NCBI RefSeq assembly: GCF_900067135.1
Contig: NZ_FJUR01000001.1
Coordinates: 681,001 to 745,000, forward strand
Origin: Rhizobium sp. 9140
GTDB lineage: Bacteria > Pseudomonadota > Alphaproteobacteria > Rhizobiales > Rhizobiaceae
DNA: 64,000 nt
Direction: 5' to 3'
Positions within the stretch are counted from its first letter, which is position 1, and the number at the start of each line of letters is the position of its first letter. Shown in pieces: positions 1-64,000 of the stretch. Under the pieces are notes generated by a model, which made no database searches, was not told where the DNA came from, and saw only the letters and a list, made by a program, of their open reading frames with translations. A program made the position numbers and the translations under genes.

Positions 1-1119
1 CAAGTCTTCCTTACGGGTACCGGACTTCAGAATGTCCATCGCCGGGAAGATACGCTTATCGGCAACCTTCCGGTCGAGAACGATTTCCGAGTTGCCCGTG
101 CCCTTGAACTCTTCGAAGATGACTTCGTCCATGCGGCTGCCGGTATCGATCAGCGCTGTCGCAACGATCGTCAGCGACCCGCCTTCCTCGATATTCCGTG
201 CCGCACCGAAGAAGCGCTTCGGACGCTGCAGGGCGTTGGCATCCACACCACCGGTGAGAACCTTGCCCGAGGACGGGACAACCGTGTTGTAAGCGCGGCC
301 GAGGCGGGTGATCGAATCGAGCAGAATGACAACGTCGCGACCATGCTCGACAAGACGCTTGGCCTTCTCGATGACCATCTCGGCGACCTGCACGTGGCGC
401 GTGGCAGGTTCGTCGAAGGTGGAGGAAACGACCTCACCCTTCACGGAGCGCTGCATGTCCGTCACTTCTTCCGGCCGCTCATCGATGAGAAGAACGATCA
501 GATAACATTCCGGATGGTTGGCGGTGATCGAATGCGCGATGTTCTGCAGCAGCACCGTCTTACCGGTGCGCGGCGGCGCGACGATCAGGCCGCGCTGGCC
601 CTTGCCGAGCGGTGCTACAAGATCCATGACGCGCGACGAAAGATCCTTCGAGGTGGGAACCTCGAGTTCCATCTTGAAGCGCTCGTTCGGATAGAGCGGC
701 GTCAGGTTGTCGAAGTGTACCTTGTGCCGGATTTTCTCCGGATCTTCGAAATTGATCGTGTTGACCTTGAGAAGCGCGAAATAGCGTTCGCCTTCCTTCG
801 GTCCGCGGATCGGACCCTCGACCGTATCCCCGGTCTTCAGCGAAAAGCGCCGGATCTGGGAGGGAGAGATGTAGATATCGTCGGGGCCGGGGAGGTAATT
901 GGCATTGGCGGAGCGCAGGAAGCCGAAGCCGTCCTGGAGGAGTTCGACGACACCTTCGCCGATGATCTCGACATCCTGCGCCGCGAGCATCTTCAGGATG
1001 GCGAACATCAGCTCCTGCTTGCGCATCACGCTGGCGTTTTCGACCTCCACCGACTCGGCGAACGCCAGAAGGTCGGTTGCAGATTTGTTCTTGAGGTCTT
1101 GGAGCTTCATTTCAGCCAT
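1..1119 (-). CDS. rho: Transcription termination factor Rho (C-terminus cut by window edge)
   Basis: This is the hexameric RNA-dependent ATPase that ends transcription. The 373 visible codons start with [13 protein letters not shown] and continue in frame to base 1. The family is about 420 residues, so roughly the last 50 are missing. Visible parts are the N-terminal Rho_N helix bundle, the cold-shock-like RNA-binding domain (DGFGFLRS near residue 63), the Walker A motif APPRTGKT (181-188) and the Walker B region [16 protein letters not shown]. The ATG at 1119 was chosen; a second ATG three codons later (AEMK) is possible. It is transcribed in the same direction as hemJ and hemE, 183 bp downstream of hemJ. 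Identification is secure. Confidence 0.97.
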
Positions 1120-1302
1120 GAAGGAAAATCACACTTGCAGAGGGAATGGAAGGGCTGGCGCTGTGTGGGTCAAGGGAGCGGCAGGGGGATAGCCACTCGA
1201 ACTCTAACGCGCGCCAGAAAGATGGGATATCACACGCTAGCGACTTCCGGCCTGCACCGCAAGGGGGCTAGCGATGTGAGAGGCTAAAATGTCCGTGATG
1301 GC

Positions 1303-1866
1303 CTAAAACGGCTTTACGATGACGAGGATCACGATGACGATCATCAGAACGGTTGGCACCTCGTTCATCAGTCGCCAATAGCGCGCCGTGCGTCGCGCGC
1401 TATCGCGCGAAAAACGCCCGACGGCATCGGCATAGTGCACATGCACGCCGGTCAGCAGGATCACGGCAAGGATCTTGGCATGAAGCCAGCCGCCCTGAAA
1501 ACCGTAGACGCTCCAGGCGAGATAGAGCCCGAGCGTCCAGGTGATCATCATGGCCGGGCGCATGATCACCTTCATGAGCCGCCGCTCCATCACCTTGAAG
1601 GTCTCCGACGTCTGCGAGCCCGGCTCGGCGTCGGTGTGGTAGATGAACAGGCGGGGCATGTAGAGGAGGCCGGCCATCCAGGAGATGACGGCAACCACGT
1701 GAAGCGCCTTGATCCACAGAACGAGATCGGCCGGCTGCCAGGCGATCAGCCCGACGATAATCGCCACCAGCACCGAAAGCGCCACAAAGGCCCGTACACG
1801 CGATTTACGGCCTGCCGGGGCATCCACTTGCCGCGTGCTACCCTCACCGCGCTCCGGGGTGTTCAT
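1303..1866 (-). CDS. hemJ: Protoporphyrinogen IX oxidase HemJ-type membrane protein
   Basis: A 187-residue integral membrane protein of the HemJ / UPF0093 family, which converts protoporphyrinogen IX to protoporphyrin IX in bacteria lacking HemG and HemY. After a polar tail of about 25 residues there are four to five hydrophobic helices. Conserved His-rich signatures are visible: [20 protein letters not shown] in the second helix, and HYADAVGRF later. The start ATG overlaps the hemE stop as ATGA, so the two haem-pathway genes are translationally coupled. Gene neighbour and topology both support the call; the enzymatic role is by family. Confidence 0.9.
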
Positions 1867-2894
1867 ACGCGGCTCCTGACACGTGCCACGAGATCAGCGA
1901 CATGGGCGGGATCCGCCTGCGGCGTGATACCATGGCCGAGATTGAAGATCAGAGGGCCTTGTCCGAGACGGTCGAGGATCCGATCGGTTCCTTCCTCGAG
2001 AGCCTTGCCGCCTGCAACGACGCGCATCGGATCGAGATTGCCCTGCACCGGGCCGTCCTTCTGCAGGTCGGCCGCAAACGACAGCGGCACCGACCAGTCG
2101 AGACCGATCGCATCGGCCTGCGTCTTCTGGCGATAGTCCTTGAGCAGGAGACCAGCCCCTTTGGCGAAGGCGATGATTTTCGCATCAGGCCGGCGTGCCC
2201 GCACGTTGTCGATGATCCGGCGCACAGGAGCGACCGCAAACCGCTCGAACGTATCCTCACCGAGAACACCGGCCCAGGAGTCGAAGATCTGTACCGCATC
2301 TGCACCGGCGTCGAGCTGCGCCACGAGGTAGTCCGCGGAAAGTTCGGCGAGAAGAGCGAGCAGCGCATCGAAGGCTTCCGGGTGCCGATAGGCGAAGAGC
2401 CGTGCCGGTGCCTGGTCCGGTGTCCCGTGCCCGGCGATCATGTAGGTCGCGACCGTCCAGGGCGCTCCGCAGAAACCGAGCAGTGCCGTGTCCGTCGGAA
2501 GCTCCCGGCGCAGGCGCGCCACGGTTTCGATGACAGGACGCAGATGATCGGCGACCGGCCTTCCGTCGAGAGCCTTGATGCCGTCGACATCGATCGGATC
2601 GAGCTTGGGTCCGCTGCCTTCCTCGAAGCGGACATTGCGCTTCAGGGCATCGGGAATGACGAGGATGTCGGAAAACAGGATGGCCGCGTCGAAAGCATAG
2701 CGACGGATCGGCTGCAGCGTTACTTCCACGGCGAAGTTGGGGGAATAGCAGAGATCGAGAAAGCTCCCGGCCCTTGCCCGCGTCTCGCGATATTCCGGCA
2801 GATATCGTCCGGCCTGACGCATCAGCCAGATCGGTGGAGGCGTCACCGTCTCCCCGTTCAGAACCCGGACGATCTTGCGGTTTTCAGACGTCAC
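1863..2894 (-). CDS. hemE: Uroporphyrinogen decarboxylase
   Basis: Removes four acetate carboxyls from uroporphyrinogen III to give coproporphyrinogen III in haem synthesis. The 343-residue length is normal. Signature 1 ([16 protein letters not shown], about 20-35) holds the substrate-binding Arg residues. The catalytic Asp is D76 in FSDIL, and signature 2 is the [13 protein letters not shown] stretch. It is the first gene of hemE-hemJ(-rho), reading away from the predicted replication origin. In several alphaproteobacteria the hemE promoter lies inside the origin and ties replication to transcription. Confidence 0.98.
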
Positions 2895-3115
2895 ACACAG
2901 CTTCCCTCTTAAAATAGAATCTTGAATCTAAGGGTTTCTATTTCTTAGAGTCGGTGACTATCAAGGATTAAAGGTTGTCGGTCCTTTGTCCCCAGAACGC
3001 ACTTCCGTCCGAATTGGCGGGACGATGATCGGGCGCTTCAGGGACAACATAGGGAGTAAGTCAAAAAAATCCTGTCATTCGAGCAACTTGACTGTCGTCC
3101 GATTTTTCCTCTGCC

Positions 3116-3124
3116 TGTGGATGA
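3116..3124 (-). other. DnaA box, one mismatch
   Basis: The plus strand reads TGTGGATGA, that is TCATCCACA on the minus strand, one change from TTATCCACA. It is the leftmost of four boxes in the predicted origin. Confidence 0.55.
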
Positions 3125-3163
3125 CTTGTTGAGGATCGGCGGCGATCGGTCGCATCGCGAGTC

Positions 3164-3172
3164 TTTTTCACA
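3164..3172 (+). other. DnaA box, one mismatch
   Basis: TTTTTCACA differs at one position from the TTATNCACA consensus. It lies 5' of the exact box and next to a GAGTC methylation site at 3159. Confidence 0.45.
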
Positions 3173-3206
3173 AGTTCTCCGGAAAGATCGCCGGCGCGGG
3201 TCTCTT

Positions 3207-3215
3207 TGTGAATAA
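3207..3215 (-). other. DnaA box, exact match
   Basis: The plus strand reads TGTGAATAA, giving TTATTCACA on the minus strand, an exact fit to TTATNCACA. It lies 86 bp before the ppsR start. Confidence 0.7.
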
Positions 3216-3265
3216 GTCGAAGGTTTTCCCCTTGCCTGCCGGGCCGGCTCACCCCTAGGCTCGGT

Positions 3266-3274
3266 TTATCCACC
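3266..3274 (+). other. DnaA box, one mismatch at last base
   Basis: TTATCCACC differs from TTATCCACA only in the last base. It lies 26 bp upstream of the ppsR start codon, so DnaA binding here could also affect ppsR expression. Confidence 0.55.
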
Positions 3275-3300
3275 ATCATCAACAGGCGGCCAAGAATAGC

Positions 3301-4122
3301 GTGGACAATCACAAAAACTATTTCCACCTGCATCTGATCTCCGATTCGACGGGGGAAACCCTGATCGCGGCGGGCCGGGCAGCCGCGGCGCAATTCCAGA
3401 CCTATCATGCGCTGGAGCACGTCTATCCGCTGATCCGCAATCGCAAGCAGCTGATGCAGGTGCTGGAGTCGATCGATACGGCGCCGGGTATTGTTCTCTA
3501 CACGATCGTCGATCGCGAGCTGTCGGACATCATCAATGCCCAGTGCCAGCAGATCGGCGTGCCCTGCGTGTCCGTGCTGGAGCCGATCATCGATCTCTTC
3601 CAGACCTATCTCGGCACCTCGTCGCGGCGACGGTCGGGTGCCCAGCATGTCATGGACGCCGAGTACTTCGCGCGGATCGACGCACTCAACTTCACGATGG
3701 ACCATGACGACGGCCAGCTTCCCGCCGATTTCAACGATGCGGATGTCGTGCTGATCGGGATCAGCCGCACATCGAAGACGCCGACCAGCATCTACCTCGC
3801 CAATCGTGGGATCCGTACCGCGAACATCCCGATCGTGCCGGGCATTCCCTTGCCCGAGCGCCTGCTGGAGGCGACGAAGCCGCTGGTCGTCTGCCTCATC
3901 GCGACGGCCGATCGCGTCTCCCAGGTGCGCGAGCACAGAGTACTGGGTACGACGCAGGGGTTTCATGGGCAGGACTACACGGATCGTGCAGCGATTGCCG
4001 AGGAACTGAAATATGCCCGTGCGCTCTGCGCCCGCAACAACTGGCCGATCATCGATGTTACTCGCCGATCGATCGAGGAAACGGCCGCCGCCATCGTTGC
4101 CCTGAGGCCGCGCCTGCGCTAG
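3301..4122 (+). CDS. ppsR: Pyruvate,phosphate dikinase / PEP synthase regulatory protein (DUF299)
   Basis: A bifunctional ADP-dependent kinase and Pi-dependent pyrophosphorylase of the DUF299 family, which controls PPDK or PEP synthase by Thr phosphorylation. The 273 residues show the N-terminal ISDSTGET motif (13-20) and the family P-loop [11 protein letters not shown] (153-163). It begins with GTG. It heads the rightward operon ppsR-maf-aroE-coaE-dnaQ directly beside the predicted origin, the same place as its Caulobacter and Rickettsia (RP001) relatives. The target dikinase is not in this window, so whether it acts on PPDK or PpsA is unknown. Confidence 0.93.
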
Positions 4123-4150
4123 TCCGCATCGCGATAGGGAGAGATCATCC

Positions 4151-4777
4151 ATGACGCATCAGCTTGTCCTCGCCTCCGCGAGCCCGTTCCGGCGCATGCT
4201 GCTCGAGAATGCTGGCATCGCCTTTACGTGGCAGGCGGCCGAGATCGACGAGCGCGCGCTGGAAGCACCGCTCGCGGCGGAAGGCGCATCCCCGGAAAGA
4301 GTCGCGACTGTGCTGGCCGAAGCAAAGGCGGAATCTGTCGCCTCGGCATTGCACAAAGAGCAAGGGGTTGGGGAAGACATCGGTCCCGTCGTCATCGGGT
4401 CCGATCAGACGATGTCACTGGGGGGCCGCGTGTTTCACAAGCCAGTCTCGATGGAGGAAGCGCATGACCATTTACGCTCTTTGTCCGGGCAGACCCATCA
4501 ATTGAACAGCGCCATTGTCCTTTACCAGGATGGCAGGACCTTATGGTCCCATGTCTCGACCGCTCGCCTGACGATGCGCCCGCTCGATGACGGATTTATC
4601 GCACGGCATCTCCAGCGGGTGGGAGAGAAAGCTTTGACAAGCGTCGGCGCCTACCAGCTGGAAGGCGAGGGGATACAACTGTTCGAGGCGATCGACGGCG
4701 ATTACTTCACGATCCTCGGATTGCCGCTCCTGCCGCTGCTGGGTGAACTGAGAAAATTGAGTGTCATCGATGCATGA
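4151..4777 (+). CDS. maf: Maf-like nucleotide pyrophosphatase
   Basis: A 208-residue Maf/YceF-family nucleoside triphosphate pyrophosphatase, thought to remove modified or non-canonical nucleotides and historically linked to septum inhibition. The signature SASPFRR (9-15) matches the family SxSPRR motif, and GSDQ (DQTMSL) supplies the acidic metal-binding site. It starts 28 bp after ppsR and overlaps aroE by 8 bp. The substrate subtype (dTTP/UTP versus m7GTP) cannot be fixed from sequence alone. Confidence 0.92.
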
Positions 4778-5633
4778 TTCACGTGAAACATTTGTTAACC
4801 ATGCCTTCGTCGCCGGTTATCCGGTTCGCCATTCGCGCTCGCCGTTGATCCATTCGCACTGGCTGAAGACACTGGGGCTGGACGGCAGCTACACCACACG
4901 CGAAGTCACACCCGCCATCTTTCCCGATTTCATAGCGCTTCTCAAATCCGGCCAATCCGGCTTCGTCGGGGGCAATGTCACCATTCCACACAAGGAAACG
5001 GTGATTGCCCATGTCGATGAGGCCGATGCGCTGAGCCGGGAAATGGGTGCGGCCAACACCGTCTGGTTGGAGGAGGGCCGGCTGAAGGCAACCAATACCG
5101 ACGGCCTCGGCTTTGCCGCCAATCTCGACGAGCGGGCTCCGGGATGGAACAACGCCGAGACCGCTATTGTGCTCGGGGCCGGTGGTGCCAGCCGCGCTGT
5201 GATCCAGGCCGTCCGCGATTGCGGCGTCCGCACCATCCATGTGGTCAATCGCACGCTGCCCCGTGCCCGCGAACTCTCAGACCGCTTCGGGCGCACACGC
5301 GTCCTGGCCCATGCCATGGACGCGCTGCCGGAGCTTCTCACAGATGCAAGCCTCTTCATCAACACGACCTCGCTCGGCATGGACGGTACACCGGTTCCCG
5401 ACTTCGATTTCACTCGCATGCCCGGCAACGCCGTCGTGACCGATATCGTCTACGTTCCCTTGGTCACGCCCATCCTCGCGCAGGCAGAGGCGCAGGGCCG
5501 AAGAATCGTAGACGGGCTCGGCATGCTGTTGCATCAGGCGGCGCCCGGCTTCGAAAAATGGTTCGGTCAAAAACCTCTCGTGGATGAAACGCTGCGCGCT
5601 CTCGTCATCGCCGATATGGCGGCACACGCATGA
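4770..5633 (+). CDS. aroE: Shikimate dehydrogenase
   Basis: NADPH-dependent reduction of 3-dehydroshikimate to shikimate in aromatic amino acid synthesis. The protein is 287 residues from the ATG at 4770; an in-frame GTG at 4761 would add three residues. Seen motifs are the shikimate site SRSPLIH, the catalytic-Lys motif [15 protein letters not shown], and the dinucleotide loop GAGGASRA. It overlaps maf and shares ATGA with coaE. The first codons contain a 15/16 parS match (4775-4790) written in codons rare for this genome (TCA, ACA, TTT, GTT), suggesting the DNA motif is selected along with the protein. Confidence 0.97.
4775..4790. other. parS: parS-like ParB-binding site (15/16)
   Basis: TGATTCACGTGAAACA matches the near-universal chromosomal parS TGTTTCACGTGAAACA at 15 of 16 positions. 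It sits across the maf stop and the aroE start, 1.5 kb from the predicted oriC. Bacterial parS sites cluster near the origin, and parAB are normally just beyond rho in rhizobia, off the left edge here. Confidence 0.8.
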
Positions 5634-6220
5634 TCGTCCTTGGGCTCACCGGATCGATCGGTATGGGCAAGTCCACGACGGCCGAAATGTTCAAGGCGCT
5701 GGGCGTTCCCGTCAACGATGCCGATGCCGTCGTTCACGATCTCTATCGCGGCCAGGCCGTCGCGCCCATCGAGGCAGCTTTTCCCGGTTCCACAAAAGAC
5801 GGTGTGGTCGATCGCGCGGCCCTTAGCGCGGCGCTGGCGAAACATCCGGACGACTTCAAGACGCTGGAGTTGATCGTCCACCCTCTCGTCCGGGAAAGGG
5901 AGCGGGCCTTTCTCGACAGAGAAAGACAGGTCAACGCCGCCCTCGTCGTCCTCGATATTCCCTTGCTCTACGAGACGGGCGGCGAGAGTCGGGTCGATAA
6001 GGTCGTGGTTGTCACCTGCGATGCCGACATCCAGCGTCAGAGGGTTCTCGCCCGCCCGGGCATGACGCCGGAAAAATTCGCCCTGATCCTGTCGCGGCAA
6101 ATGCCGGACAGCGACAAACGCGCCCGTGCAAACTATGTGATCGATACTGGTCACGGACTGGACGCCGCGCGCCGAAAGGTCGAAGAGATTGTCAGCGCTC
6201 TCACTGTCCAAGCGGGATAA
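5630..6220 (+). CDS. coaE: Dephospho-CoA kinase
   Basis: ATP-dependent phosphorylation of dephospho-CoA, the last step of coenzyme A synthesis. The 196-residue length is normal. The Walker A motif is GSIGMGKST (8-16), and the family motif [10 protein letters not shown] follows at about 30-39. [11 protein letters not shown] forms the Walker B / CoA region. ATGA overlap with aroE shows translational coupling. A second CoA-pathway gene, coaA, occurs at 45.1-46.1 kb. Confidence 0.97.
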
Positions 6221-6269
6221 CATGTCCCCCGCTGGACAGCAGATCGTATTCGACGGAAGGATAAGTGCC

Positions 6270-6968
6270 ATGCGGGAAATCATCTTCGATACGGAAACCA
6301 CCGGCCTCGACAATCGCCAGGACCGCGTCATCGAAATCGGTGGCATCGAGCTCAATGATCATTTTCCGACCGGCCGGAGTTTTCATAAGTACATCAATCC
6401 CGGTGACCGCAAGGTCCATCCCGATGCGCTCGCCGTGCACGGCATCACTGATGATTTCCTGAAGGACAAGCCGGTCTTCGCCGAGGTGGTCGAGGACCTC
6501 ATGGCCTTCTTCGAGGGCGCCCGCTGGGTCGCGCACAACGCCACCTTCGACATGGGTTTCATCAATGCCGAGCTGGCGCGTCTCGATCGGCCGGCGGTCT
6601 CGCAAGACCTCGTCACCGATACGCTGTCTATGGCACGCCGCAAGCATCCGATGGGGCCGAACTCGCTCGATGCCCTTTGCCGGCGCTACGGCATCGACAA
6701 CACCCATCGCACAAAGCACGGCGCCCTGCTGGACTCCGAGCTTCTCGCCGAGGTCTATATCGAGATGATCGGCGGCAGGCAGGCAGCGCTCGGCCTGACC
6801 ACGCAGGAAAGCCGTGCCCAGGCGGAAGCCTCCGATGACGTGGTTGCCGTGCCGCGCGAGCGGCCGACGCCTTTGCGTCCGCGCCTTGCCGAAAACGACA
6901 TGGCCGCCCATGCGGCCCTTGTCGAGAAGATCGGCGCAAAGGCCATCTGGTCGCATTACGAGGTCTGA
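6270..6968 (+). CDS. dnaQ: DNA polymerase III epsilon subunit (3'-5' proofreading exonuclease)
   Basis: DEDDh exonuclease that proofreads for the replicative polymerase. ExoI is DTETTG (7-12, acidic D7 and E9), ExoII is HNATFDMGF, and ExoIII carries the catalytic pair in KHGALLDSELLAEVY. The 232-residue length fits DnaQ. The ATG at 6270 was chosen because MREIIFDTET is the standard N-terminus; the longer in-frame ORF from 6189 would add unrelated residues overlapping coaE. It is the last gene of the ppsR operon and is followed by a hairpin terminator shared with secB. Confidence 0.95.
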   Translation: MREIIFDTETTGLDNRQDRVIEIGGIELNDHFPTGRSFHKYINPGDRKVHPDALAVHGITDDFLKDKPVFAEVVEDLMAFFEGARWVAHNATFDMGFINAELARLDRPAVSQDLVTDTLSMARRKHPMGPNSLDALCRRYGIDNTHRTKHGALLDSELLAEVYIEMIGGRQAALGLTTQESRAQAEASDDVVAVPRERPTPLRPRLAENDMAAHAALVEKIGAKAIWSHYEV

Positions 6969-6974
6969 ACGCAA

Positions 6975-7002
6975 AACGCCCGGCCTTGTCGGACCGGGCG
7001 TT
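6975..7002. terminator. Bidirectional terminator between dnaQ and secB
   Basis: Inverted repeat AACGCCCGG / CCGGGCGTT with a 10-nt loop, just after the dnaQ stop and 25 bp from the secB stop. The convergent placement suggests it serves both genes. Confidence 0.75.
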
Positions 7003-7026
7003 GAAATCAGTCGGCCTGAAGTCCGA

Positions 7027-7518
7027 TCAGTTCGGGGTGGTGGAAACCTGGGCGCGGACGCGGTCTTCAGCCATACGCTGCGTGAACATCTGCGCGAAAT
7101 CGATCGGGTCGATCATCAGCGGCGGGAAGCCGCCATTGCGCGTCGCGTCGGCCACGATCTGGCGGGCAAACGGGAACAGCAGGCGCGGGCACTCGATGAA
7201 GAGCAGCGGCAGCATGTGTTCCTGCGGGAAGCCGGTGACGCGGAAGACGCCACCATAGGTCAGCTCGACGGCAAACAGAATCTTGTCGCCATCCTTGGCT
7301 TCGGCATTCAGCGTCAGCACGACGTCGAATTCCGTATCCGTCATCGGATTGGCGTTCACATTGACGTTGATGTTGATCGCCGGAGCCTTGTCGCGGGCCT
7401 GAAGCGAGCGCGGCGCACCCGGATTTTCGAACGAAAGGTCCTTGATGTACTGGGCGAGAATGTTCAGCGACGGATTTTCACCGGTGTCACCGTTCGTGGG
7501 TGCTGCTGTGTCGGTCAT
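7027..7518 (-). CDS. secB: Protein-export chaperone SecB
   Basis: Cytosolic tetrameric chaperone that keeps preproteins unfolded and hands them to SecA. The 163-residue protein shows the SecB core: [32 protein letters not shown], and the C-terminal [17 protein letters not shown] signature. The ATG at 7518 gives the usual N-terminus MTDTAAPT; the 23 extra in-frame codons upstream look non-coding. It is convergent with dnaQ and sits beside fxsA, the usual alphaproteobacterial arrangement. Confidence 0.97.
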
Positions 7519-7652
7519 GAGGCGCGTTCCTTGGAGGCGTTCTATAGAATGATGCGTTGAATGAAGCGGTTCATTGGTCGAGCGCATCTATCATTTCGGG
7601 CATGCCCTTACAACCCGAGCGGCCGGGCGGGACACCGGCGAGGGCGTTTCCG

Positions 7653-8144
7653 TCACCGCAGCCGGTCGTTCGGGTCGGTGCGGTCGGGGTCCCTGGTAAA
7701 TTCTGCGTCATCGAGATCGATCACGCCGGGGATGGCGCGTGGCCGAGTGCTGGCCGGATCGGGCCGCGCACTGCTCGTCCGCGTCACCACGGTGATCCGC
7801 TTTCGCAGAAACTGCCAGACCGCTTCCCGCACCGCGGGGACGAACAGAAGGATGCCGAAGACGTCCGTCAGAAACCCGGGCAGGATCAGCAGAAGGGCGG
7901 CGACGACGATCATCGCGCCATGAACGATCTGCCGGCCGGGGTTCTCGCCGGTACGCGATGCGGACTGGAGTTTTCGCAGGACACCAAGGCCTTGCGTCCT
8001 GAGGAGAAGCGCGCCGACGATGGCGGACAGGAGAATCAGACCGAGCGTGGCACCCACGCCGATCTCGCGCCCGACGACGATAAAGGTGGCGATCTCCGCC
8101 ATCGGCAGGAGCAGGAAGAAGAGCGGGATCAGGGAAAGGCGCAT
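7653..8144 (-). CDS. fxsA: FxsA-family membrane protein
   Basis: A 163-residue inner-membrane protein of the FxsA/YtzA family; the E. coli member modulates exclusion of phage T7 by plasmid F. Hydrophobic segments occur at about 3-20, 27-46 and 75-105, including LILPGFLTDVFGILLFVPAVR, the most conserved stretch of the family. The tail is charged and Arg/Asp-rich. The start at 8144 (MRLSLIPLFF) places the first helix at the N-terminus, as in relatives. It diverges from the Tim44-like gene across 219 bp. Physiological role in rhizobia is unknown. Confidence 0.88.
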   Translation of the reverse strand: MRLSLIPLFFLLLPMAEIATFIVVGREIGVGATLGLILLSAIVGALLLRTQGLGVLRKLQSASRTGENPGRQIVHGAMIVVAALLLILPGFLTDVFGILLFVPAVREAVWQFLRKRITVVTRTSSARPDPASTRPRAIPGVIDLDDAEFTRDPDRTDPNDRLR

Positions 8145-8296
8145 TCGGTCCACGTGTTGGTTGGAAGGGTTGTCGTCGGCGCGATGCCATGAGGCAACAG
8201 AGCGAAGAGGCGGCATCGGATCATGCGTCGGCGGTTCTCTGCTTCAAGATACCTGCCGATCTGCTTTCAACGCTTTGCCAATCTGCTCCTGGCCAT

Positions 8297-8325
8297 TTGA
8301 ATGATGGGTCCATCGCGTCTATATG
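8297..8325 (+). promoter_or_regulatory. Candidate sigma-70 promoter for the Tim44-like gene
   Basis: TTGAAT (8297-8302), 17-bp spacer, TATATG (8320-8325), placed about 40 bp before the start codon at 8364. Pattern match only. Confidence 0.45.
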
Positions 8326-8363
8326 GGTCTCTAAGATACATCATAAAAGCGGCATTGGTGGAA

Positions 8364-9062
8364 ATGGGATCTTTCGACTTCGTAACATTGTTCTTTCTTG
8401 TCGCCGCGGTGATCATTTTCATCCAGCTTCGCAGCGTGCTGGGCCGTCGGACAGGCAATGAACGCCCACCGACCGATCCCTTCTCCGCCCGTGAACCTGT
8501 CGAGAGCGCCGACCCCACCGGCAAGGTGGTTCAGCTTCCCCGCCGCGATACGGTCGTGGACGAGGCAGCGCGCTATGCGGCGATCGATGCTTTCGCCAAG
8601 CCGGAGACCCCGCTGAACGCTTCGTTGCGTAAGATCACCGACGCCGACAATGCCTTCGACCCGAAGGAGTTCGTGCACGGTGCGCGGATGGCTTATGAAA
8701 TGATCGTCACCGCCTTTGCGGATGGCGACCGGAAGACGTTGAAGTCGCTTCTCTCCAAGGACGTCTATGACGGCTTCGAAGCAGCGATCGCCGATCGCGA
8801 GGCCAAGGGCGAAATCGTCAAGTCCACCTTCGTCGGCATCGAAAAGTCCGACATCGTCTCGGCCGACCTGAAGGACGGCGAAGCGATCGTCACCCTGCGG
8901 ATCTTCAGCCAGCTGATCTCGGCGACCTTCGACAAGGCCGGTACGATCGTCGATGGCGATGCGGAAGCCGTTTCCGAGGTCAACGATCTCTGGACGTTCG
9001 CGCGCGACACCCGTTCGCGCGATCCGAACTGGAAGCTGATCGCGACCGAATCCGAAAACTAG
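8364..9062 (+). CDS. Tim44-like domain protein (TimA-type)
   Basis: A 232-residue protein with one N-terminal membrane helix (FVTLFFLVAAVIIFIQL, about 5-21), a charged Pro-rich linker, and a C-terminal Tim44-like domain from about residue 80. That domain shows ADGDRKTLKSLLSKDVYDGFEAAI and the closing WTFARDTRSRDPNWKLIAT, typical of the family. Alphaproteobacterial members are relatives of mitochondrial Tim44 and are proposed membrane adaptor proteins. The start at 8364 gives MGSFDFVTLFF. It lies 82 bp before mltA and probably shares its transcript. Confidence 0.88.
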   Translation: MGSFDFVTLFFLVAAVIIFIQLRSVLGRRTGNERPPTDPFSAREPVESADPTGKVVQLPRRDTVVDEAARYAAIDAFAKPETPLNASLRKITDADNAFDPKEFVHGARMAYEMIVTAFADGDRKTLKSLLSKDVYDGFEAAIADREAKGEIVKSTFVGIEKSDIVSADLKDGEAIVTLRIFSQLISATFDKAGTIVDGDAEAVSEVNDLWTFARDTRSRDPNWKLIATESEN

Positions 9063-9144
9063 GTCCTTTGCGTCCACGCGGTTTCGCCGGGACGCAGACA
9101 AGAACGAGCGTGCCCGTCAGTCCAGCAGAGAGATAGGATCGCCG

Positions 9145-10251
9145 ATGGATTTCGCGCTCCGCAAGGTCGCCTTTTCGGATCTGCCCGGCTGGGCGGAAGA
9201 CGATCCGGCCGATCTTCTGCCGGCCCTGCGCCGGTGCCGGCACCATGTCGAAACGGTCAAGCCTCACCGAACCGGATCGCTCGGCATATCCTCGCACGAT
9301 CTTCTGCCAGCCTACCGCGCAGCCGATGATCTCAAAGCACCGGATGCCGCTACGGCCCGCGCCTTCTTCGAGGAGAACTTTCAGCCCTTCGCCATCGAGC
9401 GTCGGGATGGAAAGCCGGGTTTCGTCACTGCCTTCTTCGAGCCCACGGTTGCTGTCAGCCGCGAGCGCGCCGGCGAATATACCTATCCCTTCTATCGCCG
9501 CCCGGCCGATCTCATCGATCTCGATGCGACAAACCGCCCGGCCTCTCTGGACGAGAGCTTCGCCTTCGCCCGCAGCGTTGAGGGTCGCGTCGAGGAATAT
9601 CCCGACCGTCAAGCGATCGAAACCGGCTGTCTCGCCGGGCGCGGGCTCGAGATTGCTTATGCCCGCTCAAAGACCGATGTCTTCTTCGCCCATGTTCAGG
9701 GCGCCGCACGGCTCGTCTTTCCTGACGGTTCTTCGGAGCGAATCACCTATGCCGCAAAGAGCGGCCACCCCTTTTCGGCCATCGGCCGGCTGCTGATCGA
9801 CCGCGGCGACATCGATGCGGCGACCGTATCCATGCAGTCGATCAAGGGCTGGCTCGATATGCATCCCGAGGAAGCCGACGCGGTGATGTGGCATAACCGC
9901 TCCTTCATCTTCTTTCGCGAGGCCACGGTCGAGGACCCCGAACTCGGACCCGTTGCCGCCGCCAAGGTGCCCTTGCAGCCGGGACGCTCCTTGGCGGTCG
10001 ACCGCCTGATCCATACATTCGGCGTGCCGTTCTTCATCGCAAGCGACAGCCTGACCCGCATCGACGTCGGCCGGCCGTTTCGGCGGCTGATGCTGGCGCT
10101 CGATACCGGCACCGCCATCGTCGGCCCGGCTCGTGGCGACATCTTTACAGGTTCAGGGGATGAAGCGGGCGAGCGAGCGGGCGCAGTGCGCAACGAGGCG
10201 GACTTTTTCATTTTGATTCCGAAGGCGGCGGCAGCAAGATACGAGACATGA
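9145..10251 (+). CDS. mltA: Membrane-bound lytic murein transglycosylase A (MltA), no visible signal peptide
   Basis: Cleaves peptidoglycan glycan strands with formation of 1,6-anhydromuramic acid. The 368 residues contain the MltA domain (about 90-250; TAFFEP, YPFYRRPADL, YAAKSGHPFSAIGRLLI) and the C-terminal 3D domain, whose Asp motif appears as LALDTGTAIVGPARGDIFTGSG. Unusually, the N-terminus (MDFALRKVAFSDLPGW) has neither a signal peptide nor a lipobox, and the in-frame codons upstream code nothing hydrophobic. It overlaps smr as ATGA. Confidence 0.93.
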   Translation: MDFALRKVAFSDLPGWAEDDPADLLPALRRCRHHVETVKPHRTGSLGISSHDLLPAYRAADDLKAPDAATARAFFEENFQPFAIERRDGKPGFVTAFFEPTVAVSRERAGEYTYPFYRRPADLIDLDATNRPASLDESFAFARSVEGRVEEYPDRQAIETGCLAGRGLEIAYARSKTDVFFAHVQGAARLVFPDGSSERITYAAKSGHPFSAIGRLLIDRGDIDAATVSMQSIKGWLDMHPEEADAVMWHNRSFIFFREATVEDPELGPVAAAKVPLQPGRSLAVDRLIHTFGVPFFIASDSLTRIDVGRPFRRLMLALDTGTAIVGPARGDIFTGSGDEAGERAGAVRNEADFFILIPKAAAARYET

Positions 10252-10817
10252 CGAGGAAGAAGACGCTATCGAGCGAGGACCGCATTCTCTGGGGCAAGGT
10301 CGCCCGCTCGACGCGCGCGCTGCCCGGACGCATGGAGTTGCTTGCGCTCTTCGAGGGCGAAGACACGCCGCCGAAGCCCACAGAGCCGGTGCCCGTTCCC
10401 GCAGCGAAGGTGACGCGCGAGCCGGCACCAGCCGCCAAGGTCGAAACCGCGAGACGTCACCAGCCGTTGGAAAAGCCCGTCAAGCGCAAGCTCGCCAAGG
10501 GCCATCTGCCGATCGATGCCCGCATCGACCTTCACGGCATGGCGCAGTCGGAAGCGCATGGGCTCCTGCTGCGGTTCATATTGCGAGCGCATGATCATGG
10601 CTTGCGGCATGTTCTCGTCATCACCGGTAAGGGCACGTCGATGGGCAGCGAAGGTGCTTTGAAACGGGCAGTGCCGCTCTGGTTCTCGCTGCCCGACTTC
10701 CGGCCTCTGATCTCCTCCTACGAGCCCGCTGCCCGCAATCATGGGGGCGAGGGCGCCCTCTATGTTCGCCTGTCGCGGCACGGCGTCTCGCGGCATGGCT
10801 CCGGCTACAGCGTATGA
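10248..10817 (+). CDS. Smr-domain protein
   Basis: A 189-residue protein with a disordered Pro/Ala/Lys-rich N-terminal half and a C-terminal Smr (small MutS-related) domain. The domain carries the diagnostic IDLHGM (about 88-93) and VITGKGTSMGSEGALKRAVPLW motifs. Smr domains are nicking endonucleases or RNA endonucleases in MutS2, YdaL and SmrB; SmrB cuts mRNA at collided ribosomes. No MutS ATPase is attached, so this is a stand-alone form. It is coupled to mltA (ATGA) and to the following regulator (ATGA). Its substrate is not known. Confidence 0.9.
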   Translation: MTRKKTLSSEDRILWGKVARSTRALPGRMELLALFEGEDTPPKPTEPVPVPAAKVTREPAPAAKVETARRHQPLEKPVKRKLAKGHLPIDARIDLHGMAQSEAHGLLLRFILRAHDHGLRHVLVITGKGTSMGSEGALKRAVPLWFSLPDFRPLISSYEPAARNHGGEGALYVRLSRHGVSRHGSGYSV

Positions 10818-11191
10818 CACCCTTCGGTGAGGAGATGATCCGCCTGCGCGCCGAGCGCGGGGTGACGCAGAAGCAGATGGCGCAGGCGCTCAACGTGTCC
10901 GCCGCCTATCTCTCGGCGCTGGAGCATGGAAAGCGCGGCACGCCGAGTTTCGATTTCCTCCAGCGGGTTGCCGGGTACTTCCACATTATCTGGGATGAGG
11001 CGGACGCTTTGTTCGCGCTTGCGGCACAGTCGAACCCGCGCGTCACCGTCGACACATCAGGCCTTCCCCCGAAGCACACGATCCTTGCAAACCTCCTGGC
11101 CGCGCGGATCCGGCATCTTCCGGATCAGACGGTTGTGGATATCACGCAACTTTTGGACAATGCGCAGAAGGGTGCTAAAGATAATTCCTGA
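10814..11191 (+). CDS. XRE-family transcriptional regulator
   Basis: A 125-residue DNA-binding protein. Residues 4-62 form a Cro/C1-type helix-turn-helix (GVTQKQMAQALNVSAAYLSALEHGKRG), followed by a short helical tail of about 60 residues without a recognisable ligand domain. It overlaps smr as ATGA and ends the mltA-smr-xre transcript, 269 bp before gyrB. Small XRE proteins often autoregulate, so its own operon is a reasonable first target, but nothing in the sequence proves this. Confidence 0.88.
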   Translation: MTPFGEEMIRLRAERGVTQKQMAQALNVSAAYLSALEHGKRGTPSFDFLQRVAGYFHIIWDEADALFALAAQSNPRVTVDTSGLPPKHTILANLLAARIRHLPDQTVVDITQLLDNAQKGAKDNS

Positions 11192-11322
11192 AACCCTCTC
11201 CGGCAAAAGAGCCTGGCGATCTTGCCTCGGGAGCTGCGAGACAAACGGAAGAACCCATCCCGATCCCGCTTTCGCCGGATCGATTTCAAGGTCCGTTTCT
11301 GGCCCGCAACCATCTGTCAGGT

Positions 11323-11351
11323 TTGGAACCGGACCCGGAAATGCTTATATT
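11323..11351 (+). promoter_or_regulatory. Candidate sigma-70 promoter of gyrB
   Basis: TTGGAA (11323-11328), exact 17-bp spacer, TATATT (11346-11351), in the xre-gyrB gap and about 110 bp before the gyrB ATG. The long leader could allow supercoiling-dependent control. Confidence 0.6.
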
Positions 11352-11439
11352 CAGACGATTGCCAACAAGCTGATTCGCCCTCCCGGATTCCCGCATGGCC
11401 CGGATTCTCGTATGGCAAGCGTCCGAAACGACGCCGTAA

Positions 11440-13896
<2,457 letters not shown>

Positions 13897-13926
13897 CGCG
13901 TTACAGTCCTTGGAAACACACATCGA

Positions 13927-13960
13927 AAAGCCCTCGCAACCATCCGGCTGCGAGGGCTTT
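13927..13960. terminator. Bidirectional terminator between gyrB and the nitroreductase gene
   Basis: Perfect 12-bp inverted repeat AAAGCCCTCGCA / TGCGAGGGCTTT with a 10-nt loop, 31 bp after the gyrB stop and 35 bp from the convergent nitroreductase stop. Confidence 0.85.
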
Positions 13961-13994
13961 GTCACATTGACCTCAGGCTTGAGACCTGAGCCGA

Positions 13995-14597
13995 TCAGTC
14001 AGCCTTGAAGCTGCCGTTGAAAGCAAGTTCGGAGAGCGGACGGCGGGGGCTCGGGGTTTCCCGCGACTGCAGGCCTTCCGGCAGGACCGACTTGTCGCCG
14101 ACGCGGCCGATCGCGACGCCGGCTTCGACGCGGTAGCCTTCGGGAATCCCGAGGATCTCGGCAGCCTTGTCGAAGTGGATGCCGGTCATGCCATGCGCCT
14201 GGTAGCCGAGCAGCATCGCCTGATGGGCGATGGCGCCCCAGGCCGATCCTGCATCGAAGCTATGGCTGTAGGAGGGCTTGGATTCCGTGGAACCCGGTGC
14301 CGTGAAATGCGTCTTCGAAATGATGATCACCAGCGCGGAGGCGGACTTCGCCCAGCTCTGGTTGAAATCGTTGAGGATCGGGAGAAGCGTATCCCATTCC
14401 GGCGTGCCGCGCAGTGCATAGGAGAAGCGCCAAGGCTGCGAGTTGAAGGCGGATGGCGCCCAGCGGCCGGCTTCGAGAATCGTCAGAAGCTCCGCTTCGC
14501 CCATCGTCTCGTCCTTGAAGGCGCGGGGCGACCAGCGGTCCAGAAAGCTGGCTTCGATCGGATGGTCGGCCTGTCGGAAATTGCTCGACGTGGTCAT
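13995..14597 (-). CDS. Nitroreductase-family oxidoreductase
   Basis: A 200-residue FMN-dependent NAD(P)H oxidoreductase. Visible nitroreductase motifs are the N-terminal RWSPRAF flavin-phosphate region, EAGRWAPSAFNSQPWRF (the classic SSxNxQPW site) and the C-terminal GVAIGRVGDK loop. The ATG at 14597 (MTTSSNFRQADHPI) was chosen; a 29-codon upstream extension lacks family features. It is a single gene, convergent with gyrB and divergent from the aldolase. Substrate (quinone, nitroaromatic or other) is undetermined. Confidence 0.88.
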   Translation of the reverse strand: MTTSSNFRQADHPIEASFLDRWSPRAFKDETMGEAELLTILEAGRWAPSAFNSQPWRFSYALRGTPEWDTLLPILNDFNQSWAKSASALVIIISKTHFTAPGSTESKPSYSHSFDAGSAWGAIAHQAMLLGYQAHGMTGIHFDKAAEILGIPEGYRVEAGVAIGRVGDKSVLPEGLQSRETPSPRRPLSELAFNGSFKAD

Positions 14598-14800
14598 GGT
14601 TCTGGTCCTTCGAATGGATCGGCCGCTGTACCAGCGGTTGTCGATGGGAATAGCATGGGCGCGATGGAGAGCGCACTGCACCATCTAGTAAGTCCGTGCC
14701 ATCCCCGACAAGATGCTTTCAGCGAATAGAGTGTCTTCACCATGGAGACGATTGCCTGATGCCCTATCTGGGAGAGGGTGAGCGCGAGAAGGAGAGCGAC

Positions 14801-15604
14801 GTGCCGGCACCGGTCAATCCATTCAAGGCGGCACTCAAGGAGCGACGCTTCCAGCTCGGCCTCTGGGTGGCACTGGCCAGCCCGTACGCCGCCGAGGTCC
14901 TGTCCGAAAGCGGCTATGACTGGCTGCTCATCGATGGCGAACATGCCCCGAACGACATTCCCTCGCTCGCAGCGCAGGTCCAGGCGCTGAAAGGCTCGCA
15001 GAGCCATGCTGTCGTCCGCTTGCCGGTGGGCGAGACCTGGATGATCAAGCAGATCCTCGACGCCGGCGCCCAGACCGTCATGATCCCGATGGTGGAAACC
15101 GTCGAGGAAGCCGAGCGGCTGGTGCGGGCGGTGCGCTATCCGCCGCGCGGTGACCGAGGCGTTGGCGCGGCGCTCGGCCGGGCCTCCAACTTCAGTCGCA
15201 TCGGCGATTATCTGGAAACGGCGGATCGCGAGATCTGCCTGATCGTCCAGATCGAGAGCCGGGCGGGTCTGGCCGCTCTCGACCGGATCGCCGCGATCGA
15301 CGGCGTGGATGGCTTGTTCATCGGCCCATCCGATCTCGCGGCCGACATGGGCCTTCTCGGGCAACCCGGTCATCCCGATGTCACGGAAGCCATTGGCGAT
15401 GCCTTCACGCGGATCGTCCGAGCCGGCAAGGCGTCGGGAATCATGACGCTTAGCCTCGATCAGGCACGGCTCTATCGTAAACTCGGCGCGGACTTCATGG
15501 CGATCGGCACGGATGTAACGACGCTCGTGGAAGCAACCACCCGGCTTCGCCTGCAATATCAGGAGGATGAAACTTCTGCTCCAACAGGATCGTCCGGGTA
15601 TTAA
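14801..15604 (+). CDS. HpcH/HpaI-family aldolase
   Basis: A class II, divalent-metal-dependent pyruvate aldolase of the HpcH/HpaI family (2-keto-3-deoxy acid or 4-hydroxy-2-oxoheptanedioate type), 267 residues. Motifs seen are LGLWVALASPYAAEVL, DGEHAPND (active-site His), the metal ligand Glu in VQIESRAGLAAL, and GLFIGPSDLAADMG. The GTG at 14801 is preferred because an AAGGAGA ribosome-binding site sits just before it and the length then fits the family; an ATG at 14759 would add 14 residues. The catabolic pathway is not shown by its neighbours. Confidence 0.85.
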   Translation: MPAPVNPFKAALKERRFQLGLWVALASPYAAEVLSESGYDWLLIDGEHAPNDIPSLAAQVQALKGSQSHAVVRLPVGETWMIKQILDAGAQTVMIPMVETVEEAERLVRAVRYPPRGDRGVGAALGRASNFSRIGDYLETADREICLIVQIESRAGLAALDRIAAIDGVDGLFIGPSDLAADMGLLGQPGHPDVTEAIGDAFTRIVRAGKASGIMTLSLDQARLYRKLGADFMAIGTDVTTLVEATTRLRLQYQEDETSAPTGSSGY

Positions 15605-15783
15605 AGAGCTTATCGACTTGTCAACGCCTTCGGGCGCACACTTCTTCGAGGAGTAGGGGAGGATTTCAAGATAATTGTAGAGGAAGGTCTTGCGACAGTT
15701 TCGCACCGGCCAACCGTGATACTCTAACGCACTTGCCGCACTGCACAATAAAGCGTAGCCTATCATATTAGAGGAATATGAAA

Positions 15784-15811
15784 CGGAGACTTTACGCCAG
15801 AACTGTCTCCG
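15784..15811. repeat. Short dyad in the phaZ leader
   Basis: CGGAGAC (15784-15790) and GTCTCCG (15805-15811) form a perfect 7-bp inverted repeat with a 14-nt loop, ending 9 bp before the AAAAGGAG ribosome-binding site of phaZ. It could be an operator or an mRNA hairpin. Confidence 0.35.
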
Positions 15812-15838
15812 CTCATGGTAAAAAGGAGTTTGTATCCA

Positions 15839-17110
15839 ATGTTTTACCAGTTCTATGAGCTGAACCACGCGATCATGGCTCCCTGGCGTGCCGCAGCCGA
15901 CGCCATGCGGCTGGCCTATAGCAATCCACTCAACCCGCTGTCGCAAACCTATCTCGGCCGCACCGCAGCAGCCGGTCTCGAAGTCTTCGAACGCTCGACC
16001 CGCCGCTACGGCAAGCCGGAATTCGGTCTGCATGAGACGATCATCGACGGCCAGCCGATCTCGATCGACGAGAAGATCGTCTGGCGTCAGCCCTTCTGCA
16101 ATCTCATCCACTTCGAGCGCGTTCTCGAAAAGCCGGCCAGGTCCGATCCACGCGTCCTGATCGTCGCCCCGATGTCCGGCCACTACGCGACGCTTCTGCG
16201 CGGCACCGTGGAAGCGCTGCTGCCGACCTCCGACATCTACATCACGGACTGGATCGACGCGCGCATGGTACCCCTGACGGAGGGGACGTTCGATCTCGAC
16301 GACTATATCGAATACCTCATCGAGATCCTGCATTTCCTCGGTCCCGACACGCATGTCATCGCGGTTTGCCAGCCGGCCGTTCCCGTTCTTGCCGCAGCCG
16401 CCATCATGGAAGCCCGGGGCGATGCACTCTCGCCGGCCTCAATGACGCTGATGGGCGGGCCGATCGACACGCGGATCAACCCGACCGCCGTCAACAAGCT
16501 CGCCAAGGACAAGCCGATCGAATGGTTCCGCGACAATGTCGTAATGCCCGTTCCGTTCCCCCAGCCCGGCTTCATGCGGCCGGTCTATCCCGGCTTCCTC
16601 CAGCTTTCCGGCTTCATGTCGATGAACCTCGACAGGCATATCAACGCCCAGAAGGAATTCTTTGACCATCTCGTCAAGCATGACGGCGATGCAGCCGAGA
16701 AGCATCGGGAGTTCTACGACGAATATCTCGCCGTGATGGACCTGACTGCCGAATTCTATCTCCAGACAGTCGATGTGGTCTTCATGCAGCACGCCTTGCC
16801 GAAGGGCGAGATGATGCATCGTGGCGAGCGGGTAGATACGCACGCGATCCGCAAGGTGGCCTTGCTGACGGTTGAGGGCGAAAACGACGACATCTCCGGC
16901 GCCGGTCAGACGGAGGCGGCACAGACCATCTGTTCCAATATTCCGGACCATATGCGGATGCATTACGTGCAGCCGGATGTCGGACATTACGGCGTTTTCA
17001 ATGGTTCGCGCTTCCGTCGGGAAATCGCACCGCGCATCACCGCTTTCCAGCGCGAGCACGGCCACAAGGCCGCCGCCGTCAAGGTCATCAAGGGTGGAAA
17101 AACCGCTTAA
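15839..17110 (+). CDS. phaZ: Intracellular polyhydroxyalkanoate (PHB) depolymerase
   Basis: Mobilises stored poly-3-hydroxybutyrate in the cytoplasm. The 423 residues match the PhaZ/DepA intracellular family: N-terminal YQFYELNHAIMAPWRAAA, an alpha/beta-hydrolase core with LIVAPMSGHYATLLRGTVEALL and ITDWIDARMVPL, and VIAVCQPAVPVLAA, where Cys replaces the usual Ser nucleophile as in this family. The C-terminal VQPDVGHYGVFNGSRFR supplies the catalytic His. The ATG at 15839 has AAAAGGAG 10 bp upstream. It is a single gene with its own terminator. Confidence 0.93.
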   Translation: MFYQFYELNHAIMAPWRAAADAMRLAYSNPLNPLSQTYLGRTAAAGLEVFERSTRRYGKPEFGLHETIIDGQPISIDEKIVWRQPFCNLIHFERVLEKPARSDPRVLIVAPMSGHYATLLRGTVEALLPTSDIYITDWIDARMVPLTEGTFDLDDYIEYLIEILHFLGPDTHVIAVCQPAVPVLAAAAIMEARGDALSPASMTLMGGPIDTRINPTAVNKLAKDKPIEWFRDNVVMPVPFPQPGFMRPVYPGFLQLSGFMSMNLDRHINAQKEFFDHLVKHDGDAAEKHREFYDEYLAVMDLTAEFYLQTVDVVFMQHALPKGEMMHRGERVDTHAIRKVALLTVEGENDDISGAGQTEAAQTICSNIPDHMRMHYVQPDVGHYGVFNGSRFRREIAPRITAFQREHGHKAAAVKVIKGGKTA

Positions 17111-17146
17111 GAGCGGAAAAGCGAACGGAAACATCGAAAAAGGGTG

Positions 17147-17174
17147 AAATCGGGCAAGCCCTTGCCCGATTTTT
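17147..17174 (+). terminator. Rho-independent terminator of phaZ
   Basis: An 11-bp perfect stem AAATCGGGCAA / TTGCCCGATTT with a 4-nt loop, followed by T residues, 37 bp after the phaZ stop. Confidence 0.88.
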
Positions 17175-17267
17175 GGTTGCATCGTCTTGTGATGGAATGG
17201 ACCTGTTCCCACATCGAAGAGAGCGGGTTCGGCGATCGAACCCCTCTATAGATGAGGACCAATCCCC

Positions 17268-17720
17268 ATGAATCAAAATGCCTTGATCCGTCCTGACTGG
17301 ACGCCCGCGACCATTGCGTTGATGGTTCTCGGCTTCGTCGTTTTCTGGCCGCTCGGCATGGCCATGCTCGCTTACATCCTGTTCGGTGAACGCTTGAAAT
17401 CCTTCAAACGCGACGCGAATGCCTCCGTCGATACCATCCTTTCCACCTTCAAGGGTGGCTTCGGCGGCTTTGGCAAGACGGGTTTTTCGCGCGGCACGTT
17501 TCGCGCCGGCGATACGGGCAACGTCGCTTTCGACGACTGGCGAGAAGCCGAACTGGCGCGTCTCGATGAGGAGCGTCGTCGTCTGGACGACATGCGCGAA
17601 GACTTCGACGCCTACGTCCGCGAACTGCGCCGTGCCAAGGATCAGGATGATTTCGACCGCTTCATGCGCGAGCGCAATAACCCGTCGAATGGCCCGGTCA
17701 CCGGCTATACCGGTAACTGA
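17268..17720 (+). CDS. DUF2852 membrane protein
   Basis: A 150-residue protein of the DUF2852 family, found in alphaproteobacteria. One membrane segment (about 16-38, TIALMVLGFVVFWPLGMAMLAYIL) follows a short N-terminus. The rest is cytoplasmic, with a Gly/Phe-rich stretch (about 60-80) and a strongly charged helical region DDWREAELARLDEERRRLDD likely to form a coiled coil. Function is unknown. It has its own 157-bp leader and a terminator. Confidence 0.85.
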   Translation: MNQNALIRPDWTPATIALMVLGFVVFWPLGMAMLAYILFGERLKSFKRDANASVDTILSTFKGGFGGFGKTGFSRGTFRAGDTGNVAFDDWREAELARLDEERRRLDDMREDFDAYVRELRRAKDQDDFDRFMRERNNPSNGPVTGYTGN

Positions 17721-17765
17721 TCCTTGACGCGCCATGTGACCTCAGGCGCGCTTTGATGAAGAACA

Positions 17766-17802
17766 GGCCGGCCTTTCCTTTGCGGGGAAGGCCGGCCTTT
17801 TT
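17766..17802 (+). terminator. Terminator after the DUF2852 gene
   Basis: Strong GC stem GGCCGGCCTT / AAGGCCGGCC with extra pairing across the loop, followed by five T residues, 46 bp after the stop. Confidence 0.88.
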
Positions 17803-17850
17803 CATACCCGACCTGCGGCGTAAGGCTCGCGAATCATCTATCAGGATCCC

Positions 17851-18630
17851 ATGTTTCCTCTGTTGCTCAAGCCTGTTCGCCGCAAGAAGCCGGTCGCACC
17901 TGTCCGGCCGGCGAGCAAGACCGTCGTGAAGACACTGACTGTCGACGGGCGGGCGCTGCCCCTGACGATCCGGCAGAACCCGCGCGCAACGCGGATGACG
18001 CTGCGGATCGAGCCGGGCGGCCGTGCGCTCAAGATGACCATTCCGACCGGCCTGCCCGAACGCGAGATCACGCAGTTTCTCGACCGCCATGAGGCATGGC
18101 TTTCCAGCCGTCTGGCGCGTTTCTCGGGCGAAAGCGTGCTGGAGGAAGGTGGCATGATCTTCGTGCGCGGCGTGGCACACCGCATCGAGCGCACGGGTCG
18201 GCTGCGCGGCGTGACGGAAAGTGTCGTGGTGGATGACGAAGCGGTGCTGCGGGTCAGCGGCGCGGCGGAACATCTCGGCCGCCGCATTGCCGACTTCCTG
18301 AAGAAGGAGGCCCGCAAGGATCTGGAGCGGCTGGCGCCGGCCCATGCATTGAACGTGGGGCGACGGATCAAGTCTCTGACGCTGCGGGATACGCGAAGCC
18401 GCTGGGGCTCCTGCGCGGTGGATGGCGCGCTGAATTTCTCCTGGCGGATCGTCATGGCGCCGCCCTACGTCATTGATTATCTCGCAGCCCATGAGGTGGC
18501 CCACCTCAAGGAAATGAACCACGGCCCGAACTTCTGGGCGCTCTGCGAGCGGCTCTGCCCCCGCACATCCGACGCCCGACACTGGCTGAAGCGCAACGGG
18601 ACGCTGCTGCATGCCATCGACTTCACCTGA
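17851..18630 (+). CDS. YgjP-like (DUF45 / M48-type) zinc metallopeptidase
   Basis: A 259-residue protein of the YgjP/DUF45 metallopeptidase family. The zinc motif HEVAH (H214, E215, H218) sits in the characteristic context YLAAHEVAHLKEMNHGPNFWALCE. Upstream is the conserved TRSRWGSCAVDGALNFSWRIVMAPPYVIDYL block. The N-terminus is Lys/Arg-rich without a signal peptide, so it is cytoplasmic. It precedes trpF by 75 bp on the same strand. The natural substrate is unknown. Confidence 0.9.
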   Translation: MFPLLLKPVRRKKPVAPVRPASKTVVKTLTVDGRALPLTIRQNPRATRMTLRIEPGGRALKMTIPTGLPEREITQFLDRHEAWLSSRLARFSGESVLEEGGMIFVRGVAHRIERTGRLRGVTESVVVDDEAVLRVSGAAEHLGRRIADFLKKEARKDLERLAPAHALNVGRRIKSLTLRDTRSRWGSCAVDGALNFSWRIVMAPPYVIDYLAAHEVAHLKEMNHGPNFWALCERLCPRTSDARHWLKRNGTLLHAIDFT

Positions 18631-18705
18631 TTGCGTCCATCGACGCGTGTGCGAGCCCTTGTTTTGGCTCGACTCGCACGCCGATTCATGCAAATGCGGT
18701 GCCTT

Positions 18706-19380
18706 ATGACCATCGATGTCAAGATCTGCGGGTTGAAGACCGCCGAAGCCGTCGACAAGGCGGTTGCCTTGGGCGCGAACCATGTCGGCTTCATCTTTTT
18801 CGAGAAGAGCCCGCGCAATATCGAGCCGGACGATGCCGCACGGCTTGCCGACCGGATCAGGGGTCAGGCAAAGATCGTTGCCGTGACGGTGGATGCGGAT
18901 AACGACACGCTGGACGAAATCGTCTCGTCGCTCGATCCCGACATCCTGCAGCTTCACGGCCACGAGACGGCGGCACGCGCGCTCGACATCCGCGCCATCT
19001 ACGGCCGGCCCGTCATGAAGGCGTTTTCGGTGCGCGATGCCGACGATCTGCGCGCTGTGGATGCCTATATCGGCATTGCCGACAGGTTCCTGTTCGACGC
19101 CAAGGCTCCCAAGGGTTCCGCCCTGCCGGGCGGCAATGGCGTCTCTTTCGACTGGACGCTCCTCGATACGCTTGACGCCGAGGTGGATTACATGCTTTCC
19201 GGCGGTCTGAACGCCGGAAATATCCGCGAGGCCCTGGAAATGACGGGTACGCGGGCGATCGACATCTCCTCTGGAGTGGAGCGCGCGCCCGGCGTCAAGG
19301 ACCTCAGGCGGATGGAAGAGTTTTTCGATGCCGTTGCACAGGCTCGCGCAGAGCCTTTCCGGTCAAGGAGCACGACGTGA
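18706..19380 (+). CDS. trpF: Phosphoribosylanthranilate isomerase
   Basis: Third committed step of tryptophan synthesis, an Amadori rearrangement. The (beta/alpha)8 barrel of 224 residues starts [12 protein letters not shown], with the catalytic Cys in KICGL (position 8) and the general-acid Asp in FLFDAK. The phosphate loop is [11 protein letters not shown] and the closing motif is [15 protein letters not shown]. The ATG at 18706 fits the family; in-frame ATGs at 18688 and 18694 would add a few residues. Its TGA overlaps the trpB GTG. Confidence 0.96.
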
Positions 19381-20597
19381 ATCAGACCCCTCTACCCAAT
19401 TCCTTCCGTTCCGGCCCCGACGAGGACGGTCGTTTCGGTATTTTCGGCGGTCGCTTCGTTGCGGAAACGCTGATGCCGCTGATCCTCGAGCTTGAAGCCG
19501 AGTGGGAGAAGGCAAAGACAGATCCCGCCTTCAACGCCGAGCTCGAACATCTCAACACCCATTATACCGGCCGTCCGAGCCCGCTCTATTTCGCCGAGCG
19601 ACTGACGGAGGAACTGGGTGGCGCAAAGGTCTATTTCAAGCGCGATGAGCTGAACCACACCGGTTCGCACAAGATCAACAACTGCCTGGGCCAGATCCTG
19701 CTCGCCAAGCGCATGGGCAAGACCCGCATCATCGCGGAAACCGGTGCCGGCCAGCATGGTGTGGCGACGGCAACCGTTGCGGCCCGCTTCGGCCTGCCCT
19801 GCGTGGTCTACATGGGCGCGACGGACGTCGAGCGGCAGTCGCCGAACGTCTTCCGGATGAAGCTTCTGGGTGCCGAAGTGCGCCCCGTCACAGCCGGACA
19901 CGGCACGCTCAAGGACGCCATGAACGAGGCCCTGCGCGACTGGGTCACGAATGTGAACGACACCTATTACCTGATCGGCACGGCCGCAGGTCCGCATCCC
20001 TATCCGGAAATGGTCCGCGACTTCCAGGCCGTCATCGGCCGGGAGACGCGTGAGCAGATGCTGGCCATGGAAGGCCGCCTGCCCGACATGCTGATCGCTG
20101 CCGTCGGCGGCGGTTCCAACGCCATCGGTCTCTTCCATCCCTTTCTCGACGATGCCAGCGTCAAGATCGTCGGCGTGGAAGCTGGCGGCAAGGGTCTCGA
20201 CGGCGAGGAGCATTGCGCCTCGCTGACGGCGGGCTCGCCCGGCGTTCTCCATGGCAACCGCACCTATCTGTTGCAGGACAAGGACGGTCAGATCAAGGAA
20301 GGCCATTCGATCTCCGCCGGCCTCGATTATCCCGGCATCGGGCCTGAACATTCCTGGCTGAAGGATGCCGGCCGCGTCGAATATGTGCCGATCATGGATC
20401 ATGAGGCGCTTGAAGCTTTCCAGCTCCTCACCCGCGTCGAAGGCATCATTCCCGCTCTGGAACCGAGCCATGCGCTCGCCGAAGTCATCAAGCGGGCGCC
20501 GACGATGGACAAGGACCAGATCATCGTGATGAACCTCTGCGGACGCGGCGACAAGGACATCTTCACCGTCGGCAAGCTGCTCGGAATGGGACTGTAA
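19377..20597 (+). CDS. trpB: Tryptophan synthase beta chain
   Basis: PLP enzyme that joins indole and serine to make tryptophan. The 406 residues include the PLP lysine K99 in NHTGSHKIN, the substrate loop [11 protein letters not shown], and the phosphate-binding [12 protein letters not shown]. Start is GTG at 19377, overlapping the trpF stop as GTGA. Four bases separate it from trpA, so trpFBA is a tightly coupled operon. No leader-peptide attenuator is visible upstream of trpF. Confidence 0.99.
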
Positions 20598-20601
20598 GAA
20601 C

Positions 20602-21441
20602 ATGAGCGCACGTTTCGACAGGACCTTCGCCAAGGCTGCTGCAGAGCATCGGCCGGTGCTCGTCACCTACATCATGGGCGGCGATCCCGACTTCGACACG
20701 TCCCTGTCGATCATGAAGGCGCTTCCCTCTGCCGGTGCCGACATCATCGAGCTCGGCATGCCCTTTTCCGATCCGATGGCCGATGGCCCGGCGATCCAGC
20801 TTGCCGGCCAGCGCGCGCTTGCGGGCGGCCAAACGCTTGAAAAGACGCTGGAGCTGTCCCGCCAGTTCCGCAAGACGGATACGGAAACGCCGATCGTCAT
20901 GATGGGCTACTACAATCCGATCTACATCTATGGCGTGGACCGTTTTCTCGAGAACGCGCTCGCCGCCGGCATCGATGGCCTGATCGTCGTGGATCTGCCG
21001 CCGGAAATGGACGACGAGCTTTGCCTGCCCGCCCTCAAGAAGGGCATCAGCTTCATCCGCCTTGCGACGCCCACGACGGACGGACGGCGCCTGCCCAAGG
21101 TTCTCGAAAACACCTCGGGCTTCGTCTATTATGTCTCTATGAACGGTATCACCGGCTCGGCTCTGCCGGAACCGGCGCTGGTCGGTGGCGCCGTGGCGCG
21201 CATCAAGGAGCATACCAACCTGCCGGTTTGCGTCGGCTTCGGTGTCAAGACCGCCGAGCATGCCCGTGCCATCGGCGCGTCCGCAGACGGCGTGGTCGTG
21301 GGCACGGTCATCATCAATCAGGTCGCCTCCAGCCTGACCGAAGACGGTCAGGCAACGGGCGCGACCGTTCCGGGCGTCGAAGCCCTCGTTCGCGGCCTTT
21401 CGGCCGGTGTCCGGGCCGCACGTCTTGCCGCAGCCGAATAA
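20602..21441 (+). CDS. trpA: Tryptophan synthase alpha chain
   Basis: Splits indole-3-glycerol phosphate and passes indole to TrpB. The barrel of 279 residues shows the signature [14 protein letters not shown] with the catalytic acids E50 and D61, the phosphate loop [11 protein letters not shown], and [10 protein letters not shown]. It follows trpB directly and is 49 bp before accD, so accD may share the transcript. Confidence 0.99.
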
Positions 21442-21490
21442 TCGCCCACATTCGGGGCAATGACAGGCTGAACGATTTCAGGAGTTTCAT

Positions 21491-22417
21491 GTGAACTGGA
21501 TTACCAACTACGTTCGCCCGAAGATCAATTCGATGCTCGGCCGCCGCGAGGTTCCGGAAAACCTTTGGATCAAATGTCCGGAAACGGGCGAGATGGTGTT
21601 TCATCGCGATCTCGAAGAAAACAAATGGGTCATTCCCGCCTCCGGCTTCCACATGAAGATGCCGGCGAAGGCGCGTCTGAAGGACCTGTTCGACGCGGGC
21701 GTCTTTGAGACGCTGCAGCAGCCGAAGGTGGCGCAGGACCCGCTGAAGTTCCGCGACTCGAAGAAGTACACAGACCGCCTGCGTGACAGCCGGGCGAAGA
21801 CCGAGATGGAGGATACGATCCTTGCCGGTGTCGGCACCGTCGAGGGGCTGAAGCTTGTGGCCGTCGTGCACGAGTTCGCCTTCATGGGCGGCTCGCTCGG
21901 CATTGCCGCCGGCGAGGCGATCATCAAGGCCTTCGAGCGCGCCATCGCGGAGAAGTGCCCGCTCGTCATCTTTCCGGCCTCGGGCGGCGCCCGCATGCAG
22001 GAAGGCATCCTCTCGCTCATGCAGCTGCCACGCACCACGGTTGCCGTGCAGATGCTGAAGGAAGCGGGACTTCCCTATATCGTCGTTCTGACGAACCCGA
22101 CCACGGGCGGCGTTACAGCATCCTATGCCATGCTCGGCGATCTGCATCTGGCGGAGCCCGGTGCCGAAATCTGCTTTGCCGGCAAGCGCGTCATCGAGCA
22201 GACCATCCGCGAAAAGCTCCCCGAGGGCTTCCAGACGTCGGAATATCTGATGGATCACGGCATGATCGACATGGTCATCAAGCGTCACGACATTCCCTCG
22301 ACGCTCGCACGCCTGCTGAAGATCATGCTCAAGAAGCCGGTCGATGCGGTCAAGCGGACCGTCGAGCCGGAAATCGTGGTTCCCCCGGCAGCGGTGCCGG
22401 TCGCGGCCAGCGTTTAA
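21491..22417 (+). CDS. accD: Acetyl-CoA carboxylase carboxyltransferase subunit beta, zinc ribbon degenerate
   Basis: Half of the carboxyltransferase that makes malonyl-CoA. The 308-residue crotonase-like domain is intact ([51 protein letters not shown]). The N-terminal zinc ribbon is degraded. E. coli AccD has CxxC...CxxC, but here only one Cys remains ([10 protein letters not shown]), and the second knuckle is IPAS. The start is GTG at 21491 with AGGAG 6 bp before it. The 49-bp gap to trpA suggests read-through; folC follows after 8 bp. Confidence 0.97.
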
Positions 22418-22425
22418 GTCACGCG

Positions 22426-23766
22426 ATGACCGTCGAGGCAAGCGAAGCCACGCAGGAGATCGACAAGCTCCTTGCTCTCCATCCCAAGGGCTTCGATCTG
22501 TCACTGGAGCGCGTGACGCGCCTCCTCGATAGGCTCGGCAATCCTCAGGACAGGCTGCCGCCCGTCATTCATGTGGCCGGCACCAACGGCAAAGGATCGG
22601 TCACCGCCTTTTCCCGGGCAATCCTCGAGGCGGCCGGTCTCTCCGTCCACGTCCATACCTCGCCGCACCTCGTCACCTGGCATGAGCGCTATCGCCTCGG
22701 CGTCAAGGGTGGACGCGGTGCCTATGCGACGGATGCGGTTCTCGCAGATGCGGTGCGCCGTGTGGCGGCTGCCAATCGCGGCGAGATCATCACTGTCTTC
22801 GAGATTTTGACGGCCGTCACCTTCGTCCTTTTTTCCGAGCATCCGGCCGATGTCGCGATCATCGAGGTTGGTCTCGGCGGGCGTTTCGACGCGACGAACG
22901 TGATCAAGACGCCGGCGGTAACAACGATCATGCCGATCTCGCTCGATCATCAGGCCTATCTGGGCGACCGCGTCGAACTGATCGCCGCCGAAAAGGCCGG
23001 CATCATGAAGCGCGGCTGTCCCGTCGTCATCGGGCAGCAGGAGGAAGAAGCCGCGCGCGACGTGCTGGTCACCACCGCTGAGCGGCTGCGCTGCCCTGTG
23101 TCTGTCTACGGACAGGACTTCATGGCGCATGAGGAGTTCGGCCATCTGATCTATCAGGACGATGACGGACTGATCGACCTGCCGCTTCCGCGCCTCCCCG
23201 GCCGGCATCAATATGCCAATGCCGCCGCGGCGATCCGTACCATCCGTGCAGCGGGCTTTAATCCGTCGGATGAGGCCATCGAGAAAGGCCTGACGACGGT
23301 GGAGTGGCCCGGCCGGTTGCAGCGCCTGACCAGCGGACGGCTGGCGGAACGCGCACCGAAACGCGCCGAGATCTGGGTGGATGGCGGCCACAATCCGGGT
23401 GCCGGCAAGGTGATCGCCGAGACGATGGCAAACCTAGAGGATCGCGATCCGCGCCCTCTGTTCCTCATCATCGGCATGATCAACACCAAGGATCCCGCCG
23501 GCTATTTCCAAGCCTTCTCCGGCCTTGCCGAGCAGGTCTTCACCGTGCCGATCCGCGGTACGGATGTCGGTATCGATCCGGTGGCGCTGGCGGAGGATGC
23601 TGCGGCACAGGGGTTCGAGGTCGAACCTGTCTCCTCTGTGACGGAAGCGCTGGCGATCCTCTCTGTCCGATTCGAAAACCAGCCGGTCGCCCCGCGCATC
23701 CTCATCGGTGGCTCGCTTTATCTCGTCGGCAACGTCCTCGCCGACAACGGCACGCCGCCGCGCTGA
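22426..23766 (+). CDS. folC: Folylpolyglutamate / dihydrofolate synthase
   Basis: Adds glutamate to dihydropteroate and polyglutamylates folates. The 446-residue Mur-ligase-like protein shows the P-loop HVAGTNGKGSVTAF, the metal and folate motif HTSPHLVTWHERYRL, IIEVGLGGRFDATNVI, and the second-domain GGHNPGA motif. The ATG at 22426 was chosen, eight bases after accD; a longer in-frame reading would run back through accD and is rejected. A bidirectional terminator separates it from trxA. Confidence 0.96.
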   Translation: MTVEASEATQEIDKLLALHPKGFDLSLERVTRLLDRLGNPQDRLPPVIHVAGTNGKGSVTAFSRAILEAAGLSVHVHTSPHLVTWHERYRLGVKGGRGAYATDAVLADAVRRVAAANRGEIITVFEILTAVTFVLFSEHPADVAIIEVGLGGRFDATNVIKTPAVTTIMPISLDHQAYLGDRVELIAAEKAGIMKRGCPVVIGQQEEEAARDVLVTTAERLRCPVSVYGQDFMAHEEFGHLIYQDDDGLIDLPLPRLPGRHQYANAAAAIRTIRAAGFNPSDEAIEKGLTTVEWPGRLQRLTSGRLAERAPKRAEIWVDGGHNPGAGKVIAETMANLEDRDPRPLFLIIGMINTKDPAGYFQAFSGLAEQVFTVPIRGTDVGIDPVALAEDAAAQGFEVEPVSSVTEALAILSVRFENQPVAPRILIGGSLYLVGNVLADNGTPPR

Positions 23767-23810
23767 GAGATGCCCGCCCTGAGAGATCCCCACGGTGGAA
23801 ACGTCATGAA

Positions 23811-23837
23811 AAAACCCGGCTGCGAAGGCCGGGTTTT
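23811..23837. terminator. Bidirectional terminator between folC and trxA
   Basis: Perfect 10-bp stem AAAACCCGGC / GCCGGGTTTT with a 7-nt loop, flanked by A and T runs, between the convergent folC and trxA stops. Confidence 0.9.
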
Positions 23838-23866
23838 CCAATGGTCGTATCATATGAGGCGGCCGC

Positions 23867-24190
23867 TTATGCGGCGGCGTTGGTGATCCAAGACGTCAGC
23901 GCTGTTTTCGGCGCGGCACCAACCTTGATGTCAGCCACTTCGCCAGCCTTGAAGATCGCGAGCGTCGGGATGGAGCGGACGCCGTACTGGGCCGCAATCT
24001 CGGGGTTCTCGTCGATGTTGATCTTTGCGACCTTCACCTTGCCGGCCATCTCGTTGGAGATTTCCTCAAGGCTCGGCGCGATCATCTTGCACGGGCCGCA
24101 CCATTCGGCCCAGAAATCGACGATAACCGGCTCCTGTGCATTGAGAACTTCATCCTGAAAATTGGATGTATCGACTTTCACGGTCGCCAT
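23867..24190 (-). CDS. trxA: Thioredoxin
   Basis: Small cytoplasmic disulfide reductase of 107 residues. The redox site is [10 protein letters not shown], with the conserved buried Asp in VIVDFWAEW and the cis-Pro in RSIPTLAIF. It lies 104 bp downstream of addA on the same strand, so it may be read from the addB-addA transcript or its own promoter in that gap. This neighbour order (addB-addA-trxA) is common in rhizobia. Confidence 0.98.
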
Positions 24191-24294
24191 GATGCGCTCC
24201 TGGTTATGATGGTGCGGGCTTCTAAAATGCGGATGACCCGCAGGGCATGATCAGGATGTGATGATCCGGACCCTTAATTTCAATGTCCGGTATC

Positions 24295-27200
24295 TCATTT
24301 TGTGGCGAGCTCTACAAGCGCGGCATCGAGCAGCGCCTCTGGCACTTCGATTGCCGATGGACCCTCGGTAAAGACGAGGATACAGCGGAAACGATGGGCC
24401 GGATAGAGCGGTCGAAGGATCTCCCGGTAGATTGCAAGTTGTGTCCGGTAGACCATCGGTACGGCGCCGGCGTCACCGGGCACGTCGCGGTTGGTCTTGA
24501 AGTCGGCAATCACCACGCAATCGTCTGTAACGGCCAACCGGTCAATCCGGCCGGACACGGCATGTTCGCGCGCACCGAGCCGAAGCGTGCCCATGATCGA
24601 CACCTCCGCGCGGCTGGTGCCGGAGAACAGTTCGGAAAGGACGGGATCTTCGATGACCGCAAGAACGGAGCGCACGATGCCGTCTCTTTGCGCTTCGCTC
24701 CATATTGGAACGGCGCGCGACAGGTAGAGCGCGGCGTCCGCTTCGCGTGCCTCGGGCGCCCGTGCGGGCAGGACCTGCAGCAGCCGGTGCAGGATCGCCC
24801 CGCGCAGAAGCGACGGTCCCGTGCGCTTGTCCTCAGGAAAGAGACGCGATCCCGTGATCGTGTCCGCCGCGTCGGCCTCGACAGCAAAGCCGGCCCCGGA
24901 GGGGCTCAAGGGGCGGGGAAGGTGGCGCTGCGGCGGTAGGGGTTCGAACAGCGCCAGCGGCAGGGCTCCGCCATCATCGGCCGCGATCGTGGCTTCTACG
25001 GGTTCGATGTCGAAATCCCTCCGCTTCGTCAGCGCATGCCAGCGCGCGCCGCTCCATTGCAGGCCGCCAACGGCAAAATCGACGGGCAGCAGACGGCCTT
25101 CCGCATCTGCCGCAAGGCCGGCCCGCACCATCGCGTGCCAGCTCTCGGGATTGTCGAGCTTGCCACGATAGCCGCAGACGATCAGACGATCCGCCGCCCG
25201 CGTCATGCCGACATAGAGCAGCCGGCGATACTCTTCCTCGGCGCCCGCCTTCAGCCGCTGCGTATCGCTGTCGATCAGGCTGTTGGAGGCTGCCCGTGGC
25301 GGCCGCCAGACGGGAATGGTCATGGTCTCCCCATCGGGGCCTCGACCATGAGGAGAGGGCACCATGCGGAGTGCGGGAACATGCTGGTTGTTGAACGCCT
25401 TGCCGCTGCCATCGACCAGGAAGACGACCGGCGCTTCCAGGCCTTTTGCCGCATGCACGGTCATAACGCGAACTTCGTTGCGCTCCTTGTCCTGCTCGCG
25501 CTTGATGGTCGGCGCCTCCAGTTCAAGACCGGAGATGAAGCTTTGCAGACCGGGGAGACCGTTGGCCTCGTGATCGAGGCAGAAGGTCAGGAACTCGTCG
25601 AGGATGTCGCTGACCTCGCTGCCGAGCCGCGACAGAAACGCCGCCCGCCCGCCATCGGCACCCAGCAAGCGGGCATAGAGATCATGCACCGAGAGTGTAT
25701 CCGCCAGCGTCCGGTAGTTCGCCAGCCGTATGACGACCAGCTTGAGGGCAGGATCGGACGATCCTTCCAGCGCGGTCCAGAGGCTCTGGCCGAGGGGGCG
25801 CAAGGTTGCGACGTCTGCGAGCATCTCCTCGGTCACCGCGAAAAGCGGGCTCTTCAGCACGGCGGCGAGCGACAGGTCGTCCTGCGGCAAAAGCAGGAAG
25901 CGGCCGAGCGCCATCAGATCCTGAACGGCGATATGCGCCGTCAGCACCAGCCGGTCGGCACCCGCCACGGGAATGTCGTGCCGCGTCTTCAGCGCGCGCA
26001 TCAGCGCGTTGACGAAGGCGTCGCGCTTGCGCACCAGCACGATCACGTCACCCGGCCGCATGACGCGGCGCGTTGTCTTCTCGATGATCGTCTCGGTGCC
26101 GATCCAGCTGGCAAGCGTGGCCGCGATGCGTTCGGCAAGAATGTTGGCCGGCGCATTTTCGGGCGTCGCATCGAAGGCTGCCGTCCAGTCCTCTTCCTCA
26201 AGGCTCGGTGCAGGCGCGATCGCATCCCAGATTTCGACTAGACCGGGATGGCCGACACGGTTGGAGGCATGCACCACGGGCTCGTTCCGCGCGCTGAGAC
26301 CGCGCGCATGGGCGGGTTGGCGAAACACGGTATCGACGGCGGACAGCACGTCCTCGGTCGAGCGGAAGGAGAGTTGCAGCTGCACGGGGCTGAAGGCGAG
26401 CCCGCTGGCGTCGATTCGCCGCTTCGCCTCGCGCTCCTCCTCGGAAAAGCGCTCCGGCCGCGCGCCCTGGAACGAATAGATCGACTGCTTCTCGTCGCCG
26501 ACGGCAAAGAGCGTCCGATGCCGGCCGCGAGCACTGTCGCCGGTAAAGAAGTCTTCCGCAAGCGACCGGATGATCGACCATTGCACCGGGCTCGTATCCT
26601 GCGCCTCGTCCACGAGAATATGGTCGATGCCCTGATCGAGCTTGTAGTGCACCCAGGCGCCGACATCCGAGCGGGTCAGCAATCTGGCGGTCCGGTTGAT
26701 CAGATCGTCGAAATCGAGCTGGCTGCGGCTTTTCTTGATGTCCTCATAGTCCTGCGTCAGCCGCTCGGCGAGCACCATGGCGGCCTGCGTCGCTTCGAAC
26801 ATATGAAGCAGGTTGAGCCGGTCGGACAGCGCGAGGATCCGATCGTAAGCGGCCTGCACCTTGTCTTCGAGATCGGGCGCCGCCTTGCGCAACGGGGCGG
26901 AAAAAAAGCCCGACATCGCCTTCGGCTTTGCCGTGGACGCGGAGAAGAACAGATCACGGAGGGCTTGATAACGTTGCAGCGGCGTCGGCAATTCGGCGAT
27001 GGTGGCAAGACCATCGGCGAAATCCCGCACCTTGACGCCGCCCGAAGACCGCGCAAGATCGATATAGCGCGTCAGCTCGGCCCCGTTCAGGCCGTCGAGC
27101 GGCCAGAATCGGGCAATGACGCTGTCCGCCGTCTCGCTTTCGTCCAGTCCCAGCGCCTCTCGCAGGACTCGGTCGGTGCCGCCCTGCTGCTCGGCCTCGC

Positions 27201-27864
27201 TCAGAAAGGCCTGAAGCGCCGTCCGGTTGGCCACGATCATCGACAGCAGGCTCTCGAGCCCGGTGTCATCGGCGAGCGCCAGCACCGTCTCGAACGCCCC
27301 GGTCAGCGCCGGATCTCCCTCGGTCGCTGCGGCGGTCAGGAGAAGGCGGCGCGCATCGGCGAGCAGGATCGTCGCCGTCCGGTCGTCCAGCACCGAGAAA
27401 TGGCCGGCGACATTGGCTTCCAGCGGAAACTGATGCAGCAGCGCTTCGCAGAACGCGTGGATCGTCTGGATCTTCAGCCCGCCCGGCGTTTCCAGCGCGC
27501 GGGCAAACAGGCGTCGCGCTTCGGCGACCGTGGCGGCGTCAGGCGCCCGCCCTTCGAGCGCCGTGATGCGCGCCGAAAGCGTTGCGTCGTCCAGCGTCAC
27601 CCATTCCGCCAGACGCTCGAACACGCGGTTCGACATTTCGGCTGCCGCTGCCTTCGTATAGGTCAGGCAGAGGATGGCCGAGGCGCGGCATCCCGAAAGC
27701 AGGAGCCGGATGACACGCTGGGTCAGAACATGGGTTTTGCCCGATCCGGCATTGGCCGACACCCAGGCCGATCGTCTCGGATCCGAAGCGACGGCCTGTT
27801 GCTGCGTCGTCCAGTTCAACCAGTCGGCCGGTGAACCGCTCGTCGGTGCGAGATCGTCAGGCAT
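24295..27864 (-). CDS. addA: AddA helicase-nuclease subunit (double-strand break repair)
   Basis: With AddB forms the RecBCD-type helicase-nuclease that resects DNA ends for RecA. The 1189 residues start with the UvrD-like helicase: Walker A SANAGSGKTHVL near the N-terminus, DFDDLINR, DEAQDTSPVQW, GDEKQSIYSFQGA, and VHAAKGLEAPVVFLVD. The C-terminus carries a PD-(D/E)XK nuclease with VIADFKTNRD. The ATG at 27864 is preferred over 27885 because AGAGGAGA lies at proper distance before it. It overlaps the addB end by 8 bp. Confidence 0.96.
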   Translation of the reverse strand: MPDDLAPTSGSPADWLNWTTQQQAVASDPRRSAWVSANAGSGKTHVLTQRVIRLLLSGCRASAILCLTYTKAAAAEMSNRVFERLAEWVTLDDATLSARITALEGRAPDAATVAEARRLFARALETPGGLKIQTIHAFCEALLHQFPLEANVAGHFSVLDDRTATILLADARRLLLTAAATEGDPALTGAFETVLALADDTGLESLLSMIVANRTALQAFLSEAEQQGGTDRVLREALGLDESETADSVIARFWPLDGLNGAELTRYIDLARSSGGVKVRDFADGLATIAELPTPLQRYQALRDLFFSASTAKPKAMSGFFSAPLRKAAPDLEDKVQAAYDRILALSDRLNLLHMFEATQAAMVLAERLTQDYEDIKKSRSQLDFDDLINRTARLLTRSDVGAWVHYKLDQGIDHILVDEAQDTSPVQWSIIRSLAEDFFTGDSARGRHRTLFAVGDEKQSIYSFQGARPERFSEEEREAKRRIDASGLAFSPVQLQLSFRSTEDVLSAVDTVFRQPAHARGLSARNEPVVHASNRVGHPGLVEIWDAIAPAPSLEEEDWTAAFDATPENAPANILAERIAATLASWIGTETIIEKTTRRVMRPGDVIVLVRKRDAFVNALMRALKTRHDIPVAGADRLVLTAHIAVQDLMALGRFLLLPQDDLSLAAVLKSPLFAVTEEMLADVATLRPLGQSLWTALEGSSDPALKLVVIRLANYRTLADTLSVHDLYARLLGADGGRAAFLSRLGSEVSDILDEFLTFCLDHEANGLPGLQSFISGLELEAPTIKREQDKERNEVRVMTVHAAKGLEAPVVFLVDGSGKAFNNQHVPALRMVPSPHGRGPDGETMTIPVWRPPRAASNSLIDSDTQRLKAGAEEEYRRLLYVGMTRAADRLIVCGYRGKLDNPESWHAMVRAGLAADAEGRLLPVDFAVGGLQWSGARWHALTKRRDFDIEPVEATIAADDGGALPLALFEPLPPQRHLPRPLSPSGAGFAVEADAADTITGSRLFPEDKRTGPSLLRGAILHRLLQVLPARAPEAREADAALYLSRAVPIWSEAQRDGIVRSVLAVIEDPVLSELFSGTSRAEVSIMGTLRLGAREHAVSGRIDRLAVTDDCVVIADFKTNRDVPGDAGAVPMVYRTQLAIYREILRPLYPAHRFRCILVFTEGPSAIEVPEALLDAALVELATK

Positions 27865-30800
27865 CCCCCGTCTCCTCTTCGCCATCGGCCGTCGACCATT
27901 CGGCGACGCGCGCCAGATGATCGTATTCCCCGCCGTAGGATTTTTCCTTCTGGACGATCACGCGCGAGGCGAAGCCGCGCTGGCCCGATTGCAGCGCCCG
28001 CAGCAGGCCGGTGAACTGGGCCAATGATTCGTCGGCGAGCATCTCCGCCGTCTTGGGCTCGACATCGCCCTTCGCGCGCCCCTCATTATTAACCTCGTCC
28101 ACTTCGAACCGGTCCCCGGGCTTCAGCCTGACATAGAGCAGCGAGGCGGGATGGCGCCTGCCGACCTTGCCGAAGGCGCCCGCCTTCAGAGCCGCGGCTT
28201 CGAGCGGCAGCTGCGGATCGAGCAGCGCGCGGGCTTCCTTGACGGAGGGGCTGGCGCCGGTCTTATAATCGACGATCACGGCCTCGCCATCGGGGCCGAT
28301 GTCGATCCGGTCGGCAATGCCGGTGAGCTCGATATCGGCGACGCCGACCTGAAACTTGGCATAGCGCTCCAGGAAGGATTGCCGGATTCCGTCCTTGCGG
28401 GACATCTCCCAGTCGATGAAGGCCCGGCCGACGGCCGCGAACCGGGGCCGCCAGATGACGTCGATATGGACCGGCAGCCGCTGCTCGTCGAAGGCCGCAT
28501 CGATCAGCTGCCGCATGACGGCCTGCGCTTCCGGACCCGCGGGATCGACCTCGCTCTTGGCAAAGCGCTCGACGATGGCGTGGTAGATGGTGCCGCGCTC
28601 GGCCGCGCCCGGGTCCGCATTGAACCCGTCGATCGGCTGGAGGCGCAGAATACGCCGGGCATAGATGGAATAGGGATCGCGGCGCAGACGCCCGACCTCG
28701 CTGAAGGAATAGCGCCGCGGCTGCACCGCGAAATCCGGCTTCGGTTCCGGCCTCTTGGCAAGCGGCGTGTCGGGACGCGCGTCGAGAAGGGTGGCATAGC
28801 GCAACCGGTCGCGGCCGTACTCGCGCAGGCGCTGTCCCAGCTCCTTGCCGCCGACGGCGAGAAGCCGTTGCAGCCAGCGGGAGGCGACAGTGGGCGTCGC
28901 GCCCTTGCGCAAGGACCGGCTGAACACGAGCCGACGTGTGCCGCAGGCCATCTGGAGATCGTGCGCCAGCTGGCCGATACGCCGTTCCGGCGGCTCCAGC
29001 CCGATGCCGGTCTTCATGCTGCGCGACAGGAAAGGATCATTGGCCGTCTGTCCTGGCCATGTGCCTTCGTTCATACCGCCGAGGACGACGATATCGACGG
29101 TCTGCAACCGGGCTTCCAGTGCCCCGAAAATGAAGACGCGCGGATGCCGCATGGCGCGGGGCTTGACGGCGGAGCCGGCCACCAGCGCTTCAACCGCTTC
29201 GCACCACTGCCCGCCATCCGCCTCGATCTGCCCGTCCACCTCGATCACGGCACGCAGCAGATCGGCGAGCGCCGCACCCGCCTCGCCGGACCAGAGAGCA
29301 CCGAGATCGCCCGTCTTCGACATGGCCACACCCTCCAGCGCGCGCCCGGTCCGCTCTGCCCAGTCGGAGAGCGTCAGCGACGTGCTGAACCCGCCGGCAC
29401 CTTTGCGCCGCCGCACCAGCATGGCGACGAGCGGCTCGACAGCGGTGGCGATGGCACCAGCCACGACGCGGGCATCCTCGATTTCCGCATCCGTTACCTG
29501 CACCAGCCATTCCGGCGCATGGCGATCGGCGCGCCGGCGGACCGCCGCCTCGTCAAGCAGCGGTCTGAGGTCGGCAATATCGGCCGGCACCGTGCCGCCG
29601 CGCAGAGCCAGCAGCTCCAGCAATGTCGCGGCCGGGCGGAAGCGCTCGGGCGGCATACCGAAGTGGGCGAGCGGATGCTTTATCAGCGTGGTGATGGCGA
29701 CGGGATCGCCGGGGCGTAGCGCCACGTCGAGCATCAGCCGGACAAGCGTGCCATGCGGCGTGGAGGCAAGGGGCGTGCCTGCGGAATCATCCGCCTCGAT
29801 CCCGAAGCGCTGCAATTCGGCGGCAACCCGGCGGGCAAGATCGCGGTCGGGCGTGATCAGCGCGGCCTGACACTCGTCGTCCTTTTGCAATGCCAGCCGC
29901 AGGGAAAGCGCAATGGCCGTCGCCTCCTCGCGTTCGTTGACGGCCTCGATCAGCGCCGCATCGCAAAAAGCCGCTTCGACGCGTCGTGCATCGAGCGAAC
30001 GTCGCACGGCGTCCCAGGAACTGGTCGCTTCCACCGGCAGGAAGGCATGCGACAATGTCTCGGCCCGGTCGGCGAGATCCGCATCGACGGTGCCGATCGA
30101 CAAGACCTCCGTCCGCGAAATGCCCATGCGGCGGAGGAGACGCACGAAGCCGTATTGCGGATGGCTGCGGCTGGCGGAATCGTCGCGGCGGGCAGCGTCT
30201 GTCGATGGCGGGTCGATCAGGTTCCAGTCCGCCTCGGTCATCGTCTCGTCCAGCCCCGGCAGAACGATGGCGCCTTGCGGCAACCTCTGTACCGCGAGGA
30301 TCAGCCGGGCGGTAGCGGGAATGGAGCCCGTGGACCCCGCAATGATCACAGGGCCGTCGATCGCACCGGCAGCGATCCGGTGGCTTTCCGCCTCGAGAAC
30401 AGCATTGCGGTGGCGGGAGGGTGAGGAGCGGCTGAGTTCGGCCAGCCGGGCCGGCCAGAACTGGCTGGCGATCTGCAGGAACTCCAGCGTCAGCGTCCAC
30501 CATTGGGCATAGTTGCTGGCATCGAGCGCGCCCAGCCTCTCCCAGTCCAGATCCTCCGTCTCGATATCGTCGATGATCTGCACGAGGTTTCGCGCCAGCC
30601 ACAAGGCGTCCGCCGGGCTTGCAGGGGCGATCAGCGGACTGTCGCCATGGAGTTCGGTGACGATGCGCGGCAGCGTGTTGCGCCAGGCGAGAATCAGCCG
30701 CGACAGCTCGATCAGCCGCGCCGGGCCTGTCAGCGGCGGCGCAAGATCGAGAACGGCCGGCATCTCGGCATCGAAGAAGCCGCTGTCGTCGTCCGTTTCC

Positions 30801-31045
30801 CCCAGCGCCCGGATGACCGGCAGGATGGCGGAGCGCGCACCGAGGCAATCCACGAACTCGGAGCGCAGCACGCGTGCGGCGCGTCGCGTGGGCACGAAGA
30901 TCGTCACGCCGGCAAGCGACAGCGGATCGGCCGGATCGTAGCGGTAGTCCGGCACGATCGTCCCGTCGCAGATCGCGTGGACGAGCGTCTTCAGGAAAGG
31001 CACGCCGGCCGGGATGGTGAAGACGTTCTGTCGTGCGGGCGTCAT
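27857..31045 (-). CDS. addB: AddB helicase-nuclease subunit (double-strand break repair)
   Basis: Partner of AddA. The protein is 1062 residues. The N-terminus has an inactivated-helicase fold typical of alphaproteobacterial AddB (IFVPTRRAARVLRSEF), with INEGTWPGQTANDPFLSRSM in the centre, and a C-terminal nuclease with VIVDYKTGASPSVKEA. No Cys iron-sulfur cluster like that of Bacillus AddB is evident at the nuclease. The ATG at 31045 has GGGAAGAGA upstream and is 11 bp after murU, so murU-addB-addA is one operon. A longer in-frame reading overlaps murU and is rejected. Confidence 0.95.
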   Translation of the reverse strand: MTPARQNVFTIPAGVPFLKTLVHAICDGTIVPDYRYDPADPLSLAGVTIFVPTRRAARVLRSEFVDCLGARSAILPVIRALGETDDDSGFFDAEMPAVLDLAPPLTGPARLIELSRLILAWRNTLPRIVTELHGDSPLIAPASPADALWLARNLVQIIDDIETEDLDWERLGALDASNYAQWWTLTLEFLQIASQFWPARLAELSRSSPSRHRNAVLEAESHRIAAGAIDGPVIIAGSTGSIPATARLILAVQRLPQGAIVLPGLDETMTEADWNLIDPPSTDAARRDDSASRSHPQYGFVRLLRRMGISRTEVLSIGTVDADLADRAETLSHAFLPVEATSSWDAVRRSLDARRVEAAFCDAALIEAVNEREEATAIALSLRLALQKDDECQAALITPDRDLARRVAAELQRFGIEADDSAGTPLASTPHGTLVRLMLDVALRPGDPVAITTLIKHPLAHFGMPPERFRPAATLLELLALRGGTVPADIADLRPLLDEAAVRRRADRHAPEWLVQVTDAEIEDARVVAGAIATAVEPLVAMLVRRRKGAGGFSTSLTLSDWAERTGRALEGVAMSKTGDLGALWSGEAGAALADLLRAVIEVDGQIEADGGQWCEAVEALVAGSAVKPRAMRHPRVFIFGALEARLQTVDIVVLGGMNEGTWPGQTANDPFLSRSMKTGIGLEPPERRIGQLAHDLQMACGTRRLVFSRSLRKGATPTVASRWLQRLLAVGGKELGQRLREYGRDRLRYATLLDARPDTPLAKRPEPKPDFAVQPRRYSFSEVGRLRRDPYSIYARRILRLQPIDGFNADPGAAERGTIYHAIVERFAKSEVDPAGPEAQAVMRQLIDAAFDEQRLPVHIDVIWRPRFAAVGRAFIDWEMSRKDGIRQSFLERYAKFQVGVADIELTGIADRIDIGPDGEAVIVDYKTGASPSVKEARALLDPQLPLEAAALKAGAFGKVGRRHPASLLYVRLKPGDRFEVDEVNNEGRAKGDVEPKTAEMLADESLAQFTGLLRALQSGQRGFASRVIVQKEKSYGGEYDHLARVAEWSTADGEEETGDA

Positions 31046-31056
31046 GGTCTCTTCCC

Positions 31057-31785
31057 TCAGGCGCGTTCCGCCAGCCGTGCAAACTGCGCTTCGGCCTTGC
31101 CGATCGCATCCGGCGTTCCCACGGTAATCCATTCGCCTTCGAGCATCAGGCCGTACAGGCGGCCGGCAGCGATGGCCTTGTCGAAATAGATGTTGAGATT
31201 GAAGGCGTCCTTCGGGGCATCGGCAAACAGCGTGCTCATCATGGCGATGGCGCCGGCATAAACGACGGGTTGCGGCATTCCTTCGGCGTAGCGCACCAGC
31301 TGCCCGTCCGCCTGAAGGGAGAAATCCTTCTTGCCGTCATGCCCGGTCGTCCGGTCGAGATCGACGCACAGCAGCAGCATGTCCATGCGGGCGGGATCGA
31401 AGGCCTCGGCAAGGTGGGCGAGATTGCTGCGTCCTTCCGGCTCGCCGATCCAGAAAAGGTCGGCATTCATGACCAGCACGGGGCCGGGGTCGAGAATGCC
31501 GAGCCCCTTGGCGAGGCCTCCGCCCGAATTCATCAGGGCCGCGCGCTCGTCGGATATCCGGATCGCCGGCGCCGGGCGGGCATGGAGATGCGCTTCCATG
31601 CGGTCGGCAAAATGGTGCACGTTGACGGCAGCCGTCTTGATGCCGGCCGCAACCAGAAGGTCGAGCACATGGTCGATCATCGGCTTGCCGGCAATCGGCA
31701 CCAGCGGCTTCGGCATCGTGTCCGTGATGGGGCGCAGTCGCGTACCGAGTCCTGCGGCGAGCACCATGGCATTCTCAATAAGCAT
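31057..31785 (-). CDS. murU: Sugar-1-phosphate nucleotidyltransferase, MurU-type
   Basis: A 242-residue nucleotidyltransferase. The N-terminal signature AMVLAAGLGTRLRPITD and KPLVPIAGKPMIDHVL mark the family, and VLVMNADLFW holds the metal Asp. In Pseudomonas MurU makes UDP-MurNAc from MurNAc-1-phosphate made by AmgK, bypassing de novo synthesis and fosfomycin. The ATG at 31785 is preferred; 31821 is an alternative. Its usual partner amgK (fused to tsaE) lies at 43.7-45.1 kb here instead of next door. The mannose-1-phosphate guanylyltransferase label used for relatives is an alternative. Confidence 0.85.
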   Translation of the reverse strand: MLIENAMVLAAGLGTRLRPITDTMPKPLVPIAGKPMIDHVLDLLVAAGIKTAAVNVHHFADRMEAHLHARPAPAIRISDERAALMNSGGGLAKGLGILDPGPVLVMNADLFWIGEPEGRSNLAHLAEAFDPARMDMLLLCVDLDRTTGHDGKKDFSLQADGQLVRYAEGMPQPVVYAGAIAMMSTLFADAPKDAFNLNIYFDKAIAAGRLYGLMLEGEWITVGTPDAIGKAEAQFARLAERA

Positions 31786-31898
31786 GTCGCCCCTTCCCGA
31801 ATTCGGGCCTCGATTTGTCATCCGAACTTTGCATCATGTCCGTCATGCCGCCGGGTTCAAAACGGAAACCTTGCAGGTGCCATGTCCTCGAACCGTTC

Positions 31899-32510
31899 TC
31901 AAGGCATAACGCGCCGAAGCGTCAGATTGATACGGCCACCATTTTTGAGAAGCGTTGATGTCGCGGGGAAGATCCGGTCGACGCCATGAAAGGCGAGCCG
32001 GCTTTCGCCGCCAAGAACGACGATGTCGCCGCTTGACAGCTTGAAGGAGACTGTCCGGTCGTTGCGCTCGCGACCGCCGACCCGAAACAGGCAGGCATCG
32101 CCGAGCGACACCGAGACGACAGGTGTCTGCAGATCCTGCTCGTCCTTGTCCTGATGCAGCCCCATCCGTGCGGTTTCCGCATAGAAATTGACGAGACAGG
32201 CCTGCGGCGGCTTGGATGCACCGGCAACCGTCTGCCAGAGATCAAGCAGGCTTTGTGGAATGGCGGGCCATGGTTCCTGGCTTACGGGATGCTGAGGTTG
32301 ATAGCGGTACCCCAAGGCCTTATCCGTGACCCAGCCGAGCGCGCCGCAGTTCGTCATCCGCACCGACAGCTCCTTGCCGGTCTTTGGCATGGCCGGGCGA
32401 TAGAGCGGGGCTGCGGCAACGACGGCCCTGATCTCCTCGACAAGGGCCTCCTGCCGATTGCGATCGAGAAAGCCGGGAATATGGCGGAAGCCTTTCGGCA
32501 GGACCAGCAT
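31899..32510 (-). CDS. alkB: AlkB-family Fe(II)/2-oxoglutarate DNA dealkylase
   Basis: Oxidatively removes 1-methyladenine and 3-methylcytosine from DNA. The 203-residue protein has all key residues: iron ligands H119 and D121 (GLHQDKDE) and H175 (LAFHGVDRI), and 2-oxoglutarate/substrate residues in RINLTLRR (R193, N195, R199), matching RxNxxxR of E. coli AlkB. The ATG at 32510 was chosen over 32546. It is upstream of murU on the same strand, with a 113-bp gap that I take as an inversion breakpoint. Confidence 0.93.
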   Translation of the reverse strand: MLVLPKGFRHIPGFLDRNRQEALVEEIRAVVAAAPLYRPAMPKTGKELSVRMTNCGALGWVTDKALGYRYQPQHPVSQEPWPAIPQSLLDLWQTVAGASKPPQACLVNFYAETARMGLHQDKDEQDLQTPVVSVSLGDACLFRVGGRERNDRTVSFKLSSGDIVVLGGESRLAFHGVDRIFPATSTLLKNGGRINLTLRRVMP

Positions 32511-32638
32511 GGCCTCCTCCTGTTCGCGTTGCTGCCAGCCGATCATGGCAGGATTCTTTGCCGGATTCCGAACGCAACGGACGCCGGTTTTATGGACATA
32601 TCCGTCTTTTGCCGGAAGGGTTCGGCGATCACGGTCAT

Positions 32639-33073
32639 CTACTCGCCATCCGGGCGTCCGCGCATTTTCTTGACTTCCCCCCGCCCGCTCTTCGCTTTCA
32701 GGCGGCGCTCCACCGAGCCTCGGGTCGGCTTGGTCTTGCGGCGGGGCGGCGGGGGCGGTTCGGCGGCTTTCAAGATCAGCGCCTTCAGCCGCTCGCGCGC
32801 GTCCTCGCGGTTGCGGTCCTGGCTGCGGAAGCGGCTCGCCTCGATCATCAGCACGCCCTCTTTCGAGACCCTGCGACCGGCAAGGCCGATGGCGATGTCG
32901 CGGATGCGCTCGGGCAGGGAAGGGGATGCCGCGATATTGAAAAACAGCTGGACGGCGGTCGCGACTTTGTTGACGTTCTGCCCGCCGGGGCCGCCTGCCA
33001 GCACGAACTGCTCGCTCAGTTCCCAGCCGGCAATGACGATCCGGTCGTTGATATAGAGGGGGTCGCTTGCCAT
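32639..33073 (-). CDS. arfB: Alternative ribosome-rescue factor ArfB (YaeJ family)
   Basis: Peptidyl-tRNA hydrolase that frees ribosomes stalled on mRNAs lacking a stop codon. The 144 residues contain the GGQ catalytic loop in AGGPGGQNVNK (about residues 26-36) and a Lys/Arg-rich C-terminal tail (RRKTKPTRGSVERRLK) that enters the empty mRNA channel. There is no stop-codon recognition domain, which separates it from RF1 and RF2. The ATG at 33073 gives MASDPLYIND; the long in-frame extension upstream overlaps pckA and is rejected. Confidence 0.94.
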   Translation of the reverse strand: MASDPLYINDRIVIAGWELSEQFVLAGGPGGQNVNKVATAVQLFFNIAASPSLPERIRDIAIGLAGRRVSKEGVLMIEASRFRSQDRNREDARERLKALILKAAEPPPPPRRKTKPTRGSVERRLKAKSGRGEVKKMRGRPDGE

Positions 33074-33193
33074 GCCGTCGCCTTTCGTTCCCTGTTTATT
33101 CCAGCTTGGCGCGCTTTGCAAATAGAGCAATTCCAGCAAAATTGCACAGCTGTCTTGGAATTGCGTGAAGAGAAAAAGATAGGCTGAACGAAA

Positions 33194-33223
33194 AAACCCG
33201 GCGCTGATGGCAGCGCCGAGTTT
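33194..33223 (-). terminator. Terminator of pckA
   Basis: Inverted repeat of 12 bp with one mismatch (AAACCCGGCGCT / AGCGCCGAGTTT) and a 6-nt loop. In the minus direction it is followed by a run of T, 38 bp after the pckA stop. It overlaps the parS-like core at 33221. Confidence 0.8.
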
Positions 33224-33234
33224 CACGTGAAATC
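33219..33234. other. parS: parS-like site (13/16, perfect 12-bp core)
   Basis: Contains the perfect palindrome TTTCACGTGAAA (33221-33232). The outer bases match the parS consensus at one of four positions. It is intergenic, between arfB and pckA. Confidence 0.55.
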
Positions 33235-33260
33235 CTCGATGAAGCGTTTCCGCCTGAGGC

Positions 33261-34871
33261 TTACTCCGCAGCGATGGCCAGTCCCGGTGCCGCATCGCGG
33301 ACGCCGCCATCGACGTGGCTTTCGAACTTGGCGAAGTTCGCCACGAACATGTTGGCGAGCTTGGTAGCCTGCGCGTCATAGGCGGCACCGTCCGCCCAGG
33401 TCGAGCGCGGATCGAGAATGCCACCCTCGATGCCGGCGACTTCGACCGGAACCGCGAAGCCGAAATTGGCATCGGTGCGGAATTCGGTCGCGGCCAGCGA
33501 ACCGTCGAGCGCTGCGGCGAGCAGAGCCCGTGTCGCCTTGATGGGCATGCGACGGCCCGTGCCGTAGGCGCCACCGGTCCAGCCGGTGTTGACGAGCCAG
33601 CAGGTAACACCGTGCTCGGCGATGAGCGCACGCAGCAGGTTGCCGTATTCGCTCGGATGTCGCGGCATGAAGGGTGCCCCGAAGCAGGTCGAGAAAGTGG
33701 CTTCCGGTTCGGTCACGCCTTTTTCCGTGCCGGCAACCTTGGCGGTGTAGCCGGAGAGGAAGTGGTACATGGCCTGGTCGGCGGTCAGTTTGGCGATCGG
33801 CGGCATGACGCCGAAGGCATCCGCCGTCAGCATGATGATCGTCTTGGGATGACCGGCCGTGCCCGTTGCGCTGGCATTGGGAATGAAGTCCAGCGGATAG
33901 GCGCAGCGGGTGTTCTCGGTCAGCGAGCCGTCATCGAAGTCCGGAACACGGTTCTCGTCCAGGATGACGTTCTCGAGCACGGTACCGAAACGCTTCGTTG
34001 TCGCGAAGATCTCCGGCTCGGCTTCGGCCGAAAGACGGATCGTCTTGGCATAGCAGCCGCCTTCGAAGTTGAAGATGCCGTCCTTGCCCCAGCCATGTTC
34101 GTCATCGCCGATCAGCGTGCGCTTCGGGTCGGCCGACAGCGTGGTCTTGCCCGTGCCAGACAGGCCGAAGAACACGGCGGAATCACCGTCCGGGCCAACA
34201 TTTGCCGAGCAGTGCATCGGCATGACGCCCTTTTCCGGCAGCAGGTAGTTGAGCGCGGTGAAGACCGACTTCTTCATTTCGCCGGCATAGGACGTGCCGC
34301 CGATCAACACGAGGCCGTTGACGAGATCGCAGGCGATGACGGTTTCCGTCCGGCAGCCGTGACGGGCGGGATCGGCGCGGAAATGCGGCAGGTCGATGAT
34401 CGTCAGCTTCGGCGCGAACGTCGTCAGGCTCGCGCGATCCGGGCGGATCAGGAGGTTGCGGATGAAGAGGGAGTGCCAGGCGAACTCGGTGATGACGCGG
34501 GTCGGCAGGGCGTTGTCGCTGTCAGCACCGCCAATCAGGTCCTGCACATAGAGCGAACGGCCACGGGCATGGTCGAGCATATCGTTGCATAACGTTTCGA
34601 AGTGCGCGGGCGACATTTCCTTGTTGTTGTCCCACCAGATCTGCTCGGTCGTCGTCGCATCGCGAACGACGAATTTGTCCTTGGCGGAGCGACCCGTGTG
34701 CTGGCCGGTGAGCGCACGAAGCGCGCCGTCTGCTGTCACCTGCGCTTCGCCAAGCCGCAACGATTCCTCGTAAAGCTCTGCCGGTGTCAGGTTGTAACGG
34801 ACGGCGACAAGGTCTTCAAAACCGAGTGCAGCGATTCCGAGATCCGGATTGCGAATGCCAAATTCTTCCAT
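33261..34871 (-). CDS. pckA: Phosphoenolpyruvate carboxykinase (ATP)
   Basis: Converts oxaloacetate and ATP to PEP, the entry to gluconeogenesis and needed by rhizobia for growth on C4-dicarboxylates. The 536 residues show the kinase P-loop [15 protein letters not shown], the metal and substrate segments [15 protein letters not shown] and LIGDDEHGW, and [11 protein letters not shown]. The ATG at 34871 ([13 protein letters not shown]) is standard. It diverges from chvI across a 384-bp AT-rich region with two LacI-like operators. ChvGI-linked pckA order is conserved in rhizobia. Confidence 0.98.
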
Positions 34872-34970
34872 GAGCGCTGCTCCCCTGCGTTGTATCGATG
34901 GCCCGACATTAGCCGGAGTTACAGAAAATGCAAGATAACATCGAAAAAAATACAATAAATTCAATATATT

Positions 34971-34978
34971 AATCGATT
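34971..34978. promoter_or_regulatory. LacI-type operator candidate upstream of pckA
   Basis: Perfect 8-bp palindrome AATCGATT with the central CG typical of LacI/GalR operators. PckR, a LacI-family regulator, controls pckA in S. meliloti, so this is a candidate PckR site. The match is by form, not by a known exact motif. Confidence 0.4.
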
Positions 34979-35000
34979 TAAAGGAAATTGTTCAATGTTC

Positions 35001-35008
35001 AATCGTTT
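35001..35008. promoter_or_regulatory. Second LacI-type operator candidate upstream of pckA
   Basis: AATCGTTT, one base from the site at 34971. The CG centres are exactly 30 bp apart, about three helical turns, which would put two bound dimers on the same DNA face. Confidence 0.35.
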
Positions 35009-35255
35009 TAAATTCGCAATTGAAAAGTTTCCAGAAGGCTGGTGCTAGACCATTCATCCACGATTGTGCTTCCCGATGACGTTTTCGCTTCGCCACAATT
35101 TGTTCCACCTTTATACTCATGAACGCGCGCCGGCCCTGGCAGATCTCCGTATCGAGGCCTGTCTATCCGGGCCGCCCTCTATCGATGATGTCCCATTTCC
35201 TGCCGGAAATAGGACCGAGGAGAGAAGGCGCGAAGATATGATGGAGCGGAATACG

Positions 35256-35987
35256 ATGCAGACCATTGCACTTGTCGATGACGACCGGAACATCCTGACA
35301 TCGGTCTCGATCGCGCTGGAAGCCGAAGGCTACAAGGTCGAGACCTACACGGATGGCGCCTCAGCGCTCGATGGGCTTCTGGCCCGGCCGCCCCAGCTCG
35401 CGATCTTCGATATCAAGATGCCGCGCATGGACGGGATGGAACTCCTGCGCCGTCTGCGACAAAAGTCGGATATTCCCGTCATCTTCCTGACCTCGAAGGA
35501 CGAGGAAATCGACGAGCTCTTCGGGCTGAAGATGGGCGCGGACGACTTCATCACCAAGCCGTTCTCACAGCGTCTGCTGGTCGAGCGCGTCAAGGCGATC
35601 CTGCGCCGCTCCGCCAACCGGGAGGCCGCAGCGGCTGCCGGTCCCGCGGGACTGCAGAAGATGAAGGACGATATCCAGGCCCGTTCTCTGGAACGCGGCC
35701 AGCTGTCGATGGACCAGGAACGCCATACCTGCACTTGGAAGAACGAGCCGGTGACGCTGACGGTGACCGAGTTCCTGATCCTGCATTCGCTCGCCCAGAG
35801 GCCCGGCGTCGTGAAAAGCCGCGATTCGCTGATGGATGCCGCCTATGACGAGCAGGTCTATGTGGACGACCGCACCATCGACAGCCACATCAAGCGGCTG
35901 CGCAAGAAGTTCAAGATGGTCGACAACGACTTCGATATGATCGAAACCCTTTACGGCGTCGGTTACCGGTTCCGCGAATCGGCCTGA
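35256..35987 (+). CDS. chvI: Two-component response regulator ChvI
   Basis: OmpR-family regulator of the ChvG-ChvI (ExoS-ChvI) system, which controls acid response, exopolysaccharide, motility and host interaction. The 243-residue protein has a receiver domain with acidic VDDD (8-10), phospho-acceptor D52 in [12 protein letters not shown] and K101 in ITKPFS. The C-terminal winged helix ends [23 protein letters not shown] and YGVGYRF. The ATG at 35256 has GGAG 9 bp before it and gives the usual start [10 protein letters not shown]; ATGs at 35238 and 35241 are alternatives. chvG follows after 43 bp. Confidence 0.97.
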
Positions 35988-36030
35988 GGCCCTGAACATC
36001 CAGACGAGCGGGAGAGGCTGAGCGTCCGAC

Positions 36031-37812
36031 GTGGCTGATATAACGAGGCATGCGGCGATCGAGGAAGCGGACGGAGCCTATCGCTCCGGCCGACGCTGGG
36101 CGCATCCCTTCACGCTGATCCGCCGCATCTTCGGCAATGCGGTCTTTTCCAGCCTCACGCGCCGCATCCTGTTCTTCAATCTGGTGGCGCTCGTCGTTCT
36201 CGTCGGCGGCATCATGTATCTCAACCAGTTCCGCGAAGGACTGATCGATGCGCGCGTCGAGAGCCTGTTGACGCAGGGCGAGATCATCGCCGGCGCCATC
36301 GCCGCCTCCGCCTCGGTCGATACGAACTCCATCACCATCGACCCGGAAAAGCTGCTCGAACTTCAGGCCGGGCAGAGCATCACGCCGCTGCCGCGGGACG
36401 AGGATCTCGAATTCCCGATCACGCAGGAGCGTGTCGCGCCCGTGCTGCGCCGGCTGATTTCGCCCACGCGCACCCGCGCCCGTCTTTTCGATGCCGATGC
36501 CGACCTGCTGCTCGATAGCCGCCATCTCTATACCGGGGGTCAGGTGCTGCGGTTCGACCTGCCGCCCATCGAGCCTGAAAACGAGACGCTGACCGGCAAG
36601 CTCAACACCTGGTACAATCGCATGCTCCAGCCGGGCAACCTGCCCCTCTACAAGGAGCCGCCGGGCGGCAATGGGTCGATCTATCCGGAAGTCATGAATG
36701 CGCTCACGGGCGTGCGCGGCGCCGTGGTGCGGGTCACGGAACAGGGTGAGCTGATCGTCTCCGTCGCCGTTCCCGTCCAGCGGTTCCGGGCCGTGCTCGG
36801 CGTGCTCCTGCTATCAACACAGGCTGGCGATATCGACAAGATCGTCCATGCCGAGCGGCTGGCGATTATCCGGGTGTTCGGGGTCGCCGCCCTCGTCAAC
36901 GTCATCCTGTCGCTTCTCCTGTCAAGCACGATCGCCAATCCGCTGCGCCGCCTGTCGGCGGCCGCCATCCGCGTGCGGCGCGGCGGCGCCAAGGAGCGGC
37001 AGGAGATCCCCGACTTTTCCTCCCGTCAGGACGAGATCGGCAACCTCTCCGTGGCGCTGCGGGACATGACCGGCGCGCTCTACGACCGCATCGCGGCCAT
37101 CGAGAATTTCGCGGCCGATGTGAGCCACGAACTCAAGAACCCGCTGACCTCGCTGCGCAGTGCCGTCGAGACCCTGCCTCTTGCCCGCACCGACGACTCC
37201 AAGAAGCGGCTGATGGACGTCATCCAGCACGACGTGCGCCGGCTCGACCGGCTGATCAGCGATATCTCCGACGCTTCGCGCCTGGATGCAGAGCTTGCCC
37301 GCAGCGATGCGCGCGGGGTCGATCTCGAAAAGCTGCTGGGCGACCTCGTCGATATCTCGCGGCAGGTGCGCAACAAGAAGAAGACGGTGCTGCTCAACTT
37401 CGTCGTGGAGCGTAAGGACAACCCCAAGGCCCGTTTCGATGTTAGCGGCTATGAACTGCGCATCGGGCAGATCATCACCAACCTGATCGAGAACGCCCGG
37501 TCCTTCGTGCCGGAAGAGGGTGGCCACATCATCGTGCGGCTGACGCGCAACCGCACGCGCTGCATCGTCTATGTCGAGGACAACGGTCCAGGAATCCAAG
37601 CGGAGGATATCGACCGCATTTTCGAACGTTTCTACACCGACCGGCCGGATGGCGAGGATTTCGGACAGAATTCCGGCCTTGGCCTGTCGATCTCGCGGCA
37701 GATCGCCGAAGCGCATGGCGGCACGTTGCGGGCCGAAAACATGACGGATGCGCAGGGTGCGATCACCGGCGCGCGCTTCATCCTGTCGCTGCCCGTTGGC
37801 GAGGCGGCGTGA
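36031..37812 (+). CDS. chvG: Sensor histidine kinase ChvG (ExoS)
   Basis: Membrane sensor kinase for ChvI, held off by periplasmic ExoR in rhizobia; exoR is not in this window. The 593 residues include TM1 at about 45-64 (ILFFNLVALVVLVGGIMYL), a periplasmic loop of about 220 residues with the sensing domain, TM2 at about 285-305, and a HAMP linker. H366 is the phospho-acceptor in DVSHELKNPLTSL. ATP-binding boxes are NLIENARSF, EDNGPGI and GLGLSISRQIAEAHGG. Its stop overlaps the hprK GTG as GTGA. Confidence 0.97.
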   Translation: MADITRHAAIEEADGAYRSGRRWAHPFTLIRRIFGNAVFSSLTRRILFFNLVALVVLVGGIMYLNQFREGLIDARVESLLTQGEIIAGAIAASASVDTNSITIDPEKLLELQAGQSITPLPRDEDLEFPITQERVAPVLRRLISPTRTRARLFDADADLLLDSRHLYTGGQVLRFDLPPIEPENETLTGKLNTWYNRMLQPGNLPLYKEPPGGNGSIYPEVMNALTGVRGAVVRVTEQGELIVSVAVPVQRFRAVLGVLLLSTQAGDIDKIVHAERLAIIRVFGVAALVNVILSLLLSSTIANPLRRLSAAAIRVRRGGAKERQEIPDFSSRQDEIGNLSVALRDMTGALYDRIAAIENFAADVSHELKNPLTSLRSAVETLPLARTDDSKKRLMDVIQHDVRRLDRLISDISDASRLDAELARSDARGVDLEKLLGDLVDISRQVRNKKKTVLLNFVVERKDNPKARFDVSGYELRIGQIITNLIENARSFVPEEGGHIIVRLTRNRTRCIVYVEDNGPGIQAEDIDRIFERFYTDRPDGEDFGQNSGLGLSISRQIAEAHGGTLRAENMTDAQGAITGARFILSLPVGEAA

Positions 37813-38297
37813 GCCTGAGACAAAACGTAGCGGAGAACGGCCTTGCAGCCGGTGACCAGGCCGCGCCCCGCAATATCCATGCGACGGCCATCGTCCTTGG
37901 CACGCTCGGCTATCTCTTCGTCGGCCCTTCCGGCACGGGCAAGACCAGCGCCGCCCTTGCCTGCCTCTCCTCCGCTGCCCGTCGCGGCTGGAATGCGGCG
38001 CTCGTCTCCGACGATCAGGTCATGGTCAGCCTGCGGAGCGGTCGTCTCGTCGCCCGCGCTCCGGCAACCATAGCGGGCCTCGTCGAGTTGCGCGGTGTCG
38101 GGCCGATCCCGGTTCGAACCGTCATGGCCGCCGTCATGTCCTATGCCGTGTTGCCTGTCGCCCCACCGTTCGATATGCGCGTCGCACCCGAGCTCGAGAT
38201 GTGGGAAGCCGGCCCCGTCGCGCTCCCTTTGCTCCGGCTTCCGCTTCTCCCGGGCCTTGACCCACTGGATGCACTCAGCCGTTTTTCGACCCTTTGA
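37809..38297 (+). CDS. hprK: HPr kinase/phosphorylase, short alphaproteobacterial form
   Basis: Phosphorylates HPr on the regulatory serine. At 162 residues it is only the C-terminal catalytic half of Gram-positive HprK (about 310), as in other alphaproteobacteria. The P-loop is GPSGTGKTS (39-47), and VELRGVGPIPV is the HprK signature region. Start is GTG at 37809, overlapping the chvG stop, so a stress kinase and a PTS regulator are translationally coupled. manX and ptsH lie downstream; the partner Ser is S47 of HPr. Confidence 0.93.
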   Translation: MSLRQNVAENGLAAGDQAAPRNIHATAIVLGTLGYLFVGPSGTGKTSAALACLSSAARRGWNAALVSDDQVMVSLRSGRLVARAPATIAGLVELRGVGPIPVRTVMAAVMSYAVLPVAPPFDMRVAPELEMWEAGPVALPLLRLPLLPGLDPLDALSRFSTL

Positions 38298-38469
38298 ATG
38301 TCGCAGTCTGCACAGTTTTTGCTCATGTGATCCGTGTTTTAGGATTTTTGACTTGCACTCCGGCATTTCCTCGCCAAGATGACCGCCCCAAGGTGGAATG
38401 AAATTGTTGCATTGCGGCATGGCATGGCTATCGTCCGCCGAAGGGAAAAGGCAGTTGGAGCAAAGACAC

Positions 38470-38871
38470 ATGATCGGACTTGTGCTTGTCACGCACGGCA
38501 AGCTGGCTGAAGAGTTTCGTCATGCGCTCGAACACGTCGTGGGGCCGCAGAAGTTCATCGAGACCGTCTGTATCGGACCCGAAGACGACATGGACCAGAG
38601 GCGTCAGGATATCCTCACGGCCGTCATCGCCGCCAACGAGGGCAGCGGTGTCATCATTCTCACCGACATGTTCGGCGGTACGCCGTCCAACCTCGCCATC
38701 TCCGTCATGCAGAGCGGTACTGTCGAGGTCATCGCCGGCGTCAACCTGCCCATGCTGATCAAGCTGGCCGGCGTGCGTGGCGAGAGCGACATGGACAAGG
38801 CGCTGGTCGAGGCATCCGAGGCCGGGCGCAAATACATCAACGTCGCCAGCCGCGTTCTCAGCGGCAAATAA
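38470..38871 (+). CDS. manX: PTS EIIA component, mannose (EIIA-Man) type
   Basis: A 133-residue phosphocarrier of the EIIA-Man family. The phospho-His is H9 in VLVTHGKLA, and MFGGTPSNLAI is the family's conserved loop. No EIIB or EIIC permease is encoded nearby, so it is a regulatory rather than transport PTS, taking phosphate from HPr. The ATG at 38470 was chosen. ptsH starts 15 bp downstream. Regulatory targets cannot be read from sequence. Confidence 0.95.
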   Translation: MIGLVLVTHGKLAEEFRHALEHVVGPQKFIETVCIGPEDDMDQRRQDILTAVIAANEGSGVIILTDMFGGTPSNLAISVMQSGTVEVIAGVNLPMLIKLAGVRGESDMDKALVEASEAGRKYINVASRVLSGK

Positions 38872-38886
38872 CGGACGCATTCCTTC

Positions 38887-39159
38887 ATGACACTGTCGCG
38901 GGACCTCCAGATCATCAACAAGCGCGGTCTCCATGCGCGTGCCTCCGCCAAGTTCGTGCAGACGGTGGAGGCCTATGATGCCGACATCCATGTGACGAAG
39001 GACGGCATGACCGTCGGCGGGCTCTCGATCATGGGCCTGATGATGCTTGCTGCCAGCACGGGCAGCTCGATCTCCGTCACCGCAAGCGGCAATCAGGCCG
39101 AAGAAGCGCTGGAAGCACTCGACGCACTGGTCAAAGACCGTTTCGGCGAGGAAATGTAG
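38887..39159 (+). CDS. ptsH: Phosphocarrier protein HPr
   Basis: A 90-residue HPr. H16 in NKRGLHARASAK is phosphorylated by EI (ptsP, not in this window), and S47 in GGLSIMGLMML is the site for HprK. Coupling chvG-hprK-manX-ptsH puts both phosphorylation inputs of this signalling PTS in one cluster. It is followed at 13 bp by a 24-bp dyad that belongs to the ahcY leader. Confidence 0.97.
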   Translation: MTLSRDLQIINKRGLHARASAKFVQTVEAYDADIHVTKDGMTVGGLSIMGLMMLAASTGSSISVTASGNQAEEALEALDALVKDRFGEEM

Positions 39160-39167
39160 GCATATAA

Positions 39168-39191
39168 ACATATAAAGACGTCTTTATGTGT
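39168..39191. promoter_or_regulatory. 24-bp dyad operator candidate upstream of ahcY
   Basis: An 11/12 inverted repeat whose core ATAAAGACGTCTTTAT (39172-39187) is a perfect 16-bp palindrome, 132 bp before the ahcY ATG. Form and position suit a repressor site. SahR, an ArsR-type SAH sensor that controls ahcY and methionine genes in proteobacteria, is my leading candidate, but I cannot verify the motif here. Confidence 0.6.
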
Positions 39192-39322
39192 GTGTTGCCT
39201 GCGATCCGCTTTCCTGCTAGAGGAAGATCGCGCCCTGGCTGTGCCCGGGAAAAGAGATCACGCTCGCCAGCGGTCCCGGAGCTTGAAGCTTTCGACCCGG
39301 CGCGCCTTTAGCGGAGAGCTTC

Positions 39323-40723
39323 ATGAGCACGACCAACGACTATCTGGTAGCCGATATCGGCCTGGCCGACTTCGGCCGCAAGGAAATCACCATCGCCGAA
39401 ACCGAAATGCCAGGCCTGATGGCCTCGCGCGAGGAATTCGGCACGTCGAAGCCGCTGAAGGGCGCTCGCATCACCGGCTCGCTGCACATGACGATCCAGA
39501 CCGCCGTCCTCATCGAGACGCTGGTTGCGCTCGGTGCAGACGTCCGCTGGGCGTCGTGCAACATCTTCTCGACGCAGGACCATGCTGCTGCGGCCATCGC
39601 TGCCGCCGGTATTCCGGTCTATGCCGTCAAGGGCGAGACGCTGACGGAATACTGGACCTACACCGATAAGATCTTCCAGTGGACCGACGGTGGCGTCTCC
39701 AACATGATCCTCGACGATGGCGGCGATGCCACCATGTACATCCTGCTCGGTGCGCGTGCCGAAGCCGGTGAAGACGTGCTGTCGAACCCGGGCTCGGAAG
39801 AAGAAGAGATTCTGTTCGCGCAGATCAAGAAGCGTCTGGCTGAAACGCCGGGTTTCTTCACCAAGCAGCGCGACGCGATCCAGGGCGTCACCGAGGAAAC
39901 GACGACCGGCGTCAACCGCCTGTACCAGCTGCACGCCAAGGGCCTGCTGCCCTTCCCGGCGATCAACGTCAACGACAGCGTCACCAAATCGAAGTTCGAC
40001 AACAAGTACGGCTGCAAGGAATCGCTGGTCGACGGCATCCGCCGCGGCACCGACGTAATGATGGCCGGCAAGGTTGCCGTCGTCTGCGGTTACGGCGATG
40101 TGGGCAAGGGTTCGGCAGCCTCGCTGTCGGGTGCCGGCGCACGCGTCAAGGTCACGGAAGTCGATCCGATCTGCGCCCTGCAGGCCGCCATGGACGGCTT
40201 TGAAGTCGTGCAGCTCGAAGACGTCGTCGCCAGCGCCGATATCTTCATCACCACGACCGGCAACAAGGACGTCATCCGCATCGAGCATATGCGCGAGATG
40301 AAGGACATGGCGATCGTCGGCAATATCGGCCACTTCGACAACGAGATCCAGGTTTCTGCGCTTCGGAACCTGAAGTGGAACAACGTCAAGCCGCAGGTCG
40401 ATCTCATCGAGTTCCCCAAGGGCAACCGGATGATCCTTCTGTCGGAAGGCCGTCTGCTGAACCTTGGCAACGCGACCGGTCACCCGTCCTTCGTCATGTC
40501 GGCCTCGTTCACCAATCAGGTTCTGGCCCAGATCGAGCTTTTCACCAAGGGCGAACAGTACGAAGCCGGCGTCCACATCCTGCCGAAGCACCTCGACGAA
40601 AAGGTCGCGCGCCTGCACCTCGCCAAGCTCGGCGTGAAGCTGACCACTCTTTCCGAAGAGCAGGCTTCCTATATCGGCGTAACCCAGCAAGGCCCGTTCA
40701 AGGCGGATCACTACCGCTATTAA
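39323..40723 (+). CDS. ahcY: Adenosylhomocysteinase (SAH hydrolase)
   Basis: NAD-dependent hydrolysis of S-adenosylhomocysteine to homocysteine and adenosine, which relieves inhibition of methyltransferases. The 466 residues are full length. Motifs are the substrate loops [11 protein letters not shown] and [14 protein letters not shown], the NAD fold [13 protein letters not shown], and the C-terminal NAD-contacting Lys-Tyr pair in FKADHYRY. It has a 163-bp leader with a dyad operator and ends in a GC-rich terminator. Confidence 0.99.
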
Positions 40724-40752
40724 AACGGATCATACGCTCATCCACAGATGAT

Positions 40753-40790
40753 AAGAGGCCGTGCGCTTGACAGCGTGCGGCCTCTTTTTC
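40753..40790 (+). terminator. Terminator of ahcY
   Basis: AAGAGGCCG / CGGCCTCTT stem extended by GCGC-type pairs, ending in a T run, 30 bp after the ahcY stop. Confidence 0.8.
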
Positions 40791-41079
40791 GTCTGAGCGC
40801 TTCCCGCTTACGGGGGGAGTGGGTATGCTGCCTGTATCGATTCGGGACGAAGATGCGGCACTGACGCGGACCGGGTCAAAAAAAGCGTTGATTTTCAGGA
40901 CGGGACGCGACGCGCCGCAAGCGGCGGGCAAGCATAAGCGCGTAACCATCCGGAGAAAGACGATATTCGTCCAAGCGGCCGTACCTAGAGACCGCTGGAG
41001 ACGGCGGACGTGCGCCCTGTCGGTCGATGCCATTTGGTGGAAGATCGTTGGGACGACGTGCAACGGGGACAGGCACGCG
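40791..41079. other. ahcY-divL gap after the ahcY terminator
   Basis: The gap between the ahcY stop and the chosen divL start is 356 bp, of which this is the part after the terminator. The divL frame stays open back to 40819, but the codons before 41080 show no domain or hydrophobic pattern. I see no clear promoter; GGGGGGAG at about 40813 precedes an in-frame GTG at 40819. Confidence 0.5.
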
Positions 41080-43656
41080 ATGACGAAAGCTTTTTGGAAC
41101 GCGGGAAGAGCGGATGCGGATCCGATAGAGTCCGGCATGGTTTCCGCCCGGGTGCAGCTACACCATTCTCCCACGACATCCGCTGCTCCCGATACCGCCT
41201 CCGTTCCACGCTGCAATCGCCTGTCCCTGGCTGTTCGTCGGCTGGCAGCAAGCTCCGCATTGGGGCTCCTCTCCGGCGAGGCCATGGCAGCCGAAGGCGT
41301 TGCCAGCGTCTTCCACTCCTCCGAAATCATCACCTTCTCACTCCTGACCGGCGCCATTGCCGCGGCCATGATCTCCGCCGTCTGGGTCATTCGCCAGCGC
41401 AGCACGGTCGAGACCGACAATCGCGACCTGAAGACGGCGCTTGCAGATGCCCGTCAGAGCATCTCGCGCTTTCAGGCCCTGATTTCCGACAAGAACCGCA
41501 GCATCGTCGTCTGGGACGGCCCGGCCGAAAAGCCGGAGTTCCTGGGCCAGCTGCCGCCGGAAACCGGAGCGCCGCAGGACGACCGGGACTTTCTGGCCTT
41601 CGGTCGCTGGATCAAGGCGACATCCGCCAGCGAACTTGAGCATGCCATCGACCGGCTGCGCACCTATGCCGAAAGCTTCGACCTCGTCGTTCAGACCAGC
41701 CGCAATGAAATTCTGGAAGCACAGGGGCGCGTATCCGGCGGCCGGGCTTTCGTGCGTTTCGTCGCGCTCAACAATCTGCGTGAGGAACTGGCGGAGCTGA
41801 CGCTGGAGCGCGACCGCCTGCGCGGCGATCTCGCCAGCCTCCAGACGCTGTTGAACGCCGTGGACATGCCGGTCTGGCAACGCGGTCGCGACGGGCAGAT
41901 TACCTGGGTCAACGAAGCCTATCGCGATGCCGTGGAGGCGCCGAGCGCCGATGTGGTCGTCCAGGAAGGCCGCGAGTTGCTGGCGACCGTTTCACGTGAA
42001 AAAGCCAAGGCCATTTCAACCTATGATTCCCCCTTCCGCGACAAGATCTCGACCGTCGTGCGCGGCCAGCGCACCTTCTTCGACGTCGTCGATGCGAAGA
42101 CGACCTATGGCACGGCCGGCATCGCGCTCGATGTGAGTGCCATCGAGGCGGTCCGCGAGGAGCTTTCGCGCACGCTGAAGAGCCATGCCGAAACGCTGGA
42201 TCATCTGGCGACGGCCGTTGCCACCTTCGACGGCTCGCAGCGTCTGCAATTCTACAATCAGGCCTTCCAGACCCTGTGGAACCTCGACACGGCCTTTCTC
42301 GCTCGCCGTCCCGGCAATGGCGAGATCTTCGACCAGCTGCGCGAAAGCGGCCGGCTCCCCGAGCAGCTCAGCTGGAAGCAGTGGAAGGAACAGGCCCTCT
42401 CGGTCTATCAGGCGATCGAAACCCAGACGGATATGTGGCATCTGCCGAACGGGCAGACCCTTCGCGTCTTCGCCACGGCCCGCCCACAGGGCGGGGCCAC
42501 CTGGGTTTTCGAGAACCTCACCGAGCGGGTAGACCTGGAAACCCGCTACAACACGCTGGTTCAGGTTCAGGGCGAAACCATCGATCATCTCTCCGAAGGC
42601 GTTGCCGTGTTCGGCCCGGACGGGCGCATCAAGCTCTCGAACCCGGCCTTTCGGGCGCTCTGGGGCGTGACCGAAACGGAGGTTGCGCCGGGCACGCACA
42701 TCCGTGCCATCGAGCAGGCTTGCGCCGTGTCCTACGATCAGCCGGATGGCTGGAAGCAGTTCGCCCATGCCATTACCAGCTTCGAGGATGAGCGGCCGTC
42801 CAGCCGTGGCATGCTGGAGCTGCGCACCGGTCTCATCCTCGACTTCGCCATCATTCCCCTGCCCAATGCGCAGACCATGCTGACCTTCGTCGATATGACG
42901 GACAGCGTTCGCGTCGAGCGCGCGCTGACGGAGAAGAACGAGGCGCTGCGGATGGCGGATTCGCTGAAGAACGACTTCGTCCAGCACGTCTCCTACGAGT
43001 TGCGCTCGCCGCTCACCAACATCATCGGCTTCGCCGACCTCCTGAAGACGCCCGCCTTCGGCGAACTTTCAACGCGCCAGGCGGAATATGTCGACCACAT
43101 CTCCACCTCTTCGTCGCTGCTGCTGACCATCGTCAACGACATCCTCGATCTCGCCACCGTCGATGCCGGCATCGTCGAGCTCGACCTCAGCGAGATCAAC
43201 CTCACCGATTTCCTGGATGAGGTGGCCCAGCAGATGGCCGATCGCCTGCAGGAAAGCGCCGTCACCTTGCGCATCGATACGCCGGATATGCTCGGCACTT
43301 TCGTTGCCGATCATCAGCGGCTGAAGCAGATCTTCATCAAGCTCCTGACCAATGCCGCCAATTTCGCGCCGGAAGGCAGCGTCGTCGGCCTGTCCTGCGC
43401 CCGCGAAGGCAACGATTTCGTCTTTACCGTCAGCGATCACGGCCCCGGCATTCCGAAGGATGTGCTCGAAAGCGTCTTCCATCGCTTCGAAAGCCACGGC
43501 CAGCGCGGCGGTGCCGGCCTCGGCCTCTCCATCGTGGACAGCTTCATCACCCTGCACCACGGCAAGGTCCGCATCGTCACGCGCGAAGGCGAGGGGACGG
43601 AGGTCGTCTGCCGCATTCCCTCGGGCGCGCTGCCAAAGGCCGAAGCGGCGGAATGA
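41080..43656 (+). CDS. divL: DivL-type cell-cycle pseudo-histidine kinase (PAS domains, Tyr at the H-box)
   Basis: An 858-residue PAS and kinase protein. After a polar N-terminus comes one membrane helix (about 88-106, FSLLTGAIAAAMISAVWVI), a coiled coil, several PAS domains (about 250-600), then the kinase core. The H-box reads HVSYELRSPLTNI, with Y639 where the phospho-His should be, the hallmark of Caulobacter DivL, which controls CckA through DivK~P. The ATPase boxes remain: KLLTNAANF, DHGPGIP, GGAGLGLSIV. The start at 41080 is tentative (41137 also possible). A 14/16 parS-like site lies in its coding region at 41988. Confidence 0.88.
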   Translation: MTKAFWNAGRADADPIESGMVSARVQLHHSPTTSAAPDTASVPRCNRLSLAVRRLAASSALGLLSGEAMAAEGVASVFHSSEIITFSLLTGAIAAAMISAVWVIRQRSTVETDNRDLKTALADARQSISRFQALISDKNRSIVVWDGPAEKPEFLGQLPPETGAPQDDRDFLAFGRWIKATSASELEHAIDRLRTYAESFDLVVQTSRNEILEAQGRVSGGRAFVRFVALNNLREELAELTLERDRLRGDLASLQTLLNAVDMPVWQRGRDGQITWVNEAYRDAVEAPSADVVVQEGRELLATVSREKAKAISTYDSPFRDKISTVVRGQRTFFDVVDAKTTYGTAGIALDVSAIEAVREELSRTLKSHAETLDHLATAVATFDGSQRLQFYNQAFQTLWNLDTAFLARRPGNGEIFDQLRESGRLPEQLSWKQWKEQALSVYQAIETQTDMWHLPNGQTLRVFATARPQGGATWVFENLTERVDLETRYNTLVQVQGETIDHLSEGVAVFGPDGRIKLSNPAFRALWGVTETEVAPGTHIRAIEQACAVSYDQPDGWKQFAHAITSFEDERPSSRGMLELRTGLILDFAIIPLPNAQTMLTFVDMTDSVRVERALTEKNEALRMADSLKNDFVQHVSYELRSPLTNIIGFADLLKTPAFGELSTRQAEYVDHISTSSSLLLTIVNDILDLATVDAGIVELDLSEINLTDFLDEVAQQMADRLQESAVTLRIDTPDMLGTFVADHQRLKQIFIKLLTNAANFAPEGSVVGLSCAREGNDFVFTVSDHGPGIPKDVLESVFHRFESHGQRGGAGLGLSIVDSFITLHHGKVRIVTREGEGTEVVCRIPSGALPKAEAAE
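41988..42003. other. parS: parS-like site inside divL (14/16)
   Basis: Perfect TTTCACGTGAAA core with a matching G at position 2; mismatches only at positions 1 and 15 of the consensus. It encodes T-V-S-R-E-K using a TCA serine codon uncommon in this GC-rich genome. Confidence 0.6.
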
Positions 43657-45146
43657 TCGAGATGCTCCGCCTGCCGCTGCCGGACGAAGCCGCCACCATG
43701 ACGCTTGGCGAAGATCTGGCGCTCGCGCTCAGGGCTGGCGACACCGTCGCCCTTTCGGGCGATCTGGGTGCCGGAAAATCGACGCTCGCCCGGGCACTGA
43801 TTCGGTCTATGGCCGACGATCCCTTTCTGGAGGTGCCGAGCCCGACCTTCACGCTGGTCCAGTCCTACGACCTGCGCATCCCCGTCTCCCATTTCGATCT
43901 CTACCGGCTGGGCGATGCGAACGAGGTGCTGGAACTCGGCCTCGATGAACTCTCGGCAAACGGCATCTGCCTGATCGAATGGCCCGAACGGGCGGAAGGC
44001 TACCTGCCGCGGCAAAGCGTCGTCCTGACGCTGGAGCAGGATGGCGATGGCCGCATGGCTATCTTTTCCGGCAGCGAGCCGATCCTGTCGCGCATCCGGC
44101 GCAGCCTTGCGATCCGCGCGTTTCTTGACGGTCACGGCAACCGGGGCGCCGCGCGTCGCCACTTGAACGGCGATGCCTCCGTGCGCGGCTATGAGCGCAT
44201 TCGCCGGGCTGAAAAGCCGGACCTGATCCTGATGGATGCGCCCCGCACCGTTCCGGGACCGATCCTCGAAGACGGCAAATACTATCAGCAGATCGCCCAT
44301 ATCGCCGAGGATGTCGGCGCTTTCGTCGCGATCGATTTCTATCTGCGCAAGCAGGGCATTGGCGCGCCCGAGATCGTCGCGCGGGATATCGAGGCCGGCA
44401 TTCTGCTTCTCGAAGATCTCGGGGCCGAAGGCATCCTCGATGCGGACGGTGCACCCATTGCGGAACGTTACGTCGAAACGGCACGCCTGCTCGCCCGGCT
44501 GCACAGCCAAACGCCGGAAGACCGGCTGCCAATGTCCAAAGGACAGGTCCATATCGTCCCTCCCTTCGACCGGGCCGCAATCAAGATCGAGACGCGGCTT
44601 CTCCTCGACTGGTTTCTGCCGCATCATCGCGGCACGCCGGCAACCCCGATAGAGCATGAAAGCTACGCTGCCGTCTGGGACCGGCTGATCGACCTGTCGG
44701 ATCGCGGCGAGAAGCACCTACTCCTGCGCGATGTCCATTCGCCCAACATCCTCTGGCGCGAGGGCAGGACCGGCATCGACCGCGTGGCTCTGATCGATTT
44801 TCAGGATGCGATGATCGGCCCGACGGCCTATGACGTGGCCTCGCTGGTTCAGGATGCCCGCGTCACCATCGCGCCGGACCTGGGTCGCGTGATTCTCGCT
44901 GCCTACATCGCCGAGCGGCACCGCCTCGGCCCGTTCAACGATGTCTCTTTCCTTGAGCATTTCCACCTGATGGCAGCGCAGCGCAATTGCAAGCTGGTCG
45001 GCATCTGGGTGCGGCTGATGCAGCGGGATGGCAAGCCCGGCTATATGAAGCACATGCCACGCACCTTCGCCTATCTGCGCCAAGCGCTGGCACACCCCTC
45101 GCTCGCTCCGCTGGAAGACTGGCTCCGGGACGCCGGGCTCTTATAG
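43653..45146 (+). CDS. Fusion of TsaE (tRNA t6A synthesis ATPase) and AmgK-like aminoglycoside-fold sugar kinase
   Basis: Two domains in 497 residues. Residues 1-150 are TsaE, the ATPase that supports t6A37 modification by TsaBCD: Walker A SGDLGAGKST (36-44), PSPTFTLVQSY, and HFDLYRL. Residues 160-497 are an APH-fold kinase: D360 and N365 form the catalytic RDVHSPN motif, and LIDFQDAMIGP is the metal motif as in AmgK, which phosphorylates MurNAc/GlcNAc at the anomeric position. It overlaps divL as ATGA. The pathway partner murU is at 31 kb on the other strand. Convergent coaA ends 3 bp away. Confidence 0.9.
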   Translation: MIEMLRLPLPDEAATMTLGEDLALALRAGDTVALSGDLGAGKSTLARALIRSMADDPFLEVPSPTFTLVQSYDLRIPVSHFDLYRLGDANEVLELGLDELSANGICLIEWPERAEGYLPRQSVVLTLEQDGDGRMAIFSGSEPILSRIRRSLAIRAFLDGHGNRGAARRHLNGDASVRGYERIRRAEKPDLILMDAPRTVPGPILEDGKYYQQIAHIAEDVGAFVAIDFYLRKQGIGAPEIVARDIEAGILLLEDLGAEGILDADGAPIAERYVETARLLARLHSQTPEDRLPMSKGQVHIVPPFDRAAIKIETRLLLDWFLPHHRGTPATPIEHESYAAVWDRLIDLSDRGEKHLLLRDVHSPNILWREGRTGIDRVALIDFQDAMIGPTAYDVASLVQDARVTIAPDLGRVILAAYIAERHRLGPFNDVSFLEHFHLMAAQRNCKLVGIWVRLMQRDGKPGYMKHMPRTFAYLRQALAHPSLAPLEDWLRDAGLL

Positions 45147-45149
45147 GGC

Positions 45150-46145
45150 TTACAGCTTGCGAAGCGCGACCGTCTGGACGAGATGGTCGTTACCCTTTTG
45201 CAGGATGAGATCTGCCCGCGGCCGGGTCGGCAGGATATTGCGGCGCAGGTTCTTCAGGTTGGTGTTCTGCCAGAGCCCTTCGGCAATCCCCAACGCCTCT
45301 TCCTCACTCACCTGCGCATAGCGCTTGAAGAAGGATTCCGGGTTCTTGAAGGCCGTCTGGCGCAGCCGCATGAAGCGATCGACATACCAGGAATGGATCA
45401 GGTTTTCGTCGGCATCGATATAGATCGAGAAGTCGAAGAAGTCGGACACCATCGGCACGATCTTGCCGTCTTCGGGCAGGTCGCGTGATTGCAGCACGTT
45501 GATGCCCTCGAAGATCAGGATATCCGGCCGGTCCACCACTTGAAACTGGTCGGGCAGCACGTCGTAGACGAGGTGGGAATAGCTCGGCGCCTGCACGTTC
45601 GGCTGCCCGGCCTTGATGGCCGAGAGAAAGCGCAGCAGCGCGCCGATATCGTAGCTTTCCGGAAAACCCTTCCGGTTCATGATGTTCTCGCGCATCAGCA
45701 CGGCGTTCGGGTAGAGAAACCCGTCCGTCGTCACCAGATCGACCTTGGGGCTCGATGGCCAGCGCGACAGAAGCTCGGCCAGAATACGGGCCGTGGTCGA
45801 TTTGCCGACCGCGACCGAGCCGGCGATGCCGATCACGAACGGCGTCTTCGTCTCGTCCGAGATCGTCAGGAAGCGCTTGCGCTGCTCGTAGAGGATCTGC
45901 GACGCCTCGACATGGGTGGACAAGAGGCGCGACAGCGACAGATAGATCCGCCGCACCTCATCGAGGTCGATCGGGTCGTTCAGCGAGCGAAGCCGGCGAA
46001 CTTCGTCGGCGGTCAGCGTCAACGGCGTGTCGGCGCGAAACTGCGACCATGCCTCGGCCGAGAAGAAATGGTACGGGGAATAGTCTCGCCTGCCGAGATC
46101 GTCCGGCATATCCGCTTCCCCCCTGTTCTGCGCCGCGATGGTCAC
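45150..46145 (-). CDS. coaA: Pantothenate kinase (type I)
   Basis: First step of coenzyme A synthesis, feedback-inhibited by CoA in this type. The 331 residues show the P-loop [37 protein letters not shown], and [11 protein letters not shown] of type I kinases. The start is GTG at 46145, overlapping the hisE stop as GTGA; ATG at 46109 is an alternative. It ends the minus-strand hisB..hisE-coaA series. Confidence 0.96.
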
Positions 46146-46465
46146 GTCTTTCGGCTCGCCTTCTCCTCCAGGCCTGACCGGACAGTGCGCCCTTCAAGCT
46201 CCTCCAGAACCTCCTGTAACGGAACGTCGGCAATTTTCAATACCACCAGCAGGTGATAAAGGAGGTCTGCACTCTCGGAAACAAGCTCCCGACGATCGCC
46301 GGAGACAGCGGCGATGACCGCTTCCACGGCCTCTTCGCCAAGCTTCTTGGCAGCGCGTGCCTGTCCCTTTTCAACGAGTTTGGCGGTCCACGATGTCTCG
46401 GGCGAGGCCTTTGCCCGCTCCGCGACGATGGCTTCAAGATCGGAAAGAGAAAACCGGGTGGTCAC
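46142..46465 (-). CDS. hisE: Phosphoribosyl-ATP pyrophosphatase
   Basis: Second step of histidine synthesis: PR-ATP to PR-AMP. The 107-residue all-helical MazG-like protein shows [14 protein letters not shown] (metal-binding Glu residues) and [14 protein letters not shown]. Start is GTG at 46465, overlapping the hisF stop as GTGA. The cyclohydrolase hisI and the other his genes (hisG, hisD, hisC) are not in this window. Confidence 0.96.
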
Positions 46466-47271
46466 AGCACGCTCTCCCCCTGCGCCGAGCCGTCGAGCCG
46501 CATCGGAATGCCGCGTTCCGCCATGTAGCGCTTGGCTTCGCCGATGCTATAAGTGCCGAAATGGAAGATCGAGGCGGCGAGGACAGCGGTCGCATGGCCA
46601 TCGCGAATGCCTTCCACCATGTGATCGAGCGTGCCGACGCCGCCCGAGGCGATAACGGGAACCGTTACGCGGTCGGCGATGGCACGGGTCAGTTCGAGGT
46701 CGTAGCCGATCTTGCTGCCGTCACGATCCATCGAGGTGACGAGCAGTTCGCCCGCGCCCCGCTCGACCATGCGGGCTGCGAAATCCACCGCGTCGATGCC
46801 GGTTGCCGTTCGCCCGCCATGGGTGAAGATCTCCCAGGCGCTGGTGCCCTCCACCCCCGGCGTTACCCGCCGCTTGGCGTCGATCGAAACGACGATGCAC
46901 TGGTTGCCGAACTTGTCGGCCGCCTGCGCCACGAAGTCGGGATCGCGCACGGCAGCCGAATTGATCGACACCTTGTCTGCGCCGGCGAGCAGCAGCCGGC
47001 GGATATCGCCGACGCTGCGCACGCCGCCCCCAACGGTGAGCGGCATGAAGCAATGTTCGGCGGTGCGCTCCACCACATCGAAAATCGTATCGCGTCCGTC
47101 CGACGAGGCGGTGATGTCGAGGAAGCAAAGCTCGTCGGCACCGGCGGCGTCATAGGCCTTGGCCGATTCGACCGGGTCGCCGGCGTCGATCAGATCGACG
47201 AAGCTGACGCCCTTGACGACACGCCCGTCCTTGACGTCGAGGCAGGGTATAACGCGGGCCTTGAGGGTCAT
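46462..47271 (-). CDS. hisF: Imidazole glycerol phosphate synthase, cyclase subunit
   Basis: Uses ammonia from HisH to form imidazole glycerol phosphate and AICAR. The barrel carries the catalytic Asp in [11 protein letters not shown] (about D11) and in [14 protein letters not shown], with [10 protein letters not shown] at the phosphate site. It has 269 residues, slightly longer than the usual 252-258 because of a short C-terminal tail. ATGA overlaps with hisA. Confidence 0.98.
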
Positions 47272-48011
47272 GCTGCGCGTCCTCTTGCACGGTTGAGAAC
47301 GGCAAGCGCCTCGGCCGGGTCGATCCGCCCGTCATAGAGCGCCCGCCCGGAAATCGCGCCTTCGAGCTTGGCCATGTCTGGTGCCGCGAGGCGATGGATG
47401 TCCTCCATGGAGGCAAGGCCACCTGACGCAATAACGGGAATGGCGACCGCATCGGCGAGCGCCAGCGTGCCGGCCCAGTTGATCCCGGCGAGAATGCCGT
47501 CGCGATCGATATCGGTATAGATGATGGCTGCGACACCGGCGCCCTCGAAGCGCTCCGCAAGTTCGATCACGCCGAGTTCGGACGCCTCCGCCCAGCCCTC
47601 GACGGCGACCTTGCCGCCCTTCGCATCGATACCAACGGCCACCTTGCCCGGAAACAGCCGGCAGGCCTCTTTCACGAGTGCCGGATCGCGCACCGCAACG
47701 GTGCCGAGAATGACGCGGGCGAGACCTCTGGCGAGCCAGCTTTCGATATCGCCAAGCGTGCGGATGCCGCCGCCGAGCTGGACCGGGTTAGTGGTCGATC
47801 GGAGGATCGCCTCGACGGCTGCACCGTTGACCGTCTCGCCGGCAAAAGCGCCATTCAAATCGACCACGTGCAGCCATTCGAAGCCTTGATCCTGAAAGGC
47901 TTTTGCCTGCGCTCCGGGATCCGGATTGTAGACTGTGGCCTCTGCCATGTCGCCGAGCTTCAGGCGCACGCAAGCGCCGTCTTTAAGGTCGATCGCGGGA
48001 AAAAGGATCAT
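47268..48011 (-). CDS. hisA: ProFAR isomerase (HisA)
   Basis: Amadori isomerase before HisF in histidine synthesis. The 247-residue barrel shows [12 protein letters not shown] (catalytic Asp, about D8), the phosphate motifs QLGGGIRT and VIASGGLAS, and [11 protein letters not shown] with the second catalytic Asp. One base separates it from hisH and four bases overlap hisF. Confidence 0.98.
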
Positions 48012-48012
48012 A

Positions 48013-48663
48013 TCAGGGCTTCCAGCGCAGGAAATTGGTCAACAGGGCGAGGCCGAGCGTCTGGCTCTTTTCCGGATGGAACTGAGCGCCTGCCTTGTTC
48101 TCATGGGCGACGAAGGCGGTCACGGGTTCGCCATAGGTCGTGGTCGCGACGAGGTCGTCGGGGTTTTCGGTCGCAAGATGATAGGAATGCACGAAATAGG
48201 CGTGCAATCCATCCGACCCGGTCGGAATACCGGTAAACAGTGCATGCGGCCGGTTGAGCGTCAGCGTGTTCCACCCGATCTGCGGAATTTTCAAGGTGCT
48301 ATCCGCCGGCTTCATCTCGATGACGTCGCCCTTGATCCAGCCGAAACCCTGCGTCGTCGCCTTCTCCAGCCCGCGCGAGGCCATCAGCTGCATGCCGACG
48401 CAGATGCCGAGGAACGGCTTGCCGGCCTTCTCGACACCTTCGATGATGGCTTCGCTCATGCCGTCAACGGCGGAAAGACCGGCCCGACAATCGGCATAGG
48501 CGCCAACGCCCGGCAGCACGATCCGGTCGGCACTCGCCACGCGGTCCGCCTTGTCGGTCAGGTCGATCTCGGCATCGATGCCGGCCTCGCGGGCGGCGCG
48601 CTCGAAGGCCTTGGTGGCGGAACGAAGGTTCCCGGATCCGTAATCGATGATCGCAACGCGCAT
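48013..48663 (-). CDS. hisH: Imidazole glycerol phosphate synthase, glutamine amidotransferase subunit
   Basis: Class I glutaminase that feeds ammonia to HisF. The 216 residues show the nucleophile Cys in [10 protein letters not shown] and the His-Glu pair in AQFHPEKSQ. The ATG at 48663 ([15 protein letters not shown]) is the standard start. It overlaps the stop of the DUF2628 gene as ATGA, so that unknown protein is translated with the histidine genes. Confidence 0.98.
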
Positions 48664-49145
48664 CAGCGGCTCCCGTAGGTGTCGAACAGGCCGAAGCCCG
48701 GATTGGCAGGGTCGATGGTCCTGACCTCGTTCAGGCCAAGGCCAAAACGCGGCAGAGGCGGGGCGGGATCGGTGGCGAGATCGTGGAGCGTCGCGCCATA
48801 CATAGCCTCGGCCGTTTTCAGATCCGGCGCAGGCACGACGGCTGCAAGCGCAAACCCGCGTTTTTCCAGCCGATGCGCGAGATAGGTCGGCCCTTCCAGC
48901 GCCACGAGAAGCCGCAGCGCCAGTTCGATCAGAATGGCGGCAAGCCCGGCACCGGCCAGTCCGCCGGACGCCGTCATCGCGCTCTGAAGGATGAAGACGG
49001 CGATGCCGGAGGCCCATTGGCGCTTGAAGAGAAGCCAGAAGGCGGGAAAAACGAAGGCAGGCCAGGCGAAACGGTCGGCAACGAAAACCGCATCCGCGCT
49101 GTCGGGCCGCGCACCGGGCGGGAGATAAACCAGAAACGGTGTCAT
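48663..49145 (-). CDS. DUF2628-family membrane protein
   Basis: A 160-residue protein between hisB and hisH. Two or three hydrophobic segments lie at about 26-84, and the C-terminal 70 residues are soluble and end in NPGFGLFDTYGSR. It resembles the DUF2628 family, common in this exact place in rhizobial his operons. No catalytic motif is visible and a histidine role is not established. The ATG at 49145 was chosen over 49214. ATGA overlap with hisH. Confidence 0.8.
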   Translation of the reverse strand: MTPFLVYLPPGARPDSADAVFVADRFAWPAFVFPAFWLLFKRQWASGIAVFILQSAMTASGGLAGAGLAAILIELALRLLVALEGPTYLAHRLEKRGFALAAVVPAPDLKTAEAMYGATLHDLATDPAPPLPRFGLGLNEVRTIDPANPGFGLFDTYGSR

Positions 49146-49250
49146 AGGCAGCCTGCTCTCAACAGATAAGGTCTTCTCTTTCAGGAAGACGTGTCTCGAC
49201 GTGGCCGAGACCACGCCTGCCCGGCGTCCACGCTGCGGAAAAGTCCGGCC

Positions 49251-49856
49251 TTAAGCCAGTGTTCCCTTGGTGGAAGGAATGCGGCCGGCCTGGCGGGGGT
49301 CGATCTCTGTTGCCGTGCGCAGCACGCGGGCGACCGCCTTGAAGCATGTTTCGGCGATATGATGGTTGTTCGCGCCGTAGATGTTCTGGATATGCAGCGT
49401 GATACCGGCATTCTGCGCCAGCGCGTGGAAGAACTCCCGCACCAGCTCCGTGTCGAACGTTCCGATCTTCGGCGAGGAGAAGGCAACGTTCCAGACGAGG
49501 AAAGGACGCCCGGAAACGTCCACCGCCGCCCGCGTCATCGTCTCGTCCATGGCAAGGTCAATCGACGCGTAGCGCGTAATGCCGCGCCGGTCGCCGAGCG
49601 CCTTCGCGATGGCCTGACCGACGGCGATACCGGTGTCCTCGACGGTGTGGTGATCGTCCACATGCAGATCGCCCTTCGCCTCGATTGTCATGTCGATCAG
49701 CGAATGGCGCGACAGCTGGTCGAGCATATGGTCGAAGAAGCCGACGCCCGTCGAGATGGTCGAGGTCCCGGTGCCGTCGATTGCGACGGACACGGAGACG
49801 GACGTCTCGTTGGTCTTGCGGGATATGCTGCCGCTGCGGCCTTCTGCCTCTGCCAT
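49251..49856 (-). CDS. hisB: Imidazoleglycerol-phosphate dehydratase
   Basis: Dehydrates IGP to imidazole acetol phosphate. The 201-residue monofunctional form lacks the phosphatase domain of E. coli HisB. Metal-binding repeats are [13 protein letters not shown] and [11 protein letters not shown] in the first half and [14 protein letters not shown] in the second. The ATG at 49856 ([10 protein letters not shown]) was chosen. It leads the minus-strand his cluster and diverges from hslV across 199 bp. Confidence 0.97.
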
Positions 49857-49962
49857 CGGGAACTCCAGTCTGTGAAAGTCGCCTGATATCAGGCCGGCCG
49901 GAAAATATCCAGCTTCGATTATCCGGCTGCGATCGCCGGACACACGGTGCTTGCGGCACCCT

Positions 49963-49990
49963 TTGCAATCGCCGTGGCCATTCTTACATA
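49963..49990 (+). promoter_or_regulatory. Candidate hslV promoter
   Basis: TTGCAA (49963-49968), 16-bp spacer, TACATA (49985-49990), 65 bp before the hslV ATG. A heat-shock (RpoH) element was looked for; a CTTG lies nearby but spacing to a CCCAT-like -10 is poor. Confidence 0.35.
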
Positions 49991-50055
49991 GATCGCGACA
50001 TCAAGCATTCAAACGCCCCGGAACCGTGCCGGGAGCGGAAAGCAACAGGACGTTC

Positions 50056-50613
50056 ATGAGCGAACATAACCCCTACGGAACCATGCATGCGACCACGATC
50101 ATCACCGTGCGCAAGGGCGGCCAGGTGGTCATGGCCGGCGACGGTCAGGTCAGTCTCGGCCAGACCGTGATGAAGGGCAATGCCCGCAAGGTGCGCCGGC
50201 TCGGCAAGGGCCAGGTCATCGCGGGCTTTGCCGGCGCCACGGCCGATGCCTTCACGCTTCTCGAGCGGCTCGAAGCCAAGCTGGAACAGTATCCCGACCA
50301 GCTGATGCGGGCAGCCGTCGAGCTTGCCAAGGACTGGCGGACAAACAAGTACCTGCGCAACCTCGAAGCGATGATGCTGGTCGCCGACAAGTCGATCACG
50401 CTGGCGATCACCGGCAATGGCGACGTGCTGGAGCCGGAACATGGCACCATCGCCATCGGTTCGGGTGGCAACTACGCCTATGCCGCCGCCCGCGCGCTGA
50501 TGGATTCGGATCGCACAGCCGAGGAAATAGCCCGTCGCGCCATGGAGATCGCTGGCGATATCTGCGTCTATACGAACGGCAATATCGTCGTCGAGACGCT
50601 GGATGCCGCCTGA
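50056..50613 (+). CDS. hslV: ATP-dependent protease peptidase subunit HslV (ClpQ)
   Basis: Proteasome-like threonine peptidase that works with HslU. The 185 residues include a short N-terminal propeptide, after which Thr (T13 in HATTIITV) becomes the catalytic N-terminus. [15 protein letters not shown] holds the Lys/Asp region, and [15 protein letters not shown] is the conserved core. The ATG at 50056 was chosen. An acetyltransferase gene overlaps its end and separates it from hslU. Confidence 0.97.
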
Positions 50614-51127
50614 GCCCGGCGACCCTTACGTCTTTCGCGCCCTGCGCCACGAGGATTTTCCGCGGCTGGCGCAGTGGCTCGGCGAGCCGCATGTCACCGA
50701 ATGGTGGGGCGCGGCGGAGGTCGAGCTCGTGGCCGTCGCGCAAGCGATGAAAACGGGAGAGACGCGGCCGATGATCGTCGAATGGGAGGGACGACCGCTT
50801 GCCTACCTCCAGACCTACGATCCGCACCGCGAGGCGGACCATCCCTATCGCGACCAGCCGGTGGGAACGCTCGGCCTCGACATGGTGATCGGCCTGCCCG
50901 ATGACATCGGCAAGGGTCATGGCGGGAAGATAGCCGCAAGGCTTGCCGACCGGCTTTTCGCCACGGGCACGAAGCGGATCGTCATCGATCCGCACCCCGA
51001 GAATTCCCGCGCGATCCGGGCCTATGAGAAAGCCGGATTCCGCTTCGTCGACCAGCGTCACAGCCTTTACGGTCCGGCCCATCTCATGGCGCTGGATGCC
51101 CAGATTGAAGAAACGGATACAGTATGA
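50603..51127 (+). CDS. GNAT acetyltransferase, AAC(6')-like
   Basis: A 174-residue Gcn5-related acetyltransferase between hslV and hslU. It starts inside hslV and overlaps hslU as ATGA, so all three are translated together. Seen are the N-terminal [16 protein letters not shown], the acetyl-CoA loop around [13 protein letters not shown] (motif A), and [20 protein letters not shown] (motif B), the pattern of AAC(6')-Ib-type enzymes. No resistance role is implied; its substrate and link to HslVU are unknown. Confidence 0.9.
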
Positions 51128-52431
51128 CAACCTTTTCCCCCCGCGAGATCGTTTCCGAACTCGACCGCTACATCATCGGCCAGCACGATGCGAAACGCGC
51201 CGTTGCTATCGCCCTTCGCAACCGCTGGCGCCGCCAGCAGCTTCCCGACGAGCTGCGCGATGAGGTGATGCCGAAGAACATTCTGATGATCGGACCGACC
51301 GGTGTCGGCAAGACGGAGATTTCGCGGCGCCTCGCCAAGCTCGCAGGCGCCCCCTTCATCAAGGTCGAGGCTACGAAATTCACCGAAGTCGGCTATGTCG
51401 GGCGCGATGTCGAACAGATCATCCGCGATCTGGTCGAGGTCGGCATCGGCCTCGTGCGCGAGAAGAAGCGCGGCGAGGTCAAGGCGAAGGCGCACCAGAA
51501 TGCCGAGGAGCGTGTGCTCGACGCGCTGGTCGGCAGCACCGCCTCGCCCGCCACCCGCGACAGCTTCCGCCGCAAGCTGCGCGACAACGAGTTGGACGAC
51601 AAGGAAATCGACATCGAGGTCGCAGACACGGCGAGCCCCGGCGGCGGCTTCGAGATCCCCGGCATGCCCGGCGCCAATATCGGCGTGCTCAACCTGTCGG
51701 AAATGTTCGGCAAGGCCATGGGTGCCCGCACGAAGAAGGTGCGCACGACGGTCAAGCAGTCCTACGCGCTCCTGATCGACGACGAATCCGACAAGCTGCT
51801 CGACAACGAGCAGATCCAGCGCGAAGCCGTTCGCTCGGCCGAAAACGACGGCATCGTCTTCCTCGACGAAATCGACAAGATCGCCGCTCGCGATGGCGGC
51901 ATGGGAGCAGGCGTTTCCCGTGAAGGCGTGCAGCGCGACCTGCTGCCGCTGGTCGAAGGCACGACGGTCGCGACGAAATACGGGCCTGTGAAGACGGACC
52001 ACATCCTTTTTATCGCGTCCGGCGCTTTCCATGTGTCGAAGCCATCCGATCTTCTGCCCGAACTTCAGGGCCGCCTGCCGATCCGGGTGGAACTGAAGGC
52101 GCTGACCAAGGAAGACTTCCGCCGCATCCTGACGGAAACCGAGGCGAGCCTGATCCGCCAGTACAAGGCGCTGCTGGAGACGGAAGGCGTGACGCTCGAC
52201 TTCTCCGACGATGCGCTCGACGCGCTGGCGGATGTCGCCGTCATGCTGAATTCCAGCGTCGAAAACATCGGCGCGCGTCGCCTGCAGACGGTCATGGAAC
52301 GCGTGCTCGACGAGATCTCGTTTGCGGCTCCCGACAAATCGGGCGAGGAACTCAACATCGATGCCGAATATGTGCGCAAGCATGTCGGCGACCTCGCGGC
52401 CAATACGGATCTGTCGCGTTACATCCTTTGA
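51124..52431 (+). CDS. hslU: ATP-dependent protease ATPase subunit HslU (ClpY)
   Basis: AAA+ unfoldase that feeds substrates into HslV. The 435 residues show the N-terminal [20 protein letters not shown], Walker [10 protein letters not shown], the pore loop region around GYVGRDVE, the long inserted I-domain (about 110-240), Walker [11 protein letters not shown], and the C-terminal LSRYIL that docks into HslV. Confidence 0.99.
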
Positions 52432-52587
52432 CGAAGCGGACGTCGGCTTCCTCATCACGTTTTGGGCGTGCGGAGGAAGCGGTTGCGGGGAGGCGCGGAA
52501 TGGCGGAGGAATGACGGATGGCATGATTCCGACACCTTTACGCCGCATCACCTAAGCGAACCGCCGCACCCTCTGGAGACTGAAGCC

Positions 52588-53553
52588 TTGCGCAAACTCG
52601 TTCCCGCTCTCGCCCTCATCACCGCCCTGATTGCTTTGGGTCTGATTGCCGCGGGCGCGCCGGCGAGAGCAGAGATGCGTGTCATGCCGGAGGGCAACCG
52701 CAATGCCGAGCAGCCGTCAGTACCCGGCGCTTCGGTCCGCCGCACCAAGGCGGGAAAGTCGACGTTCGACGCGAAGTACGAGAAGGTTCGCCAGCTTCTG
52801 GCAACCGACAGCAAGCTGATGGGCAAGATCAAGTCCACCGCGCGCGCTTATGGCATCGACCCGATCCACATGGTCGGCGCCATCGTCGGCGAGCACACCT
52901 ATAATGTCGATGCCTATGATCGGCTTCAGTCATACTACGTCAAGGCGGCGGCCTACGCCGGCAACAGTTTTCGCTTCGCTTATGATGGCGAATCGATCGC
53001 CGACTTCGTTGATCGCCCACAATTTTCGGTCTGCGCCGGCAAAAAGGGCTCCTATGCCTTGTGGAGTTGCCGGGAGGGCGTCTGGGACAAGGACTTCCGC
53101 GGCGAAACGGTCGGGGGTACCTCGTTTCCGAACAACCGCTTTTCGGCCGTCTTTTTCCAGCCCTTCTATGCCGGCCAGACCTTCGGTCTCGGTCAGATCA
53201 ACCCGCTGACGGCACTGATGATGACCGACACCGTTGCGCGGGTGTCCGGCTATGAGCGGCTGGACGAGAACAGCGCGGCCGACGTTTACCAGGCGATCAT
53301 GGACCCCGACCAGTCGCTCGCCTACATGGCGGCCGTCATCCGCCATTCCATCGACGTCTACCGTTCGGTGGCCGACGTCGATATTTCCGACAATCCCGGC
53401 ATCACGGCGACGCTCTACAATATCGGCAATCCCGACCAGCGCGCAGCAGAGCTTGCAGCGAAGAACCGATCGGGTGCCGCACAGTGGCCGGAGGAAAACT
53501 ATTATGGTTGGCTGGTGAACGAGAAGCTGACGGAATTGAAGGCGCTTCTCTGA
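52588..53553 (+). CDS. DUF1402 exported protein with lytic-transglycosylase-like motifs
   Basis: A 321-residue exported protein of the DUF1402 family. The signal peptide is clear (KLVPALALITALIALGLIAAG, cut near ARAEM at 28-29). The start is TTG at 52588 with GGAG 9 bp upstream. The body carries the spacing of an SLT lytic transglycosylase: GAIVGEHTYN (E102 as possible catalytic acid), GLGQINP (200-206), a helical DQSLAYMAAVIRHSID, and TLYNIGNP (275-282). Motifs are seen; enzymatic activity is inferred. Neighbours hslU and P450 do not help. Confidence 0.8.
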   Translation: MRKLVPALALITALIALGLIAAGAPARAEMRVMPEGNRNAEQPSVPGASVRRTKAGKSTFDAKYEKVRQLLATDSKLMGKIKSTARAYGIDPIHMVGAIVGEHTYNVDAYDRLQSYYVKAAAYAGNSFRFAYDGESIADFVDRPQFSVCAGKKGSYALWSCREGVWDKDFRGETVGGTSFPNNRFSAVFFQPFYAGQTFGLGQINPLTALMMTDTVARVSGYERLDENSAADVYQAIMDPDQSLAYMAAVIRHSIDVYRSVADVDISDNPGITATLYNIGNPDQRAAELAAKNRSGAAQWPEENYYGWLVNEKLTELKALL

Positions 53554-53596
53554 AACACATAAGACCGGCCCCCGCAGTCAAAGGTCAGAACTGCCC

Positions 53597-54991
53597 ATGG
53601 ATATGATCTCACGACCCTTCGAGCCGCCGGCCCCCGTTCCGCGCACGCAGGACCTCTCCAAGTTCGAGGTGCTCCGGACGGTCCTGCGAAACCCGCTCGA
53701 GCTCTGGAGCGAGCCGTCCTATACGCTGCCCTGGATCGAGACGCGGTTCGTCAACCAGGATACCCTGATCGTCAACGATCCCGGCCTGATCCGCTATATC
53801 CTCGTTGAAAACGTCGCGAACTACGAAATGTCGGAGGTTCGCCGGCTGGTCCTGCGGCCGATCCTGCGTGATGGCCTGCTGACGGCCGAAGGTGCCACGT
53901 GGAAGCGGACCCGCAAGGCGGTGGCGCCGGTGTTTACGCCACGCCACGCCAAGGGCTTCGCCGACAAGATGCTCTCGACCTGCGAGCATTACGCCAGCCG
54001 TTACGATCGCGCGGTCGATAGGCACGGTTTGATCGATATCGCCACCGACATGACGGAGCTAACCTACGATATCCTCGCGGAGACGCTGTTCTCCGGGCAG
54101 ATCGCTGCGGAAACCGAGAGCTTCACACGGGATGTCGAGACGCTGCTCGGCAGCATGGGCCGTGTCGATCCCATGGACATGCTGCTCGCGCCGCCCTGGG
54201 TTCCGCGCGTCACGCGTTGGGGCAGCGGCAAGCTTATGCGCCGCTTCGGAACGGTGGTAGCCGCAACCATGGAGGAGCGCCGCCGGCAGATGCGCGCCCA
54301 TCCCGACACGGTGCCGCAGGATTTCCTGACCCTCCTTCTGGAGCGGGAAGGACCGGAAGGCCTGCATGCCGACGAGATCTCCGACAATATTCTCACCTTC
54401 ATCGGTGCCGGCCACGAGACCACGGCCCGCGCGCTCGGCTGGACGTTCTACTGCATCGCCCATGCGCCGGAATTCCGAGCGCTGATGGAGGCGGAGATCG
54501 ACCGCGTCATCGGGGATGGCACCGACCCGGTCGATTGGCTGGAGAATATGCCGCATGTGCGCGCCGCCTTCGAGGAATCCATGCGGCTTTATCCCCCGGC
54601 ACCATCGATCAACCGGGCGGCCATCGAGGCGGACAGCTGGACGTCGCCGAGCGGCGAACGAATCGACATCGCCAAGGGCGTCTCAGTGCTTGTCATGCCC
54701 TGGACGCTCCACCGCCATACACTCTACTGGGAAAGGCCGCGCGCTTTTATGCCGCAGCGGTTCCTGCCCGGCAATCGCGAGAGCCTGCACCGCTTCCAGT
54801 ATCTCCCCTTCGGGGCCGGCCCGCGCGTCTGCATCGGCGCGACCTTCGCCTTGCAGGAGGCGGTTATCGCGCTCGGCGTGCTGATGAAAACCTATCGTTT
54901 CGACGTGACGCCGCAAACCAGGCCTTGGCCGGTGCAGAGGCTGACGACGCAGCCTCAGGGCGGCATCCCCATGCGCGTCACGCGGCGCTAA
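53597..54991 (+). CDS. Cytochrome P450
   Basis: A 464-residue soluble P450. The oxygen-binding I-helix motif is GAGHETTAR, the K-helix ExxR is ESMR, and the haem loop FGAGPRVCIG holds the ligand C412. There is no membrane anchor and no fused reductase or ferredoxin, and no redox partner gene is in the window, so it must borrow electrons. It is 43 bp after the DUF1402 gene on the same strand. Substrate unknown. Confidence 0.95.
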   Translation: MDMISRPFEPPAPVPRTQDLSKFEVLRTVLRNPLELWSEPSYTLPWIETRFVNQDTLIVNDPGLIRYILVENVANYEMSEVRRLVLRPILRDGLLTAEGATWKRTRKAVAPVFTPRHAKGFADKMLSTCEHYASRYDRAVDRHGLIDIATDMTELTYDILAETLFSGQIAAETESFTRDVETLLGSMGRVDPMDMLLAPPWVPRVTRWGSGKLMRRFGTVVAATMEERRRQMRAHPDTVPQDFLTLLLEREGPEGLHADEISDNILTFIGAGHETTARALGWTFYCIAHAPEFRALMEAEIDRVIGDGTDPVDWLENMPHVRAAFEESMRLYPPAPSINRAAIEADSWTSPSGERIDIAKGVSVLVMPWTLHRHTLYWERPRAFMPQRFLPGNRESLHRFQYLPFGAGPRVCIGATFALQEAVIALGVLMKTYRFDVTPQTRPWPVQRLTTQPQGGIPMRVTRR

Positions 54992-55091
54992 GAGACCCGC
55001 AGGGTTTTCCTTCATGATCAGAAAACGTTGACTTCACGGCGTTCGTGAGGACATTGCAATGCACGCAACGGGGAAAGAGCGAGGAGACCTC

Positions 55092-57251
55092 ATGAGCCGC
55101 ATCGATATTCAGGGTTTGCAGATCGAACAGGGCCTTTACGCCTTCATCGTCAACGAGGCGCTGCCGGGAACCGGAATCGAGGCCGGCCCTTTCTTCGAGA
55201 GCTTCTCGGCGATCGTCCATGATCTCGCACCGAAGAACCGGGACTTGTTGCAGGTTCGCGATGCGTTGCAGGAGAAAATCGACGCCTGGTACCGCGAAAA
55301 CGGCGTGCCGGTCGATCTCAAGGCCTATACCGACTTCCTGACCGAGATCGGCTACCTTCTGCCGGAAGGCCCGGATTTCACGGTTTCGACCGACAACGTC
55401 GATCCCGAGATCGCTGCGATCGCCGGGCCGCAACTCGTCGTTCCCGTCATGAACGCACGTTATGCACTCAACGCCGCCAATGCGCGCTGGGGCTCTCTCT
55501 ACGATGCGCTCTATGGCACGGACGCGATTTCCGATGAGGGCGGCGCGGAGAAAGGCAAGGGCTACAACCCGGCGCGCGGCAGCAAGGTCATCGCCTGGGC
55601 GCGCAACTTCCTTGATGAGAGCGCGCCCCTTGACGGTGCCAGCTGGACCGACCTCCGCTCGATTTCGGTCGCGGACGGCCGGCTGACCCTCAATGACGGA
55701 GCGCTTTCGCTGAAGGACCCGGCCCAGTTCGCAGGCTTCACGGGCGACGCCACAGCGCCCGCGTCGATCTTCCTCACGCGCAACGCGCTGCATGTCCAGG
55801 TCGTCATCGATGCGACGACCGCGATCGGTGCCGGTGACCCGGCGCATATTTCTGACGTCGTGCTCGAATCCGCCATCACCGCCATCATGGACTGCGAGGA
55901 TTCCGTTGCCGCCGTCGATGCCGAAGACAAGACGCTGATCTACCGCAACTGGCTCGGCCTGATGGACGGCACGCTTGCCGAAGAGGTTGCCAAGGGTGGC
56001 CGCAGCTTCACCCGCCGGCTCAATCCGGATGTTACCCTGACGGCACCCGACGGCAGCGAAACCACGCTGAAGGGTCGCGCGCTGATGCTCGTGCGCAATG
56101 TCGGTCACCTCATGACCAATCCGGCGATCCTCGACCGCGACGGTCGCGAGGTTCCTGAAGGCATCATGGATGCCGTGATCACGGCGCTGCTCGCGCTCCG
56201 GGACATCGGCCCCTCCGATCGCCGCATGAACTCGCGCGAAGGCTCGATGTATGTCGTCAAGCCGAAGATGCACGGGCCGGACGAAGTCGCCTTCGCCTGC
56301 GAGATCTTCACCCGCGTCGAACAGGCGCTGGGCATGGCGCCGAACACGATCAAGATGGGCATCATGGACGAGGAGCGCCGCACGACGGTCAACCTCAAGG
56401 CCTGCATCCGCGCCGCGCGCGAGCGTGTCGTGTTCATCAATACAGGCTTCCTCGACCGCACGGGCGATGAAATCCATACATCCATGGAAGCCGGGCCGAT
56501 GATCCGCAAGGGCGACATGAAGCAGGCGGCGTGGATCGCGGCCTATGAAAACTGGAATGTCGATATCGGCCTCGCCTGCGGTCTTGCCGGACATGCCCAG
56601 ATCGGCAAGGGCATGTGGGCCATGCCGGATCTGATGGCCGCCATGCTGGAGCAGAAGATCGCTCATCCCAAGGCCGGCGCCAACACCGCCTGGGTTCCCT
56701 CGCCGACGGCGGCGACCCTTCACGCGACGCATTATCACACGGTCGATGTCGCGGAGGTCCAGAAGGGACTGAAGAGCCGCCCGCGCGCCCGGCTCGACGA
56801 TATCCTGTCCATCCCCGTGGCCACCCGCCCGAACTGGACGCCGGAAGAGATCCAGCGCGAGCTCGACAACAACGCACAGGGCATTCTCGGCTATGTCGTG
56901 CGCTGGATCGACCAGGGCGTCGGGTGCTCCAAGGTTCCCGACATCAACAATATCGGCCTGATGGAAGATCGCGCCACGCTGCGCATTTCCGCCCAGCATA
57001 TGGCAAACTGGCTGCACCACGGCGTCGTCTCGGCCGATCAGGTCACCGAGACCCTGAAGCGCATGGCCGGCATCGTCGATGGCCAGAATGCCGATGATGC
57101 CGCCTATCGCCCGATGGCTGCGGATTTCCAGGGCTCGGTCGCCTTCCAGGCAGCCCTCGATCTCGTCTTCAAGGGCCGCGAACAGCCGAACGGCTATACC
57201 GAGCCGGTCCTGCACCGCCGCCGTCTCGAACTGAAAGCGGCCTCGCGATAG
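55092..57251 (+). CDS. glcB: Malate synthase G
   Basis: Condenses glyoxylate and acetyl-CoA to malate. The 719 residues match the large G isoform (about 723). Seen motifs are [12 protein letters not shown], the catalytic-Arg region [37 protein letters not shown] and [18 protein letters not shown]. Isocitrate lyase is not in the window. ATG at 55092 (MSRIDIQGL) was chosen. It is followed by a bulged hairpin. Confidence 0.98.
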
Positions 57252-57295
57252 CGAGGCCCGTCAGGGCAAGGCGCCGCAGTTGGTATAAGTCGAAT

Positions 57296-57325
57296 GAAAA
57301 TCTGGCCTTCCGGCCAGAGATTTTC
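57296..57325 (+). terminator. Hairpin downstream of glcB
   Basis: GAAAATCT-GGCC / GGCC-AG-AGATTTTC stem with a 2-nt bulge and a TTCC tetraloop, 45 bp after the glcB stop. A weak tract follows, so termination may be partial. Confidence 0.5.
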
Positions 57326-57393
57326 GCTGGTTCTTCTTACCGGTTCGCGAAGCGATCAGCCGGAAACCGTATAACGACATGGGATACGCATAA

Positions 57394-57419
57394 AAAAACC
57401 CGGAGCGATCCGGGTTTTT
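57394..57419. terminator. Bidirectional terminator between glcB and the L,D-transpeptidase gene
   Basis: Perfect 10-bp stem AAAAACCCGG / CCGGGTTTTT with a 6-nt loop, flanked by A and T runs. It is 36 bp from the transpeptidase stop and 143 bp from the glcB stop. Confidence 0.9.
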
Positions 57420-57454
57420 CTCTGAATGGCGGCGATGAGGCCGTGATCGGCCAA

Positions 57455-58126
57455 TTACTGCTGAACGACGACCAGCGTGTTCTTGCCCGGGCGAACGCGG
57501 GAATACAGGTCGATGATATCCTGGTTCATCAGGCGGATGCAGCCCGAAGACGCAGCCGTGCCAATGGAATTCCACTCGGGCGTACCGTGGAGGCGGAACA
57601 GCGTGTCCTTGCCTTCGTCATTGAAGAGATAGAGAGCGCGCGCGCCGAGCGGGTTGCGCAGGCCCGGACCCATGCCGGCCTCGACATATTGGGCGACGTC
57701 GGGACGACGCTGCGCCATTTCCTTCGGCGGATGCCATGTCGGCCATTCCTGCTTCCACGCGACATAGGCGCGGCCCTGCCAGGCGAAGCCCTGCTTTCCG
57801 ACGCCGATCCCGTAGCGAACGGCCTTGCCGCCGGGCAGCACGTAATAGAGGAAACGGTTCGGCGTGTTGACCACGACCGTTCCGACCGGCTCGTTCGTCG
57901 CGTAATCGACGATCTGGCGATGGAAGCGCGGATCGACACGGTTGATCGGGATCGCCGGGAGCGCATAACCATGATCTTCGACCGGGCCATAGCCGTCGGA
58001 GAAGATCTGGTTGGTCGCGACATGCTGGATCGGCGTATTGGACGCGGTGACGGGTGCCGTCGAGCAACCGGCTAGAGCGACGCTTGCCAGAAGGCTGCAC
58101 AGGAAGAATGCGTTGCGGGTGCGCAT
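57455..58126 (-). CDS. L,D-transpeptidase (YkuD/ErfK) lipoprotein
   Basis: Peptidoglycan 3-3 crosslinking or anchoring enzyme, 223 residues. A lipoprotein signal is clear (LLASVALAGC, lipid-modified C21). The YkuD domain (about 80-220) has the catalytic pair H180 in RLHGTPEW and C196 in SSGCIRLMN. Rhizobiaceae that grow by polar elongation carry many such enzymes. It is a single gene, convergent with glcB and divergent from mmcB. Confidence 0.95.
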   Translation of the reverse strand: MRTRNAFFLCSLLASVALAGCSTAPVTASNTPIQHVATNQIFSDGYGPVEDHGYALPAIPINRVDPRFHRQIVDYATNEPVGTVVVNTPNRFLYYVLPGGKAVRYGIGVGKQGFAWQGRAYVAWKQEWPTWHPPKEMAQRRPDVAQYVEAGMGPGLRNPLGARALYLFNDEGKDTLFRLHGTPEWNSIGTAASSGCIRLMNQDIIDLYSRVRPGKNTLVVVQQ

Positions 58127-58326
58127 GAGAATCTCTTAAAAGGAAGCGAAGGACGGCTCGAGTGGTTCGACCATCAGCCACTACGCTTATTTTCCATTCG
58201 CCGGGTCCTTGCAAGGGAATGCGCTGCAGCATGAAGTTCTGCTGATTCAAATTCGTCATGGATGGTTTTTTTGCAACAAGGACCACGATCCAAGCACTTG
58301 AAGCGCATGCCAGACAGGAAGATGCC

Positions 58327-58857
58327 ATGCCGATCGTCTCGCTCCACGCCACCACGCCGCTCGTCGATGGGCGCCAGTCCCGCCGCGCGATGCTCGTCCG
58401 CCGCGGCCTGCAACGCTATCTCTACGATCTGCGACACGCGGTCATGCCGGAACTGACGCTTTCAGGAGGTCGCCGGGCCGATCTTGCCTCGATTTCGCCG
58501 AAGGGCGAGATTTGGATCGTCGAGATCAAGACGTCGATCGAGGATTTCAGGGTCGATCGGAAATGGCCGGATTACAGGCTGCATTGCGACAGGCTGTTCT
58601 TCGCCACCCATGCGGAGGTGCCGCTCGACATCTTCCCGGACGATTGCGGCCTGTTCCTCTCGGATGGCTACGGCGCCGACATGATCCGCGATGCGCCGGA
58701 GCACCGGCTCTCGGCTCCGCAACGCAAATCGGTCACGCTCAATTTCGCCCGGGCCGCAGCCCAGCGGCTGATGCTGGCGGAATGGTGCGTCGGCGGCGCG
58801 GGCGATGCCTCGCCGTTGCAGGACATCATGTCCGGCGCGCAGGACGGCGCGCTCTGA
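58327..58857 (+). CDS. MmcB-family DNA repair protein
   Basis: A 176-residue protein matching the MmcB (DUF1052) family, whose Caulobacter member is linked to mitomycin C resistance. A PD-(D/E)XK-like core is visible: RRADLASISPKGEIWIVEIKTSIEDF, with Asp then E-x-K spacing as in restriction-type nucleases. The ATG at 58327 (MPIVSLHATTP) was chosen over 58258. It ends 4 bp from the convergent actR. No SOS box was identified. Confidence 0.85.
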   Translation: MPIVSLHATTPLVDGRQSRRAMLVRRGLQRYLYDLRHAVMPELTLSGGRRADLASISPKGEIWIVEIKTSIEDFRVDRKWPDYRLHCDRLFFATHAEVPLDIFPDDCGLFLSDGYGADMIRDAPEHRLSAPQRKSVTLNFARAAAQRLMLAEWCVGGAGDASPLQDIMSGAQDGAL

Positions 58858-58861
58858 CGTC

Positions 58862-59455
58862 CTATTTCGGCGCCCGCTTTGCGAGGATCCGCTGCAGCGT
58901 CCGCCGGTGCATGTTCAGCCGGCGCGCCGTCTCCGACACATTGCGTTCGCAGATCTCGAACACCCGCTGGATATGCTCCCAGCGCACGCGGTCGGCCGAC
59001 ATCGGGTTTTCCGGCAGTTCTGCCTTGTCGCCGTCGCTCTGGACGAGGGCATTGTAGACCTCGTCGGCATCCGCTGGCTTCGACAGATAGTCCACCGCCC
59101 CGAGCTTCACCGCGTTCACTGCGGTCGCGATATTGCCATATCCGGTCAGCATGATGATGCGCGTGTCGTCCCGGCAGCCGCGGATCGCTTCGATCACGTC
59201 GAGGCCGCTGCCGTCGCCGAGCCGCAGATCGACCACCGCATATTTTGGCGGATGCCGCTTTGCCTGGGCAATGCCGTCGGCAACCGATTCGGCGATCTCG
59301 ACCGTAAAGCCGCGCTGCTCCATTGCCCGCGCCAGCCGGCGCACGAACGGCCCGTCGTCATCGACGATCAGCAGCGACGGATCGAGCCCGATTGCATCGT
59401 CAGCGGCAGGTCCAACAGTCTCGCCGGCCGGCCCGGCATCGGCTTTCTCGCTCAT
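58862..59455 (-). CDS. actR: Redox response regulator ActR (RegA/PrrA family)
   Basis: Global regulator of redox, nitrogen and acid tolerance genes, phosphorylated by ActS. The 197-residue protein has a receiver with VDDD (31-34), phospho-acceptor D76 in VVDLRLGDG and K126 in LSKPADAD. A short linker leads to a Fis-type helix-turn-helix NVSETARRLNMHRRTLQRIL at the C-terminus. The ATG at 59455 was chosen; ATG at 59470 is possible. It lies 70 bp downstream of actS. Confidence 0.95.
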   Translation of the reverse strand: MSEKADAGPAGETVGPAADDAIGLDPSLLIVDDDGPFVRRLARAMEQRGFTVEIAESVADGIAQAKRHPPKYAVVDLRLGDGSGLDVIEAIRGCRDDTRIIMLTGYGNIATAVNAVKLGAVDYLSKPADADEVYNALVQSDGDKAELPENPMSADRVRWEHIQRVFEICERNVSETARRLNMHRRTLQRILAKRAPK

Positions 59456-59525
59456 GGCGCGATCCTTCATGTCTCTCTTGGGGAATAGATAAGGATCGGC
59501 TACGCCGTGGGAAAGGCGCAACCCT

Positions 59526-60860
59526 TCATTTCGCCGGCTTGGTGTCCATCAGATGCCGCGGCCATTCGACGCTGACACGCGCGCCCGGCTTCTCCGGCCC
59601 GCCATTCTCGAAGGCAAGCGTCGCGCCGGACCGCTCCAGCAGCGTCTTGGCGATGAACAGCCCGAGCCCGAGTCCGCCCGCGGTATCGTCCCGCTGCCGC
59701 CGCGTAACGTAGGGTTCGCCGATGCGGCTCAAAATATCGGGCGCATAGCCGTCGCCATCGTCCTCGATCGTCACCGAGATGCGCCCGGCCGAATGGCTTA
59801 CGGTGACGACGACCTCGGTCTTCGCGTAATCGACCGCGTTCTCGACGAGATTGCCGAGCCCGTAGAGAATGCCGGCATTGCGCGTGCCCACCGGCTCGCC
59901 CTTGCGACCGGACGTCTCGACCAGCTTGATCTCGATGTCGAATTCCCGATGCGGCGCCAGCACCTCCTCGATCATCGAGGAGAGCGGCAGATAGCGCATA
60001 TGCGCTTCGTCGTTGGAAGAGAGCGTCGTCAACCGCCGCAGGATGTCGCGGCAACGTTCGCTCTGGCTGCGCAGAAGCTGGACGTCCTCGCCATATTTCG
60101 GATCGCTGCCAAGCTCGCGCTCCATCTCCTTTGCCACGACGCTGATGGTCGCCAGCGGCGTGCCGAGCTCATGCGCGGCCGCTGCCGCCAGCCCGTCGAG
60201 CTGCGACAGATGCTGCTCGCGCTGCAGCACCAGCTCGGTCGCGGCCAGGGCCTCGGCCAGCTCGCTTGCCTCCAGCGAAACGCGATAGGTATAGAAGGCG
60301 GCAAAGGCGGTGGTCGAGACGATGGCAAACCAGAATCCCACCATGAGGGCCGGCGGCACCACGAGCACAGCGCCATCGTACCAAGGCAGGGGATAGGGCG
60401 AAAAGGCAAGCGCCGTGACGCCTGCCACCGCCAGAAGCGCAAGCGCGACACTGTACCATTTCGGCTGGGAGGCCGAGGAGATGATCACCGGAACCGAGAC
60501 GAGCGGCGCGAACGGATTGGCAATGCCCCCGGTCATGTAGAGAAGGGCCGTCAGCTGCGCGAGGTCGATGCCGAGAAGCGTAAAGGCTGCGACCGGATGG
60601 AGCCTGTGCGCGGGTGGATAGCGCAGCGTCAGATAGATGTTGACGACGGCGAGAAGCGCGATCAGCAGAAAACAGGCGATCAGCGGCATCGGAAACCGCA
60701 GCCACAGTGCCACGATGATGATGGCGATCGACTGCCCGGCCACTGCCAGCCAGCGCAGCCGCACGATGGTTTGCAGCCGCAGCGAGCGGCTGGCGGTCGG
60801 ATCGTCCGGCTCGCGCGATCCGGTTGCCGCGGTCTCCAGGGCCGTATCCTGATGTGCCAT
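59526..60860 (-). CDS. actS: Redox sensor histidine kinase ActS (RegB/PrrB family)
   Basis: Membrane sensor kinase of ActR, 444 residues with about six helices between 38 and 190. The quinone-binding motif GGIANPF (111-117) matches RegB GGxxNPF. The H-box is AAAHELGTPLATI with H230, and C270 in SERCRDIL sits where RegB has its redox-sensitive cysteine. ATP boxes are NLVENAVDYA, DDGDGYAP and GGLGLGLFIAKTLLE. Its ATG abuts the hrpB stop. Confidence 0.96.
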   Translation of the reverse strand: MAHQDTALETAATGSREPDDPTASRSLRLQTIVRLRWLAVAGQSIAIIIVALWLRFPMPLIACFLLIALLAVVNIYLTLRYPPAHRLHPVAAFTLLGIDLAQLTALLYMTGGIANPFAPLVSVPVIISSASQPKWYSVALALLAVAGVTALAFSPYPLPWYDGAVLVVPPALMVGFWFAIVSTTAFAAFYTYRVSLEASELAEALAATELVLQREQHLSQLDGLAAAAAHELGTPLATISVVAKEMERELGSDPKYGEDVQLLRSQSERCRDILRRLTTLSSNDEAHMRYLPLSSMIEEVLAPHREFDIEIKLVETSGRKGEPVGTRNAGILYGLGNLVENAVDYAKTEVVVTVSHSAGRISVTIEDDGDGYAPDILSRIGEPYVTRRQRDDTAGGLGLGLFIAKTLLERSGATLAFENGGPEKPGARVSVEWPRHLMDTKPAK

Positions 60861-63335
60861 TCACGTTCCCCTTGGTTTGGCGCGCGCCGTCGGCGCGGCC
60901 TGTGCCGGGTCTTCCGGCCAGGCGTGCCTGGGATAGCGCCCGCGCATGTCCGCGCGCACCTCCTTCCAGGAGCCCGTCCAGAAACCCGGCAGATCCCGCG
61001 TCGTCTGAATGGGCCGCTGGCCGGGTGATACGAGTTCCAGAAGCAGCGGTATACGCCCTCCGCCGATGGACGGATGCACGGTCAGCCCGAACAGCTCCTG
61101 CACCCGGATCGACAGCACCGGCTCGTCGCCATCGTAGCGGATCGGATGACGGTTGCCTGTCGGCGCTTCGAAATGCGTCGGCACGAGCGTCGCGAGGTCT
61201 CTCGATGCGCCGGGAACAAGCGATATCAGGCCCTGCGTCAGGCTGCCCGGCTCGATCTCGCTCAATCCTCGCGCATCCGTCTGGAAGGGCACGAACCAGT
61301 CGTCAAGGCAGGCAAGAAGACCTGCATCGGAGACGTCGGGCCAGGGATCTCCGAGTGTCCGGTTCAAAAACCCCATCCGGTCCCGCAACTGGCGCCCCTC
61401 CTTCGAGAATGGAAGCACGTCCAGCCCCAGCATCTGCACGCCGTCCGCCAGAGCGCGCGCCGCATCCGCCCCGGCCGGCCGCGCCATCGGCGTCTCCTCC
61501 AGCACAATGGCGCCGATCCGCGTCACGCGTCGCGCCCGCACCTGCCGGCTCTGGCGGTCGAAGAAGGTCTCGTTCCCGGTCGTGATCGCGGACGGCAAAT
61601 GTTCCTCGACATCCCCGAGTCGAATCTCGGCCGCCGAGAGAATCCGGTGCCGTCCGGCCGACCCGGTGACGTCGGCGATGACGAGCATGGTGGCGCCGGC
61701 CAGCCGCTCGGTCTCGGCGAGCTCCGCACCGCGCCCGTTCGCCATCACGAACCGCCCGCGTCCGCCCCGCTGCAGGGCGATCCGGTCGGGAAAGGCGCGG
61801 ATCAGCAGAGCGCCGGCGAGCACCGGCCCTGCCGAAGCATGGCGCTGGATGCCGAGCCCCGCTGCCATGCGCCGCGCAAGCCCGCGCGCCGCTTCGCCCC
61901 TCGGGCTCCGATCTCCGCGAAACTGCCGCAGCCGATCTTCCAGATCGACCGACGTTCCCCCGAGACCCTGCTCCGTCAGAAGCACCGCGATCTCACAGGC
62001 CGCCATCCCCTGACCTTCGCCCGCCGCACCCACCGCCATGGCAGCAAGCCGGGGCGGCAAGGCAAGCTCGCGGATCTGCCGGCCCGCCTCCGTCAGTCGC
62101 CCCTCGGCATCCACAGCCCCAAGCGAGGCGAGCAAGGCTCGTGCCTCGCGCCAGGCGGGCGCTGGCGGAGCGTCGAGAAAGGACATGGAGGACGGCTCGG
62201 TCACCCCCCAATGCGCGAGATCGAGCACGAGGCCCGAGAGATCGCTGGCGAGCATCTGCGGCGGCGTGAAGGCCGGCAGCGCGGCTGTCTGACCCGGATG
62301 CCAGAGCCGGATGGCGATCCCGGGCTCCGTTCGTCCCGCGCGACCGGCCCGCTGGTCCGCCGATGCTTTGGAAACGCGCACGGTTTCGAGCCGCGTAATC
62401 CCGGTTGCCGCCTCATAGGCCGGCAGGCGCTGCAACCCGCTATCGACAACGATCCGCACGCCATCAATGGTGATCGACGTCTCCGCGATCGATGTGGCCA
62501 GAACCACTTTCCTTTGCCCGCCGGAGACGGGCCGGATCGCGCGATCCTGTTCGGCCTGGCTGAGCGTTCCATAAAGGCCGATGATATCGGTCGATGCGGG
62601 CAGGCGACCCTGCAACCGCTCGATCGTTCGTTTGATCTCCGCCTGACCGGGCAGAAAGCCAAGGATCGAACCATCCTCGCTCCGATGTGCCTCGATAATC
62701 GCCCGCGCCATTGCGTCCTCGATCCGCTCGTTCGGCAATCGTTCGCCATGACGGATATCGATGGGAAAGCTTCGGCCATGGCTTTCGATGACGGGGGGAT
62801 GGCCGAGCAACGCCGCTACCCGTTCGACGTCGAGCGTTGCCGACATCACGAGAATACGCAGATCCTCGCGCAAGGCGGCACGCACATCGAGTGCCAGCGC
62901 CAGCCCCACGTCGGCATCGAGCGACCGCTCGTGGAATTCATCGAAGAGAACGGCCGCAACACCCGTCAGTTCGGGATCGTCGAGAACCATGCGCGCGAAA
63001 ACGCCCTCCGTCACGACCTCGATCCGCGTCCGCGCGGAAATGCGACTGTCGAGCCGCATCCGGTACCCGACCCGTTCACCGATCTCTTCGGAAAGAAGAG
63101 ACGCGATTCGTCCGGCTGCAGCCCGTGCAGCAAGCCGCCGCGGCTCCAGAAGAATGATCCGACCGTCTCCCCTCCACGGAGCATCGAGCAGAAACGGCGG
63201 CACAAGCGTGGTCTTGCCTGCGCCCGGTGGCGCAGAGAGTACGGCGACGCCACTCTCGGAAAGCGCGGTGCCGATCTCGCGCAGGACGGCTTTGACAGGA
63301 AGGTCGGGAAGGGAAGCAAAAACAGGCTCGGTCAT
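60861..63335 (-). CDS. hrpB: ATP-dependent helicase HrpB
   Basis: A DEAH-type RNA helicase-like protein of 824 residues. Walker A is SAPPGAGKTTLV (34-45), the Walker B box is DEFH (FDEFHERSLD) as usual in HrpB, and motif III is SATL. Helicase motif VI appears as DQRAGRAGRTEPG. The C-terminal HrpB-specific domain runs to the end. The ATG at 63335 (MTEPVFASLP) was chosen; 52 in-frame upstream codons lack family features. It heads hrpB-actS-actR. Cellular role is poorly known. Confidence 0.95.
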   Translation of the reverse strand: MTEPVFASLPDLPVKAVLREIGTALSESGVAVLSAPPGAGKTTLVPPFLLDAPWRGDGRIILLEPRRLAARAAAGRIASLLSEEIGERVGYRMRLDSRISARTRIEVVTEGVFARMVLDDPELTGVAAVLFDEFHERSLDADVGLALALDVRAALREDLRILVMSATLDVERVAALLGHPPVIESHGRSFPIDIRHGERLPNERIEDAMARAIIEAHRSEDGSILGFLPGQAEIKRTIERLQGRLPASTDIIGLYGTLSQAEQDRAIRPVSGGQRKVVLATSIAETSITIDGVRIVVDSGLQRLPAYEAATGITRLETVRVSKASADQRAGRAGRTEPGIAIRLWHPGQTAALPAFTPPQMLASDLSGLVLDLAHWGVTEPSSMSFLDAPPAPAWREARALLASLGAVDAEGRLTEAGRQIRELALPPRLAAMAVGAAGEGQGMAACEIAVLLTEQGLGGTSVDLEDRLRQFRGDRSPRGEAARGLARRMAAGLGIQRHASAGPVLAGALLIRAFPDRIALQRGGRGRFVMANGRGAELAETERLAGATMLVIADVTGSAGRHRILSAAEIRLGDVEEHLPSAITTGNETFFDRQSRQVRARRVTRIGAIVLEETPMARPAGADAARALADGVQMLGLDVLPFSKEGRQLRDRMGFLNRTLGDPWPDVSDAGLLACLDDWFVPFQTDARGLSEIEPGSLTQGLISLVPGASRDLATLVPTHFEAPTGNRHPIRYDGDEPVLSIRVQELFGLTVHPSIGGGRIPLLLELVSPGQRPIQTTRDLPGFWTGSWKEVRADMRGRYPRHAWPEDPAQAAPTARAKPRGT

Positions 63336-63399
63336 GCGGCCATAATACAGGGAGGTGACAGAAAGTGCACGAAGCTGGCGCACACATCCAAAGCACTGA

Positions 63400-63421
63400 T
63401 AACCGATGCGTAACCGATGCG
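63400..63421. repeat. Tandem 11-bp repeat upstream of hrpB
   Basis: TAACCGATGCG occurs twice head to tail (63400-63410 and 63411-63421), 65 bp before the hrpB start. It could be a paired protein-binding site or a chance duplication. Confidence 0.6.
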
Positions 63422-63574
63422 GCCAGACACAACTCTCCGAACGCTGAAAAGCTGATTCCCCGAGCTTGTCGCGGCCAAAAGAGAAGCTCAACGCAGCTTA
63501 AGAGGTCACGCAAACGAGAAAACTATTAAGTTACAATTAGTTACAAGAAATGTCATTTTTTTGAAACACAGCTG

Positions 63575-63604
63575 TTGACGAAACGTCATCGCCGGATCTA
63601 TAAA
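63575..63604 (+). promoter_or_regulatory. Strong sigma-70-type promoter, probable rrn P1
   Basis: TTGACG (63575-63580), 18-bp spacer, TATAAA (63599-63604). This is the closest match to consensus noticed in the window. It points rightward into the gene-free leader. Confidence 0.65.
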
Positions 63605-64000
63605 CCGCACACCAACGAGGGCGGCGGCGCTGCTGGCGACCGACGAACTCGCTCTGAAGTTTCTTGACTTTGTGGCGGCTTGGCGGTTTCGGGCAGATGT
63701 GCTTGAGGCTCTTGTGTGGAAGATTTTGCGGTGTTTTTGCTTTCGGGCATTGAGCATTTGCGGTGAGACTGGGCTCTGGCTCTGTCTGTTTTTTGACAAT
63801 TGAAGATGAGAAAGAGAAACGTGGGCGGCGGACGTTGCGCGGATCTGAGAGAGCTTTCGGGCTTTTGACGGTTCATGGAATAGACTTCGACGGTCACGTT
63901 TTTGGAATGGAAGTACAAGCGCTCTCGGCGCTGCGGGGTTTCGGCTTTGCGGTGTTTTGAGGGTGTAAGACCTTCCGTTCAATTCCAAAAGAACAACGAC

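Follow-up and report, generated by a model that had tools for sequence, protein, structure and literature searches.

The 64,000-nucleotide stretch of DNA analysed here (the window) carries hemE, maf, aroE, pckA and divL, together with three words resembling parS, the site bound by ParB (Table 1). In the product of divL, Tyr replaces the phospho-acceptor His in the H-box, which we take to be the mark of DivL. Scanning the window against Rfam and for tRNA genes gave no matches.

Table 1. Genes and sites of the locus. Positions are those of the window, except those beginning with C1, which are positions on the main replicon.
Feature	Position	Strand	Basis and remarks
hemE	1863..2894	-	NCBIfam TIGR01464, 404.9 bits; landmark beside candidate origin
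hemE-ppsR intergenic region, candidate oriC	2895..3300	.	three one-mismatch DnaA-box-like nonamers
maf	4151..4777	+	NCBIfam PRK02478.1; stop codon TGA part of predicted parS
aroE	4770..5633	+	NCBIfam PRK00258.1-4; start ATG 4770 chosen by alignment of starts
Predicted parS TGATTCACGTGAAACA	4775..4790	.	asymmetric form, T to A at -6
Likely pckA terminator hairpin	33200..33217	-	read by eye; T run follows on - strand
Predicted parS AGTTTCACGTGAAATC	33219..33234	.	perfect 12-mer core
pckA	33261..34871	-	NCBIfam PRK09344.1-4, 999.2 bits; start at residue 32 of ORF 33261-34964, from family match
divL	40819..43656	+	Pfam HisKA, HATPase_c, PAS; histidine-kinase-like, H-box HVSYELRSPL
Predicted parS CGTTTCACGTGAAAAA	41988..42003	.	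perfect 12-mer core, within divL
parB	C1:675119-676006		ParB_N, HTH_ParB and ParB_C domains; within parS cluster
parA	C1:676040-676909		within parS cluster

Clustering of the sites and the neighbouring candidate origin

The core TTTCACGTGAAA was searched with up to one mismatch, using shuffles of the window and the reversed pattern as controls. The window contains three matches, at 4777 (one mismatch), 33221 and 41990 (both perfect), where 0.08 (sd 0.31) were expected from 100 shuffles. An earlier note on this DNA had pointed out the same three words, and all are present, although its position for the third core (41991) was one base off. As it also stated, two of them lie in coding sequence (aroE and divL), and the one at 33221 is intergenic, placed between the pckA stop codon and the terminator. 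All are close to the 16-bp palindrome TGTTTCACGTGAAACA: the site at 4777 has a single mismatch, confirming the 15 of 16 positions counted previously, and the pckA and divL sites match at 13 and 14 positions, respectively. Base composition predicts 0.0009 perfect cores per 64 kb; the figure of 0.004 given before is higher, and the argument from rarity stands.

In the whole genome (5,428,940 bases, 7 contigs) the same search returned eight cores. Seven of these fall within C1:651525-723001, a 71.5-kb segment of the main replicon that includes hemE, three of them in the window and four to its left; four are perfect 12-mers and three carry one change. The eighth, TTTCAGGTGAAA, lies off the cluster at C1:3591294 with one mismatch, and contigs C2 to C7 have none. 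The clustering proposed from the window alone is thus borne out, with seven members rather than three. When the 16-mer was allowed up to three mismatches, 11 places were found (reversed control, 3), made up of the seven cluster members plus four scattered matches, of which C2 has two and C3 and C1 have one each. The scattered place at C2:901014 has two mismatches in 16, the same number as the divL site, but two are in the core. The genome-wide result agrees with what the earlier note had anticipated for true sites, nearly all matches lying near this region. Random placement would put seven sites in one such span with a probability of about 4e-11, a value that applies to a span picked post hoc.

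Both parA and parB are encoded within the cluster. The ParB matches the ParB of PDB 6t1f/7bm8 at 5e-70, keeps GERRWRA and, in an alignment counted by hand, has R, S, K and G at the places corresponding to 173, 179, 184 and 201 in Caulobacter. Noc-bound NBS sites, which we take to be of the type ATTTCCCGGGAAAT, were considered and ruled out, as the centre of the sites is CACGTG and the ParB residues are R-S-K-G versus Q-K-K-R in Noc. In the part of PMC7383237 available, R173 and G201 are parS-contacting residues that differ from Noc, and residues 179 and 184 vary among ParBs; the reading helix here has the parS-side residues at 173 and 201, and K at 184 is Noc-like. As for repABC-type parS, bound by RepB, no match with up to one mismatch was present on C2 to C7, any of which might carry repABC.

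The A+T content of the hemE-ppsR region is 49%, versus 37% in the window. No perfect DnaA-like box, presumably TTATCCACA, was found in this region. GC skew was rejected as a test of the origin, being weak around the sites and showing no sharp minimum in 621-745 kb. The arms were split at an origin near 0.68 Mb and a terminus between 2.27 and 2.5 Mb, and the window was left out of the counts; among 20 stretches of 20 kb, the skew was negative in 11 of 12 on the left arm and 3 of 8 on the right. On the right arm (eight stretches) the octamer GGGCAGGG, which we presume to be KOPS-like, had 17 forward copies and one reverse copy, against 4 and 10 on the left arm (12 stretches; Fisher p 0.00014, a generous value because the arm split was chosen after the values had been seen). 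An origin beside hemE is only moderately supported by these sequence features. Clusters of parS are found within tens of kilobases of an origin without marking its exact place. The support that the earlier note drew from the sites for its origin call holds in that sense.

Sites within genes and their conservation

The site at 4775..4790 overlaps the maf stop codon and aroE codons 3-7 (GAT TCA CGT GAA ACA, counted from ATG 4770). Of 74 named Hyphomicrobiales loci that include aroE, 31 have the same 12-mer in this position, and the codons GAT TCA CGT GAA are identical in all 31 carriers, whose AroE proteins share 57-98% identity. TCA accounts for 8 of 158 Ser codons in the seven family-checked genes of the window; a 14-gene count (14/442) was set aside, since seven of its gene calls were without a family check and two of those faced a long opposite-strand ORF. 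Selection at the DNA level on the aroE word is well supported by these comparisons.

Another site of the cluster, outside the window, lies at the 5' end of the rsmG coding sequence, where it is read as VSRET. Of 98 alphaproteobacterial RsmG genes, found among 115 genomes of different families, 69 have a parS at the homologous codons; none of the 49 genes read outside Alphaproteobacteria has one. Among 80 named loci, the site is perfect in all 68 that have rsmG. In one set of 30 loci it was found in 28; L244, with a parS upstream of rsmG, was not counted. The gene-embedded sites in rsmG, aroE and divL are all in the same frame, T TCA CGT GAA A, giving S-R-E. Across the loci compared, the rsmG site is an anchor that mostly stays while neighbouring parS come and go.

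In terms of core sequence, 123 of 128 one-mismatch cores in the 80 loci around hemE are a single asymmetric form, ATTCACGTGAAA. Five same-genus species have seven sites each at nearly the same spacing as here; sites were paired with ours by order and spacing, and only divL was aligned. Six same-genus genomes together have 42 cluster sites with nearly constant spacing, of which 24 are perfect and 18 show the -6 variant, whereas their 16 off-cluster one-mismatch matches are neither perfect nor of the -6 form (Fisher p 4.5e-10 for the variant, with orthologues counted as independent). For three of 26 relatives (G011, G016 and G018), the reversed control gave as many one-mismatch matches as the core itself, and counts alone therefore prove nothing there. 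The string TTCACGTGAA occurs in 27 papers, and in all of those titled on parS it is as frequent as TTTCACGTGAAA, so that these texts do not contain the -6 form as a plain string.

Interpretation of the sites

Taking into account their sequence, their clustering in the genome, their conservation in the genus and the parA-parB neighbourhood, the words in the window are almost certainly parS sites of a standard chromosomal ParABS system. As judged from homologues, ParB would bind, slide and function in segregation here as follows. A ParB dimer would clamp on each palindrome, load with CTP and slide onto adjoining DNA, and ParA together with polar proteins would move the ParB-DNA complex over the origin region and anchor it. 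The seven parS over 71.5 kb surround the candidate origin on the hemE side. GTGAAA is the preferred half-site, with GTGAAT allowed in one half, and where parS falls in genes selection acts on the DNA word, as the frozen codons of aroE and rsmG show.

Within this system, only the rsmG-mnmG-aroE sites may work, with the divL and pckA sites being weak auxiliary or passing copies, a possibility that we regard as rather unlikely. These two sites match the 16-mer less well, are absent from same-genus G006 and are narrowly distributed. The pckA site occurs in 7 of 30 pckA loci of the family, our own included, and is missing from most other genera; the divL site is absent from all 29 divL loci of other genera compared and, in the genomes examined, occurs in only some members of its own genus. 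Two weak putative Caulobacter sites, moreover, showed little or no enrichment singly in E. coli, according to the part of PMC5815017 available. On the other hand, the 12-mer core is perfect in the pckA and divL sites alike, and five of the six other species of the genus retain them.

The sites could also be chance matches arising from local composition or from a conserved S-R-E protein sequence in aroE and divL. The divL site (GTT TCA CGT GAA AAA, V-S-R-E-K) gives this some room, as genera without the site often have R-E here too and, with 348 of 766 codons identical, about 0.76 runs of eight identical codons are expected. For the set, chance is refuted by the genome-wide and genus results, the excess over the shuffles and the invariant aroE codons with their rare TCA, and we consider it highly improbable; the divL site alone could be a passenger. 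The earlier claim of a selected DNA word in both genes is upheld for aroE; for divL on its own, the younger site, it is plausible but weak, DNA-level selection being only suggested there. Just as improbable is the binding of a transcription factor for maf-aroE, pckA and divL unrelated to segregation: one site is at the start of aroE, and CACGTG in the core is used by some regulators elsewhere, but a start of a gene, the approach to a terminator and the interior of divL make no common regulatory sense as positions, and seven of eight genome matches of a known parS word lie near parAB.

With the words read as parS, the cluster places the centromere of the replicon, and therefore the likely place where origin segregation is organised. 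The ParABS system itself is of a known kind, and the point of interest is the depth of the gene-embedded rsmG site. We think it likely that this parS has been locked in coding DNA through much of alphaproteobacterial history, dictating VSRET for partitioning and not for the enzyme, and that ATTCACGTGAAA is a functional second class of site in Hyphomicrobiales. It would then be misleading to take VSRET as a functional RsmG motif, or to treat its synonymous positions as neutral. A gene-embedded rsmG/gidB parS at such depth was not found in print, in a search that did not include the main parS survey (Livny 2007). The comparison illustrates how a centromere and a coding sequence use the same bases, and which single-base change seems to be acceptable to ParB.

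Comparison with known systems

The closest likeness is to ParB1-parS1 of chromosome 1 in Agrobacterium tumefaciens, also of the Rhizobiaceae, which shares the consensus and the origin-proximal position; ParB1 is enriched at parS1 by ChIP-seq, and the parS1 consensus is that of B. subtilis parS (PMC9239152, in the part available). The rsmG and aroE sites are also present in two Agrobacterium loci, L043 and L054. In Caulobacter crescentus, the parS sites are likewise clustered near ori, some in genes, with a conserved half-site GTGAAA, but the five strongest lie within 5 kb (excerpt of PMC5815017) versus seven over 71.5 kb here, and the consensus varies t/c at -5 (excerpt of PMC7022226), whereas the variant here is A at -6. 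Spo0J-parS of Bacillus subtilis, a Firmicute unlike the Rhizobiaceae host here, has the same consensus (PMC9239152) and, as here, strong sites tens of kilobases apart (PMC5815017), as given in the same portions of these two sources.

Distribution of parS in the genome and around the candidate origin

The window covers bases 681001-745000 of C1, a 3.67-Mb contig of a 5.43-Mb genome in seven contigs. The earlier note had claimed three parS-like words here. All three were recovered, where 0.08 would be expected; the cores (the central 12-mer of the 16-mer) begin at window positions 4777, which has one mismatch, 33221 and 41990. When the whole genome was searched with up to one mismatch, eight places were found, seven of them within 71.5 kb of C1. 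These include every perfect core in the genome as well as three copies of ATTCACGTGAAA or its complement, a core with a T to A change at position -6 (the -6 form). The eighth place, TTTCAGGTGAAA at C1:3591294, is outside the cluster. Allowing three mismatches in the 16-mer gave 11 places, the seven cluster sites and four scattered ones; the reversed word, used as a control, gave three.

parS sites and associated features on contig C1
Feature	C1	Window	Form	Location
parS	651525	-29475	-6 form	~70 bases upstream of likely start of MltB-like gene (start MLKKTFALA, our choice)
parS	666703	-14297	-6 form	between acs and htpX
parS	677435	-3565	perfect	codons 13-17 of rsmG ORF
parS	679379	-1621	perfect	between mnmE and mnmG
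parS	685777	4777	-6 form	spans maf stop codon and aroE codons 3-7
parS	714221	33221 (within region 33200-33260)	perfect	between pckA stop codon and likely terminator hairpin
parS	722990	41990	perfect	inside divL
parB and parA	675119-676909			within parS cluster
rsmG with parS in 5' end (L011:15824-16483)	676824-677483			3.5 kb left of window; site reads VSRET
hemE-ppsR gap, candidate oriC	~684 kb			inside parS cluster

Of the eight DnaA-like nonamers with one mismatch in the window, three fall in the hemE-ppsR gap, the densest 400 bp for such words. A perfect DnaA-like nonamer was not found in the 64-kb window.

ParB from this genome possesses the ParB_N, HTH_ParB and ParB_C domains and matches the protein of PDB 6t1f/7bm8, which we take to be Caulobacter ParB, at 5e-70. 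Counted along the alignment from GKSR (R173), it carries R, S, K and G at 173, 179, 184 and 201. The letters of the 6t1f/7bm8 protein agree with the residues named in PMC7383237, which assigns R173 and G201 to the parS side and describes 179 and 184 as variable among ParBs. The seven parS are best read as nucleation sites for ParB, which would then load CTP and spread, as established for homologues, leading to a single origin-centred partition complex.

The nearest named relative found was Ferranicluibacter rubi (Rhizobiaceae), with HemE 97% identical and DNA identities of 92.9% across 8.7 kb and 96.8% across 1.3 kb. Among six other species of the same genus, five have seven sites each, at spacings within ~0.8 kb of those described here. 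The sixth, G006, whose DivL is 77% identical, has only five sites. Four of them match htpX, rsmG, mnmG and aroE by spacing, and none is in divL. One-mismatch counts must be read with the caveat that in three more distant relatives out of 26 the reversed control matched as often as the word.

A parS word inside rsmG

The rsmG core was perfect in all 68 loci with rsmG among 80 named loci around hemE. A search of 115 alphaproteobacterial genomes, one per family, yielded RsmG matches in 98, every one of which was read. The counterparts of codons 13-17 hold a parS with at most one mismatch in 69 of these genes (63 perfect cores and 6 one-mismatch cores), comprising 28 of the 30 best matches and 41 of the 68 others. 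The encoded residues were VSRET in 64 of the 69, and VPRET, VSHET or VSCET in five. Among the 29 sites of the best 30, including that of L244, which is upstream of rsmG, the codons were GTT 29/29, TCA 28/29, CGT 29/29, GAA 29/29 and ACA 23/29. Downstream in the same genes, TCA made up 8% of 238 Ser codons and CGT 11% of 300 Arg codons. VSRET occurred at the homologous place, within the stretch examined, in none of the 29 rsmG genes without the site. Judging from sequence, the VSRET motif follows the DNA word, since motif and site appear and vanish together.

In three of these 29 (L244, L291 and L294), parS or a one-mismatch parS was present shortly upstream of rsmG rather than inside, as if it had moved out of the gene. 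Outside Alphaproteobacteria, RsmG was matched in 57 of 59 genomes. The 49 genes read, nine in long loci and 40 in short stretches, all lack a parS at the homologous codons; four of the nine long loci had a parS-like word elsewhere.

Sites in aroE, divL and pckA

The earlier note had also held that the parS codons in aroE and divL are rare here and that the DNA word appears to be selected. In seven family-checked window genes, TCA (8/158 Ser) and ACA (16/199 Thr) are indeed rare and CGT (32/236 Arg) and GTT (34/210 Val) uncommon, but GAA (94/184 Glu) is ordinary. As for selection, the claim is borne out at aroE: of the 74 named loci that include aroE, 31 carry the word at the homologous place with no more than one mismatch. 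The codons are GAT TCA CGT GAA AC(A/C/G) in every one of the 31, despite AroE identities of 57 to 98%. Of the 43 loci without a match, L059 alone shows a possible remnant, D-R-R-E-N.

In divL, GTT TCA CGT GAA AAA is invariant across six genomes and falls in the gene's longest run of identical codons (eight, 390-397). Taken alone, this is only suggestive of selection on the word, because codons are identical at 348 of the gene's 766 conserved residues in any case, and 0.76 eight-codon runs are expected. G006 reads GTC GCC CGC GAA AAG; gain or loss of the site therefore involved an Ala-Ser change. No divL parS was found in the 29 other-genus loci (the best 30 less our own; 61 genomes searched). 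DivL itself (window 40819-43656) has Tyr at the phospho-acceptor position (H-box HVSYELRSPL), as in true DivL.

At pckA, parS (up to one mismatch) was present just 3' of the stop codon in 7 of 30 loci, our own included (61 genomes), and L143 and L144 seem, by eye, to have further-changed sites. Among the 29 other loci, the order stop codon, parS, likely terminator is shared by six further genera of Rhizobiaceae.

The -6 form and comparison with known systems

In the six genomes with seven sites, the cluster comprises 24 perfect cores and 18 of the -6 form. By its distribution, ATTCACGTGAAA behaves as a real parS, because the -6 form is confined to the cluster and the 16 off-cluster one-mismatch matches in these genomes include neither it nor perfect cores. 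The 80 hemE loci hold 120 perfect cores, and 123 of their 128 one-mismatch cores are ATTCACGTGAAA, many being orthologous copies rather than independent events. Of the 123, 41 sit at the stop codon of mnmE, 31 in aroE and 18 in hemE, the remainder being nearest to mnmE (16), hemE (10), mnmG (4) and dnaQ (3). The A at -6 builds the TGA that ends maf and mnmE; no comparable reason was seen at other places.

The 18 loci with a -6 form parS inside hemE (L079-L083, L085, L088, L092, L093, L095-L098, L100-L103 and L105) are mostly Mesorhizobium and Aminobacter. None of them has the aroE parS, and the hemE-internal and aroE sites represent turnover of parS around the origin. In one record titled Bacillus subtilis, L070 (JAHREI010000001.1), parS sites occur in a hemE-mnmE-rsmG region of Hyphomicrobiales type; the record is mislabelled or contaminated.

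Such a partition system is of a known kind, with the window's three sites as new members. Two features stand out as less usual, the deeply conserved, frozen parS of rsmG and the near-exclusive -6 form, neither of which was found in the portions of the literature searched, whose coverage did not extend to the main survey (Livny 2007). According to PMC5815017, parS within genes are already known in Caulobacter, and Caulobacter parS likewise retain one half-site, GTGAAA.
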